From Hygrocybe punicea (taxonomy: Eukaryota; Basidiomycota; Agaricomycetes; Agaricales; Hygrophoraceae): 64,000 nucleotides of DNA. Shown in pieces: positions 1-64,000 of the stretch. Numbering within the stretch: the first letter of the stretch is position 1; every line of letters begins with the position of its first letter. The stretch covers positions 4,836,001-4,900,000 of the forward strand of contig OY744464.1 of NCBI GenBank assembly GCA_963556145.1. Direction: 5' to 3'. Below the pieces are notes generated by a model, which saw only the letters and a program-made list of their open reading frames with translations, was not told the DNA's origin and did no database searches. Both the position numbers and the translations under genes were made by a program.

Positions 1-206
1 TCCCAATGTAATGATAGGAGTAGATAGCCCTTAAGAAATGGTATAACTTTCCCTCTGTAACCATGTTAATTCATGCAGTACTCCATGAGATACAAGACAG
101 AGCACAGAAATTTTCACCAAGTCCATATTATTTTACAGCGTATTTCATAAACCTTGTCAGTTAGCAAAAAAAAAAAAAATACTGGCAAGCAATCCGGCCA
201 TTGCCG
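1..206 (+). repeat. Left terminal inverted repeat, truncated by window
   Basis: This matches the reverse complement of 2893-3098 almost base for base, including an A-run at 167-179 that corresponds to a T-run near 2920. The matching right repeat extends a further ~190 bp, so about that much of the left repeat should lie before position 1. Confidence 0.9.
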
Positions 207-220
207 TTTTGCATTTCCTC

Positions 221-1581
221 ATGCCCCCAATCGCCGACCCCCCTCCTGCTTACCAGGCTACTGCTCCTGCTTCTAATTCTACTGTAAATATTCCTCGTAC
301 TACCCAGAACACCACTCCTGCACGTACAGAAGATACCCCTGTTTCCGTCTTCGAACTTCTCGTCGCAGTCATCACCGCTCCAAAGCGAGTTCGTCTCGGC
401 AATAAAAAGACAAAAACTGGCAAACCAGAGGTCATAAATTGTGGGCCAGTCAATGTCAGCGACTCCATTGAATGGGATCCGTTTGTACAAATTGTTGCGG
501 ATCTACTCAAAGTCTCACCAGCAAGCCTTCCTGTCAACACGTTCGAATGGCACTGGCTCAAGCCTGCCAGCAGTCCATGGCTGCCCCTCCAAAATATCGC
601 TGGGTTCACATCCATGATGAAGAAAGTCAAAGGCAAAGCCGATGCCTATGTCATCCTGCGGACACAGGCTCCTGTTCCAGATCACACGGCATCTGTATTA
701 CCATGGAATCCCAACATGACAGCAGTGGCTACTGCCGCTGATGAATATGGATCTGATCTTGAAGAAGGTGGTACCCCAAAGCGTGTATGTATCCATACGA
801 AAAAACATGAATACACGAACTAATTTTACTACAGCAACGGCTCGACGACGCTCTCGAGGAGATTGTCTGCAACCTCCAAGAGAAGTACCCTCCTGGTCTC
901 TGCGACCTTCACCCTGACCTTCCTTGTTTCCACCACCATGCCTCGGATCTCCATTTCCATCTTGAACGTCCTCAACTTCTTGTTTGGGCACAAGCGATCA
1001 AAGCAGACACAGCTACATACGAAAAGGTCCCCATTGCTTCTCCAATGTTCAAGGCTTCACTTGCCCTCAAAAGAGCCTCCAAGAAAGCGCTTGAGGCAAC
1101 CGACACTGCTGCGGCAGCTCCTGTGGCTGCGCCTGAAGCTGAAGTCGCGCAGGCTCAAGTTGCTGCCCAACCGCCCGCTCATATGTTCACGCAATTCCCC
1201 CAAATGCAATATCCAGCATATGCTGCCATGCCGCCTGTCATGGGCTATGCCATGCCGAATATGACATATGGCAATCCCTTCATGCCATGGCCGGCTACTC
1301 CGCCTGCTCCACAACCTGATACCATGAAGACACCACCTCGCCGTACCTCCAACGATCTTCCCTCATCACCTATTGCTCCATCCTGCAGCATTGCGGAGTT
1401 CTGCCAGCTCTATAACCTTGGAGTCAAGTCGGAAGTTGGGTTGGAACAGCTGGGCTTCGTCATGGGAGATGATCTCAAATGTGTCACAGAGAGTCAGTAT
1501 ACCGAAGCTGGATTCAAGCCTTTGGCATGGCAGAGGGTTCTGAGGGCTTACAAGAAGTGCAAACGCGACAACCGACTCTAA
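221..1581 (+). CDS. SAM-like domain protein, transposon passenger gene (2 exons)
   Basis: There are two exons, 221-784 and 835-1581, separated by a 50 bp phase-0 intron (GTATGT to ACAG). The ATG at 221 is the first one inside the repeat. The protein is about 436 residues. It has a Pro/Thr-rich N-terminus, a ~130-residue globular region of unknown function, an Ala/Gln/Met/Pro-rich linker, and a C-terminal ~60-residue helical region that resembles a SAM domain (pattern EFC..Y.LG....LE.LGF..GDDL, then AGFKP.AWQRVL). SAM domains usually mediate protein or RNA contacts. The gene is convergent with the transposase and lies between the same inverted repeats, so it is probably carried by the transposon. 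A role in transposition is inference; it could instead be a captured host gene. The reading frame is intact. Confidence 0.7.
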
Positions 1582-1604
1582 TCGTACCGGCTGCTCAACA
1601 ATTT

Positions 1605-1705
1605 CTTACCACTCCTTTTTTCACCACACACTCGTCACTCCTTTTTCTCACTGTCCCTTTTCTTACCGCTCCTTTTCTCACCACACTCATCACTCCGTTT
1701 CATTT
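1605..1705. repeat. C/T-rich degenerate minisatellite
   Basis: Repeats of a CACTCCTTTTTC-like unit follow the stop of the SAM-domain gene. It lies between two convergent genes and may be the 3' untranslated region. No gene is seen from 1582 to 1821. Confidence 0.5.
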
Positions 1706-1821
1706 TCTCATAGCGTAGCTTTTTTATATCGTAGCGTAATTATCAATACATCGGACATTGTTTATTTGTGAGATACAGAAAGTTACAAGGTTAGCGGATC
1801 GTACATAAGAGACAAAAGTGA

Positions 1822-2883
1822 TCAAATAATATAGCCCGAGTGCAGGAACCATTCTCTCATCTTCGCTGGTGTAACAGAAGCTGCTGATTCCAGCAACGCA
1901 ATCTCTGGGTGTTCACTTTCCTGAACTCGCCGCCAGTGTCTTCGGATCCAATGTTTCACTGTGAAAATGATCAGTAACAGCCGTGAACAAGAGCACTGAC
2001 TTACCACAACTGAAGCTCTCCTTGATGGGATTGAAATCCGGTGAATACGGTGGCAAAAAAGTGAGGACACAGCCATAGCCCTGGATGATCTCACGAAGGG
2101 CGTTTGTCTTGTGAATCGCACAATTATTGAGCACCAGGATGCTTTTGTCTTGTGGGTAAGGATTCATCTTCGGTAGCTATCATGTATGAAGTCAGAACTG
2201 GCGAGAAGGAGACGCTATGGACATACCAAGTCATAAATGATGAATTCCAAGAACTCTTCCCCATCAACTGAGCCAGGAACGACACGTAGCACCTCATAAC
2301 CATCCACGGAGAGTGCAGCAACCAAGCTGTATCGATCTCCACAGACAAAGTTGGCACTGATAGTCGCTCGTCGTCCAGAAACCGCTCGGCCGTAATGTCG
2401 ATAGATTGTTCGATCATCCTTGCTCGTCTCATCAACGAAAATCATCTGCGATGCTGTAAAATGTCTGTTGACATCATCTTTCCACTCCTGCCGCATATCC
2501 TTATCCCTCTCAGCTGCAGCCCTCTGAAGAACTTTGTAAGTGATGCCTGCATCACGGATGTTGCGGAATAGGGTGCTCTTCGAGATGCCAATCTCATAAG
2601 CAAGCGCGATCCAGTCCTGTATTTCATCCATATACATCTCGGGGGCTTCTTCAACAAGAGTGTAGAGATCATGAGTCATGTCATTGTTGAGGATGCGAGG
2701 GCGACCGCAGTTAGGATTGGTGGGGGGTTTGACTGAGCCATGGATGCGATAGTTTGCTTTCCAGCGGTGAAGGCTTCTTTCAGAGATGCCGAACAGCTCA
2801 CAGATATCTTCAGGTATGTAGTCGTGGGCGATGAGCCATAGTGCACGCTCCTTTATATCTTGGCTGATGTTGCGATAAACCAT
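1822..2883 (-). CDS. Tc1/mariner-type DDE transposase (3 exons), catalytic residues altered
   Basis: Exons are 2227-2883, 2005-2176 and 1822-1958. Introns at 2177-2226 and 1959-2004 have GTATGT and GTAAGT donors, and the second has a TACTGAT branch motif. The ATG at 2883 is chosen because the frame upstream offers only TTG. The N-terminal half is a helix-turn-helix region (ISERSLHRW) with a second HTH-like segment. The C-terminal half is a DDE_3-type catalytic core. The first acidic residue is present (FVDET, codon 2431-2433). The second motif reads LVLNNC where the family has LVLDN (codon 2126-2128). The third reads NPIKES where the family has NPIE (codon 2021-2023). The frame is otherwise open, so this is either an inactivated enzyme or a retained DNA-binding protein. 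Confidence 0.85.
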
Positions 2884-2892
2884 GGTTGGTTC

Positions 2893-3290
2893 CGGCAATG
2901 GCCGGATTGCTTGCCAGTATTTTTTTTTTTTTTGCTAACTGACAAGGTTTATGAAATACGCTGTAAAATAATATGGACTTGGTGAAAATTTCTGTGCTCT
3001 GTCTTGTATCTCATGGAGTACTGCATGAATTAACATGGTTACAGAGGGAAAGTTATACCATTTCTTAAGGGCTATCTACTCCTATCATTACATTGGGACC
3101 ATATTTAGTATTTGGTGACCTGTGGATGAAACGAAAGGTAAACCAGTACTTTTTGACACCCAAAATGATATTGTCAAATTATGGTGTCAAATGGACTCCT
3201 ATGAAAAAGATTGTAGGGAGAAAATTGTTCATTTTTTCAAGGGCTAAAAGTACATATACCGTGTTTTTCTTTATTTTTGTCCTTTGAGCT
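2893..3290 (-). repeat. Right terminal inverted repeat of the mariner-like element
   Basis: About 398 bp. The inner half pairs with 1-206. The outer half (3099-3290) pairs with 3354-3540 of the neighbouring truncated copy. Confidence 0.85.
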
Positions 3291-3353
3291 CATAATTATG
3301 ATTCTTGTGGCATGTTAAGCCTAATATGGACAAATATAGTACAGATGAAATAT

Positions 3354-3680
3354 TGCCTCAAAGGACAAAAATAAAGAAAAACACGGTATATGTACTTTTA
3401 GCCCTTGAAAAAATGAACAATTTTCTCCCTACAATCTTTTTCATAGGAGTCCATTTGACACCATAACTTGACAATATCATTTTGGGTGTCAAAAAGTACT
3501 GGTTTACCTTTCGTTTCATCCACAGGTCACCAAATACTAAATATGGTCCCAATGTAATGATAGGAGTAGATAGCCCTTAAGAAATGGTATAACTTTCCCT
3601 CTGTAACCATGTTAATTCATGCAGTACTCCATGAGATACAAGACAGAGCACAGAAATTTTCACCAAGTCCATATTATTTT
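3354..3680 (+). repeat. Truncated second copy of the mariner-like TIR
   Basis: This is the inverted copy of about 2964-3290, separated by a 63 bp spacer (3291-3353), so 2964-3680 is a long palindrome. It stops at 3680, before the A-run and the transposase start found in the full copy. It is either a solo end or a MITE left by deletion. Confidence 0.85.
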
Positions 3681-3894
3681 AATTGATCAAAAAAATTCCA
3701 AAAGTGTCAAGCTCACTACAAACAACTGTAAATATAAATAGGCTATTGCACGGATAATCTGTGGATACATCTGAGGCCATCTGTATCTGTATCCGTCAAT
3801 ATCTGTACTTGTCATGTGGATGTGGATATGGATACAGATAATAGCATGGATTCAGACAGATTCAGACAGAAACAAAACAAGACTATCTATGGCA

Positions 3895-5139
3895 CAGTGA
3901 CATTCTTTGGTATGGAATCCCAGCCAGAAGCAAACTCTATGTCCTCCTTGACATCCTGCATCCTTGTAACACTAACTACATCAGCATCCTTCACAAGATT
4001 GAGGAGACTCCAACAACCAGAGCATGGGTGGTTTGAACAGAGAGACAGCTTCAAGTGTGTGTGAGGATGAGATGGCCATGGCTAAAAACACGCTCCATGT
4101 CGACTGATGTGGCTGAAATCACCATCAACAAATTGAACAGTACAGAAACATATAATTTCTACCAGGGATGGACAAATAGTCCAAAGCCATCCTGTAGAGC
4201 TTCAGATATGTCAACCGCTTCCCATACCACCAGCTGAGGGTGTTGTGAACATCTTCCACGTCAGCTGACAGGTAACGTTCGAGATCATTGCGAAGTTCTG
4301 TGTTGGCTGGTGCTGATAATGCTGCAAGACCATCAAAAATGGTTTCTGGCTATTGCATGGGTGAATAGTCTGTTTCAGGTGCATTATTGACGCACTGAAC
4401 TCACCTCAATGGGTTCCTGAGTGACATGGTCCTCAACAAGCTGAACCTCACTTTCAGCATATGAATGCTCAAACTCTGCTTGCACAATTTTCTCCATTGT
4501 GTCAATCCAATCCTTTTCCCATTTTGCCTGGTTGAAGTACGATAGCTTATGTCAGGGATGGAGAACTACCGATTATCAGCAAAAGTAGGGACTGGGATAG
4601 CAGCTGTACGTACCCATAGCAATTCGATATGTTTCAGAGTCATCTGTCTTTGTATAGTACCGGTTAAGAGTCTTCTTCACGAACCCTAGTGACGCCTGGA
4701 TAGAGATGTTGAGGTTTGGGTCCAGCAAGCAGGTGGTGAGGTGTTCATCAATCATGTCCATTGTGGGGATAACAGTGGTGAGGTTGGGCGTCACATGTGA
4801 AAAAAACAGTGTAGCATCCTTGAAAATCTGTAAGATAGCATCAGCCAGTGTTCATGCAAGAAAAGAGAATAATAAGCCTTCATTGTATCTCGAAGCTGCT
4901 TCACGAGCTCCCACTCGGTGTCATTCAGTTCAAACTTCCAAAGATCCATTTTTTGATTGGCAGTGACCTTGTCAATAGCTGCGCGACAGTTGATCGCGAA
5001 ATCGAGCATGTCAAACGTTGAGTTCCAATGAGTTGTCATGTCACGTGGCATGATGTGTGAGGCGAGCTTGAGCTCTCTGAGAATCTGATGCCAGATTGGA
5101 AGGATGATCGTCATTGAGTGGATAATCTTGAATGCGAGT
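3895..5139 (-). pseudogene. hAT transposase, C-terminal half with dimerisation domain
   Basis: Translation on the minus strand recovers the hAT core after the acidic linker: IIHSMTIILPIW near 5130, then MPRDMTTHWNSTFDML, KQLRDT, TPNLTTVIPTMD, and KKTLNRYYTKTDDSE near 4620. It continues through YFNQAKWEKDW (~4530) to the C-terminal dimerisation signature: ADVEDVHNTLSWWYGKR, LDYLSIP, a short intron, then SVDMERVFSHG (~4090). At least one frameshift (~4795) and stops (~4064) break the frame. Introns are still recognisable. The gene continues at 5405 after removing the MITE. Confidence 0.85.
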
Positions 5140-5396
5140 CAGATTTGAAACTCACACCACTCAAGATGATGACATAATTGGCTTTTCACCGCGCACAGAC
5201 TTACTTTAATACTTACAACTTTGTAATATTTGAACAAAGCCAGCTTCTGATTTATATGTTAGCTGTTAGCTGTTAGCTGTTAGCCTTTTAGGTGTTAGCT
5301 TTGTGGTGTTAGCTTTTATATATATATTTTACACACTACTTGGTATATTATTTGATACTATTTGTCATCTTCTTGAACGGTGTGGGTTGAAGGTCC
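5140..5396. mobile_element. hAT-type MITE inside the hAT gene
   Basis: This is a 257 bp insertion with imperfect ~33 bp terminal inverted repeats (CAGATTTGAAACTCACACC against GGACCTTCAACCCACACC). It is flanked by an imperfect 8-bp duplication, ATGCGAGT (5132-5139) and ATGTGAGC (5397-5404). It contains a TGTTAGC microsatellite at about 5258-5290. Removing it rejoins the hAT frame at RRLTF-KIIHS. It has no coding capacity. Confidence 0.75.
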
Positions 5397-5404
5397 ATGT
5401 GAGC

Positions 5405-5492
5405 CTGCGAATCTGGAGAGATGAGAGAGAGAGGTGAGTGGGAGTGGTGAATCAGAGTTTGCGCTCACCTTGACAAGGACAAACCGGATTGG
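5405..5492 (-). pseudogene. hAT transposase fragment (exon end and intron)
   Basis: The minus strand encodes the PIRFVLVK part of the conserved hAT segment just after the acidic linker. An intron then begins with GTGAGC and ends CTCCAG near 5417. The exon continues to the right at 8736 once E1 and solo LTR H are removed, giving NRPIRFVLVK across the junction. Confidence 0.75.
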
Positions 5493-5496
5493 GCGG

Positions 5497-5654
5497 TGGA
5501 GTGGTACCGAGGTACCACTCCGGGGGCTCACGCAGGACTCGAGGGAAAGGTCGACTGGATAGGAAGGATGGACTGACTACTACATCTGGAAGGCTACTAA
5601 CTAGGTCAAACCGTGGGAACCTGATCACGTGACTGACCAGGCACAACTACTACA
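5497..5654 (-). repeat. E1 LTR (3', left)
   Basis: It begins with a palindrome with 11-bp arms and a 2-nt loop at 5498-5521 and contains TCACGTGA at 5625-5632. Confidence 0.9.
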
Positions 5655-7750
5655 AGTGCCCCTCCTCCTCATGGTGACGTCCTCGTCACCATACCGCTAC
5701 TAAAAGAAAACAAAAAGCAAAACAAAACTGACCAAGAAAAAAACTCTCCAGTCACGACTCCCAGTCCCTCACGATGCCCCGGGCCTTACACGTGAGGCGG
5801 GACCATATCGTCCATCGAAGATCGGTGGTGGCAGATGACCAAACTGGACTCTCTCTCAGCTCTCCAAAACTCCTCAGTCACGACTCCCAGTCCTCCATCT
5901 CATGGAGCGGGACCATATCGTCCATCAAAAACGGTGGTGGTAGATGACCAAACTGATCCATAATCATAACGCAGGTTCTCGGTTCTCGTATCGCAGGTTC
6001 TAGGTTCTCGTATCGCAAGTTCTCAGTTCTCGTATCGTGGGTTCTTGGTTCTCGTATCGCAGGTTCTCGTATTGCAGGTTCTGGGTTCGCAGTTCTCGGT
6101 CGGTGCTTGTTTGGTTCTGGTGACTCGTTGGGTAACTCGGTTGGGTAGCGTCTGGTATCCAGGTGACAGATCGAGGGCATAGAAAAAATAATGGAACTGA
6201 ATTGTGGGGGAAACAGAGACGGAGACAGAGGAAACGAGGGAAAGGAAACTGAGGGAAAGGAAATAGAGAGGAAGGGAACCGGGGACAGGAAACAGAGAAA
6301 GAAATAGAGGGGAAAGCTATGTACTTGGGCGCTAGAGCTGGCGCCGGCGTCGAGGGATCTCTTCGCGTGGGCTCTGGGAAACGGTCGCGAGGGGTCGCGA
6401 GGGCCAGGGAGCGAGGCTGGGGGTCCTAACGAACGTACGCGAGTGGGGTGGGGTTGCCGGAGTAGGTGGTCGCGGCGGCGATTCGTTTGGGTCCGTGGGG
6501 GGTGCACGTCGCTGTTGGGGTCAATAGCGGGGTGGTACGCGACCAAACGAGGGCGTGTGGGGGGCTGGGGTGACTCGTTTGGGTTCCTACGGGTCCAGGG
6601 CAGTCGCCACGGTCGAGAACGAGGCCGCGGGGAGCTGAACGAGGGCAGCCGGTGCCGGGTATGGTGCACGAAGCCGGTCTGTGGGTGGTGAAACGCTGTG
6701 GGGCCCGAAAAGCGGTGGGAACGTGGGGTGGTGATGGGCGCAGGTGTTCTGGGGTTGCAAACGGGTGGGCCGTGAGTTTGGCGAGTTGGCCCGGGGCCGG
6801 TAGTGCTGGCAGAACGGGGCGGCGCAATGGTGACGTGGCGAGGTCGTTGGGTCACCAAGGGCGGGGCGGTCTCGTTTGGGGTAACGGAGCGCAACGGGGG
6901 GCTCTGGCATGTGGAACGTGGGTGCCGGGGGTTGGATGAGCGTGGGTTGGGGTGGAGATCCACGGGAAGCGGGGTCGCGGAATGCTGACGTGGCACGGTG
7001 CGTGTTGGGCGTTGGGTGGGCATGAAACGCCAGGGACGGCTCGTTCGGGGTGACGACGGTGAACGGGGGGCCTCTAGGGCGTCAGACGAGGGTCCGGGGC
7101 TCAAATGAATGCCCCTGGGGCTGGGGTACGCAAAAGAGCGGGGGTCCAACGGGGAAGACGTGGCGGATCCGTGGTCTGGCCAAAAAGGGCGGGGCAGCTT
7201 CGTTTGGGGCAACGAAGCGCAGCGGGTGGTTCTGGCCGGTGGAACGCGGGCACGGGAGGTCGAGTGAGTGTGGGTTGGGCTGGTGTACACGAAGAAACGG
7301 GGGTCCAACGGGGAAAACGTGGTGGATCCGTGGCGCGACTGAAAAGGTCCGCGACCGTGGATTCGGGGTGGCGTAGGCGAGCGCGGAGCTCCGGTACGTC
7401 GAACGAGGGTCCGTAGGGTCGGATGAGCCTGCCTGGGGCTAGAAATGACGAAAGAAAACAAAAGAAATGATGAAAAACGGGGGGGTTGAAAATGTGACGT
7501 GGCCTGCCGCTTGGGTGTTCAAAGGGGTCGCGGCCGGGTTTTTGGGTCAACGGGGGGCGACGCGGGGCCCTATTGGGCTGAACACGAATGCCGGGGGGTA
7601 ACTGGAGTGTTGTACGGCCGTGAATGAAGGGAAAATCCGCAGTTGCGCAGCGGTGGGTGGTGAGGCCGAAAAAAGTCGTTTCGCGAGAAAAAAGAGGAAG
7701 ACGCAGAGAAGAAGAGATCCGTGGGTCGAAGGTCACTCTCATCACCACGT

Positions 7751-7908
7751 TGGAGTGGTACCGAGGTACCACTCCGGGGGCTCACGCAGGACTCGAGGGA
7801 AAGGTCGACTGGATAGGAAGGATGGACTGACTACTACATCTGGAAGGCTACTAACTAGGTCAAACCGTGGGAACCTGATCACGTGACTGACCAGGCACAA
7901 CTACTACA
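7751..7908 (-). repeat. E1 LTR (5', right)
   Basis: By eye it is identical to the left LTR, implying recent insertion. The palindrome is at 7752-7775 and TCACGTGA at 7879-7886. Confidence 0.9.
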
Positions 7909-7912
7909 GCGG

Positions 7913-8731
7913 TGAAAGGGTGCACTGCGGTAATGTGAATGGAATCAAATACCAACTCTACCACAGTGCTGTACGAATTCTGAGGGGTTCAATCTCAATC
8001 CAAAAGGTTAGTAAAAATACTCAGAGGTGCTCTGGATAGTGGCGATGATGTTTCCGATGTGCGCGATGTGTGCGATGTGCGCGGCGTGTGCGAAACAGTC
8101 GGCGATGTTTTCGGCGTATATGTAGCACTTTATAGAAGGGACGCAAAGTTTAATAGAGAACAGCGGAGCTATCGCATGGACGGCGCAGTAAAGAGGTGAT
8201 ATGATAGACTGGAATCGGGGGTATACAAGACGTCTCCATAGTATGTAAACTATAGGGGGTATTTATGCGAAGTTGGTTGTTAGGACAATACAGGGTGAAG
8301 AAGGCAAGACAAATAGACGGTGCACGACGGAACTATGGTGCAATAGGAATGAAATGGAACTGAAACAAAGGGTATAACACCATGCGAAGCAATTTCCAAA
8401 ATATCTAAAGGATAGGAGCTATAATGTTTGAAATAAGTGAAACATGTCGCATATAGACTTCCCTGGAACCGGAACGGAATCGGAATGGAATAGGGTGAAC
8501 GGTATAAGCGTGGGTTATGTCGGAGAGGCTCGAAATATGTTTCCGAAGGGGGCCGAAGCGCTCCGAAGAAAATCGCCGTAATGTCAAATTATCGCCCGTA
8601 TCGCGCGCATCGCAATGGAGATACATATAAATCGGGATGTTTTGCAATAAATCGCAGCGAATCGCAGCATGTCAAGACTAGAATAGGTCCAATAGAGGGT
8701 TTCTGTGCTTAGGGACGTGCACTGTGTATCA
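7913..8731. mobile_element. Solo LTR, family H
   Basis: This is an 819 bp sequence with TG...CA ends and no coding capacity. It is flanked by GCGG at 7909-7912 and 8732-8735. The left GCGG is also the right duplication of E1, so the two insertions abut exactly. Confidence 0.7.
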
Positions 8732-8735
8732 GCGG

Positions 8736-8910
8736 TTCTCCGTTTCAGCCACCGTCCGCTCACCACTTGACAACCAGCTCAATTCGTCAGCCAGCTCTTC
8801 CATGCCAATGTCCTTCTCCCCTTCATCTTCTGCCAATGTTATCTTGTCCTCCAGCTCTATCCCCTCTGCCAAGTCCCTCAACTGATCGTCCAATGTGTCG
8901 TTCTCCTTAA
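8736..8910 (-). pseudogene. hAT transposase fragment (acidic linker)
   Basis: The minus strand is open and encodes an Asp/Glu-rich linker (DDQLRDLAEGIELEDK near 8870, then EELADELSWLSSGERTV). This is the region that in intact hAT proteins separates the catalytic block from the RP-x-R-LVLVK segment. It joins 56351 on its N-terminal side (KKDGGSVKEN across the C1 insertion) and 5492 on its C-terminal side. Confidence 0.75.
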
Positions 8911-8931
8911 CCGATGTAGTGGCGAGGTCGG

Positions 8932-9512
8932 TGTGACGGCGAGTTCTGTTGTAGACCCGAATGGGAATCTACAAAAGGGTGATCAGCTAAGAAGTGATCA
9001 GAGGAGTTTAGTGTCTATGTAGTCTAGTCAATCCAACCCGAATCCGGGGTTCCGGATCAGAGGGGAAGTGAAGGGGGTGGAGTACGAAGACTAATATGGA
9101 GACGATATGAAGCGAGGACTAAGAAATAGAACTGAATGGGAGCGATAACCTGTATTTTCTATATGGTTGTAGTATAAGAGTACATCTTTTATACTACTGG
9201 GAGAGATCCTGTGCTGTAGTAACTATGTACTACAACCGAAGGCTGTAACTGATAGGAGAGGAGTGGAGTGGAGGAATGCTATGTACTAGGAGACAGGAAA
9301 CGTAGATACATGATATATGACTATAAACGTACTGATTCCGGGTCGTTAGAGACATTGCAGTGCATGTAGGAACGAATCCGGAGGCGGAATCCGGAGTGGA
9401 ATCGATGGAAACGACTGGAATCGGGCGGAATCGACGATACATGAATGGGAATGGACGGGGACGATGTGGGATATGAAGAGGATTCGGGTCCAGACGGCCC
9501 GGAGCCTCTACA
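8932..9512 (-). repeat. D1 LTR (3', left)
   Basis: 581 bp with TG...CA ends. TATA-like TTTTATACTAC near 9185 sits in an inverted repeat (GTAGTATAA ... TTATACTAC on the opposite strand). The adjoining sequence (9513-9545, AGAGACCATCCCTGG) matches the 3' LTR-proximal region of A, B and C. Confidence 0.9.
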
Positions 9513-9735
9513 TCCGGTCAGGACTCAGATAGAGACCATCCCTGGTCGATCCATACGAAATAACGAAGATACCGGGGTCGTGGAAATAAATGAGCGGAGG
9601 CGATGTCGAAAACGGGTGGAAACGATGGTACAACGTGAACAAGATCGAAGCTGGCGGGTATCGAAGCGTCGGGAAGCAGTGGTCCAGAGCTACTAAAAGA
9701 GGGTGGGGCGAAACGGCTGGATAAAGGAACAACGG

Positions 9736-9743
9736 TCACGTGA
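9736..9743 (+). promoter_or_regulatory. TCACGTGA upstream of D1 accessory gene
   Basis: This palindromic E-box lies 115 bp before the ATG at 9851. The same 8-mer precedes the accessory gene in A1, A2 and C1. Confidence 0.5.
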
Positions 9744-9850
9744 TGGGGCAACAAATACAAACAAGAAAACTTTTCAATGCGACTTCAACAATCTCGACAA
9801 CATCCTCAACAAGCCCAACAAACCCAACAAGTATCAATACCAACACCAAG

Positions 9851-10687
9851 ATGTCGACGGAATACAACCATTTCCTCAATACTCTCGATGCGGAAACGCG
9901 GCAAGATTTCGAGAGCGCCGTGGCCGAGTTACTAGAAGTCGACGCGGCCGGAATCGATATCGTACGCGATGGATTCGAGAACAAAGCACGGCAATGGGTG
10001 GTGAGATGACGACGGGCCATGGTAAGAGATCCTGTTTCTGTAAACGGCACGGACTAACGATACCCGGCAGCGGAACTACAGGGGAATCTTGACGGAAATC
10101 CGAGACAATGGAATCGACGTGATGGAACCAAGGGATTTCTCGATGGGCGGAGAGATGGTGGTCGAGGTCGAGGAATGGTTGTGGAATCGTGAGGAGTACA
10201 AGAAGCGGGAACGGGAAGAGGTCGTGCGTCGGGAAGTCGAGGAAGCGTCACGTTTACAGGAGGAGAAGGAGGAGGAAAATAGGAGGGCGGAAGTGAGGAA
10301 ACAACGGGTCGAGGAGGCGGAAAGGATCGAGCGGAAACGGGTGGAGGAATCGCGTCAATACGAAGAGGAGATGAATAGGAGGGCGGAGGCGGAGAAGCGG
10401 ATCGAGGAGGCGGAAAGGGTGAAGGCAGCAGAGGCAGCAAAAAGGGATAATGCAGCCGCGGAAAGGGACCGGGAGGAGACTGCACAAACCAGCCATCACG
10501 GAAGCGAGGACGAGGAGGGCACCTGGTCCGATCAGCAACTACGAAAATACGAGCGGCTTCAAGCACTCAACGCGATCAAACACAAAAAGCTCAACCGGGA
10601 TAAGAGGGTCAACCGGGACGATGAGACCGTTCACGGGGACTACAACAGCAGCAACGATTTCTCAAATGCGAGCGGGAACGAGGACGC
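9851..10687 (+). pseudogene. D1 antisense accessory gene, part 1 (helical N-terminus and coiled coil)
   Basis: Exon 1 is 9851-10021, the intron is 10022-10070 (GTAAGA to GGCAG), and exon 2 starts at 10071. Exon 1 encodes a helical domain (YNHFLNTLDAETRQDFESAV) shared with the A and C versions. Exon 2 encodes a long Arg/Glu-rich coiled coil (about 10180-10480). A TGA at 10007-10009 interrupts exon 1 near its end; the sister genes are open there. A2 is inserted at 10688, and the gene resumes at 27624. It lies on the strand opposite to gag. A nuclear regulatory role is suggested by the C-terminal zinc cluster, but nothing shows it directly. Confidence 0.75.
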
Positions 10688-10741
10688 TGTAGAGGGTCCT
10701 TGACCCTCTGAGGCCGTAACATCGATATCTAGCGAATCCGC

Positions 10742-11660
10742 TGTAGATGCGGGTTCTTGGTGGCTTCGGAACTATATAAAGAAATATGATCCTAACCAGA
10801 GGGTGTCAGCATAGAAGTGACTGGATAATTCAGTGTCGGGGATAATAAGTGAAGTGAAAGTGAAATAAAAGTAAAGCCGCCGCATAAACTCGACTAGTAA
10901 TGACAAATCCAGCGATGAACGGAGTGAAAATGGACTAATAACGATGAACCCGATGGTGAACGGACTGAAAACGAATGAACCCGACGATGCCGACGATGTC
11001 GGGTACGGCGGGTCAGGTCGGGTCGGGTCGGAAACGATGAACAAATATACGGGAACAATGATAAAGTCGACAAAGTGAACTATAAAAAGCTAAGGAACTA
11101 CGTGGACGAGCATTTGAAGGGATTAAAACAATTCTGACTATGAGAGAAACGGGGACTAATGGTATGTTATTTTTTACGGTCGTCGGGGACCGTTTTTATA
11201 GTACAGGAAACAGTAATCTACTTTCGGACGTGTCTACTTCGGCCGATGGTAAGCTACAAAGAAAGGTTGGAATGGGGATGTGGAAAGGGGGGTTGCAAAG
11301 CAACGAAGACAGGAAATGGAGGGGAAAACGAATATGCAAGGAAAAGATCTAGAAAGTCCTACATATCTCCGAAAGGACGAGGGGATGCATAAATAAGGTA
11401 AATCCGAAGTCGGGGATTGAGTCCGAAGAGATCCATCTCCTGGAATTGGAACTCCGAGGCGTTTGAGGCTGACGGATTTAGCCCAAAAGCGGCCGTCACA
11501 AAGCGGCATGTGTCGGGTTACATCGGTCACGTCGGGTCACGTCACGTCGGGTTACGTCGGGTTACGTCGGGTTCGAATGCAAGTCGAATGGCGGCATCGG
11601 GTTGGTCCGGATTCGTGATATATTGATGATACGGACTCAGAGGGACGTCGACCCTCTACA
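10742..11660 (-). repeat. B1 LTR (3', left)
   Basis: 919 bp with TG...CA ends. It contains TATAAAAACGGT followed by a short hairpin near 11185-11205 (minus strand). Confidence 0.9.
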
Positions 11661-12232
11661 TCTCCAGGGTACTTTAAATAAAGACCATCCCTGGTCTATA
11701 CTATGTGGACTCGGGACTCGGATGCGTGAGATGAGGCCGACGTGGTGGTCATGGAATCGGGCTCGACGGGACGAGGCGGGTTGTGGATAATGCAAAGGGG
11801 GAGAGCGGATGGTGACTAGTGGAACTCGATGGACGGTCGGAGGCTGAGAGCGGCGAATGGGGAACGAAATGAGTGAAGCCGGTGTCGAGGAAAAAGGAAA
11901 CAAAGTACATAGAACTGGAGGAAAAGGGAACTGAGCGGAAATGAAAGAAAAGATGGAAAGCTACAAAAACGGGACAAATGGGGAGTGGAAACGCAAAATA
12001 GATGAGAAAATAAATAAATGTCGGGTATCGGAAAGAGGGGACGCGATAGAAATCAAGTCGGGATAAAACTAAACGTGACATAGGATTGGGGGCGGGTGAC
12101 GGAGACGAGTAAGGCAGGAGCGGAAACGAAATAAAACACAAGTGGATGATAAAGACGGTCTAGGCGGGTCGAGTTAGGGTCGGCGGCTTTGGTGGCTGTG
12201 TCAACGGGTGGCGGAAACGGTGGCGTAGGGGT

Positions 12233-12500
12233 AGACATGATATGACGACGGTGGTTGTTCAATACGATATGACGAAAACGGAGGTTCGATAGACGACGAC
12301 GGAGGTTCAATATACGATGGCGGAGGTTCGATACGATATGACGACAACGGAGGTTCGATGGACGATGACGGAGGTTCGATGGACGACGGCGGAGGTTCGA
12401 TACGATATGACGAAAACGGAGGTTCAATGGATGACGACGGAGGTTCGATATACGATGGCGGAGGTTCGATAGACGATGGCGGAGGTTCGATATGTCAATA
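12233..12500. repeat. Minisatellite in B1
   Basis: About eleven degenerate units of a GGAGGTTCGAT...ACGA motif, roughly 20-27 bp each. Confidence 0.8.
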
Positions 12501-14204
12501 CTAATATGGGGGCGATAATCAACGGCTGTGATATCAGCCTCATACTAGGCGGTTCAGCACCGGCTTGGACCCGTGGGGAAGCATTCTCCCCCATGGAACT
12601 GAAATATAAAGTCGGGTGGGTTGGGAATCGAAGCCGAGACAGGGAACGTTGTGTCTGGGTCGAAATGGTGGTGGAAACGGTGGGTCATGGAAAGCGGAGA
12701 GCGATGTCAACAGGTGGAATGCGGGTGCGTGAGCGGATGAGTCGGGTGCGTGGGGAATGAGTGAAGCGGTGCGTCGGGTTCGTAAGCGGGTGCGGCGGGT
12801 TCGTAAACGGGTTCGCTGGGTGCGACGGATTCATAAGCGGGTGTGTCGAGTATGTCGGGTGTATTATGCGGGTGTCGGGTGTGTCGGGAACGAGTGTATT
12901 TTTTATCTTTCTTTTATCTCTGACGTTTTTTCTTTCTTTTTATTTATTTAATCTATTTATGTATATATTTCTTATGCCGATGGACGGTGAGGGGTTTTCG
13001 TAGGGTCAGGTTCGGTGGGTATGGGGGTGCGAAGGTGGTGGGTACGGGATGTGAAACCGGAACCGGAACCAGATGCTCGAATCGAGCACCGGTGCTCGAA
13101 TTGAGCCGGAACCGGGACCGGATGCTGCGGAATCGTTGGGAACACGTCCGGGTTCGTAGTCGGCTTGTGATGCAGGTCGCGGATCCGGAACCGGTGTAGC
13201 GGGTAGGTTGAAAATGGGTGGTCGGGTGTGGGGACTAGACACGGGTGTCGGTTCTGCGGCGGGTTCGTACAGTGACGACGTTGGGCTCTGTTAGATCGCA
13301 GACGGGTACGGCGGGTCACGGGAGGGCGTTCAGGCGTGCTTCGGGTGCCGTCGACACGTGTTTGGGACGTTTCTGGTGGTGGATCCGACAACGGAGGCGT
13401 TTTGACGGGCGGAGGGACTCGTCTTTGGGGCGACGGAGGCGACTGTGGGACTGTGTGGGGTCGAGGGAGCGGGGAACGTGTGGTCCGGTGTGGCGGTATG
13501 GCATAGGGCGACGTAGGGCGACGGAGGCGGATGACGTGGGATTGCGTGACGTGGATCGTGGTTTCGTGAGGTCGTTCGAGGGTGCTGGAGTTTGGGGAAG
13601 CGGTAAATGAGTGGTCAATACTGACGGTATGGTGTAGGGCGATGTTGGAGACGGGGCGGATGACGTGGGCGGGTGAGACGACGTGGACTGGGTGATGGAT
13701 TGGGGTGATACGGGTGGCGTCTTCGTGATGCTTTCGTGGCGGATAGTTGCGTGGGGATTTGACAACGATGCGTCGGGTCGTGGAACGGGTTTTAGCGGCG
13801 TGTGGTCACGGTTTCGCGGGCGTAACCCAACAGATCTTCGTTTGGGCTCGCGAGAGGGACGTCGTGGGATTGGTCGAGGACGTAGGTGGTCGAGGGGGAG
13901 TGGGCGAGGACGGGGACGGCTGGGAAGCGGGGGTCGAGAGTGGGAGTCGACGGGGTGACGTAGGTGACGTGGCCGCTTGCGTGGGACGACGAGGGACGGG
14001 GCGGACGTGTTTGGGGCAGTAGGGAGCCATGTCGAGGTGCGGAGGCGTGAACGTGGGTGTGGTAGTGGTCGTACGCGGTGGTCGTTGGTCCTGGATGAGA
14101 GAACGCGGTGGTAGGCCGTTGGGTGACGTGGCATGGCGTTGGAAGCTCTAATATAACGGGGACAGCTTGTAGGGGTTTGGGAGGGCGATGTGGGGTGCTA
14201 GGAA

Positions 14205-15130
14205 CTAGTGGGAAGCAGCGGGTGGTCCAACGAGGACGTGAGCGGCCGGGGATGTCGAGTTACGGGGGCACGAGGAAGTATGACGTGGCAACGCGTGAGG
14301 CGTCGATGACGGCGAGGATGGACTTGCGAGGGACGCTGTAGGGTTGTGGGAGGTTGTACGAAGCGGCGGATGATCCAACGAGGACGTGAGCGGCCGGGGA
14401 TGTCGAGTATGATGACGTGGCAACACGTGAGGGGTCGATGACGGCGAGGATGGCTCGTGAGAGCTCTCGAGGGGCGTCGTAGGGCCGTAGGAAGCGGTAC
14501 GAGGCGACGGGGAGGTCCAACGACGGCGTGAGCGGCCGGGGTGTCGAGTAGGCGAGGGCACGAGGAGGGATGACGTGGTAAGCGGTTGGGGCTTCGATAA
14601 CGGCGAAGACGACTCGTGTGGGCTCGCGAAGGGTGCTGTGGGGACTCGGAAAGCCATACGAGGCTGCGTGGGGGTAGCAACGAGGGCGTGAGCGGCCGGG
14701 GATGTCGAATAGGCGGGTGCATGAGCTGGGATGACGTGGCGACGCGTTGGGGACTCGATAATGGCGGAGACGGCTCGTGAGGGCTCGTGAAGGGCGATGT
14801 GGGACTCTGGGAAGCGGTGCGAGGCGACGGGGTGTCCAACGAAGGCGTGAGCGGCCGGAGATGTCGACTTGGCTGGGGCACGAAGCCGGGTGACGTGGCA
14901 CGGTGTGGGGCATCGATAACGGCGAAGATGGCTTGTGAGGCTCGCGAATGGCGTCGTGGGGCTGTAGCTCAGTGTTGAGGGCTCGAACGCGGGGGCTGCT
15001 CGCATGAACTCGTGAAGGGCGCTGACGTGGTTTTGCTGGTAACTTCGTGGGCTCAGACGATGGGGGGGTCTGTAAGGGCTTGTATCCGGTGACAAGTGCG
15101 AGTTCGTAGACGCGAGCGGCTGGGGGTACA
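14205..15130. repeat. Tandem repeat array in B1, period about 150-160 bp
   Basis: Five clear units are marked by GTGAGCGGCCGG near 14237, 14387, 14528, 14688 and 14848, with a decayed sixth near 15113. Each unit carries TGACGTGGCA and CGATGACGGCG blocks. Confidence 0.75.
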
Positions 15131-15638
15131 CAGGCTAAACCCGTTGCACGGAGATCCGTCTGTTCCAAGTTGTGAGTGACGCGTGAGTGCCGTTGGGCGA
15201 GTCGATGTTTTGGGGCTTTCCGGTCGCGGTTTTTCGACGGCTATCGGTGGGGATTGGGATTCCGAGCGTGTTGGAGGTCTATAAACGATTGTGGACGGTG
15301 GATGTGACGAAGTTCGAGTCGAAAACGAGAGTGTTGGATCGTGGCTGTGCAAGTTTCCTAAAGCGGTAAACGGCCGTTGGGTCGGCCGCGCAAGAGCGGG
15401 TTCGAAGTTGTACGTGATACTAGACAATCGTAGTCATTAAAGAAGAGAAAATATTATGAGAATCAAACCCAAATGATAGTGTGGCAGTTGGCGATTGGAT
15501 TGTCGAGGCATCGGATGTCGGATGTAAAGAGGTCGGGTAACGGGAGTCGGATGTGTAGAGTGCTGCAGCAAGGGTTATTTCGAGATGACGAAAGGAAAGT
15601 GTAGGGTTATGGAATGAATGAATGATGACACTGAATTT

Positions 15639-15656
15639 TCCTCGCGGTGGGCTCCA
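15639..15656 (-). other. Primer binding site of B1
   Basis: TGGAGCCCACCGCGAGGA on the minus strand, 2 nt from the 5' LTR. It is the same site as in A, C and D. The complement ends in CCA, as a tRNA 3' end should. Confidence 0.8.
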
Positions 15657-15658
15657 GA

Positions 15659-16577
15659 TGTAGATGCTGGTTCTTGGTGTCTTCGGAACTATATAAAGAA
15701 ATATGATCCTAACCAGAGGGTGTCAGCGTAGAAGTGACTGGATAATTCAGTGTCGGGGATAATAAGTGAAGTGAAAGTGAAATAAAAGTAAAGCCGCCGC
15801 ATAAACTCGACTAGTAATGACAAATCCAGCGATGAACGGAGTGAAAACGGACTAATAACGATGAACCCGATGGTGAACGGACTGAAAACGAATGAACCCG
15901 ACGATGCCGACGATGTCGGGTACGGCGGGTCAGGTCGGGTCGGGTCGGAAACGATGAACAAATATACGGGAACAATGATAAAGTCGACAAAGTGAACTAT
16001 AAAAAGCTAAGGAACTACGTGGACGAGCATTTGAAGGGATTAAAACAATTCTGACTATGAGAGAAACGGGGACTAATGGTATGTTATTTTTTACGGTCGT
16101 CGGGGACCGTTTTTATAGTACAGGAAACAGTAATCTACTTTCGGACGTGTCTACTTCGGCCGATGGTAAGCTACAAAGAAAGGTTGGAATGGGGATGTGG
16201 AAAGGGGGGTTGCAAAGCAACGAAGACAGGAAATGGAGGGGAAAACGAATATGCAAGGAAAAGATCTAGAAAGTCCTACATATCTCCGAAAGGACGAGGG
16301 GATGCATAAATAAGGTAAATCCGAAGTCGGGGATTGAGTCCGAAGAGATCCATCTCCTGGAATTGGAACTCCGAGGCGTTTGAGGCTGACGGATTTAGCC
16401 CAAAAGCGGCCGTCACAAAGCGGCATGTGTCGGGTTACATCGGTCACGTCGGGTCACGTCACGTCGGGTTACGTCGGGTTACGTCGGGTTCGAATGCAAG
16501 TCGAATGGCGGCATCGGGTTGGTCCGGATTCGTGATATATCGATGATACGGACTCAGAGGGACATCGACCCTCTACA
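15659..16577 (-). repeat. B1 LTR (5', right)
   Basis: 919 bp, about 99% identical to 10742-11660 by eye. One difference is CG at 16541-16542 against TG in the left copy. Confidence 0.9.
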
Positions 16578-16634
16578 CCGCTCGAACCCGATGTCTCTAG
16601 CAATCTACGCTCGAACCTGACGTAACCCGACGCA

Positions 16635-18288
16635 TGTTACGTTTTTCAACTCCGCAACTCCGATCCCGACTCCATTACCCACGATGACGATTCCACTTTA
16701 CCATACCTTCCTTTTTCATTCCCCTTTACCTTTTGTCTTCTTTTGGACATTGTTGTTTATTCTTGTCCTTGTTCTCTTTTCTTCCTTTCTTCTTCTAGAA
16801 CAATCCAGACCGACCATGGACACATCCCCACGTTACCTTGCTGTACCCGAATAGTCTCCTTGCCGACGGACATCATCGCTATTGTCTTTTCCCTCGCCCT
16901 GACATATTGTTGACTTCATCCCACGACAAACCGATTCACAATGGCTGTACTCCCGACACAGCTCATTACCGTAATTGTTATTGGCAGCATTGCCATCACC
17001 TTCCTGATCGGTTTCTACTTTGTTATGATCTATCTTTGGCATCGGCATCAAAACCCTTCCGCCATTGATACTTCTGACTTCCACCTCAACAATATCTCGA
17101 CACGTAATTGACAATTGCCATTCCCGGATATATGGTTTCCACTTTCGTATTCTGTGCCTACCATCATCCTCCCTGACGATCCGACGACATTCCTCACCTG
17201 CACGCATGCCCTGGACAATCCTCGATCACGGGACATTTCACTGTTCTCTCTAATCCGACCATCGCCGGAGCATACTCTTTTGGACTTTGACCACAGACCA
17301 TACGACTTCCCAAACAGTGAACCAACCCCTATCGTATATTGTTCGCACGACACCGCTTCAATGCAGTACCCGACGACTTGTTCCCACAGCTTGTCACTCA
17401 TGCCATGACTCGAAACCTGGACCCACATTCATTTATCCTTTTCCATCTTTCATCTTGATACCTCCCACACTCGTTTACAATGATACCCTTTCTTGGACGA
17501 ATACCGACATCACGTGGACCTTCTTGTTCCACAAACAGGACAAGACATCACTCCTCGATACGTCATCGACACAGACATCGTCATCCGGTACAGCTTATGC
17601 TGTTCACATGTCTGACCTCGACTAGCCCACCGTCCTAGTTGGTTTTCCTTCCACACATTCCTTTGTTTTCTTTCATGCAAACCTTGCCACTACATCCACA
17701 CCACCTCAAGACATTCTCATCACCAATCCCACATTGGACGATACCCATCTTCGACCCGACCGTGCAACGCATTTGCCAGACTGCACACTTGCCTGTTACA
17801 GCAAGTGTAGACCCCGAATAGGCAATTCTGCACATCACATGATCTGATGACAAATCATCCGAGTCATCCGGACCCCCTCTATTCCTCAATGACACCCGGG
17901 CCTCCAGTTGGATCGCGAGAACATCGACATGAGGACGCCTCATGTGCGCCTCATGGTGAACACATGGTGTAGTTGGACATGCTGTGGCTTCATGGTTGCG
18001 TTTCTATTTACCTCCCCTCAAGACCAGTCATTATATATACTGTTCTTGTTGTTGGTTCGGACTTTTTCTTCTTTTCCTTTCTTTACGTTTAGTCTGGTTC
18101 TTGGGGCAGACTCATCTTGTTTTGGGTAACCCCCACGGCTCGCAATGACATTAGACCTTGACCCCCCCCTTCTTAGCAGTGTTGTCTTAGCTGTAAGCAA
18201 CAATGAAAGCTGCTGTTCTCCCCTCTGGAAGCCGATCCCCTGTTAAGTTGATTGTTGCCGGAGCCCGCTGCAGAAGCGATCCGTAACA
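16635..18288. mobile_element. Copia-like insertion (solo LTR or non-autonomous), 1654 bp
   Basis: The ends are TGTTACG ... CGTAACA and the flanks are a 5-bp TSD, ACGCA (16630-16634 and 18289-18293). TG...CA ends with a 5-bp TSD fit Ty1/Copia better than the 4-bp Ty3 insertions elsewhere in the window. No internal direct repeats and no convincing protein are seen. The interior is C/T-rich on the plus strand. Confidence 0.6.
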
Positions 18289-18979
18289 ACGCAACCCAAT
18301 GCATACCGACTAGCACGGCCGCTCACGTACCTGGTCGGTCTATCTCCTAAACTCACGGAACTTCAAATATCAAAGATAGATCTCATCGGACTGGGATCCC
18401 GACATCGGACTTGCCTTATTCACGCCTAGCGTCTCCCTTATGGGGATATAGTAAAGTATATTGCATCTTTTACGGTTTTTATATCTTCCACCCATTTTCC
18501 CTGTCATCATCGCCTCGCAACGCTCTTCCTACTTCCCCATTTTTATTCTCCTTTGTTTCCTCTCATCGGCCGAGGACTCTCATCCGAATTTAGGTACAGA
18601 ACTTTGTAGTATAAAAACGGTGCCCAAGCGCCGTCTCAAAATAAGAAACCAGTTCCCCCGTTTCCTCTCTCTGAGAATTAGTCTCTCAGTAAAATCCATC
18701 GCACACATTACTCGTCGGATTCCTCGATGCTCTCCCCGTCGTTCTACCGCCTTTATCTCTACGTCCCTCGTCACCCAACACCCGACCCGCCGTACCCGAC
18801 ATCGTGGGCTTCATCGGCTTCGATCGGTCTCGATAGATTTCAGTAGTTTACTCGGCGGCTTCTTACCTTTTATATCCTATTATCTTACTGAAGCTTGTTA
18901 GACTATTCCTAGTCACTTCTACGCTGACCCCACAGGCCTAGGATTATTATTCCGCAGCCACCCCGACCTCGCCTTTACA
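18289..18979 (+). repeat. A2 5' LTR, main part
   Basis: This matches the last ~690 bp of 26827-27619. The missing start is at 10688-10741 and 16582-16634. Confidence 0.9.
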
Positions 18980-18981
18980 TC

Positions 18982-18999
18982 TGGAGCCCACCGCGAGGA
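18982..18999 (+). other. Primer binding site of A2
   Basis: TGGAGCCCACCGCGAGGA, 2 nt after the LTR. It confirms that 18289-18979 is the 5' LTR of a plus-strand element. Confidence 0.8.
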
Positions 19000-19480
19000 A
19001 TAGTCTAGCACCACCATAGCTTCCTCTTCCCATATCCCTCCCTATGACCGTCATCTTTGAGATCTTCCTCGAAGAACTCTTCAACAAGAACTCTCTTTAG
19101 CCGCCTTCGACCCGACAATCGACGACGACTTCTTCCAGCTAGTACCCGACCACCTCGCTCGACATAACAATCTCCCGCTCGTCTCAGGGTCAAACACCCC
19201 CCTATATCTTTCATCTGACAGTCTCGAATCGGTCGATATACTGATAATCACCATTACACCCGACTCATCCGATCTCAGTTCGACACCCGCTTCGCCTACG
19301 TCCCCGACTTCGACCTCGTTAGAACCCCCATCCACGTCTTCGCTCTCGACATCGAAAACTCCGTCATCGTCATCGTCCCCGTCTTCGTCTTCGTCCACGC
19401 CGTCATCGTCCACGTTACCCGACCCGCTCATCGTACACCCGACAACCGCTTCATCGACATCTCAGCTCCTTCCACCCACA

Positions 19481-20224
19481 ATGACTTCGACCTCTGGATC
19501 TTCGACTGCTCCCCACGTTACCGCTCCCCATGTTACTCCACGACAAATGCCCGCTCGCGGTCACTCCACGGCCCCGACCTTCGACGGGAACCCACTCAAT
19601 TTAAACCGCTTCTTCAAAGAAGTCGAGATACTTGCTGCCGATGCCGCTCTCGACGACGCAGGACGCATCAAGCATAGTCTGCGCTACGCGTCGCTTAGCG
19701 ACTACGAGCTTTGGGCAAGCTTACCTAGCGCGACCGGCGTCAATTATGCCGCATTCAAAAGGAGCGTACTCGTGCTATACCCAGGCATGGAAGACGACCA
19801 CCGGTACACTATGGCGGATCTCGACCGTCTTACGCACACCCAAACCGCTTACGGTATCCGTACCCGCGCTGAACTTGGCGAATATTACCGCGAGTTCATC
19901 CGAATCTCAGGGTTTCTTCTAGACAAGGGTCGGATCTCTCCCCGAGAACGCAACATCGCGTACGAGAACGGCTTCCATGTCGAGCTTAAAAAGGACATCA
20001 AAACCCGTCTGCAGTACCAAAAACCGAACCATTTCCATAGCGACCCTTACGACTTCCAGGACTTCCACAATTGCGCCCACTTCCTACTGGCCGGAACCGT
20101 ATACGCGATTGTCCCATCTGCGAGCAGTACACTCGAGACGGGATATGCCGCAAGAACGAGCACAGCCGCATCGTGTTGCCTAACGGAATGTATCTCCCAA
20201 AGGCTATCGTCGGCAAAAATATGA
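19481..20224 (+). pseudogene. gag: Gag of A2, frameshifted
   Basis: This encodes a Ty3-type Gag capsid core (TFDGNPLNLNRFF, LPSATG, YPGMEDDHRYT, ELGEYYREF) that would form the retrotransposon particle. The first ATG is 19481. The same frame is open upstream to 19061, and the A1 and C1 relatives are also homologous there, so the true start is probably further 5'. Near 20093-20100 the frame breaks. Compared with C1, about 314 bp encoding the C-terminal Gag region and the first zinc-binding cysteines are missing. The next part of Gag continues in another frame (20071-21426). A1 has the same deletion. Confidence 0.8.
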
Positions 20225-21426
20225 GGGAACACTTCGACGCGTGGCACGCACAGAACCCCGGCAACCGCGCTCCCCCTGCCCGCAACCCCACAGAACCGTT
20301 CCAACGCGACCCGCCGCCTCATGTCAAAGCTAACTTCGTCTCCGCCGTCGAAGTACCCACCTACGAACCAGAGGTCACCACCGAGTACGCCGACATCTTT
20401 CAGTCCACGACGTCCGACATCGACAACGACAACGAACAAATCAAGGTTCTGGAAGCCGAAGTGCAGCGGCTTCGTAAACGGGTTAGATTTGACGGCGTAG
20501 AGATCCCCTCTAAAGCGAAAGGCAAGTCTAGAGAGACGTATCCCAATCCGCCCGCCACTTCCACGTCCGTCCCCGCCTTGAAACCCGCCGAGAAAACGTC
20601 TACCAGACCTGTCAACGAGCACCCGATCACCATTGTTCCACCTTCGAACATGCGGCCGACTGAGCCGACCGCCTTCGTGCCGCGCACTCCCCAGAACCTT
20701 CCCGCGTCGCACCCCCAGTACCGCTACCAGGCCCCCATCGAAGATCCCGGTATCGCCAAATCCATCATCGACCGCGCGCTCGATTCTCAAGTCTGCATTT
20801 CGCAACGAGAACTTTTAGCCATGTCGTCCGACGCCCGCCATCACATGAAGGACCTCACTACGTCGAAAAAGGTCACCGCCGAGAGTAACAACGTCGAGGT
20901 CTTCCACTTTCACGCACCCGAAATCCCCACTCGCGCCTGTCAACACTGTCAGGAAAACGTCCCGCTCGTCGTCGGCCGCGACTCAGTCCCTCTCCGTGCG
21001 GTCTACCCGCTCATCAACGGCAAATTCGTATTCGAGTGCATCCTTGACAACGGTTCCATGATCATCGGCATGCGACGCGATATTTGGGAGAAACTCGGTT
21101 ACGGCCTCCAAAACATGAAGATGCGAATGCAGTCGGCAAACAAGAGTGACAACGATACCCTCGGCCGGATCGCGAATCTTAAATTCACCTTCGGCGACGT
21201 CAATCTTTTCCTCCAAGTCCAAGTCGTCGACGACGCCCCCTACGAGATCCTCATCGGCCGCCCGTTCTTCACGCTTTCCGAAGCCCTTACGAAGGATTAT
21301 AAAAACGGAGAACAACAAGTCACGATCACGGATCCAAACACCGGCGCCATCGTCACCTTGCCCACCATCGAGCACAACCAAAAGAACCGACGAGAGTGGT
21401 CCGACACCGGAAAACCGGATTTTTAG
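20071..21426 (+). CDS. Gag C-terminus and aspartic protease of A2
   Basis: The frame begins within the deletion scar. It encodes a cysteine-rich segment (DCPICEQYTRDGIC near 20117), a Pro/Thr-rich linker, and a retropepsin-like domain. The putative catalytic motif is ILDNGSM near 21040 in place of the usual D-S/T-G, and the flap region includes ILIGRPFF near 21248. It ends at TAG 21424-21426 just after a five-T run. RT follows in the -1 frame. A protease with DNG is unusual; the motif is the same in A1 and C1. Confidence 0.75.
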   Translation: MRPLPTGRNRIRDCPICEQYTRDGICRKNEHSRIVLPNGMYLPKAIVGKNMREHFDAWHAQNPGNRAPPARNPTEPFQRDPPPHVKANFVSAVEVPTYEPEVTTEYADIFQSTTSDIDNDNEQIKVLEAEVQRLRKRVRFDGVEIPSKAKGKSRETYPNPPATSTSVPALKPAEKTSTRPVNEHPITIVPPSNMRPTEPTAFVPRTPQNLPASHPQYRYQAPIEDPGIAKSIIDRALDSQVCISQRELLAMSSDARHHMKDLTTSKKVTAESNNVEVFHFHAPEIPTRACQHCQENVPLVVGRDSVPLRAVYPLINGKFVFECILDNGSMIIGMRRDIWEKLGYGLQNMKMRMQSANKSDNDTLGRIANLKFTFGDVNLFLQVQVVDDAPYEILIGRPFFTLSEALTKDYKNGEQQVTITDPNTGAIVTLPTIEHNQKNRREWSDTGKPDF

Positions 21427-24400
21427 AAGTCGAGGACCCGGAGATACCTCTCAGGAAGGACGCACCGGGAGATGAGAAGCCGCCACTCGAAAGTGACCAC
21501 ACCTATACCACGAACTATGCTTCCCTTTTGCCGTTTCCCCTAGAAGAGGACTTATGTTTTTCTATCGATTTAGATTTCTCTTCGTCTCAGCCTCAGACTG
21601 CCGCCCAGTACATTTCATTGTTGACCGATGTACAAAATCAGCTACATACTACCGATACCCTTCCTTCGTCTTGTTCCGTCTCCGCTCCTGCGTCACATAT
21701 TTCTTCTTCGAATATTTGTAACAAGGCCTCTACTGAACACGCTACTTATATCTCGTATACCACCCCCCCTACCAGGGACCTAAAAGGAGTCGTTACCAAG
21801 AAAAAGTATAAGAAGGTAGCTGATCGTATCCGCCCAATTTCTACCACTCTCCCCGACGAATACCGTATCATACGCGAGATCACCGGCGACCCGCTAGCCG
21901 ATTTATCCACGCTCCCGACTCACCCGCCCGACTTTACACCCGGCACCCGCTATACCCAGGAACGACACGACGCGATGCCGATGAACCCGGATGGATTCCT
22001 TTGGCCTGAGGAAGAAAAACTCGGCCACCATATCATCAAAACGCAAGAAGCCGCCTTCGCCTGGAACGAATCCGAGAAAGGCCAGTTCAATACGGACTAC
22101 TTCCTGCCGATCCACATTCCCACCATACCGCACGACCCGTGGGTCCATCGCAATATCCCAATCCCACCCGGCATCCTTAACGAAGTCATCGGCATCATCA
22201 AAGACAAAATTAACGCCGGTACCTATGAACCCTTGAATTCGTCATACCGCTCCCGCTGGTTCTGCGTTTTGAAAAAGGATGGGAAGTCTCTTCGAATCGT
22301 CCACGATCTACAGCCGCTTAACGCCGTCACTATCCGTGATCCCGCCGTACCGCCCATGACCGAGCACTTGGCCGAGGCCTTTGGCGGCCACTCTTGCTAC
22401 GCTTCCTTCGACCTCTTCGTCTCTTTCGACCAACGCCTCGTCCACCCCTCGTCTCGGGACTATATGACCTTTCAGTCTCCACTCGGAACGCTTCGACTTA
22501 CGCGGATTGCTATGGGATACACAAATTCCCCGCAGATCCTACACGGTGACTCCACGTACATCCTCCGTGACGAAATCCCTCATCTTGCCGTTCCGTATAT
22601 GGACGATATTCCCGTCAAAGGGCCTCCAGCCCGCTACGAGCAACCCGACGGTACCTACGAGACTATACCCGAGAACCCGGCAATTCGACGTTTCATTTGG
22701 GAGCACTTCCAAGGTGTCAACCGCGTCATTCAGCGTTTCCGCTATGTCGGCGGTACCTTCAACGGCAAAAAACTCGAGTTGTGTCGACCCTCAGTCATCG
22801 TTGTTGGCCACCGATGCACATACGAAGGAAGAGTAGCCGACGACTCCAAAGTACAGAAGATTCGCGATTGGCCACTGCCGACCAACCTCACCGAAGTTCG
22901 CGCCTTTCTCGGTATCTGCGGCGTCTTGCGTATTTTTATCAAGGACTTCTCGCTCCACTCCCGACCCCTCGTCCGTCTTACCCGCAAAGGTATACCCTTC
23001 GAATTTGGTGAAGAAGAAGAGACCGCCGTCGACTACCTCAAAAACGCCGTCATTTCATCGCGTGAATGGGAAGTGATTCTCGCCGTCGATTCATCCGTTC
23101 TTGGAGTCGGCTTCGTTCTTATGCAAATCCGCGCCAACGGAAAGCGCTATCCGAATCGTTTTGGTTCAATATCGTGGAACGAACGCGAAGCCCGATACTC
23201 TCAGTCCAAGCTCGAGCTTTACGGTCTCTTCAGGGCCCTCCGTGCCTATCGGATTTTCATTATCGGCGTCCGCAACCTCACCGTTGAAGTCGATGCGAAG
23301 TACATAAAAGGAATGCTCAACAACCCCGACATTCAGCCCAATGCAACAATCAACCGATGGATAGCCGGCGTGCTCTTATTTGACTTTAGACTCGTTCACG
23401 TACCCGCTTCCGCACACGGTGCACCCGACGGACTCTCCCAATGTCCCCGCGCTGCAGAAGACCCCGAGGAGATCAACGACTCCGATGATTGGCTCGACCA
23501 CTCTTATGGTTTCTTTATGGAAGTCGTCAACTACCGACCAGTCCCCATACCGTCTAAGCCGATTGCCGTATGCGGCCGCTGCCGTGCCACAGCCGACCGA
23601 CTCCAAGAATTACCGGCCATCCTCGTCTACACAAATCAGGAAGCCGTTTCTGACATACCGCGATCCGATAAAGCCCGCGCGGCCGACGCTCGTCTTGCCC
23701 TCGTCGAGATCTGGTTACGAGATCTAACCCGACCCGCGAACTTCATGGACGAAGAATACCGTCTGTTCTTACGATACACCCTTGAATTCTTCGTCACCGA
23801 TAACAAGCTTTGGCGCAAAGACCGTCACGGAAAACACAAACTCGTCATACCACCCGACCGCCGGCTTCAGTTACTCAAAGACGCTCACGACTCTCTCGGC
23901 CACAAAGGTATATTCTCCGTCCGCGCTCGGCTACTCGACCGTTTCTGGTGGCCGCACCTCGACCACGACGTTAAGTGGTACGTCCAGTCTTGCCATCAGT
24001 GCCAAGTACGGCAAATGCGTTATCATCACATTCCGCCCACCGTCGCTACACCGGCCTCGCTATTTCGTAAAGCGTATGTCGACACAATGTTTATGCCACG
24101 ATCCAGTGGCTATCGATACATTGTCCAAGCCCATTGCTCCCTGTCCGCTTACCCTGAGTTCCGCATGTTACGCCGCGAGACCGGCTCGACCATCGGCACA
24201 TTCCTGTTCGAAGACATCTTATGCCATTGGGGCGCTCTCGAAGAAATCGTTACCGACAACGGCAAGCCGTTCGTAGAGGCACTCGACTATCTCGCCTCCC
24301 GCTACGGTATCCGCCACATCCGCATTTCACCCTATAACTCACAAGCGAACGGACCCGTTGAGCATCGCCACCTAGATGTCCGGGAGGCCATTATGAAAAG

Positions 24401-25049
24401 TTGTGACGGAGATGAAAAGAAATGGCACACCGTAACCCACTCCGTATTTTGGGCCGAACGGGTCACGACACACAAAAGCCTCGGATACTCGTCCTACTAC
24501 ATCGCACACAGAGTAGAACCGCTTTTTCCATTCGATTTTGCCAAAGCTACGTACATGGTTCTGACGCAAGATACGATGTCTACGACCGACCTCATAGTCA
24601 TCCGTGCCCGACAACTTCGTAAACGAGAAGCTGACCTCGATCGGGTCAAAGAAAAGCTTACCAAATCTCGGCTCGCGTCCGCCCGGCAATTCGAGCAGAA
24701 ATACGCCAACACGATCAAAGTTTTCGACTTCGAACCCGGTAACCTCGTTCTCGTCCGAAATTCACGTATCGAAATGTCTCTCGATCGTAAAGCAAAACCA
24801 CGGTACTTTGGACCCATGGTTGTCGTCAGGAAAACAGAAGGCGGATCCTACATACTCGCCGAACTCGACGGTGCGGTTTCTAAATCTCGATTTGCCGCTT
24901 TCCGAGTCGTACCCTACCACGCCCGCTCAAAAATATCGATACCGTTGGACGACTTCTTACAATACCCCGATGCCGACGATACCGATTCAAACGATCTTGA
25001 TGATCCGACGTACCCGCCCTCTATAGACTCCTCACCCGACGACGATTAA
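21396..25049 (+). CDS. pol: Pol of A2: reverse transcriptase, RNase H, integrase
   Basis: This is an open frame of 1217 codons, probably entered by a -1 shift at 21420-21426. RT runs from about residue 230. DLQPLNAVT lies near 305 and the catalytic YMDD near 400. RNase H begins at VILAVDSS (about 559). Compared with A1 it has lost nine or ten codons just before this point (near 23059). Integrase has a zinc-binding HDSLGHKG ... CHQC region (830-866), then catalytic Asp (YVDTMF, ~895), Asp (VTDNGKPF, ~952) and Glu (NGPVEH, ~987). A GPY/F-like segment (FGPMVVVRK, ~1138) follows, with an acidic tail. No chromodomain is recognised. It is the best preserved pol in the window. Confidence 0.9.
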   Translation: MVRHRKTGFLEVEDPEIPLRKDAPGDEKPPLESDHTYTTNYASLLPFPLEEDLCFSIDLDFSSSQPQTAAQYISLLTDVQNQLHTTDTLPSSCSVSAPASHISSSNICNKASTEHATYISYTTPPTRDLKGVVTKKKYKKVADRIRPISTTLPDEYRIIREITGDPLADLSTLPTHPPDFTPGTRYTQERHDAMPMNPDGFLWPEEEKLGHHIIKTQEAAFAWNESEKGQFNTDYFLPIHIPTIPHDPWVHRNIPIPPGILNEVIGIIKDKINAGTYEPLNSSYRSRWFCVLKKDGKSLRIVHDLQPLNAVTIRDPAVPPMTEHLAEAFGGHSCYASFDLFVSFDQRLVHPSSRDYMTFQSPLGTLRLTRIAMGYTNSPQILHGDSTYILRDEIPHLAVPYMDDIPVKGPPARYEQPDGTYETIPENPAIRRFIWEHFQGVNRVIQRFRYVGGTFNGKKLELCRPSVIVVGHRCTYEGRVADDSKVQKIRDWPLPTNLTEVRAFLGICGVLRIFIKDFSLHSRPLVRLTRKGIPFEFGEEEETAVDYLKNAVISSREWEVILAVDSSVLGVGFVLMQIRANGKRYPNRFGSISWNEREARYSQSKLELYGLFRALRAYRIFIIGVRNLTVEVDAKYIKGMLNNPDIQPNATINRWIAGVLLFDFRLVHVPASAHGAPDGLSQCPRAAEDPEEINDSDDWLDHSYGFFMEVVNYRPVPIPSKPIAVCGRCRATADRLQELPAILVYTNQEAVSDIPRSDKARAADARLALVEIWLRDLTRPANFMDEEYRLFLRYTLEFFVTDNKLWRKDRHGKHKLVIPPDRRLQLLKDAHDSLGHKGIFSVRARLLDRFWWPHLDHDVKWYVQSCHQCQVRQMRYHHIPPTVATPASLFRKAYVDTMFMPRSSGYRYIVQAHCSLSAYPEFRMLRRETGSTIGTFLFEDILCHWGALEEIVTDNGKPFVEALDYLASRYGIRHIRISPYNSQANGPVEHRHLDVREAIMKSCDGDEKKWHTVTHSVFWAERVTTHKSLGYSSYYIAHRVEPLFPFDFAKATYMVLTQDTMSTTDLIVIRARQLRKREADLDRVKEKLTKSRLASARQFEQKYANTIKVFDFEPGNLVLVRNSRIEMSLDRKAKPRYFGPMVVVRKTEGGSYILAELDGAVSKSRFAAFRVVPYHARSKISIPLDDFLQYPDADDTDSNDLDDPTYPPSIDSSPDDD
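21420..21426 (+). other. Candidate -1 frameshift site between protease and RT
   Basis: The protease frame ends GAT TTT TAG. Slipping back one base gives TTT TTA GAA and enters the pol frame. GGATTTTTAGAAGTCGAGGA is identical in A1 (49580-49599), and its core GGATTTTTAG also occurs in C1 (41521-41530). Confidence 0.5.
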
Positions 25050-25257
25050 GCATTTCATTTATATTCTGTCCACGTTATACCCCCATTTTATTTAGTTCCT
25101 CTTAGTTTTCTAACGATATGACGAATGATGCGAATAGTCCTATGTCTTCGGGAGCCGATCGGCTTTCCTTAGCTGGGTGAACAAGCTGACACATCTTTTA
25201 TGTACACAATATATTTTTTTATATATACAATGGGCTCGTTATTTTTATATATATATT

Positions 25258-26655
25258 TTACAGGCGGCCGGTCTCGTAATCCTGCTTCAACATCGCCAAC
25301 CTTGAGGTCGACCGTTCGAGATCGACGCGAAGCCGCTGGAACTCTTGACCGAAGTGGACGAGGTGATGGTTGACGTTGGTGCCCAGGGCTCCCAGCTCCT
25401 CCGTAAGGACCGCTAGCCACGCCGACACTTGCTCGTAATTCTCCATCGTCAAAACGAACGGGTTCGCTGCCAAGGCCGTCCTAAGCCTTTTCGTCGGCCG
25501 CTCTTCCTCCGACTCCTCCTCATCTTTGTCATCGTCCTCGACCGACTCCACGTCCTCGACCCGCGGTTTGCTCGTTGAGGCCCGGGCAGGCCTACTGCGG
25601 ATGGGCTTTGTCGTGAACGACAACGGCTTCCTCGTGCCGACCGCGACCTCTTTGCCCTTTCCGGTATCCACCTTACGCCGACCCCCGCCCGTCCGGTGTG
25701 TAGCGTTAGTACATCTTTTCTTCAGCCTCCGGCATCATTCGCACACGTAGCCCGTGACGCCTCGACACGCCTCTTGAGCCTTGACGCAGTTGGTGCAGGG
25801 TTGTAGGGGAAACGGCCCGGTGAACTATTACCAGGATCAGTGACTAAAGAACAAAGGAACCGACACAGGAACTCACCGTCGTACCAGCCAGGTCTCCGGT
25901 CTCTACGCCCGGCATATCTACGTCTTCTACATCGGCCGGTGTCTCTGGTGCCGGGTCGACGGGGCCTTCCTCTGGCTCAACTGCGGCTTCGCCCTCCGGA
26001 ATCGACTCAGTCCTTGGTTCACCCGCGACCGATGCGTTTGCTTCAGCTCGCCGTTCTTCGCTGAGCCGCCGCTGATACGCGGCTCCATCCCTTTCAACCC
26101 GGTCCGCTTCTTGATTCCAGTGCTGCTCGTGTTGTTCTATTCTAAGCCGCTCCCGCCTTTCCTCTGCCGCCTTTCGCCTTTTCTCCGCCTCCGCTCGTGC
26201 ATTTGCCTCTGCCATCCGTCTGGCCTCCTCTTCCCGCGTAGCCACTTCTTCATCTGCCTGCCATCTGGCTTCTTCCTTTTCATGCCTCTCTCGGTCCGCC
26301 GCTTCTTTCAGCCACTCTTCGACATCGTTGGCGTACGATTGGCGGTCAGCCCATAACGGTGGCGTTACTGGCCTTGTACCACCAGCTCGGAGTTCCGCGA
26401 CGATTCCATTATAAGCACGCTGGCGGGACGACATGAGCTATCTTAGGACACGCGTAGTCAATCGGGAAAACTCACCAGCGCTTTCTTGCGGCCGCTCAAC
26501 CATTGTTGGGCCATCCCCTCGTTGCCGTCCACCATCGTTACGAGGTCGTCGCTATGAAACACGGTGACCGCGTTGACGGCCTCTTCATAGTCCGCCCGGA
26601 CATTGGGTTCGATGCTTTCGACGAAAGCGAGGAAGTTGTCGTAGACTTGGGACAT
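25258..26655 (-). pseudogene. A2 antisense accessory gene, Zn2Cys6-like and coiled coil
   Basis: Exons are 26476-26655, 25877-26419 and 25258-25800. Exon 1 encodes the helical domain (YDNFLAFVESIEPNVRADYE). Exon 2 encodes an Arg/Glu-rich coiled coil. Exon 3 encodes CX2CX6CX7CX2CX6C with a basic RRLKKR run before the last cysteine, then an acidic Glu/Asp stretch, KRLR, and a C-terminal helical segment. Two lesions are shared with A1: the third exon acceptor reads CTACAA instead of CTACAG, and a TGA (25735-25737) lies inside the zinc cluster. It converges on pol and its start faces the 3' LTR. Confidence 0.8.
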
Positions 26656-26740
26656 TGTGAGCGTGTGATGGTGTAGAGGAAAGGTCGGATCAACAAACGA
26701 GATTTTTTTTATTTTTTTTACTTTGCCGTTGTTTGGCCGC

Positions 26741-26748
26741 TCACGTGA
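26741..26748 (-). promoter_or_regulatory. TCACGTGA upstream of A2 accessory gene
   Basis: A palindromic E-box about 90 bp before the ATG at 26655. On the gene's strand, GGCCAAT (a CCAAT box) directly precedes it. Confidence 0.5.
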
Positions 26749-26826
26749 TTGGCCACATTTGCGACCCACGTTTGGAGACCCCATATTCTCGACCACAGAT
26801 GGTCTCTATTAGAAGACCCAAGGAGA

Positions 26827-27619
26827 TGTAGAGGGTCCTCGACCCTCTGAGGCCGTAACATCGATATCTAGCGAATCCGCTCGAACCCGACGTCTCTAGC
26901 AATCTACGCTCGAACCCGACGTAACCTGACGCAACCCGATGCATACCGACTAGCACGGCCGCTCACGTACCTGGTCGGTCTATCTCCTAAACTCACGGAA
27001 CTTCAAATATCAAAGATAGATCTCATCGGACTGGGATCCCGACATCGGACTTGCCTTATTCACGCCTAGCGTCTCCCTTATGGGGATATAGTAAAGTATA
27101 TTGCATCTTTTACGGTTTTTATATCTTCCACCCATTTTCCCTGTCATCATCGCCTCGCAACGCTCTTCCTACTTCCCCATTTTTATTCTCCTTTGTTTCC
27201 TCTCATCGGCTGAGGACTCTCGTCTGAATCTAGGTACAGAAATTTGTAGTATAAAAACGGTGCCCAAGCGCCGTCTCAAAATAAGAAACCAGTTCCCCCG
27301 TTTCCTCTCTCTGAGAATTAGTCTCTCAGTAAAATCCATCGCACACATTACTCGTCGGATTCCTCGACGCTCTCCCCGTCGTTCTACCGCCTTTATCTCT
27401 ACGTCCATCGTCACCCGACACCCGACCCGCCGTACCCGACATCGTCGGCTTCGTCGGCTTTGATCGGTCTCGATAGATTTCAGTAGTTTACTCAGCGGCT
27501 TCTTACCTTTTATATTCTATTATCTTACTGAAGCTTGTTAGACTATTCCTAGTCACTTCTACGCTGACCCCACAGGCCTAGGATTATTATTCCGCAGCCA
27601 CCCCGACCTCGCCTTTACA
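26827..27619 (+). repeat. A2 3' LTR
   Basis: 793 bp with TG...CA ends. The TATA box TATAAAAA at 27250-27257 is followed at once by a hairpin (ACGGTGC ... GCGCCGT). Confidence 0.95.
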
Positions 27620-27623
27620 ACGC

Positions 27624-27765
27624 AGAACCGAAGGGAAAGATTCCGGGGGTAAGTGATATCTCACGGACTCGTATATCCGTGGTGCCTAACTAATCCATAG
27701 TACATGCAGTCGTTCTGGATCCGGCAATGTGATGCGTGCGTGACCGCCAATGCAGTTTGTTGCGG
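27624..27765 (+). pseudogene. D1 accessory gene, part 2 (intron and first cysteines)
   Basis: Exon 2 ends at 27648. The intron 27649-27709 has GTAAGT, CTAAC and CAG. Exon 3 begins at 27710 and encodes CDAC and the third cysteine of the cluster. Solo B LTR interrupts it at 27766. Confidence 0.75.
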
Positions 27766-28699
27766 TGTAGAGGGTCGACGTCCCTCTGAGTCCGTATCAT
27801 CAATATATCACGAATCCGGACCAACCCGATGCCGCCATTCGACTTGCATTCGAACCCGACGTAACCCGACGCAACCCGACGTGACGTGACGTGACGTGAC
27901 CCGACGTGACCGACATAACCCGACGTATGCCGCTTCGTCACAGCCGCTCTCAGACAAATCCGGCAGCCTCAAACGCCTCGGAGTTCCAATTCCAGGAGAT
28001 GGATCTCTTCGGACTCAATCCCCGACTTCGGATTTACTTTATTTATGCATCCCATCGTCCTTTCGGCAATATGTAGGACTTTCTAGATCTTTTCCTTGCA
28101 TATTCGTTTTCCCCTCCATTTCCTGTCTTCGTTGCTTTGCAACCCCCCTTTCCACATCCCCATTCCAACCTTTCTTTGTAGCTTACCATCGGCCGAAGTA
28201 GACACGTCCGAAAGTAGATTACTGTTTCCTGTACTATAAAAACGGTCCCCGACGACCGTACAAAATAACATACCATTAGTCCCCGTTTCTCTCATAGTCA
28301 GAATTGTTTTAATCCCTTCAAATGCTTGTCCACGTAGTTCCTTAGCTTTTTATAGTTCACTTTGTCGACTTTATCATTGTTCCCGTATATTTGTTCATCG
28401 TTTCCGACCCGACCCGACCTGACCCGCCGTACCCGACATCGTCGGCATCGTCGTGTTCATTCGTTTTCAGTCCGTTCACCATCGGGTTCATCGTTATTAG
28501 TCCGTTTTCACTCCGTTCATCGCTGGATTTGTCATTACTAGTCGAGTTTATGCGGCGGCTTTACTTTTATTTCACTTTCACTTCACTTATTATCCCCGAC
28601 ACTGAATTATCCAGTCACTTCTACGCTGACACCCTCTGGTTAGGATCTTTATATATTTCTTTAATATAGTTCCGAAGCCACCAAGAACCCGCATCTACA
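27766..28699 (+). mobile_element. Solo LTR, family B
   Basis: 934 bp matching the B1 LTRs in the opposite orientation. TSD GCGG (27762-27765) and GCAG (28700-28703), one CpG transition apart. TATAAAAA at 28235 and a hairpin at 28242-28259. Confidence 0.9.
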
Positions 28700-28703
28700 G
28701 CAG

Positions 28704-28865
28704 AATTGAGGGGTATGCGTGCGATCGATGCAAAAGGCTTAAACGACGTTGCGGGTTATCGACAAAGGGACCGGCCACTGGATCCGGAAAAGCGGAAAGG
28801 AAAGGGAAGGTGAAGGCGGGTAGTCCAAAGAGGAAAATCGTCACGAAGAAAATACCAAAGCCCAT
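28704..28865 (+). pseudogene. D1 accessory gene, part 3 (second half of zinc cluster)
   Basis: It encodes YACDRCKRLKRRC, completing CX2CX6CX7CX2CX6C with part 2, followed by a Lys/Gly-rich basic region. E2 interrupts it. Confidence 0.75.
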
Positions 28866-29024
28866 TGGAGAGGTACCGAGGTACCTCTCCGGGGGCTCAC
28901 GCAGGACTCGAGGTGGAAGTCGACTGGATAGGATAGGAATGGGTCTCTCTACTACATCAGGAAGGCTACTAACTAGGTCAACCGTGGGAACCCAGTCACG
29001 TGACTGCCAGGTCCCACTACTCCA
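28866..29024 (-). repeat. E2 LTR (3', left)
   Basis: The palindrome at 28867-28890 has a compensatory change relative to E1. TCACGTGA at 28996-29003. Confidence 0.9.
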
Positions 29025-30612
29025 AGTGCCCCTTTTCCTCATGGCGACGCCCTCGTCGCCAACTGCTACAGAAAAGAACACAAAACAAACGAAACTGACC
29101 AAAAAACTCTAAAGCCACAACTCCCAGTCCCTCAGAAAGCCTTGACTCAAGGCCAGGGCCTTATATCGTGAAGCGGGAAGTCGTCCTCGCGCAGGGGGCG
29201 GTAGATGACCAGACTCTATAGAACTCCTCTCTCAAACTCAAACTCTCCGAATGCCTTCCTCGCGAGGGTTAGGGCTTACGACGCAAGATCCAAAATCGCT
29301 CGAATTGCTCTGGCAAGTACTCAGTGCAGCGTGCAAGTTCTGGTGATCGAAAACGTAATGGTGTTGGTGGAACTAGGTGAACAGGTGTATGAACAAGTGT
29401 AGTGACGGCTCGTAGGTAGACTTTAATCGACATCCAGAGGTGGGGGGGAACGGGGACGAGACTGTGATAAAAGCTATAATAAATGATAGGGCATAGGGTT
29501 GTACTAACGAGGGCATAGTATCTCGACGCGAAGGGGGTAGGTGTATCACGCGAAGGGATCGCAGCGGTTCGTTGGGTCGGCATGGGGTACATGGTGCCGT
29601 TGGGTTGTCCTTGGTAGTCACCACGGTCGAGAACGGGGCCACGGGGAGCTGAACGAGGGCTCGCGGGGCCGGGCATGGTGCAAGAAACCGGCCGGGGGGT
29701 GGTGACGTGGCGGAACGCGGTGGGGGTCTGGGGGCGGTGGGCACGGTCCGTTCGTGGTATTGGAGGCAGGTGGGGTGCTCTGGGATGGTGAACGGGTGGG
29801 CCGCGAGTGTCGTGAGTCGACCTGGGGCTGGCTATGTTGGCGGAACGGAGCCGCGCGATGGTGACGTGGCGCGGGGCTGGGGTGTCTGGAGGTGACGGCG
29901 GGGGTTCGTTTGGTGCAACGAAGGGGAACAGGGGGTCCTGGCCGGTGGAATGATGATGCCGGGAGTCGAATGAGTCCGTGTAGGGGTGGGGGTGACGAGA
30001 AACGGGGGTCTAAAAGTGGTGACGTGGCAGATCCGTGGGGTGACCAAAAGGGCGGGACGGCTTCGTTTGGGGCAATGAAGCGCGGTGGGGGGTTCTTCTG
30101 GGCAGGACGTAAGCACCGGGTCGTCGAGCGTGGATGTAGGGACCGAGATGGATACGTGTGGGGCCGGGGAATGCTAAAATATGGGGGGTCGAAAGGTGGT
30201 GACGCGGCTGTACGCGGGTGGCCGTTGGGCGTCAAAAATGGACGACGTGGGGCAGAACGGGGGCCGTAAGACGTCCAAGGAAGGCTTGAGAGGCCGTCCT
30301 GGGTCTGAGAAGAAAAAACCGGGTGTGGACGCGGGTGACGCGGCCTGGGGCTTTTGGGTGCTCGAAAAGGGTCGAGTCCGCGTCTCTGGGTCAACGATGG
30401 TCGACGCGGGGCCCTGGTGGACTGAGCGAGAGTGCCGGGGGGTAGCGCGATTGATGTACAGCTGTGAATGAAGAGAAAATCCGCCGTCGCACAGCAGGGG
30501 GTGGTGAGGCCGAAAAGAGTCGTCTCGCGAGAAAATCCAGCAAAGAAAGGCAAAAAGAGGAGAAAGTCCAGAAAAAGAAAGCAGTGAGTCGAAAACACTC
30601 TCATCACCACGA

Positions 30613-30771
30613 TGGAGAGGTACCGAGGTACCTCTCCGGGGGCTCACGCAGGACTCGAGGTGGAAGTCGACTGGATAGGATAGGAATGGGTCTCTCTACT
30701 ACATCAGGAAGGCTACTAACTAGGTCAACCGTGGGAACCCAGTCACGTGACTGCCAGGTCCCACTACTCCA
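30613..30771 (-). repeat. E2 LTR (5', right)
   Basis: By eye it is identical to the left LTR. Palindrome at 30614-30637 and TCACGTGA at 30743-30750. Confidence 0.9.
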
Positions 30772-32905
30772 CTGTGAGGAAGCCTAGGTTGCGGACCGGA
30801 GAGGCGTCGACGAGTAAGCGGACGTTGACTGACGTCGAACTGGATATGGAATCGGAGCGGGACGAAGGGAGACGAGGAAATCCGTTCAAGCACCCGCGGA
30901 TCGGAGTCGGAATCAATGACCACATCTGGGCAGTGCGCAAGATGGCGACGGAAACGCAGAGGGAGATATCGATGATCGCGGATGGCCTCTCGGAGTATGT
31001 TGCGGAGGTCCATTCGAAGCTAACCCGTTGGACGAAGGAGCTGAACCAACTACGCGCGAACCAAGCCCATATCTTTGGCCAACTTGACATGATTGACACA
31101 AAACTCGACGAAAGGAGAAGGGAGTAGAAGGGAAATGGACGGAAAAGGAGGGGAAACGAACCGCGGGACAATGTACATAAAAATAAAATGAGTACATAAT
31201 AAAATCTATAACGGAAAGGGAGAAACGGGTAACTACATAAGCCAGAATCTGGAGGTCGAGGTGGAGGGCGGGACCAGAATACAACGGACACGGAATGGGA
31301 TCGAAACAAACGGGAAACAAAGAAAACTATAAACGGAAACGAAAATATAAATAAGTGGAGGCCGGGAGCGTGAACGGAAAGCGGAACGGAGGACGAAAAC
31401 GCAAAAATGGGTGATGGAAACGGGTCTATATCCCCACAAGAGTTTCTGAAAGAAGGTCGGAGGCAGAACGATGAGAGGAGGCGGAGAACTTCTTGCAAAT
31501 ATTCGAGCGAGGTGTCGAGGGGGCGGAGGTCCAAAATGCGATCACAAAGTAGAATGAAGACGGAAACGAGGAATAATAAAATTTTGAGAACCGGAGTGCC
31601 GACACCAACACGATCCCATATAACGGGTGTGCCGCGTGACGGGTCTAAAAATGACAGGGTGCCCCAAGCGGGCGGAAACGACAAAGTGCCCCAAGTGGGC
31701 GAGGAGGGAACCAGATACGATACGGGAGCGGGAACGACGAGGGGAACTGGGAACGAAGGGGTCGACATAATGGAACCGGGACCGGAATCAAAATCAAATA
31801 AAAGGGGTGGATTGGGGTCCGGAATGGGAACGGGTACGGAATACTCAACCAAAGTCGACGGAATCTCGATAGACGGTGACGGAGGACAATATGGCGACAA
31901 TATCGGGGACGGAATGTCTATTTCTGGAGAATCCGAGGATAATGGGAGCAGGTCTGGTATGAGTTCGTGGACGGAAACCGGAGGGGTCGAATTTGGAGAC
32001 GACGTGGACGAAATAGGAAATGAAATGGATAAATCGGTGACCGGTATCGATAAATCGGGAGTGGGATTGGACGGGGATGACACGGGACTGGATGACAATA
32101 CCTGTAAACAAATGACAGTCTTGACAGGCACCGGAATAGACGGGTACGGAATATGTGATGAAGGGGATGGAGTATATGTAGGACCGGAATGAACGTGGGC
32201 GACGGAACGAACGACAGTGGGCGGGATCGAGGTCGGAATCGGGACCGGAGATGACAAAGCTATGACGGGTGGGGGACTGGGACCGGAATCGGGACTAGAG
32301 ATAGTAACGGCAAGGGAAGGGGATTTCGGAACAGAGCGACAACCGGAAAGCAGGAATAAGGCGGCATCGTGGAAAATGTCGAGCGGGTATGGATCGTCGT
32401 GGTAATGGTTGGGACGAAGGTAATGGAGGCATTCTTCAATACGTAGACGAAGGTCTGAGTCGAATCCGTTGGCGAAGTATGTGTTCCGTTGCTTAACCGA
32501 TAGACGGCTGTTGTCAAACAAGACACCGGAAATGCGTATGAAATCCCGGAAATATTGTCCTAAGTCCGCTTTGTTCTCTATACCGTAAGCCAATTGTCGT
32601 CGCATAAGTTGATCGAGATCCGAGATCGTATACCGGATGGAATCCGTAGCACCGGGATAAAAGTCGAAGACGGCACGTCGGAAAGCGATGAAGTCTTTAG
32701 CGGAAGCGGCGGGAAGTGTCGACCAGAGTTCGTGATCGTCGTTGTTGAGGTACCATAGCGTGTAGCGAATCTTCAAAGCGTCCGTGAGTCCACAATCGGA
32801 ACCGAGTATGTCGATTTCGTCGAAGAAGCGGGGGAGGTCGAGTTCGTTTCCGTCGAATGTCGGGGCTGAGGGATCACCTCGGAGAGGCATGAATCCGTAC
32901 GTCAT
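30764..32905 (-). CDS. gag: Gag of D1 with a long low-complexity tail
   Basis: The first ~215 residues are a Ty3-type Gag core (TFDGNELDLPRFFDE, YPGATDSIRYT, LGQYFRDFIRISG, PNHYHDDPY), clearly related to A and C Gag but diverged. The frame is open upstream of the ATG to about 32998. Beyond residue ~215 it is Ser/Pro/Val-rich, without zinc-knuckle cysteines. Its last part overlaps accessory exon 30776-31127 on the other strand and runs into E2, so only about 32260-32905 is securely Gag. No protease or pol follows; D1 relies on enzymes from elsewhere. 31128-32260 shows no other gene. Confidence 0.65.
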   Translation of the reverse strand: MTYGFMPLRGDPSAPTFDGNELDLPRFFDEIDILGSDCGLTDALKIRYTLWYLNNDDHELWSTLPAASAKDFIAFRRAVFDFYPGATDSIRYTISDLDQLMRRQLAYGIENKADLGQYFRDFIRISGVLFDNSRLSVKQRNTYFANGFDSDLRLRIEECLHYLRPNHYHDDPYPLDIFHDAALFLLSGCRSVPKSPSLAVTISSPDSGPSPPPVIALSSPVPIPTSIPPTVVRSVAHVHSGPTYTPSPSSHIPYPSIPVPVKTVICLQVLSSSPVSSPSNPTPDLSIPVTDLSISFPISSTSSPNSTPPVSVHELIPDLLPLSSDSPEIDIPSPILSPYCPPSPSIEIPSTLVEYSVPVPIPDPNPPLLFDFDSGPGSIMSTPSFPVPLVVPAPVSYLVPSSPTWGTLSFPPAWGTLSFLDPSRGTPVIWDRVGVGTPVLKILLFLVSVFILLCDRILDLRPLDTSLEYLQEVLRLLSSFCLRPSFRNSCGDIDPFPSPIFAFSSSVPLSVHAPGLHLFIFSFPFIVFFVSRLFRSHSVSVVFWSRPPPRPPDSGLCSYPFLPFRYRFYYVLILFLCTLSRGSFPLLFRPFPFYSLLLSSSFVSIMSSWPKIWAWFARSWFSSFVQRVSFEWTSATYSERPSAIIDISLCVSVAILRTAQMWSLIPTPIRGCLNGFPRLPSSRSDSISSSTSVNVRLLVDASPVRNLGFLTVE
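30776..31127 (+). pseudogene. D1 accessory gene, part 4 (C-terminal helices)
   Basis: It starts VRKPRLRTGEASTSK, matching the TRKP...RASTSK region of the A and C versions. An acidic stretch and a helical C-terminus (SEYVAEVHSKLTRWTKELNQ) follow. Stop at 31125-31127. It converges with D1 gag. Confidence 0.75.
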
Positions 32906-33079
32906 ATCGGGAATGTCTAAATCGGGATGCAGGTCGGAAAGTGGGTCGGGTCGAGGAGGTTCGAGGTCGAGGTCGAAGTCGTAAGTGGAACTAAATAACT
33001 AGAGTCAGGTAGAATAGGGAAACGTCATGAAAGTCAAAGCCAACCGTGGGGAGGGTATGAAAAGACAAAAGAAATAAAC

Positions 33080-33097
33080 TCCTCACGGTGGGCTCCA
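33080..33097 (-). other. Primer binding site of D1
   Basis: TGGAGCCCACCGTGAGGA on the minus strand, 2 nt from the 5' LTR at 33100. Confidence 0.8.
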
Positions 33098-33099
33098 GT

Positions 33100-34478
33100 T
33101 GTGATGGCGAGTTCTGTTGTAGACCCGAATGGGAATCTACAAAAGGGTGATCAGCTAAGAAGTGATCAGAGGAGTTTAGTGTCTATGTAGTCTAGTCAAT
33201 CCAACCCGAATCCGGGGTTCCGGATCAGAGGGGAAGTGAAGGGGGTGGAGTACGAAGACTAATATGGAGACGATACGAAGCGAGGACTAAGAAATAGAAC
33301 TGAATGGGAGCGATAACCTGTATTTTCTATATGGTTGTAGTATAAGAGTACATCTTTTATACTACTGGGAGAGATCCTGTGCTGTAGTAACTATGTACTA
33401 CAACCGAAGGCTGTAACTGATAGGAGAGGAGTGGAGTGGAGGAATGCTATGTACTAGGAGACAGGAAACGTAGATACATGATATATGACTATAAACGTAC
33501 TGATTCCGGTGTAGAGGGTCCTCGACCCTCTGAGGCCGTAACATTGATATCTAGCGAATCCGCTCGAACCCGACGTCTCTAGCAATCTACGTTCGAACCC
33601 GACGCAACCCGACACAACCCGATGCATACCGACTAGCACGGCCGCTCACGTACCTGGTCGGTCTATCTCATAAATCACGGAACTTCAAATAGCAAAGATA
33701 GATCTCATCGGACTGGGATCCCGATATCGGACTTGCCCTATTCACGCCTAGCGTCTCCCTTATGGGGATATAGTAAAGTATATTGCATCTTTTACGGTTT
33801 TTTATATCTTCCACCCATTTTCCCTGTCATCGTCGCCTCGCAACGCTCTTCCTACTTCCCCATTTTTATTCTCCTTTGTCTCCTCTCATCGGCCGAGGAC
33901 TCTCGTCCGAATCTAGGTACACAAATTTGTAGTATAAAAACGGTGCCCAAGCGCCGTCTCAGAATAAGAAACCAGTTCCCCCATTTCCTCTCTCTGAGAA
34001 TTAAGTCTCTCAGTAAATTCCATCACACACATTGCTCGTCGGATTCCTCGACGCCCTCCCCGTCGTTCTACCGCCTTTATCTCTACGTTTCTCGTCACCT
34101 GACACCCGACCCGCCGTACCCGACATCGTCGGCTTCGTCGGCTTCGATCGGTCTCGATAGATTTCAGTAGTTTACTCGGCGGCTTCTTACTTTTTATATC
34201 CTATTATCTTACTGAAGCTTGTTAGGCTATTCCTAGTCACTTCTACGCTGACCCCACAGGCTTAGGATTATTATTCCGCAGCCACCCCGACCTCGCCTTT
34301 ACACCGGGTCGTTAGAGACATTGCAGTGCATGTAGGAACGAATCCGGAGGCGGAATCCGGAGCGGAATCGATGGAAACGACCGGAATCGGGCGGAATCGA
34401 CGATACATGAATGGGAATGGATGGGGACGATGTGGGATATGAAGAGGATTCGGGTCCAGACGGCCCGGAGCCTCTACA
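33100..34478 (-). repeat. D1 LTR (5', right), split by solo A LTR
   Basis: 33100-33509 plus 34308-34478 equals 581 bp, the same length as the left LTR and very similar to it. Confidence 0.9.
33510..34303 (+). mobile_element. Solo LTR, family A, inside D1 LTR
   Basis: 794 bp. TSD CCGG at 33506-33509 and 34304-34307. Removing it restores ATTCCGGGTCG as seen in the left D1 LTR. Confidence 0.95.
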
Positions 34479-34482
34479 TCGG

Positions 34483-35260
34483 GGTGGCTGCGGAACTGTA
34501 ATCCTAGCCTGGGGTAGTCAGCGTAGAAGTGACTGGGAATAGTTAGCAAGCTTCAGATAGATAATAAAAGGACTAATGGTAATAAGCCGCTGACTAAAAC
34601 TACTAAAATCTAACAATACCGACATATACTGACGATGCCAACGATGTTGGGTACGGCGGGTCAAGTGTGAGGTGTCGAGCGGTATAACGACAAAGACGGT
34701 AGAAGGACAGGGAGAGTGTCAAGCAAACCGACGAGTTAAAAGAGTAAGTGATTTTGGTAGGAGACAGATTCTGAGTGGGAGAAAGCAGGGGAACTGGTTT
34801 CCTATTCAGAGACAGTGCTTGGGCACCATTTTTATACTACAAATTTCTGTACCTAGATTCGGACGAGAGTCCTCGGCCGGCAAGAGGAAACAAAGGAGAA
34901 TAAAAATGGGGAAGTAGGAAGAGGGTTGCGAGGCGACCATGACAGGGAAAATGGGTGGAAGATATAAAAACCCATAAAAGATGTAATATACTTTACTATA
35001 TCTCCATAAGGGAGACGGTAGGTGCAAATAAGGCAAGTCCGATGTCAGGATCCCCGTCCGATGAGATCTATCTTCGATATTTGAAGTTCCATGACTTTAG
35101 GAGTTTGGACCATTGTGTATGCGAGCGGCCGTGCTAGTCAGTAAGCGTCGGGTTACGTCGGGTTTGAACGTGAGTCGTTGGAGGGGTCGGATTCGAGCGG
35201 GTTCGAGCGGATTCATAATAAATCGGGTTTCCTGTCTCAGAGGGTCGAGGGCCCTCTACA
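34483..35260 (-). repeat. C1 3' LTR, main part
   Basis: It matches 55552-56346. The first 17 bp are at 8915-8931, separated by D1. Confidence 0.9.
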
Positions 35261-35338
35261 TCTCCTTGGGTCTTCTAATAGAGACCATCCATGGTTGATA
35301 GTACGAGATCTTCAAACGCGGGGCGCGAATGTGGCTTA

Positions 35339-35346
35339 TCACGTGA
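35339..35346 (+). promoter_or_regulatory. TCACGTGA upstream of C1 accessory gene
   Basis: A palindromic E-box 108 bp before the ATG at 35447, in the same position relative to the LTR as in A1 and A2. Confidence 0.5.
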
Positions 35347-35446
35347 GCAGCCAAACAACAACAAAGTGAGAAAAACATAAAAAAAAATGCGTCATCGTTG
35401 ATCGGATTTTCTAACTTCATTTCAACACTCCACCTCGACTCACACA

Positions 35447-36770
35447 ATGGACAACAACTCCAATGCCTATCTCGCCTTTGTTAGAAGCATCGACCCTGAG
35501 ACTCGGGCGGACTACCAGGACGTGGTGGACCGAGTCGCCATGTTCCATAACGATGGGTTCGTGGGGATGGTCAAAGGCAAGGAAGGCGCAGCGTGGCAGT
35601 GGTTGATTGGTCATAGAAAGGTCATGGTGAGTTTTCCATCTGGAGAGAAGATCCTGTACGACTAACATTGCCCATCAGTGGGTATATAACGGGATGATGG
35701 CCGAGCTCAAAGATGTGGGCAAACATATAGCGACACCTCCTTTGTGGGAAGATTGGCAGGCGTACGCAGACACATTGGAGGAGTGGCTGATGGAGACAAC
35801 TGAGTGGGCTAGACGGGAGGAGGAAGAAGAAAAACGGTGGGTGGATGTGGAGGCAGTTGTGTGGGAAGAGGAGGCAAGACGGTTGGCGGGGGCACAGGCG
35901 CGAGCAGAGGTGGAGAAGCGGCGAGCGGCTGCAGAGGAGAGGCGGGAGAGGCTCAGGATGGAGAAGGAAGGGCAGCAGTGGAACCAGGAGGTGGACCGGG
36001 TTGAGAGGGAGGAAATCGAATATCGGCGACAGGTCAGCGAGGACTGACGGGCAGGAACAAATATCGCCAACACATCGACCACGGGTGAGCAGGACGTCAT
36101 ACCGGTGCCGGAGGGCGAAGTCACAGTCAGATTCAAAGAAGAGCCCGTCGAACCGGCACCAGAGCAACCGGCGGATCTAGGGGATGTGGAGATGCCTGGT
36201 GTGGAAATTGAGGACGTGGACGGAACGACTGTAAGTCTCTTTTGTTGAGTATCTATTCTTAACCATTGAGCGTCGTAAAAGTTTACCGGACCGTTTCCTC
36301 TACAGCCATGCACAAATTGCATCAAAGCTCAAGAGGCATGCCGAGGTGTGACCGGATACGTTTGCGAGCGGTGTCAAAAGTTGAAGAAGAAATGTACCAA
36401 TGCAACTCATCGGACGGGTGGGGGACAACGCAAGGCGGACACTGGGAAGGGAAAAGCAGTAGCGGGTACGAGGAAACTGCTTTCATTTACCACCAAAACG
36501 ATCCGGACGAGATCCACTCGGGCATCGACAAGTAAGTGGCTGATCGAAGAGGTGGAGTCGGACTCAGAGGATGAGGAAGAAGAGATGGCTGAGGAGCGGC
36601 CGACGAAAAGGCCTAGGGCAGATTCCGAAGGAAACCTGTTCGACGGGGCGATAGAGAGTTTCGGAAGCGTCTCCGCACGACTCACCACGCTGACGGAGGA
36701 GCTGGGAACCCTAGGTGCCGAGGTGAACTGGCATCTGATCCATTACAGCCAATGCCTCCAAAGGCTTTGA
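35447..36770 (+). pseudogene. C1 antisense accessory gene, Zn2Cys6-like and coiled coil
   Basis: Exon 1 is 35447-35626. An intron with GTGAGT and ATCAG occupies 35627-35678. Exon 2 runs from 35679 to GTAAGT at ~36232. Exon 3 begins after CTCTACAG at ~36304. Domains are in the same order as in A2. The zinc cluster is intact (CTNCIKAQEAC then GYVCERCQKLKKKC, 36308-36392). KRPR follows an acidic run, and a C-terminal helical pattern reads SARLTTLTEELGTLG. A TGA at about 36046 breaks exon 2 where the sister genes are open, most simply a CGA to TGA change. This copy keeps a good third exon acceptor, unlike A1 and A2. It converges on pol. Confidence 0.8.
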
Positions 36771-37041
36771 ATCGATCACGAGCAGGTGTTGGCAATGTTA
36801 GTTTTGATGAGGCGAGATTACGAGTTCAGCTGTCTCTAAAAATGTATATACAAAATTGTGTCCGTGTAAATAAAATGAAAAGATTTTTTGTATATATATA
36901 AAAGACATTTTCAGCATGTTCACCCAGCTAAGAAAAGCCAATGGCTCCCGAAGACATGGGACTCTTCGCATCATTTGTCGCAAGAAAAGAAAGAAATGCT
37001 AAGTATAGAGATATAAAATGGACAAGATAAGATAAAAATGC

Positions 37042-40000
37042 CTAATCATCGTCGGCTGAGGAGTCTATAGAGAGTGGATACATCGGATCACCGAGATCGC
37101 TTGAGTCGGTATCATCGGCATCGGGGTATTGTAGAAAATTGTCCAATGGTATCGATATCTTCGAACAGGCATAGTAGGGTACGACTCGGAAAGCGGCATA
37201 TCGGGATTTAGAGACTGCACCGTCGAGTTCGGCTAGTATGTACGACCCGCCAAGAGTTTTCCTGACTACAATCATGGGTCCAAAGTATCGCGGCTTGGCT
37301 TTTTGATTGAGAGACATTTCAATACAGGAATTCCGGACGAGGATGAGGTTGCCAGGTTCGAAGTCAAAGGTTTTGATTGTGTTGGCGTACTTTTCTTCAA
37401 ATTGTCAGGCGGACACGAGCCGAGACTTGGTGAGCTTTTCTTTGACCTGATTGAGGTCGGCTTCTCGTTTATGAAGTTGGCAGGCGCGGATGACTATGAG
37501 GTTGGTCGTGGACATCGTATCTTGTGTCGGAACCTTGTACGTGGCTTCGGCAAAGTTGAATGGAAAAAGTGGCTCTACTTTGTGTGCGATGTAGTAGGAG
37601 GAGTATCTGAGGTTCTTGTGTGTGGTGACCCGTTCAGCCCAAAATACGGAGTGGGTTACAGTATGCCATTTCTTTTCATCTCCGTCACAACTTTTCATGA
37701 TGGCGTCCCGGACATCTAGGTGGCGATGCTCAACGGGTCTGTTTGCTTGTGAGTTATAGGGCGAAATGCAGATGTGCTGGATACCGTAGCGGGAGGCGAG
37801 ATAGTCGAGTGCTTCTATGAATGGCTTGCCATTGTTGTTAACGATTTCTTCGAGAGCGCCCCAATTGCATAAGATGTCTTCAAATAGGAATGTGCCAATG
37901 GTCGAGCCGGTCTCGCAGTGTAGCATTCGGAACTTGGGATAAGTGGAGAGGGAGCAATGGGCTTGGACAATGTACCAGTAGCCGCCGGATCATGGCATAA
38001 ACATCATGTCAACGTATGCTTTGCGGAATAGTGAGGTCGGTGTAGCGACGGTCGGCGGAATGTGGTGATAACACATTTGGCGTACTTGGCACTGATGACA
38101 AGACTGGACGTACCACTTAATGTTGTGGTCGAGGTGCGGCCACCAGAAACGATTGAGCAGCCAGGCACGGATGGAGAATATACCTTTGTGGCCAAGAGAG
38201 TCATGAGCATCTTTGAGTAACTGAAGCTGGCGGTCGGGCGGTATGACGAGTTTGTGTTTTCCGTTGATATGGTTTCCACGTCTATAACCCCAGATAAAGA
38301 GATAATAAAAGATGAAAACGTCGCAAAGGTGTGAACGGGACTTGGGACACTCCCGACAATAACGCGATAATGTGCGATAATATGCGCGATCAAATAAACA
38401 AACATGGAGGGTCGCGAGATAACGCGATATCGCAACGCAGTGATAAACAAGAATCGGAAGGCTTAGCTGGGTGTCCTAGATGACAGCGCGATACGCAGCG
38501 ATGACGTGACGAGACGAGGGTTCTACGCTGCGACTTGGGTCGCGATAGCGGAGAGTGCGCAACGAGAAAAGATGCAGATTGGAGTAGGAATGACTGGATT
38601 TTTAAACTTAAGACGCAAACTAGTGGGGAGGGGAGAACTGGGTTCTTCCTCCTTTATTTTCTACTACAGGACACTTTTTATATTCTAAAGGAATAGGGGG
38701 AAAGGGTGGATGAGTGAAATAGAAATGCAGCGAAATATCGCATGAAAGTGACGAAACGGAAATGGAATAGCGAAGGATTTGAAATAACGGCGAATATCAC
38801 ATGAAAGTTGGCAAAAAGACGAAGATAAACTGGATGAATTACACTTCTGGTATCGGACTCGGTGTCCGAACATGTAGGACGTGTTTAACGGTCGTGTTTC
38901 AGCGTATTGAGACCGGGTTGCGCGGTTAAGATACAGCGAAAATGTCGCAGTCACGTGCGCATTGATCAGCGTAAGTCGCGCAAGTCGTGGGCGGCGCGCT
39001 GATGTTTCGCATGTATGTGGGACGCGGAAGAGTTGTAGGGAAAGTAGAATTGGAACCTATGAGAGATTCCATGCCCAAAGGGAGAGACTGCGTATCACTG
39101 TGACGGTCTTTGTGCCAAAGCTTGTTATCGGTGATGAAGAACTCAAGGGAGTATCTCAGGAACAGACGGTACTCGTCATCTGCGAGGTTCGTGGGTCGGG
39201 TTAGATCTCGTAACCAAGTCTTGACGAGGGCAAGATGAGTGTCAGCCACGCAGGCTTTATTGGATCATGGTATGTCAGAAACGGCTTCCTGATTTGTGTA
39301 GATGAGGACAGCGGGTAACTCGTGGAGTTGGTCAGCTGTGGCATGGCAGCAGCTGCATACGGCAATTGGCTTAGATGGCGTGGGGACGGGTCTGTAGTTA
39401 ACGACTTCCATAAAGAAACCATAAGAGTGGTCGAGCCAATCATCGGAGTCGTTGATCTCCTCGGGGTCTTCTGCAGTGCGGGGACGTCTGGAGAGTCCGT
39501 CGGGTGCACCTTGTGCGGAAGCGGGTATGTGAACGAGTCTAAAATCAAATAAGAGCACGCCGGCTATCCATCGGTTGATCGTTGCATTGGGCTGAATGTC
39601 GGAGCATCCCTTTTATGTACTTCACGTCAACTTTGACAGTGAGGTTGCAGATGCCGATAATGAAAATCCGGTAGGCACGGAGGGCCCTGAAGAGACTGTA
39701 AAGCTTGAGCTTGGACTGGGAGTATTGGGCTTCGCACTCGTTCCAAGATATTGAACCGAATTGATTTGGGTATCGTTTTCCATCGGCACGGATTTGCATG
39801 AGAACGAAGCCGACTCCAAGGACGGAAGAATCAATGGCGAGAATGACCTCCCATTCACGTGTGTAATTGATAATGTGCAGCGCTGGCGATGAAATGACAG
39901 CATTTTTGAGGTAGTCGACGGCGGTCTCTTCTTCTTCACCAAATTCGAAGGGTATACCTTTGCGGGTAAGACGGACGAGGGGTCAGGAGTGGAGTGAGAA

Positions 40001-41550
40001 GTCCTTGATAAAAATACGCAAGATGCCGCAGATACCGAGAAAGGCACGAACTTCGGTGAGGTTGGTCGGCAGTGGCCAATCACGAATCTTCTGTACTTTG
40101 GAGTTGTCGGCTACTCTTCCTTCATATGTGCATCGGTGGCCAACAACAATGACTGAGGGTCAACACAACTCGAGTTTCTTGCTGTTGAAGGTACCGCCGA
40201 CATAGCGGAAATGCTGGATGACGCGGTTGACACCTTGGAAGTGCTCCCAAATGAAACATCGGATTGCTGGGTTCTTGGGTATGGTCTCATAGGTACCGTT
40301 GGGTTGCTTGTAGCGGGTTGGAGGCCCTTTGATGGGAATGTCGTCCATATACGGAATGGCAAGGTGTGGGATTTCATCATGGAGGATGTATGTGGAGTCA
40401 CCGTGTAAGATCTGCAGGGAATTTGTGTATCCCATAGCGATCCACGTAAGTCGAAGCATTCCGAGTGGAGACTGAAACGTCATATAGTCCCAAGACGAGG
40501 GGTGGACGAGGGGTTGGTCAAAAGAGACGAAGAGGTCGAAGGAAGCGTAGCAAGAGTAGCCGCCCAAGGCCTTGGCCAAGTGCTCGGTCATGGGCGGTAT
40601 GGTGGGATCGTGGATCGTGATGGCGTTAAGCGGCTGTAGATCGTGGACGATTCGAAGGGACTTCCCATCCTTTTTCAAAATGCAAAACCAGCGGGAGCGG
40701 TATGAGGAATTCAAGGGTTCATAGGTGCCGGTGTTGATTTTGTCTTTGATGATTCCGATGACTTCATTAAGTATACCGGGAGGGATCGGGATATTTCGAT
40801 GGACCCACGGGTCATGGGGAACGGTGGGAATGTGGATTGGCGGGAAGTAGTCCGTGTTGAACTGGCCTTTCTCGGATTTGTTCCAGGCAAAAGCGGCTTC
40901 TTGCATTTTGATGATATGGTGGCTGATTTTCTCTTCCTCAGGCCAAAGGAATCCATCCAGGTTCATCGGCATCGCGTCATGTCGTTCCTGGGTGTAGCGG
41001 GTGCCGGGTGTAAAGTCAGGCAGGTGTGTCGGGAGCATGGGTAAGTCGGCTAGCGGGTTGCCGGTGATCTCACGTATGATCCGGTATTGGTCGGGTAGAG
41101 TAGTAGAAATTGGGCGGATGCGATTGGCTACCTTTTTGTACTTCTTTTTGGTGATGACACCTTTTAGGTCCCTGGTAGGGGGGGTTGTATACAAGATATA
41201 AACAGCTTGTTTAGTGGAGGCGCTGTTACAAACATTTGAAGGGGAAATAGATGAAGCGGAGGCAGAAACGGAACAAGAGGAAGGAAGGGTATCGGTAGTA
41301 CATATCTGATTTTGTACATCGGTCAACAAAGAGATATACTGCGCGGCAGTCTGAGGCTGAGATGAGGAGAAATCTAGATCGATGGAAAAACATAAGTCCT
41401 CTTCTAAGGGAAATGGCAAAAGGGAAGAATAGTTCGTGGTATACGTGTGGTCGCTTTCGAGTGGCGGCTTCTCATCTCCTGGTGCGTCCTTCCCGAGAGG
41501 TATCTCCGGGTCCTCGACTTCTAAAAATCCAGTTTCCCGGTGTCGGACTG
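37042..41550 (-). pseudogene. pol: Pol of C1, interrupted and decayed
   Basis: On the minus strand RT (41419 to 40160, with YMDD near 40345), RNase H (about 40083 to 39545) and integrase (HDSLGHKG near 38200, NNNGKPF near 37840, and the GPM segment near 37270) are recognisable. Several stops break it, for example TGA near 40157 where A2 has CGA. Solo LTR G splits it at 38265-39097. The second integrase motif reads NNNGKP where A2 has TDNGKP, so a catalytic Asp is lost as well. Confidence 0.85.
38265..39097. mobile_element. Solo LTR, family G, inside C1 pol
   Basis: 833 bp with TG...CA ends. TSD CCGT (38261-38264) and CTGT (39098-39101). It is rich in CGCGATA-like motifs and has no coding capacity. 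Removing it rejoins the pol frame at KDRH-GKHKLV, as in A2. Confidence 0.8.
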
Positions 41551-42708
41551 TTCTCGTCGGTTCTTCTGGTTGTGCTCGATGGTGGGTAAGGTGACGATGG
41601 CGCCAGTGTTTGGATCCGTGATTGTGACTTGTTGATCCCCGTTTTTGTAATCCTTCGTGAGGGCCTTGGAAAGCGTGAAGAAGGGGTGGCCGATGAGGAT
41701 CTCGTAGGGGGCGTCATCGATGACTTGGACTTGGAGGAAAAGATCGACATCGCCGAAGGTAAATTTGAGATTGGTGATCCGGCCGAGGGTATCGTTGTCA
41801 CTCTTGTTTGCCAACTGCATCTGCATCTTCATGTTCTGAAGGCCGTAACCGAGTTTTTCCCAAATGTTGCGTCACATACCGATGATCATGGAGCCGTTGT
41901 CGAGGACGCACTCGAATATGAATTTGCCGTTGATGAGCAGGTAGACCACATGGAGAGGGACTGAGTCATGGCCGACGACGAGTGGGAGGTTTTCCTGACA
42001 ATGTTGACAGGCATGAGTGGGGATTTCGGGTGCGTGGAAGTGAAAGACTTCCACGTTGTTGGTCTCAGCGGTGACCTTTTTCGAGGTGGTGAGATCTTTC
42101 ATGTGATGGCGAGCATCGGACGACATGGCCAGGAGTTCTCGTTGCAAAATGCAAACTTGAGAATTGAGAGCATGGTCAATGACAGATTTAGCGATACCGG
42201 GATCTTCAATAGGAGCCTGGTAGCGGTATTGGGGGTGCGACGTGGGAAGGTTCTGGGGAGTGCGTGGCATGAAGGTGGTCGGCTCGGTCAGCTGCGTATT
42301 TGAAGGTGGAACGATGGTGATCGGGTGCTCATTGACAGGTCTGGTAGACATTTTCTCGGCCAGTTTCATGACAGGTACGGATGTAGAGGTGGCGGGCGGG
42401 TTAGGGTATGACTCTCTGGACTTTCCTTTCGCTTTAGAGGGGATCTCTACACCGTCAAATCTAACCCATTTATGAAGCCACTGCACTTCAGCTTCCAGAA
42501 CCTTAATTTGTTCGTTGTCGTTGTCGATGTCGGACGTCGTGGACTGAAAGATGTCGGCGTACTCGGTGGTGACCTCAGGTTCATAAGTCAGTACTTCGAC
42601 AGTGGAGACAAAGTTAGTTTTGACATGAGGCGGTGGGTTGCGTTGGAACGGTTCTGTGGGGTTACAGGCAGGGGGAGCGTGGTTGCCGGGGTTCTGTGTG
42701 TGCCACGC
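41521..42708 (-). pseudogene. Gag C-terminus and protease of C1
   Basis: It encodes the linker and a retropepsin-like domain (VLDNGSM near 41905), with the same GGATTTTTAG junction to pol as A2. A TGA near 41873 breaks it. It continues to the right at 43610 after removing solo LTR B. Confidence 0.8.
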
Positions 42709-43605
42709 TGTAGAGGGTCGACGTCCCTCTGAGTCCATATCATTGATATATCACGAATCCGGACCAACCCGATGCCGCCATTCAACTTGCATTCGAACCC
42801 GATGTAACCCGATGTGACCCGACGTGACGTGACCCGACGTGACCGACATAACCCGACACATGCCACTTTGTGACGGCCGCTTTTGGGCTAAATCCGGCAG
42901 CCTCAAACGCCTCGGAGTTCCAATTCCAGGAGATGGATCTCTTTGGACTCAATCCCCGACTTCGGATTTACCTTATTTATGCATCCCCTCGTCCTTTCGG
43001 AGATATGTAGGACTTTTTAGATCTTTTTCTTGCATATTCGTTTTCCCCTCCATATTCCTGTCTTCGTTGCTTTGCAACCCCCCTTTCCACATCCCCATTC
43101 CATCTTTTCTTTGTAGTATCTATCGGCTGAAGTAGACATGTCCGAAAGTAGATTACTGTTTCCTGTACTATAAAAACGGTCCCCGACAACCGTACAAAAA
43201 AAGATACCATTAGTCCCCGTTTCCCTTTAGTCAGAATCGCCTTTTAATCCCTTCAAATGCTCGTCCACGTAGACCCTTAGCTTTTTATAGTCCTCTTCAT
43301 CGTTTTTATTGTTGTTTCCATATATTTGTTCATTGTTTCTGACCCGACCCGACCTGACCCGCCGTACCCAACATTGTCGGCTTCATCGGGTTCTTCATTA
43401 TTTGTCCGTTTTCACTCCGTTCATCGCCGGATTCGTCATTATTAGTCCAGTTTTACGCGGCAGCTTTACTTTTACTAACATTCCCTTCCTTTTACTACTA
43501 TTCCCGACACTGACTTATCCACCGTCACTTCTACGCTGACACCCCTCTGGTTAGGATCTTTATTTCTTTATATTGTTCCAAAGCCACCAAGAACCCGCAT
43601 CTACA
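42709..43605 (+). mobile_element. Solo LTR, family B, inside C1 gag-protease
   Basis: 897 bp. TSD ACGC (42705-42708) and ACAC (43606-43609). A1 has the uninterrupted site GCCACGCGTCGAAG. Confidence 0.9.
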
Positions 43606-43609
43606 ACAC

Positions 43610-43745
43610 GTCAAAGCGATCCTTCATATTTTTGCCGACGATAGCCTTTGGAAGATACATTCTGTTAGGCAACACGATGTGGCCGTGCTCGTTCTTGCGG
43701 CATATTCCATCTCGAGTGTACTGCTCGCAGATGGGACAATCGCGT
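43610..43745 (-). pseudogene. C1 Gag fragment with zinc-binding cysteines
   Basis: It encodes DCPICEQYTRDGIC and the following 30 residues. Solo LTR D was inserted between Arg and the first Asp here. The upstream half of the motif (NCLFCNDPFHRIR) is at 53390-53430. Confidence 0.8.
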
Positions 43746-43833
43746 TGTAGAGGCTCCGGGCTGTCTGGACCCGAATCCTCTTCATATCCCACATCGTCCC
43801 CGTCCATTCCCATTCATGTATCGTCGATTCCGC

Positions 43834-44625
43834 TGTAAAGGCGAGGTCGGGGTGGCTGCGGAATAATAATCCTAAGCCTGTGGGGTCAGCGTAGAAGTGA
43901 CTAGGAATAGTCTAACAAGCTTCAGTAAGATAATAGGATATAAAAGGTAAGAAGCCGCCGAGTAAACTACTGAAATCTATCGAGACCGGTCGAAGCCAAC
44001 GAAGCCGACGATGTCGGGTACGGCGGGTCGGGTGTTGGGTGACGATGGACGTAGAGATAAAGGCGGTAGAACGATGGGGAGAGCGTCGAGGAATCCAACG
44101 AGTAATGTGTGCGATGGATTTTACTGAGAGACTAATTCTCAGAGAGAGGAAACGGGGGAACTGGTTTCTTATTTTGAGACGGCGCTTGGGCACCGTTTTT
44201 ATACTACAAATTTCTGTACCTAGATTCGGACGAGAGTCCTCAGCCGATGAGAGGAAACAAGGAGAATAAAAATGGGGAAGTAGGAAGAGCATTGCGAGGC
44301 GACGATGACAGGGAAAATGGGTGGAAGATATAAAAACCGTAAAAGATGCAATATACTTTACTATATCCCCATAAGGGAGACACTAGGCGTGAATAAGGCA
44401 AGTCCGATGTCGGGATCCCAGTCCGATGAGATCTATCTTTGATATTTGAAGTTCCGTGAGTTTAGGAGATAGACCGACCAGGTACGTGAGCGGCCGTGCT
44501 AGTCGGTATGCATCGGGTTGCGTCAGGTTACGTCGGGTTCGAGCGTAGATTGCTAGAGATGTCGGGTTCGAGCGGATTCGCTAGATATCGATGTTACGGC
44601 CTCAGAGGGTCGAGGACCCTCTACA
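43834..44625 (-). repeat. A1 3' LTR
   Basis: 792 bp with TG...CA ends. The flanking AGAAGACCCAAGGAGA (minus strand) is a likely polypurine tract. Confidence 0.95.
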
Positions 44626-44703
44626 TCTCCTTGGGTCTTCTAATAGAGACCATCTGTGGTTGAGAATATGGGGTCTCCAAATGTGGGTCGCAAATGTGGC
44701 CAA

Positions 44704-44711
44704 TCACGTGA
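44704..44711 (+). promoter_or_regulatory. TCACGTGA upstream of A1 accessory gene
   Basis: It lies 93 bp before the ATG at 44797, directly after a CCAAT box (GGCCAAT). Confidence 0.5.
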
Positions 44712-44796
44712 GCGGCCAAACAACGGCAAAGTAAAAAAAATAATAAAAATCTCGTTTGTTGATCCGACCTTTCCTCTACACCATCACACGCTCACA

Positions 44797-46185
44797 ATGT
44801 CCCAAGTCTACGACAACTTCCTCGCTTTCGTCGAAAGCATCGAACCCGATGTCCGGGCGGACTACGAAGAGGCCGTCAACGCGGTCACCGTGTTTCATAG
44901 CGACGACCTCGTAACGATGGTGGACGGCAACGAGGGGATGGCCCAACAATGGTTGAGCGGCCGCAAGAAAGCGCTGGTGAGTTTTCCCGATTGACTACGC
45001 GTGTCCTAAGATAGCTCATGTCGTCCCGCCAGCGTGCTTATAATGGAATCGTCGCGGAACTCCGAGCTGGTGGTACAAGGCCAGTAACGCCACCGTTATG
45101 GGCTGACCGCCAATCGTACGCCAACAATGTCGAAGAGTGGCTGAAAGAAGCGGCGGACCGAGAGAGGCATGAAAAGGAAGAAGCCAGATGGCAGGCAGAT
45201 GAAGAAGTGGCTACGCGGGAAGAGGAGGCCAGACGGATGGCAGAGGCAAATGCACGAGCGGAGGCGGAGAAAAGGCAAAAGGCGGCAGAGGAAAGGCGGG
45301 AGCGGCTTAGAATAGAACAACACGAGCAACACTGGAATCAAGAAGTGGACCGGGTTGAAAGGGATGGAGCCACGTATCGGCGGCGGCTCAGCGAAGAACG
45401 GCGAGCTGAAGCCAACGCGGGTGAACCAAGGACTGAGTCGATTCCGGAAGGCGAAGCCGCAGTTGAGCCAGAGGAAGGCCCCGTCGACCCGGCACCAGAG
45501 ACACCGGCCGATGTAGAAGACGTAGATACGCCGGGCGTAGAGACCGGAGACCTGGCTGGTACGACGGTGAGTTCTTGTGTCGGTTCCTTTGTTCTTTAGT
45601 CACTGATCCTGGTAATAGTTCACCGGGCTGTTTCCCCTACAACCCTGCACCAACTGCATCAAGGCGCAAGAGGCGTGTTGAGGCGTCACGGGCTACGTGT
45701 GCGAATGATGCCGGAGGCTGAAGAAGAGATGTACTAACGCTACACACCGGACGGGCGGGGGTCGGCGCAAGGTGGATACCGGAAAGGGCAAGGAGGTCGC
45801 GGTCGGCACGAGGAAGCCGCTGTTGTTCACGACAAAGCCCATCCGCAGTAGGCCTGCCCGGGCCTCAACGAGCAAACCGTGGGTCGAGGAGGTGGAGTCG
45901 GTCGAGGACGATGACGAAGACGAGGAGGAGTCGGAGGAAGAGCGGCCGACGAAAAGGCTTAGGACGGCCTCGGCAGCGAACCCGTTCGTTTTGACGATGG
46001 AGAATTACGAGCAAGTGTCGGCGCGGCTAGCGGTCCTTACGGAGGAGCTGGGAGCCCTGGGCACCAACGTCAACCGTCACCTCGTCCACTTCGGTCAAGA
46101 GTTCCAGCGGCTTCGCGTCGATCTCAAACGGTCGACCTCAAGGTTGGCGATGTTGAAGCGGGATTACGAGACCGGCCGCCTGTAA
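44797..46185 (+). pseudogene. A1 antisense accessory gene
   Basis: Exons are 44797-44976, 45033-45566 and 45643-46185, with the domain order described for A2. Exon 2 lacks three codons relative to A2. The third acceptor reads CTACAA, as in A2. Two TGA codons lie in the zinc cluster: one shared with A2 (45706-45708) and one private (45679-45681, where A2 and C1 have CGA). The cysteine spacing is otherwise unchanged. It converges on A1 pol. Confidence 0.8.
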
Positions 46186-46393
46186 AATATATAATAAAAA
46201 ATAACGAGCCCATTGTATATATAAAAAAATATATCGTGTACATAAAAGACGTGTCAGCTTGTTCACCCAGCTAAGGAAAGCCAATCGGCTCCCGAAGACA
46301 TAGGACTATTCGCATCATTCGTCATATCGTTAGAAAACTAAGAGGAACTAAATAAAATGGGGGTATAACGTGGACAGAATATAAATGAAATGC

Positions 46394-49300
46394 TTAATCG
46401 TCGTCGGGTGAGGAGTCTATAGAGGGCGGGTACGTCGGATCATCAAGATCGTTTGAATCGGTATCGTCGGCATCGGGGTATTGTAAGAAGTCGTCCAACG
46501 GTATCGATATTTTTGAGCGGGCGTGGTAGGGTACGACTCGGAAAGCGGCAAATCGAGATTTAGAAACCGCACCGTCGAGTTCGGCGAGTATGTAGGATCC
46601 GCCTTCTGTTTTCCTGACGACAACCATGGGTCCAAAGTACCGCGGTTTTGCTTTACGATCGAGAGACATTTCGATATGTGAATTTCGGACGAGAACGAGG
46701 TTACCGGGTTCGAAGTCATAAACTTTGATCGTGTTGGCGTATTTCTGCTCGAATTGCCGAGCGGACGCGAGCCGAGATTTGGTAAGCTTTTCTTTGACCT
46801 GATCGAGGTCAGCTTCTCGTTTACGAAGTTGGCAGGCGCGGATGACTATGAGGTCGGTCGTAGACATCGTATCTTGCATCGGAACCATGTACGTAGCTTC
46901 GGCAAAATCGAATGGAAAAAGCGGTTCTACTCCGTGTGCGATGTAGTAGGACGAGTATCCGAGGCTTTTGTGTGTTGTGACCCGTTCGGCCCAAAATACG
47001 GAGTGGGTTACGGTGTGCCATTTCTTTTCATCTCCATCACAACTTTTCATAATGGCCTCCCGGACATCTAGGTGGCGACGCTCAACGGGTCCGTTCGCTT
47101 GTGAGTTATAGGGCGAAATGCGGATGTGGCAGATACCGTAGCGGGAGGCGAGATAGTCGAGTGCCTCTACGAACGGCTTGCCGTTGTCGGTAACGATTTC
47201 TTCGAGAGCGCCCCAATGGCATAAGATGTCTTCGAACAGGAATGTGCCAATGGTCGAGCCGGTCTCGCGGTGTAACATTCGGAACTTGGGATAAGTGGAG
47301 AGGGAGCAATGGGCTTGGACAATGTACCAGTAGCCGCCGGATCATGGCATAAACATCATGTCGACGTATGCTTTGCGGAATAGTGAGGTCGGTGTAGCGA
47401 CGGTCGGCGGAATGTGGTGATAACACATTTGGCGTACTTGGCACTGATGACAAGACTGGACGTACCACTTAACGTTGTGGTCGAGGTGCGGCCACCAGAA
47501 ACGATTGAGCAGCCAGGCACAGATGGAGAATATACCTTTGTGGCCAAGAGAGTCCGTCGGGTGCACCATGTGCGGAAGCGGGTATGTGAACGAGTCTAAA
47601 GTCAAATAAGAGCACACCGGCTATCCATCGGTTGATTGTTGCATTGGGCTGAATGTCGGGGTTGTTGAGCATTCCTTTTATGTACTTCGCATCGACTTCA
47701 ACGGTGAGGTTGCGGACGCCGATAATGAAAATCCGATAGGCGTGGAGGGCCCTGAAGAGACCGTAAAGCTCGAGCTTGGACTGAGAGTATCAGGCTTCGC
47801 GTTCGTTCCACGATATTGAACCAAAACGATTCGGATAGCGCTTTCCGTCGGTGCGGATTTGCATAAGAACGAAGCCGACTCCAAGAACGGATGAATCGAC
47901 GGCGAGAATCACTTCCCATTCATGCGTGTAGTCGATAGCGCGCAGCGCTGGCGATGAAATGATGGCGTTTTTGAGGTAGTCGACGGCGGTCTCTTCTTCT
48001 TCACCAAATTTGAAGGGTATACCTTTGCGGGTAAGACAGACGAGGGGTCGGGAGTGGAGCGAGAAGTCCTTGATAAAAATACGCAAGACGCCGCAGATAC
48101 CGAGAAAGGCGCGAACTTCGGTGAGGTTGGTCGGCAGTGGCCAATCGCGAATCTTCTGTACTTTGGAGTCGTCGGCTACTCTTCCTTCGTATGTGCATCG
48201 GTGGCCAACAACGATGACTGAGGGTCGACACAACTCGAGTTTTTTGCCGTTGAAGGTACCGCCGACATAGCGGAAACGCTGAATGACGCGGTTGACACCT
48301 TGGAAGTGCTCCCAAATGAAACGTCGAATTGCCGGGTTCTCGGGTATAGTCTCGTAGGTACCGTCGGGTTGCTCGTAGCGGGCTGGAGGCCCTTTGACGG
48401 GAATATCGTCCATATACGGAACGGCAAGATGAGGGATTTCGTCACGGAGGATGTACGTGGAGTCACCGTGTAGGATCTGCGGGGAATTTGTGTATCCCAT
48501 AGCAATCCGCGTAAGTCGAAGCGTTCCGAGTGGAGACTGAAAGGTCATATAGTCCCAAGACGAGGGGTGGACGAGGCGTTGGTCGAAAGAGACGAAGAGG
48601 TCGAAGGAAGCGTAGCAAGAGTGGCCGCCAAAGGCCTCGGCCAAGTGCTCGGTCATGGGCGGTACGGCGGGATCGCGGATAGTGACGGCGTTAAGCGGCT
48701 GTAGATCGTGGACGATTCGAAGAGACTTCCCATCCTTTTTCAAAACGCAGAACCAGCGGGAGCGGTATGACGAATTCGAGGGTTCATAGGTACCGGCGTT
48801 AATTTTGTCTTTGATGATGCCGATGACTTCGTTAAGGATGCCGGGTGGGATTGGGATATTGCGATGGACCCACGGGTCGTGCGGTACGGTGGGAATGTGG
48901 ATCGGCGGGAAGTAGTCCGTATTGAACTGGCCTTTCTCGGATTCGTTCCAGGCGAAGGCGGCTTCTTGCGTTTTGATGATATGGTGGCCAAGTTTTTCTT
49001 CCTCAGGCCAAAGGAATCCATCCGGGTTCATCGGCATCGCGTCGTGTCGTTCCTGGGTATAGCGGGTGCCGGGTGTAAAGTCGGGCGGGTGAGTCGGGAG
49101 CGTGGGTAAATCGGCTAGCGGGTCGCCGGTGATCTCGCGTATGATGCGGTATTCGTCGGGGAGAGTGGTAGAAATTGGGCGGATACGATCGGCTACCTTC
49201 TTATACTTTTTCTTGGTAACGACTCCTTTTAGGTCCCTGGTAGGGGGGGTGGTATACGAGATATAAGTAGCGTGTTCAGTAGAGGCTTTGTTACAAATAT

Positions 49301-49616
49301 TCGAAGAAGAAATATGTGACGCAGGAGCGGAGACGGAACAAGACGAAGGAAGGGTATCGGTAGTACGTAGCTGATTTTGTACATCGGTCAACAATGAAAT
49401 GTACTGGGCGGCAGTCTGAGGCTGAGACGAAGAGAAATCTAAATCGATAGAAAAACATAAGTCCTCTTCTAGGGGAAACGGCAAAAGGGAAGCATAGTTC
49501 GTGGTATAGGTGTGGTCGCTTTCGAGTGGCGGCTTCTCATCTCCCGGTGCGTCCTTTCCGAGAGGTATCTCCGGGTCCTCGACTTCTAAAAATCCGGCTT
49601 TCCGGTGTCGGACCGC
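46394..49616 (-). pseudogene. pol: Pol of A1, internally deleted
   Basis: RT is intact from 49484 and includes YMDD near 48410. RNase H is broken by TGA at about 47790 (A2 has CGA). Near 47547-47556 the sequence jumps from the end of RNase H (GAPDGLS) to the integrase zinc motif (GHKGIF), removing about 458 bp present in A2. The integrase core is complete from there on (VTDNGKPF near 47190, NGPVERRH near 47085), then GPM. The deletion also shifts the frame. Confidence 0.9.
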
Positions 49617-50941
49617 TCTCGTCGGTTCTTTTGGTTGTGCTCGATGGTGGGCAAGGTGACGACGGCGCCGGTGTTTGGGTCCGTGATCGTGACTTGTTGT
49701 TCTCCGTTTTTATAATCCTTCGTAAGGGCCTCGGAAAGCGTGAAGAACGGGCGGCCGATGAGGATCTCGTAGGGGGCGTCGTCGACGACTTGGACTTGGA
49801 GGAAAAGATCGACGTCGCCGAAGGTGAATTTTAGGTTGGCGATCCGGCCGAGGGTGTCGTTGTCGCTTTTATTTGCCGACTGCATCCGCATCTTCATATT
49901 TTGGAGGCCGTAACCGAGTTTCTCCCAAATATCGCGCCGCATGCCGATGATCATGGAACCGTTGTCGAGAACGCACTCGAATACGAATTTGCCGTTGATG
50001 AGCGGGTAGACCGCACGGAGAGGGACTGAGTCGCGGCCGACGACGAGCGGGACGTTTTCCTGACAGTGTTGACAGGCGCGAGTGGGGATTTCGGGTGCGT
50101 GAAAGTGGAAGACCTCGACGTTGTTACTCTCGGCGGTGACCTTTTTCGACGTAGTGAGGTCCTTCATGTGACGGCGGGCGTCGGACGACATGGCTAAAAG
50201 TTCTCGTTGCGAAATGCAGACTTGAGAATCGAGCGCGCGGTCGATGATGGATTTGGCGATACCGGGATCTTCGATGGGGGCCTGGTAGCGGTACTGGGGG
50301 TGCGACGCGGGAAGGTTCTGGGGAGTGCGCGGCACGAAGGCGGTCGGCTCAGTCGGCCGCATGTTCGAAGGTGGAACAATGGTGATCGGGTGCTCGTTGA
50401 CAGGTCTGGTAGACGTTTTCTCGGCGGGTTTCAAGGCGGGGACGGACGTGGAAGTGGCGGGCGGATTGGGATACGTCTCTCTAGACTTGCCTTTCGCTTT
50501 AGAGGGGATCTCTACGCCGTCAAATCTAACCCGTTTACGAAGCCGCTGCACTTCGGCTTCCAGAACCTTGATTTGTTCGTTGTCGTTGTCGATGTCGGAC
50601 GTCGTGGACTGAAAGATGTCGGCGTACTTGGTGGTGACCTCTGGTTCGTAGGTGGGTACTTCGACGGCGGAGACGAAGTTAGCTTTGACATGAGGCGGCG
50701 GGTCGCGTTGGAACGGTTCTGTGGGGTTGCGGGCAGGGGGAGCGCGGTTGCCGGGGTTCTGTGCGTGCCACGCGTCGAAGTGTTCCCTCATATTTTTGCC
50801 GACGATAGCCTTTGGGAGATACATTCCGTTAGGCAACACGATGCGGCTGTGCTCGTTCTTGCGGCATATCCCGTCTCGAGTGTACTGCTCGCAGATGGGA
50901 CAATCGCGTATACGGTTCCGGCCAGTAGGAAGTGGGCGCAA
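49586..50941 (-). CDS. Gag C-terminus and protease of A1
   Basis: A 451-codon open frame, nearly identical to 20071-21426 of A2. It has the DCPICEQYTRDGIC cysteines, the VLDNGSM motif and the GGATTTTTAG end. It begins inside the same gag deletion scar. Confidence 0.8.
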   Translation of the reverse strand: MRPLPTGRNRIRDCPICEQYTRDGICRKNEHSRIVLPNGMYLPKAIVGKNMREHFDAWHAQNPGNRAPPARNPTEPFQRDPPPHVKANFVSAVEVPTYEPEVTTKYADIFQSTTSDIDNDNEQIKVLEAEVQRLRKRVRFDGVEIPSKAKGKSRETYPNPPATSTSVPALKPAEKTSTRPVNEHPITIVPPSNMRPTEPTAFVPRTPQNLPASHPQYRYQAPIEDPGIAKSIIDRALDSQVCISQRELLAMSSDARRHMKDLTTSKKVTAESNNVEVFHFHAPEIPTRACQHCQENVPLVVGRDSVPLRAVYPLINGKFVFECVLDNGSMIIGMRRDIWEKLGYGLQNMKMRMQSANKSDNDTLGRIANLKFTFGDVDLFLQVQVVDDAPYEILIGRPFFTLSEALTKDYKNGEQQVTITDPNTGAVVTLPTIEHNQKNRRERSDTGKPDF

Positions 50942-51531
50942 TTGTGGAAGTCCTGGAAGTCGTAAGGGTCGCTATGGAAATGGTTCGGTTTTTGGTACTG
51001 CAGACGGGTTTTGATGTCCTTTTTAAGCTCGACATGGAAGCCGTTCTCGTACGCGATGTTGCGTTCTCGGGGAGAGATCTGACCCTTGTCTAGAAGAAAC
51101 CCTGAGATTCGGATGAACTCGCGGTAATATTCGCCAAGTTCAGCGCGGGTACGGATACCGTAAGCGGTTTGGGTGTGCGTAAGACGGTCAAGATCCGCCA
51201 TAGTGTACCGGTGGTCGTCTTCCATGCCTGGGTATAGCACGAGTACGCTCCTTTTGAATGCGGCATAATCGACGCTGGTCGCGCTAGGTAAGCTTGCCCA
51301 AAGCTCGTAGTCGCTAAGCGACGCGTAGCGCAGACTATGCTTGATGCGTCCTGCGTCGTCGAGAGCGGCATCGGCAGCAAGTATCTTGACTTCTTTGAAG
51401 AAGCGGTTTAAATTGAGTGGGTTCCCGTCGAAGGTCAGGGCCGTGGAGTGACCGCGAGCGGGCATTTGTCGTGGAGTAACATGGGGAGCGGTAACGTGGG
51501 GAGCAGTCGAAGATCCAGAGGTCGAAGTCAT
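50788..51531 (-). pseudogene. gag: Gag of A1, frameshifted
   Basis: Gag core as in A2. The first ATG is at 51531, and the frame is open upstream through a Ser/Thr/Pro-rich region to about 51950. The frame breaks near 50910-50918 at the deletion shared with A2. The upstream part carries an extra 30 bp Asp/Glu-codon repeat (51615-51665) relative to A2. Confidence 0.8.
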
Positions 51532-52045
51532 TGTGGGTGGAAGGAGCTGAGATGTCGATGAAGCGGTTGTCGGGTGTACGATGAGCGGGTCAGGTAACGT
51601 GGACAATGACGGCGTGGACGAAGACGAAGACGGGGACAATGACGGCGTGGACGAAGACGAAGACGGGGACGATGACGATGACGGAGTTTTCGATGTCGAG
51701 AGCGAAGACGGAGACGGGGGTTCTAATGAGGTCGAAGTCGGGGACGTAGGCGATGCGGGTGTCGAACTGAGATCGGATGAGTCGGGTGTAATGGTGATTA
51801 TCGGTATATCGACCGATTCGAGACTGTCGGATGAAAGATATAGGGGGGTGTTTGACCCTGAGACGAGCGGGAGATTGTTATGTCGAGCGAGGTGGTCGGG
51901 TACTAGCTGGAAGAAGTCGTCGTCGATTGTCGGGTCGAAGGCGGCTAAAGAGAGTTCTTGTTGAAGAGTTCTTCGAGGAAGATCTCAAAGATGACGGTCA
52001 TAGGGAGGGATACGGGAAGAGGAAGCTATGGTGGTGCTAGACTAT

Positions 52046-52063
52046 TCCTCGCGGTGGGCTCCA
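52046..52063 (-). other. Primer binding site of A1
   Basis: TGGAGCCCACCGCGAGGA on the minus strand, 2 nt from the 5' LTR. Confidence 0.8.
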
Positions 52064-52065
52064 GA

Positions 52066-52858
52066 TGTAAAGGCGAGGTCGGGGTGGCTGCGGAATAATA
52101 ATCCTAAGCCTGTGGGGTCAGCGTAGAAGTGACTAGGAATAGTCTAACAAGCTTCAGTAAGATAATAGGATATAAAAGGTAAGAAGCCGCCGAGTAAACT
52201 ACTGAAATCTATCGAGACCGGTCGAAGCCAACGAAGCCGACGATGTCGGGTACGGCGGGTCGGGTGTTGGGTGACGATGGACGTAGAGATAAAGGTGGTA
52301 GAACGACGGGGAGAGCGTCGAGGAATCCAACGAGTAATGTGTGCGATGGATTTTACTGAGAGACTAATTCTCAGAGAGAGGAAACAGGGGAACTGGTTTC
52401 TTATTTTGAGACGGCGCTTGGGCACCGTTTTTATACTACAAATTTGTGTACCTAGATTCGGATGAGAGTCCTCGGCCGATGAGAGGAAACAAAGGAGAAT
52501 AAAAATGGGGAAGTAGGAAGAGCATTGCGAGGTGACGATGACAGGGAAAATGGGTGGAAGATATAAAAACCGTAAAAGATGCAATATACTTTACTATATC
52601 CCCATAAGGGAGACGCTAGGCGTGAATAAGGCAAGTCCGATGTCGGGATCCCAGTCCGATGAGATCTATCTTTGATATTTGAAGTTCCGTGAGTTTAGGA
52701 GATAGACCGACCAGGTACGTGAGCGGCTGTGCTAGTCGGTATGCATCGGGTTGCGTCAGGTTACGTCGGGTTCGAGCGTAGATTGCTAGAGACGTCGGGT
52801 TCGAGCGGATTCACTAGATATCGATGTTACGGCCTCAGAGGGTCGAGGACCCTCTACA
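52066..52858 (-). repeat. A1 5' LTR
   Basis: 793 bp, very similar to 43834-44625. Confidence 0.95.
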
Positions 52859-53388
52859 CCGCCCGATTCCGGTTGTTTCCATCGATTCCGCTCCGGATTC
52901 CGCCTCCGGATTCGTTCATACTCAAGATGCGATGTCTCTAACGACCCGGAATCAGTACGTATATAATTACATATGATATATCTTCGTTTCCCGTTACTTA
53001 GTACATAGCATCATTCCTCCTATACTCCGCTCCACTCCTCTCCTATCAGTTACAGCCTTCGGTTGTAGTACATAGTTACTAGAGCACAGGATCTCTCCCA
53101 GTAGTATAAAAGATGTACCCTTATACTACAACCATATCATATCCCATCATAGAGAAAATACAGGTTATCGCTCCCCTTCAGTTCTATTTCTTAGTCCTCC
53201 CTTCGTATCGTCTCCATATTAGTCTTCGTAACTCCACTCCCTACACTTCCCCTCTGATCCAGAACCCCTGGATTCGGGTTGGATTGACTAGACACTATAG
53301 AAACTAAACTCCTCTGATCACTTCTTAGCTGATCACCCTTTCCGTAGATTCCCATTCGGGTCTACAACCGAACTCGCCGTCACAGCGT

Positions 53389-54297
53389 ATACGATGGAAC
53401 GGGTCATTGCAAAAGAGGCAGTTGAAATTTGTAAAACCCTGTCCCACGGTGGTTGGCTCAGCCCTATTTGCACAAGGCTTTGGGGGGTTGTTACGTTCAG
53501 TGAGGGCTCGCGTGAGGACGGCGAGTTGTTGCGAAACGAGATGAAAGAGGTCGGATACGTTAGGTTCAACCGGTTCCGTTTTAGGAATGACCGGGTCATA
53601 GCGAGCGGGTGGTGGGTAGCGGGTGGTGGGTTCTATTGGAGTCGAGTACCTGATGGCGGCAGGTGATGTCAATGATAGGCGAGAGATGGTGGATGGTTCG
53701 GCCGCAGTTCCAGCCAGCAGGAAGTGGGCACAGTTGTGAAAGTCCTGGAAATCATACGGGTCACTATGGAAGTGATTCAGTTTCTGGTATTGTAGGCGGG
53801 TTTTGATATCTTTTTTGAGTTCGGCATGGAAGCCATTTTCGTACGCGATATTTTGTTCTTGGGGAGAGATCCGACCTTTGTCTAAGAGAAACCTGGAAAT
53901 CCGGATGAACTCACGGTAATATTCGCCAAGTTCGGTGCGAGTACGGATGCCGTAAGTGGTTTGAGTATGCGTAAGACGGTCGAGATCCACCATAGTGTAC
54001 CGGTGATCATCTTCCATGCCCGGGTAAAGCACAAGTATGCTCCTTTTGAACGCGGCATAATCGATGCTGGTCACGCTAGGTAAACTCACCCAAAGCTCGT
54101 AGTCGCTAAGCGACACGTAGCGCAGACTATGCTTGATGCGTCCTGCGTCGTCGAGAGCGGCATCGGCAGCAAGTATCTCGACTTCTTCGAAGAAGCGGTT
54201 TAGATTGAGCAGGTTCCCATCGAAGGTCGGGGCCGTGGAGTGACTGCGAGCGGGCATCTGTCAAGGAGTAACATGGGGAACAGTAGCAGTCGCAATA
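53389..54297 (-). pseudogene. gag: C1 Gag core with zinc-binding segment
   Basis: This is the only Gag in the window that keeps the region deleted from A1 and A2. It has the capsid core (54257 to 53720), then a Pro/Thr-rich part, LFHLVSQQLAVLTRAL, and NCLFCNDPFHRIR near 53400. The frame then enters solo LTR D. A TGA near 54259 (CGA in A2) precedes the core. Confidence 0.85.
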
Positions 54298-54301
54298 CAT
54301 A

Positions 54302-54997
54302 CAGCTGTTTTAGTTAACTAAACCAACAGCAATACTGTAAAAGCACAGTGCACTTTCACCAGCAATTGCTGGGCCTTGCAAGTGCTGTAGGTAGTTAAAC
54401 TGAGCTGTGTAGTAAAAGATACTGGTTTTACTAAGCCTGGTACTGGTGTAAAGGTTAGTTTTACTATGACCAGCAATTACTGGTGGGTAGTTTTACTATC
54501 CCTTGCATTTGCTGGAAGCTTAGTTTCACCATGCATTGCACTTGCTGTGCACTAGTTTTACCATTACTGTGCCCAACGCTGGCAGCACACTAGTGTTCCT
54601 AATATAATATAAAATGGAATTATTATATAATAATTCCGGCTCAAATAATTCCACCTCAAATTATATTAGGAAAAGCAGTTGCAGCAAGTGCTGGGCATGG
54701 TAATGGTAAAACCGGTGCATAGCAAGTGCTGATCACAGTAAAACCACTTGCACAGCAAGTGCAATGTATGGTGAAACTAAGCTTCCAGCAAATGCAAGGG
54801 ATAGTAAAACTACCCACCAGTAATTGCTGGTCATAGTAAAACTAACCTTTACACCAGTACCAGGCTTAGTAAAACCAGTATCTTTTACTACACAGCTCAG
54901 TTTAACTACCTACAGCACTTGCAAGGCCCAGCAATTGCTGGTGAAAGTGCACTGTGCTTTTACAGTATTGCTGTGGTTTAGTTAACTAAAATAACTG
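54302..54997. mobile_element. 696 bp palindromic MITE inside C1 gag
   Basis: Inverted arms of about 330 bp surround an AT-rich centre near 54600-54650. The ends are CAGCTGTTTTAGTTAAC and its counterpart. AGCAAGTGCTG and AGCAATTGCTGG motifs recur in each arm. It has no coding capacity. Flanks (CAATACAT, CAACAACT) could be a decayed 8-bp TSD. Confidence 0.8.
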
Positions 54998-55500
54998 CAA
55001 CAACTGCCGGTCGAGGATCCAGCGGTCGAAGTCATTGTGGGTGGAAGGAGCTGAGATGTCGATGAAGCGGTTGTCGGGTGTACGATGAGCGGGTTGGGTA
55101 ACGTTGACGATGAAGGTGTGGGTGAAGACGACGACATGGACGAGGACAAAGATGAAGGTGAAGACGGAGTTTTTGATGTCGAGAGCGAGTGTGACGTAGA
55201 TGGAGGATCTAACGAGGTCGAGGTCGGGGACGTAGGCGATGCGAGAGTGGAGCTAAGATCAAATGAGTCGGGTGTAATTGTTATGATCGGTATGTCGATC
55301 GATTCGAAGCTGTCAGATGAAAGATATAAGGGTGTATTCGATCCCGAGATGAGGGGAAGATTGTTGTGTCGAGCGAGGTGATCGGGTACTAGTTGGAAGA
55401 AGTCATCGTCGATTGTCAGGTCGAAGGCAGCTAGAGAAAGTCCTTGTTGAAGTGTTCTTCAAGGAAGGTCTCGAAGACGTCAGTCAGAGGGAGTGATACG
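54998..55500 (-). pseudogene. C1 Gag N-terminal region
   Basis: It is homologous to the region upstream of the Gag core in A2 (19061-19510), with conserved SLAAFD..IDDDFFQLVPDHLA and a Ser/Thr-rich run. A TGA near 55468 replaces an Arg codon seen in A. Confidence 0.7.
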
Positions 55501-55531
55501 GGAGGAGGAAGCTATGGTGATGCTAAACTAT

Positions 55532-55549
55532 TCCTTGCGGTGGGCTCCA
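55532..55549 (-). other. Primer binding site of C1
   Basis: TGGAGCCCACCGCAAGGA on the minus strand, 2 nt from the 5' LTR. Confidence 0.8.
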
Positions 55550-55551
55550 GA

Positions 55552-56346
55552 TGTAGTGGCGAGGTCAGAGTGGCTGCGGAACTGTAATCCTAGCCTGGGG
55601 TAGTCAGTGTAGAAGTGACTGGGAATAGTTAGCAAGCTTCAGATAGATAATAAAAGGACTAATGGTAATAAGCCACCGACTAAAACTACTAAAATCTAAC
55701 AATACCGATGTATCCCGACGATACCGACGATGTTGGGTACGGCAGGTCAAGTGTCAGGTGTCGAGCGGTATAACGACAAAGACGGTAGAAGGACAGGGAG
55801 AGTGTCAAGCAAACCGACGAGTTAAAAGAGTAAGTGATTTTGGTAGGAGACAGATTCTGAGTGGGAGAAAGCAGGGGAACTGGTTTCCTATTCAGAGACA
55901 GTGCTTGGGCACCGTTTTTATACTACAAATTTCTGTACCTAGATTCGGACGAGAGTCCTCGGCCGACAAGAGGAAACAAAGGAGAATAAAAATGGGGAAG
56001 TAGGAAGAGGGTTGCGAGGCGACCATGACAGGGAAAATGGGTGGAAGATATAAAAACCCATAAAAGATGTAATATACTTTACTATATCTCCATAAGGGAG
56101 ATGGTAGGTGCAAATAAGGCAAGTCCGATGTCAGGATCCCCGTCCGATGAGATCTATCTTCGATATTTGAAGTTCTGTGACTTTAGGAGTTTGGACCATT
56201 GTGTATGCGAGCGGCCGTGCTAGTCAGTAAGCATCGGGTTATGTCAGGTTTGAATGTGAGTCGTTGGAGGGGTCGGATTCGAGCGGGTTCAAGCGGATTC
56301 GTAATAAATCGGGTTTCTGGTCTCAGAGGGTCGAGGGCCCTCTACA
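55552..56346 (-). repeat. C1 5' LTR
   Basis: 795 bp with TG...CA ends. The TATA box and hairpin are near 55898-55923 (minus strand). Confidence 0.95.
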
Positions 56347-56350
56347 CCGA

Positions 56351-56786
56351 TCCACCATCTTTCTTGGGTACATTGAACTGTTTTAGCATGCTTCTCACGA
56401 CCAAATTGACTATGTGCAGAAAACAATGTATCCTGTCCGCATCACCCCTGAACTCTTTGATAATGGTCTTGAGCTCATCAATCATCATGTCGTTCAGCGA
56501 GGCATTATCGCATGTTACTCCAAGAATCTTATGCGTGATCCCAAAGTCCTGCAGCACGCCTGCAAAAGCCATTGCCAGATTGATTCCAGAGTGAGATTGG
56601 ACATTGTCAGCACAGATAATGCCTTCACAGGTGTGTAGCTTACCTTTGCCACCTTGACCACATCCAAGACCATGCTGATTGGCTTTCCCTCTGTTTCCAG
56701 GTGCACTGTCACAGCGACATACGCTTTGTGATTTGGCGATGTCCAAGCATCCGTCACAAAGCTCAGTTTCCCTTCATATTCCTATG
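56351..56786 (-). pseudogene. hAT transposase, catalytic block 1
   Basis: It contains TDAWTSPNHKAYVAVTVHLE (first catalytic Asp), an intron near 56640, then GVTCDNASLND (second catalytic Asp) and HCFLHIVNLVVRSMLKQF. The left end runs into the C1 insertion at KKDGGS. The right end is an intron acceptor (GGCATAG) at 56782. Confidence 0.85.
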
Positions 56787-58506
56787 CCAGGCTCAGATTA
56801 CGAGTTCTTTTAATAAATTAAAAGACTCATTCTTTATGAGACCTGGTTCAGTGAGGGTTAATAATTAATTAATTGATTAATCTAATTGCTCAGCGTCTCA
56901 AAGGAGTAAAACTTAAGGGGCAGGGGAAAAGAGTAGCAGGACGTGACCGGCCCTGAAACAGCAGCGTGGCCCAAATATTTTATAGAAAAGGAATACATGA
57001 ACGTGTTTTGAATGGGGAGGTGGGAGGGTTGACAAAAAGGTTGAAAGCACGAAACTACGTGTATGAAGAGAGAGCCTGTTAGTGGGGAATGAGATGAAAG
57101 AGAAAAAAGGTTTGACATACTCAAGGACGAGAGGAGAGAGCCCAGGGGGCACGAACTCGCTCTAGCATCCTTGAAAAAGGTGTGAGGAATGAAGGTCGGG
57201 GACTCAACGCTGTGGGCGCTGAGTCACTGGACCATAAAAATGGAGGTATCGTGTGGGCGATCAAGGGACTCAGGAGTCCAGGGACAGCAGAGTCCCAGAG
57301 GGTGCCGAAGGCAGCAATACAATAGAGAGACTTGAGCAATTAGACTTATGTAAACTAAGTTTAAAAACAATGATAAAGTTGATTGCCTATAGACAAAATT
57401 TTTTTGGGCAAGAGATATGATTCTACTTCTGATACTGGAAAATAACACCGTGTTGGGGCCATGTTTGGACAAGCTTACATAAGCATCCAGATATGGGTTG
57501 TCTCAGAAAATATAAACTACCTTCCAATTATATTCAAAATATTCATACTGACTTCAATTCTGATTGGAATCAGCTGAAAATCGAACTGCTGACTAAGAAA
57601 TTCATTGCAGGACAGGTGTGACAGTCACATGTGACCAATCTAACCAAATAAGGTAATTTTTGATATTATATACCAATTTTTTTACTGATTGCAATGGTGA
57701 CAGTCACATGTGACCAGTCTAACCATATAAGACAATTTTACACCATATATGCTAAATTTTGAACTGATCACAGGTGTTACAGTCACATGTGACCACTATT
57801 ACTATATTTCGAAATATCAGCCATATAAGCAGAAATGAGGTTAACTCAGATGATATACTGATATTTTTACTTAAAACATAAAATTTAATGTGATATTGCC
57901 ATATACATACATTATTTTATATGTCAATTATCTATTTCAAGCAAAATCACTTGTCAATCTTCATAACAATCATACAAATAATACTCCAATGACAAAAAAA
58001 AGACTTTGTTCATGCCATATGCAACATTGGCCCACTCAATCACAGCTGTCTTCATGTTGTGCAGCATTCAAGGTCATAGAGAAGTAGGGTTGAGAAAATG
58101 TAAGTCAATTATTATCATACTGTTTAGGGAGCAGTTATATTTGACAGTTGATCCATTGCTTCCTAAACATTTCTTTTACAGCTGAGAATATTATATAATG
58201 ATGCAGCACAAAAGACATGACAGTAAGAGAGGAGGTTGATGAACACTCAAGACATGCTATGTAGTTTGATTTATTCTACTTTTTACATTGCTAAGGTGAA
58301 AGGTGGGCTTTTTAGAACAATTGGCAATATACAACATATGCTATATGTCTTATACCACATGTAACATGCTTTATGCAATTTAATGTTATTGATTACTTCA
58401 TCATGAAAGTGGGGAGGGGGAAAAAAGAACTCATTCATGCCATGCACAGCACTGGCCCACTAAACAAGTTCACACAGAACGATACAACATGAGGCCACAG
58501 CATACC
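56787..58506. other. Insertion of unknown type within a hAT intron
   Basis: The hAT donor (MLQ then GTATGC, about 58507) and acceptor (56782) are 1.7 kb apart, where introns of this gene are usually about 50 bp. 56880-57470 has moderate GC content and no gene. 57480-58500 is AT-rich, with three tandem copies of TGACAGTCACATGTGACC (57614-57797) and a repeated TTCATGCCAT...TGGCCCACT block (about 58010 and 58434). No coding sequence is recognised. Confidence 0.5.
57610..57800. repeat. Three tandem copies of an ~85 bp unit
   Basis: Each unit holds TGACAGTCACATGTGACC, followed by TCTAACCA in the first two. Confidence 0.75.
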
Positions 58507-59362
58507 TGAAGCATCTTAGTGATCTGGACATGTGTCCAAGCAAAGACAAGATGGATGTCACACAAGACAGTGCTTGGTGACAGTGTGTAATAGTCTGGTC
58601 ATCCTGTTTTCATGAGAGACAGAAATCCACGATCATTGACAACCTCAAAGGGCCAGTAGTTTTCAGACACCCAGCAAATGATCTTGGCCCTGCAAAGTGT
58701 CAATCAGTGCTGGCAAGGATCAGAAAGAACATGGACTTTGTCTCCTGTTTGGTATGCTGGCGGTGCGAGTATGTAACCTTGTGTTTTCCCTTACGCTCAA
58801 ATGCCACCATGATTGAGCCGTTCCTTAGGATGGCCCCAGCAATCTTATCTCGGACTTCCTTTGGACTCTTTGCGGTGTCAGCCTGCTTGATTGTCTCATC
58901 CCCCCAACACATTTTGGCATGTTTATGAAGATTGCTTGTCGATGCATCTTTCTGATCCAGGAATCTTCTGATCCCAACGTCACAACCCTTCACCATGCAA
59001 ATGAAGACATGGCAATGACAACCATCTTTGTACTCAATGTGGGGTTTGGGCTGGAAAAAGCCATAAATCGGTGACATCCATTTTTTCTTTAGTTGCTCTG
59101 ATGGCAATCAGATCATCCTCCAGCTAACAGCACCTGAACAGAACTCACCAAGCTCAGCCTCCTCATCCTCAGGCTCACTCTCATTGGCAGAGTGTTTGTT
59201 TTTGTCAATTTCGGGTTCTGATGCAGCAACACGAGTATGCTGAGATGATGTGGGTGAAGATGGAGGATTAGCTGGAGCAGGAGCAGTGGTCTTTTTGCGT
59301 TTAGGGATATTTGCTCTGTGGTTGAGTTTTTTCTTTTGCTGGCTTGCTTGGCCATCTGTAGA
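58507..59362 (-). pseudogene. hAT transposase N-terminus with BED-type zinc finger
   Basis: Exon 1 (about 59362-59152) is Lys/Pro/Ser-rich and acidic at the end. A 51 bp intron (GTGAGT ... ATCAG) follows. Then comes a BED-like finger (C..C at 58990-59030, then TSNLHKHAKMC near 58930) and the EVVNDRGFLSLMKTG segment near 58640, which is frameshifted. It is the expected start of the hAT protein whose remainder lies to the left. Confidence 0.8.
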
Positions 59363-59489
59363 ATTAGCTGGGTTCCAATGTGCGAAGTATCCACAAGTAC
59401 GGATCAGCAGATCAGTGGATCCAGCAATTGGGATCCATACTCGTATCTGTATCTGCAATCCATGGAAATCCACCAAATCTGTGCACTTG

Positions 59490-60890
59490 CCTAGGTGCTG
59501 GAGGGTGGGTGATGGGAGGGAGGGATGCTGGGGGCCAGGGAAGGGTGTATGGAGTGAGGGGTGGCAATGGGTGGTGAGGAAATGGCCAGGGAGCGAAGTG
59601 GATGGGGGAAATGGAGAGGGGATGGATGGGGGAGAGCTCCTGGCCCAGAACAAGCAGCGGGAAGGGGTAAGTACATGAGGGAAAAGCAGGAGGGGGGTGG
59701 GTACTCACCTGTACTATTAGGGGTCCCCCGCGGCCCTCCCAATATCCCACCATCAATGAAGCAAGTGGGGACATCATCTCAGACATCCCCATTGTCCATG
59801 CCATGGTTTTTGTGGTCCAGATCGGTCGTGCCATTGAGTTGCGCAAGGGTGGCGACATGGATGGTTGCGACAGCGATATCTCAATGACACCGCCACCATT
59901 GACCACACCATTGCCAGTGGCAGCCCTCCATGTTGCCTTTGTCGTGTTCATTGCTGTGCGCCAAGTCCGCCACCACTGGTTTCGATGTTCGAGGCCGTTG
60001 GTTGAAAAGGTCGGGTGCGCTCCTGCGTGGCTTTGAGGACATCTGGGGTGGTGGTCTCTGTGCAAATCATGGTCATCATTCTCATCATCCTCATTTCCAT
60101 CATTGTTGAGGTGGTGGGGAGTGGGAGCGGGGCAGGAGGCAAGTTGGGAGGCCAGTGGGTGGTGGAAAAGCACATGTGACTGATCATATGGCTTTCAACC
60201 TTCCACCACCATCACCCACCCATTCGCCACACTCCCACTCCCCACCCCCTCAACAATGATGAAAACAATGACAACAATGACAACGGTGATGATTCGCACC
60301 AAGAATGCCCCCCCAGACATCCTCAAAGCTGTGCAGGAGCACACCCGACTTTTTCAACCATCGGCCTCAAAAATGGGAACCAGCAGCGGCGGACTGGGCA
60401 CACAGCAATGAAGACGATGAGGGCGATGTGGAGAGTCACCCACAATGAAGGCATTGTCAACAGCGTCATCATCATCGAGATATCGGAACTACCATCGCCT
60501 CTGCCACCATCCTCGCACAACTCGACGGTGGGACCAATTGGGATGACAAAACCCACAACGGAGACCATGGGGACATTGTAGATGACATCCCCATTGTTTT
60601 TGTTGATGGTGGGATGCAAAGGGGGCCGTGGGGGGCCTTAATGGTACAGGTGAGTACCCACCCCCCTCGGCTTTTCCCTCATGTACTTACCCCTTCATGC
60701 CACTCGTTTGGGGCCAGGAGCCCTCCCCCATCCATCCCCTCTCCGTTTCCCCCATCCGCCTCTCTTCCTGGACTGGACCTTTCCTCGCCACCCATTTCCA
60801 CCCCTCACTCCATGCACCCTTCCCCAGCCCTCAGCGTCCCTCCCTCCCATCACCCACCCTCCAGCACCCTTCACCATCATTTTTAGACCC
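59490..60890. repeat. Long imperfect inverted repeat (arms about 570 bp)
   Basis: The left arm (~59490-60060) and right arm (~60320-60890) pair in inverted orientation. For example, AAAAGGTCGGGTGCGCTCCT at 60006 matches the reverse of AGGAGCACACCCGACTTTTT at 60335. The spacer is ~260 bp. The arms are C/T- or G/A-rich and have no recognisable protein. It adjoins the hAT 5' end and may be a foldback element. Confidence 0.65.
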
Positions 60891-61501
60891 AATCCAGCAC
60901 CTCTGCAAAGGTGAGTACCCACCTGTTTGCCATCGGCGCCCCATGTATCATTGTTTTTTATTTCTTTTATTTCTCTTTTATTTTGTTTATTGTCATGTAT
61001 ATTAGTCTATATACAACATGTAGAACAATATATCTATGATATGTAACAAAATCTGCAAGAAAAGATGGTGGGACAGTGAAATAGTTGTGCTCAATGTCGA
61101 CGATGATGAGCGCACATGCCAGTAAGTGATGGGTGGGGCCATGGCAACGGTGATGGGAAAGCCTGAGCCCATCAGCACTCTTGTTCCTGACCAGACCTGA
61201 CATTCCTGAATGGGTTATTACTGTATATAGGACACTACAAATTTACTTATACATTACTATGTTAACTCACGGTTTGGTACACAAATTACAGCTGGGGAAG
61301 GGATTTTAGCAAACTAGAGCCTAATGATAGTGGCTGAGACTCATGATCAACCACTATCATTAGGCTCTTAGTGTGGGAAGGTCAGGTGGCCATATAGAAT
61401 CCTTAATAATGAAAATATTACTGCACAAAATATCACACAAACCACGATGACAAAACTATAATGGCCTTTCAAAACTCACAAACTGAATAGTTGAGCATTA
61501 C
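60891..61501. other. Intergenic sequence downstream of the CorA gene
   Basis: No gene is seen. It contains a T-rich tract (60955-60990) and an 18-bp-stem hairpin (61316-61333 with 61351-61368, 17 nt loop). Confidence 0.5.
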
Positions 61502-63992
61502 TCATGATTGCCTAATTGTAAATCTGTATGTAGAATAACCTCCAATTACTGCAAAAGCTGCAAGACATGCTATTATGGCAATAAACCAAGCATAACCCTG
61601 CCATAGAGAGAATGAGATTCATAGTTCCCAAAAAAATGACTTAAAACATACTCCAACACCCTGGCCTGGTACATGAACATTCATACCCCAAAGGCCTATC
61701 AAGCAGAATAAGTCAAAGGGCACATCAGCCAGTACCTGGTTCATACCTGTTACCAAGTTCATTGGGATGAGAACTGTACCAAGAGCTGTCAACTTTGAAA
61801 GCACATCATTTATTTGATTATTGGCATCTGTCATTTCAATTGAAATCTGTGCAAGATAGTTGGAATGAGAGCGCGAGAGAATCTTCTCGTAGTGATTGAG
61901 GTTTTGAGTCATGGTGATGAGATGGTCCTATACGTATTTGAACTCAGCATGAGATATCACAGAGCTTTCATGATCTCTACCTGAATATCAGACAAATAAA
62001 GGCCCTAGGAGAAGATCGCTTGTGTTAGGGAGCAATTAACTATAAATCTCTACTCACAATGTCGGACGTTGGTGCAACTTTCCAATTCTCGTTGCATCTT
62101 TTAGCCAATCCCTTCACAACATCGGCCTTGTTCCCCATGAGTCTCAATAAACCCATCACTTTCTTCCGACATGTGCCGATCCGCCTCAGCATATCGCTTT
62201 GCTCGGCATCTTTGATGATGAGTACCAGCTCGTCGATAGTGTCGACCTCATACTCGATGCTCTGAATGAGGGGACCGAAGGCATCCGTGATATCGTCGAT
62301 GAGCGCATAAGATATCCAGTCAGAAGTAACATTAATGTAGTCCTTGAGTTGTTTGATCCGGCGACGAACATTTTGAGGATGCGGTGTCGGGCGGAAGTGG
62401 AACTACAAATTTGAAAGTGGATTTTCAGTTAAGCATGTTCCAGATCGTCAAGAAGAAAAATTGAAATGAGTGCGGCAAATGCAGATGAGAACGTACCGAC
62501 AATGTACCCTCTCGAAATACGATAATATACATATTTAACGGCTCCAGGTGGGTGGGGCTATATGGGTCCTGATCAAAGCTGCGAAAGCAAACAAGATAGT
62601 AATTGCGGAAGAGTTCAATTTTTTCACGGGTCTCCTCCATCTGTATATCTTCGGTTGTGAGGGGGTGAATAGTGAAAACCTTGGGAACCCAATTCGAACA
62701 TAGAGGAAATTAATCATGAGAGTCAACGAAACAATGTTGAAGCCACGTACATGACTGAGCATCTTCATTTCATCATCTGTTGGACTCTGGACATCGAGCC
62801 ACCAAGTATTTCCCTCCGAATCATCACAGATGCCAACCGTGCCCCCGTTCAGCCCATTCCGCTGGTGGTCTGAATCAACATTAGGATTGTTGTGGTTGGT
62901 TAGGTGCTGTCCCCGTCCTTGGCCATTCATTGTGGAAGCTTCTCCGCAGGCGATTTCGGCAGTTCCAAAGCGCTTCAACGTCTCCCTCGCATTGAAAAAC
63001 GAGCCAGTCTGGGGATTGGGAGCGGTTGAGGGTCTACCCTCAGGTAGAGGTTTGCCGTCTGACCACATATGTTGCGAAGGTATACCCGTGAAGAGGTCTA
63101 AGAATGACTGGCCCTCGGCGGGAAGTTCACTGAGGCTGCGCGCATGTATGGTTGCAGAAAGGGTGTTGGAGTAAAAAGAGAAACGATATGGCCGGTCATG
63201 GCCCGTATTCAGCATCGTAGTCATTACACTACTGCCTGATATAGCAATTGGCGCACCGCTAGATGTGACAAGATCAGTGGTGGAGGGCGTAGGAGCGTGC
63301 CCACCCAAACGGGGGAGAGGTGGAGATGGAGCCCCCAAATTCCTTTCGAACAGAGCCACTTTTCCGCCTACTCCTTTACGGTGAACACGCGGGCCGGTGA
63401 TACTTTGGCTAAGCTTACGACTGGGCGGAAATCGCGGAGGGGTGGCGGATAAGTCAAATGTAGCTTCCGTCGGTTGGGGTTCAGTCGTAGTCTCCGCGTT
63501 CGGAGGCCTAGGAGAATTCGCGGAGAATGTTGCTGTTGGAGAAGATGCACCTAGACGCGCCTTTTCCTCTAGAGCGAAATCCTCCATGAGTGTAAAGTTG
63601 AAACTAGAACGGGAGGCTTTGGCTTGGTATCTCGGCAAGCCGAAGATGGACGAAGATGGATCTTCAGTATCTGCATCTGAGTGCGGCAGACCAATGGGCA
63701 TTCGAAGGGAAGGATCATGTAGTTGTTGCAGTTGGTTACGTAGGTCAAGAGAAGAAGCTCGAAGATGTGGACGCAATGTTCCATCATTGGCGCCAAATTC
63801 ATCATCAGCACCATGGTTTATTTCTCCTTTGGCTATGTCAAGGTGGTGTTGTTCGTGGGGAGATAAAGGTGAGATGAGAGAATGTGGATGCTCGTGCGGC
63901 TGCGATATGGGCTCATAAGGAGAGACGCCTGGCGCAACAGACACCGTTTCTCTCCGTGCTCGGGAGAGATGCATCGCCATATCTACGTCCAT
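61502..63992 (-). CDS. CorA-like magnesium transporter, Alr/Mnr2 type (7 exons)
   Basis: Exons are 62751-63992, 62497-62679, 62058-62402, 61981-62004, 61747-61927, 61652-61695 and 61502-61597. All introns have GT...AG ends, and the joined frame is open for 704 codons. The ~410-residue N-terminus is Ser/Pro-rich and presumably cytosolic. The CorA domain begins at VFTIHPLTTEDIQ. It carries SFDQDPYSPTH, a long helical stalk (RRRIKQLKDYI to EVDTIDELVLIIKD) and a first membrane helix ending in the pore signature GMN (LWGMNVHVPG, 61695-61660). A second helix (YAWFIAIIACLAAFAVIGG) and a short tail follow. Fungal relatives transport Mg2+ across the plasma membrane (Alr1/2) or vacuole (Mnr2); which applies here is not clear. 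The ATG at 63992 is 8 bp from the window edge, so a longer N-terminus is possible. Confidence 0.9.
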
Positions 63993-64000
63993 CGTGCGTT

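Follow-up and report, generated by a model that had tools for sequence, protein, structure and literature searches.

A three-exon antisense gene with a six-cysteine cluster, just inside the 3' LTR of Ty3/Gypsy elements of Hygrocybe punicea: a possible regulator of the element's own LTR

What is the role of a gene that runs antisense to the genes of a fungal retrotransposon and adjoins its 3' LTR? A three-exon gene of this kind was present in all four element copies (A1, A2, C1 and D1) studied in the window, a stretch of 64,000 nucleotides of H. punicea contig OY744464.1. Antisense Gypsy genes are already known in plants and in one fungal lineage, and the fungal case reported here is a variant. 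In the passages cited, plant Gypsy elements carry antisense additional ORFs (aORFs) between pol and the 3' LTR, as in Grande (gene23), RIRE2 and Retand (TRP28) (PMC7264820, PMC11963269). Some of their products are described there as nuclear or as predicted to bind DNA, and some Retand elements with such ORFs as non-autonomous (PMC7264820, PMC11963269). The fungal gene resembles the plant aORFs, as described there, in place, orientation and presence in most copies of a family. Unlike them, it gave no Transposase_28 match in the proteins scanned; it encodes a cluster of six cysteines, has two introns that are conserved, and is accompanied by candidate sites in the LTR. The earlier note on this DNA had suggested a distinct system in fungal elements. 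This held only in part, since Boty-like elements of Botrytis and Sclerotinia, with their antisense gene brtn, are a known precedent (cited in PMC7264820, PMC8365987, PMC4227169); the citing passages, which allowed a comparison by description and not by sequence, mention no cysteine cluster. Among the titles and abstract openings listed by searches of the CC0, BY and BY-SA literature, none showed a fungal element gene with such a cluster.

The exons and introns were re-derived, and the result confirmed the three-exon antisense gene just inside the 3' LTR that the earlier note had described in the four copies. The gene runs from an ATG at 44797 to a stop at 46185 in A1, from an ATG at 26655 to a stop at 25258 on the minus strand in A2, and from an ATG at 9851 to a stop at 31127 in D1, where nested insertions split it; these coordinates agree with those given before. 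For C1 the start at 35447 was correct, but the TGA at the proposed end, 36770, is premature; by homology the gene ends at 36839. Both introns lie at equivalent positions in A, C and D, as had been claimed, and are 49-56 nt long, GT-AG and in phase 0. The exons are as follows.

44797..44976, plus strand: A1 exon 1 (re-derived exon map)
45033..45566, plus strand: A1 exon 2, Arg/Glu-rich and coiled-coil-like by eye
45619..46185, plus strand: A1 exon 3, with the cysteine cluster at 45646 holding two TGA, and the predicted C-terminal helix
26476..26655, minus strand: A2 exon 1 (locus L001; position computed from exon lengths)
25877..26419, minus strand: A2 exon 2 (locus L001; position computed from exon lengths)
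25258..25824, minus strand: A2 exon 3, cluster with one TGA
35447..35626, plus strand: C1 exon 1 (re-derived exon map)
35679..36230, plus strand: C1 exon 2, one stop
36282..36839, plus strand: C1 exon 3; the cluster, CTNCIKAQEACRGVTGYVCERCQKLKKKC at 36309, is intact, and a premature TGA lies at 36768-36770
9851..10021, plus strand: D1 exon 1, one stop (locus L039)
10071..10695, plus strand: D1 exon 2, cut by nested insertions
28707..28865, plus strand: part of D1 exon 3, second half of the cluster, left edge approximate
30772..31127, plus strand: end piece of D1 exon 3

None of the four window copies is intact. A1 and A2, which are copies of one family, have two and one TGA within the cluster, respectively; C1 has two stops; in D1, exon 1 contains a stop, the gene is interrupted by an insertion and the cluster is reduced to its second half. 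Genome-wide, the whole three-exon frame was kept in 33 of 68 fetched loci. No stop was found inside 130 of the best 150 of 487 A/C-type exon-3 matches or inside 104 of the best 150 of 502 D-type matches, counts that are biased towards intact copies because both tables list the best-scoring matches.

The antisense gene belongs to retrotransposons. The element parts in the window are listed below.

43830..44625, minus strand: A1 3' LTR, 171 bp from the antisense ATG
26827..27622, plus strand: A2 3' LTR
34479..35260, minus strand: C1 3' LTR
8932..9517, minus strand: D1 3' LTR, about 334 bp from the antisense ATG
21303..25049, plus strand: A2 pol, RNase H domain and then integrase
46394..49709, minus strand: A1 pol, two open pieces
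31886..32998, minus strand: D1 gag, core 48% identical to A2 gag

The domain order of A2 pol is of the Ty3/Gypsy type (RNase H models at 569-688, followed by the integrase zinc domain from 849). LTR sequence lay upstream of the antisense gene in 60 of 68 loci; in eight none was found, the loci fetched by exon 3 covering only about 670 bp before the ATG. Of 38 A/C-type loci, 35 had pol downstream and on the other strand, and no same-strand pol was seen among the loci scored for linkage. Apart from L010, which had neither LTR nor pol within 1.5 kb, no stand-alone copy was seen among the 68 loci. The linkage to LTRs proposed in the earlier note is thus borne out in this genome. Its description of the gene as antisense to gag-pol needs correcting for D, which keeps gag and the antisense gene and lacks pol. 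L069 and the three D1 pieces contained no match to A or E pol, nor did six D loci searched with 1.5 kb of flank each. The evidence for D gag comes from D1 and L069, and an extra gag piece adjoins the tandem copy L059. Matches scored as D "gag" in the linkage scan were located distally in the D1 stop-to-stop frame, partly within the antisense gene, and were therefore excluded from the gag count. The B element was considered as a fourth carrier and rejected, as no cluster was found in it.

The antisense gene is under purifying selection. The dN/dS values ranged from 0.17 to 0.31 in 51 of the 68 loci (26 A, one C and 24 D; stop codons skipped), and so were not near 1, the value that the earlier note had set against its own reading. 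Seventeen loci were dropped because their length broke the frame, a start was missing or there were more than two stops; L068 was retained despite its abnormal exon lengths, and pairs without differences were omitted (297/300 pairs within A). The ratio was 0.31 within A, 0.29 within D, 0.26 between D and diverged D, 0.29 between A and L019, and 0.17 between A and C1. Between A and D, dN was 0.79 and dS was saturated; the proteins are homologous (25% identity, BLASTP E 2e-22). In the frame control with A1 and C1, dN/dS was 0.158 in the true frame, with two premature stops per copy, compared with 1.49 and 1.51 in the shifted forward frames. The reverse frames gave 1.27, 0.28 and 1.65, with 5-17 stops per copy. 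A chance open frame was rejected on these controls, and constraint imposed by a gene on the opposite strand was rejected both on the stops in the reverse frames and on position, as A2 pol stops at 25049, short of the antisense gene at 25258. In 25 A and 17 D copies, CpG transitions at the three codon positions roughly tracked the available CpG bases (A 62/62/70 of 93/92/111; D 115/118/177 of 112/98/128), whereas non-CpG differences were concentrated at the third position (A 46/41/166; D 128/61/344). This pattern therefore indicates that replicating lineages are selected and inserted copies decay.

These data also bear on whether a protein is the active product. Antisense RNA might act instead, as double-stranded RNA for silencing or by transcriptional interference, and such action of element antisense transcripts has been proposed (in the passage cited from PMC7264820). 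However, the dN/dS range and the frame controls, together with intact frames in 33 of 68 loci and conserved introns and cysteines, indicate that protein coding is kept; the RNA reading is strongly disfavoured and, in our estimate, very improbable. The gene could also be a host transcription-factor gene that was acquired by a single ancestor and since retained as a functionless passenger, a host origin being suggested by the introns and by the Zn_clus-like second half of the cluster. At least four deeply diverged element lineages carry it, however (A-D dN 0.79, dS saturated), purifying selection persists, and L010 is the sole exception to the lack of stand-alone copies among the 68 loci. A functionless captured gene is disfavoured by dN/dS, and we give it hardly any credence.

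The protein has an N-terminal domain, an Arg/Glu-rich and apparently coiled-coil stretch, a six-cysteine cluster that may be of the two-zinc type and, in AlphaFold models, one long C-terminal helix (pLDDT blocks 78-98) about 80 residues behind the cluster; the models are of low confidence over the cluster. The cluster CX2CX6CX7CX2CX6C is common to A, C, D, family E (outside the window) and three metagenome proteins, P0001-P0003. The Zn2Cys6 (PF00172) spacing pattern is CX2CX6CX5-12CX2CX6-8C, which all of these clusters fit. Pfam Zn_clus scores were 15.3 (C1), 14.0 (A), 12.4 (D) and 14.1, 11.5 and 9.6 bits (P0001-P0003), below the cut-off of 21 bits, with the best stretch in the second half of the cluster, and the E protein gave no match at E up to 5. 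The antisense gene may therefore escape domain annotation. The first CX6C loop contains 0-1 and the second loop 4-5 Lys/Arg in five of these clusters; Gal4 has 4 in the first loop and 1 in the second. Judged by its sequence, the cluster has Zn2Cys6 spacing with the basic half reversed, and the likeness to Gal4 is one of cysteine spacing only. The Gal4-like Zn(II)2Cys6 cluster of the earlier note was thus upheld for the spacing and failed on the Pfam cut-off and the basic first loop.

Database searches gave few matches. A profile of seven exon-3 sequences, which found P0001-P0003, was the sole search of the protein collection with matches; a single exon 3 gave none there, nor did the full-length A protein at E <= 1 among 5.8 billion proteins, perhaps because coiled-coil words crowded out others. 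Over the genome, PF00172 had 59 matches, none of which coincided, by eye, with exon-3 matches among the matches listed. The PDB sequence search gave no significant zinc-cluster match (AlcR at E 0.44 with D and 2.1 with A), and tau chains ranked first with A. None of P0001-P0003, the frame of E, exon 3 of A and of C1, a D protein and an A-type piece from the N-terminus matched Transposase_28 (PF04195) at E up to 5. The gene product is therefore like fungal Zn2Cys6 factors (PF00172; Gal4, AlcR) in six-cysteine spacing, in a predicted long helix after the cluster and in CGG-type candidate sites, and unlike them in its score, its basic second loop and its separate N-terminal domain.

According to the passage cited, the typical target of a Zn2Cys6 dimer is a pair of CGG triplets, and a coiled coil lies downstream of the cluster (PMC5559640). 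Arrays of CGG-type sites were found in the LTRs of A, B, C and E, and weakly in D. The candidate sites in the window include the following.

44514..44578, plus strand: CGGRTT array of 4 sites in the A1 LTR; their starts lie 111 to 52 bp from the gene-side edge
35149..35229, plus strand: CGGRTT array in the C1 LTR, 6 sites
44704..44711, no strand assigned: TCACGTGA palindrome in the A1 gene leader; the same palindrome at 35339 (C1), 9736 (D1) and 26741 (A2)

CGGRTT was picked after the LTRs had been inspected; CGGGTT tops an unguided hexamer ranking of the gene-side 200 bp, with 17 occurrences against 0.76 expected in the last 200 bp of five LTRs pooled, and TCGGGT ranked first over whole LTRs. 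Among 59 LTR edges, at least two CGGRTT sites were present in 27/27 A and 2/2 C edges, most commonly 10 bp apart, and in only 3/30 D edges (mean 0.87 sites). The last 200 bp of the D1 LTR contain no CGGGTT; D carries CCGGATTC instead, as first noticed by eye. The arrays of A, B and C are not independent because their LTRs are related, and B elements have the array without a recognisable gene. Of the 61 A, C and D leaders in which exon 1 was mapped, 57 have CACGTGA ahead of the ATG. The palindrome TCACGTGA is present in further repeats of the window as well and may therefore be a host-factor site. The product might regulate host genes rather than its own LTR, as CGGRTT-like sites may exist in host promoters. 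However, in seven LTR sequences CGGRTT was about six times denser (9.1 per kb, the E "LTR" being a 598-bp piece with a guessed outer end) than elsewhere in the window (1.4 per kb), and we consider regulation of host genes quite unlikely.

We propose that the antisense gene product is a DNA-binding regulator of the element's own LTR, with a probability of roughly one half. The gene would probably be expressed from a promoter of its own in the interval from the 3' LTR to the ATG, in which a TCACGTGA-type site is conserved, and the antisense transcript would be spliced. The product would bind zinc, most likely enter the nucleus and bind the CGG-type arrays of its own LTRs, tuning gag-pol transcription from the 5' LTR and its own transcription from the 3' LTR; the sign of this regulation is likewise something we infer. 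HTLV-1 HBZ is described in the cited passage as an antisense gene at the 3' LTR that has spliced transcripts and affects LTR expression (PMC10186651). The proposed logic would parallel that of HBZ in position, in a DNA-binding-type domain and in action on the LTR; the domains are unrelated, a cysteine cluster here and bZIP in HBZ. We counted in favour the shared introns and cluster, dN/dS, the CpG pattern, CACGTGA, the CGG arrays and the pol-less D elements. Counted against were the sub-cut-off Zn_clus score, the few sites in D, the gene-less B arrays, the low-confidence cluster models, the post hoc choice of CGGRTT, the related LTRs and the TCACGTGA in other repeats. Since the protein has a cluster of DNA-binding type, intact copies are numerous, selection has been measured and the same element holds candidate targets, function is directly testable in vitro or in a yeast reporter. 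If true, the proposal would explain self-regulation in a fungal element and the way in which one without pol, riding on others, keeps its own specificity.

Between lineages, the antisense gene is much more diverged than pol: exon 3 was 66-71% and pol 86-92% identical in the pairs A-C1, A-L012 and A-L019. Within lineages it is not clearly faster than pol. Modules have been exchanged between lineages, with L012 a clear recombinant among the 15 loci chosen for this comparison (pol trees used 15 of 16 loci, L014 being left out as its cluster was not found; exon-3 trees add three D loci). The protein could be useful to the element in another way, by guiding the pre-integration complex or the integration site or by blocking host silencing, with the cluster binding chromatin or RNA. 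Lower conservation than pol and module exchange would together fit host conflict, and D, though lacking pol, retains gag and the gene. On the other hand, this would make the gene-adjoining CGG arrays and the Zn2Cys6-type spacing coincidental, and the gene does not clearly outpace pol within lineages; we regard it as rather unlikely. Returning to LTR regulation, a fuller version is possible and only tentatively put forward: a clade of fungal retrotransposons would encode its own antisense transcription factor, a zinc-cluster protein whose basic half is reversed and which reads CGG arrays of helical spacing in the LTR. This factor would be a convergent counterpart of HBZ, with modules swapped between lineages. 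Of the parts that recognise the element's own nucleic acid, pol-less elements would then retain just two, gag and the regulator, and nothing else.

The gene also recurs in family E. It was opposite to pol in 4/4 fetched copies, both introns lay at equivalent places in the one copy read by eye, and CACGTG was located at one fixed distance from exon 2 in 4/4 copies.

We re-derived the antisense gene for each family in the window, which lies within a 92 Mb genome of 42 contigs and holds the nested LTR elements A1, A2, C1, D1 and B. A1 and A2 belong to a single family with LTRs of about 796 bp. Its pol has RNase H before integrase, which is the Ty3/Gypsy order. An earlier note had placed a three-exon gene opposite gag-pol and just inside the 3' LTR in A, C and D. 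Both this position and three exons with phase-0 introns common to the families were confirmed; the introns measure 49-56 nt and have GT-AG ends. The B elements in the window are without a recognisable gene of this kind.

Antisense gene by family (strand opposite gag-pol; start, as distance inside the 3' LTR; exon lengths)
A: 171 bp; exons 180/534/567 nt
C (C1): ~187 bp; exons 180/552/558 nt
D: ~334 bp; exons 171/642/579 nt

The encoded protein consists of an N-terminal part, an Arg/Glu-rich middle, a CX2CX6CX7CX2CX6C cluster and a C-terminal end with a predicted long helix. One A and one D protein, compared directly, share 25% identity (E 2e-22). The cluster had been proposed to be of the Zn(II)2Cys6 type. 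The cysteine spacing fits, but the Pfam Zn_clus cut-off was not reached in any protein scanned, and the basic residues lie in the second loop. In A, C, D and metagenome relatives, similarity to the canonical domain is limited to the second half of the cluster, which looks like that domain's first half; the protein of E, a family outside the window, gave no Zn_clus match. The cluster may be a diverged or rearranged Zn_clus member, or a convergent one.

For the A/C-type exon 3, genome searches returned 487 candidates, and for the D-type exon 3 they returned 502; from each set 150 were scored. We fetched 68 loci with flanks, three of which are copies from the window. A full stop-free three-exon frame was found in 33 of the 68 (20 A, 13 D, 0 C), a share that should not be read as a genome-wide rate, since the loci were picked as best matches. 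Upstream of the gene, 60/68 loci had LTR sequence; downstream, 35 of the 38 A/C-type loci had pol, on the opposite strand. These counts support linkage to LTR elements in this genome. Pol on the same strand was not seen among the loci checked, and one locus, L010, had neither LTR nor pol within 1.5 kb. Three metagenome proteins matched the exon-3 profile (E 6.6e-80, 1.8e-69 and 1.3e-42), and through the most distant of them, P0003, the further family E was located in the genome. The gene was present opposite pol in each of the four E copies fetched; where the two could be matched, E pol and A pol are 65-70% identical. By eye, E copy L074 has both introns at matching places and an LTR-type edge ahead of the leader. 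At another E locus, a long open frame like a Helitron/PIF1-type helicase (L072:3916-8001, minus; by eye) is inserted in or beside the element.

Selection on the gene was examined by pairwise NG86 in 51 of the 68 loci. The ratios were 0.17-0.31, not near 1.

dN/dS of the antisense gene
Within D: 0.29
D vs diverged D: 0.26
Within A: 0.31
A vs L019: 0.29
A vs C1: 0.17

When the two premature stops in each copy were skipped, the true frame gave dN 0.273, dS 1.735 and a ratio of 0.158 between A1 and C1. Ratios were 1.49 and 1.51 in the forward shifted frames and 1.27, 0.28 and 1.65 in the reverse frames, which contain 5-17 stops. The introns are merely 46% and 57% identical. Substitutions were then counted against the majority base in 25 A and 17 D copies. 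CpG transitions by codon position roughly track the CpG bases available (A 62/62/70 of 93/92/111; D 115/118/177 of 112/98/128), while all other changes cluster at the third position (A 46/41/166; D 128/61/344). By these results, the protein is kept in replicating lineages, and inserted copies decay like methylated DNA. CGA to TGA accounts for 9 of the 10 new stops counted in the exons of these copies (loci L001-L057). Such stops point to decay by CpG methylation in this genome, or to a RIP-like process.

We compared the divergence of the gene with that of the rest of the element. Pol dS between A2 and C1 was 0.25 in the RT part and 0.45 in the integrase part, and gag dS between A1 and the gag ascribed to C1 was 0.54, against 1.74 for the antisense gene of A1 and C1. 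Within lineages, the gene diverges about as much as pol (gene/pol dS ratio, for example, 0.90 for L014-L009 and 0.81 for L018-L019), so the excess of the antisense gene fits an exchange of old modules better than faster evolution alone. In pol, locus L012 lies near A (dS 0.18-0.21) but at 0.45-0.52 from L017-L019; in exon 3 the picture is reversed, with 0.74-0.78 to A and 0.20-0.27 to L017-L019. The pol and exon-3 trees disagree on L012 in the same sense, with some pol branches modestly supported. By these distances, L012 is a clear case of exchange of the antisense-gene module between lineages. A and E (L026-L071) share 73% amino-acid identity at the integrase end and 31% in exon 3.

In the D copies examined, the gene is kept without pol. 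Locus L069, whose LTRs are 98.8% alike over the 322 bp compared, carries the antisense gene together with a gag frame; with an E limit of 1e-3, neither it nor the D1 pieces matched the pol of A or E. Five tandem D copies lie on contig C35 (G000, 1850986-1869127) at a spacing of exactly 4334 bp, a unit too short for pol besides gag and the antisense gene. At its core, D gag shares 47-48% identity with A gag, and pN/pS between the D1 and L069 gag cores is 0.32. Borrowing pol while keeping gag and the antisense gene would be expected if the two act on RNA or DNA of the element itself. The D1 gag frame is open for 744 aa into antisense exon 3 (window 30764-32998, minus); that of L069 is interrupted, and the D1 stretch is perhaps chance.

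Two candidate DNA sites were found. The leader contains CACGTGA, nearly always as TCACGTGA, in 57/61 copies, 88-115 bp ahead of the ATG in the copies whose site position was listed. In 4/4 E copies CACGTG lies 323 bp ahead of exon 2. A CACGTGA-type site also occurs in other window repeats, and it may therefore be a host-factor site. TCACGTGA is also present in two elements (window 5494-7908 and 28866-30771) whose short ends, about 160 bp long, are identical or nearly so.

The second site is CGGGTT, the top hexamer in the gene-side last 200 bp of five LTRs pooled (17 vs 0.76 expected).

CGGGTT per LTR, last 200 bp
A: 3
C: 4
D: 0
E: 5
B: 5

For each of the seven LTR sequences tested, 0-14 of 1000 shuffles reached the observed CGGRTT count. 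Two or more CGGRTT occur in 27/27 A and 2/2 C LTR edges, and the commonest spacing is exactly 10 bp, seen in 70 of the 99 A spacings and 6 of the 10 C spacings listed. D edges are the exception, with 0.87 per edge and two or more in 3/30. Pairs of CGG triplets are described as the typical target of Zn2Cys6 dimers (PMC5559640). The B element at window 10742-16581 has LTRs 99% alike, with the densest CGGRTT set among A-like LTRs. No cluster or antisense gene was seen in its interior of about 4 kb, and B may depend on a regulator from other elements.

Antisense genes of Gypsy elements are given as of unknown function in PMC7264820, and DNA binding is predicted for Retand TRP28 proteins (PMC11963269). 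HTLV-1 HBZ, an antisense protein, reduces viral LTR expression (PMC10186651). Unlike plant antisense ORFs, TRP28 and HBZ, the present gene combines a cysteine cluster, conserved introns and LTR arrays with module exchange and retention in a pol-less fungal element. We believe these features to be new within the literature searched.

Elsewhere in the window, a frame that by eye looks like a Tc1/mariner-type transposase was noted (2215-2934, minus), and 334-bp inverted arms at 2964-3681 adjoin it.
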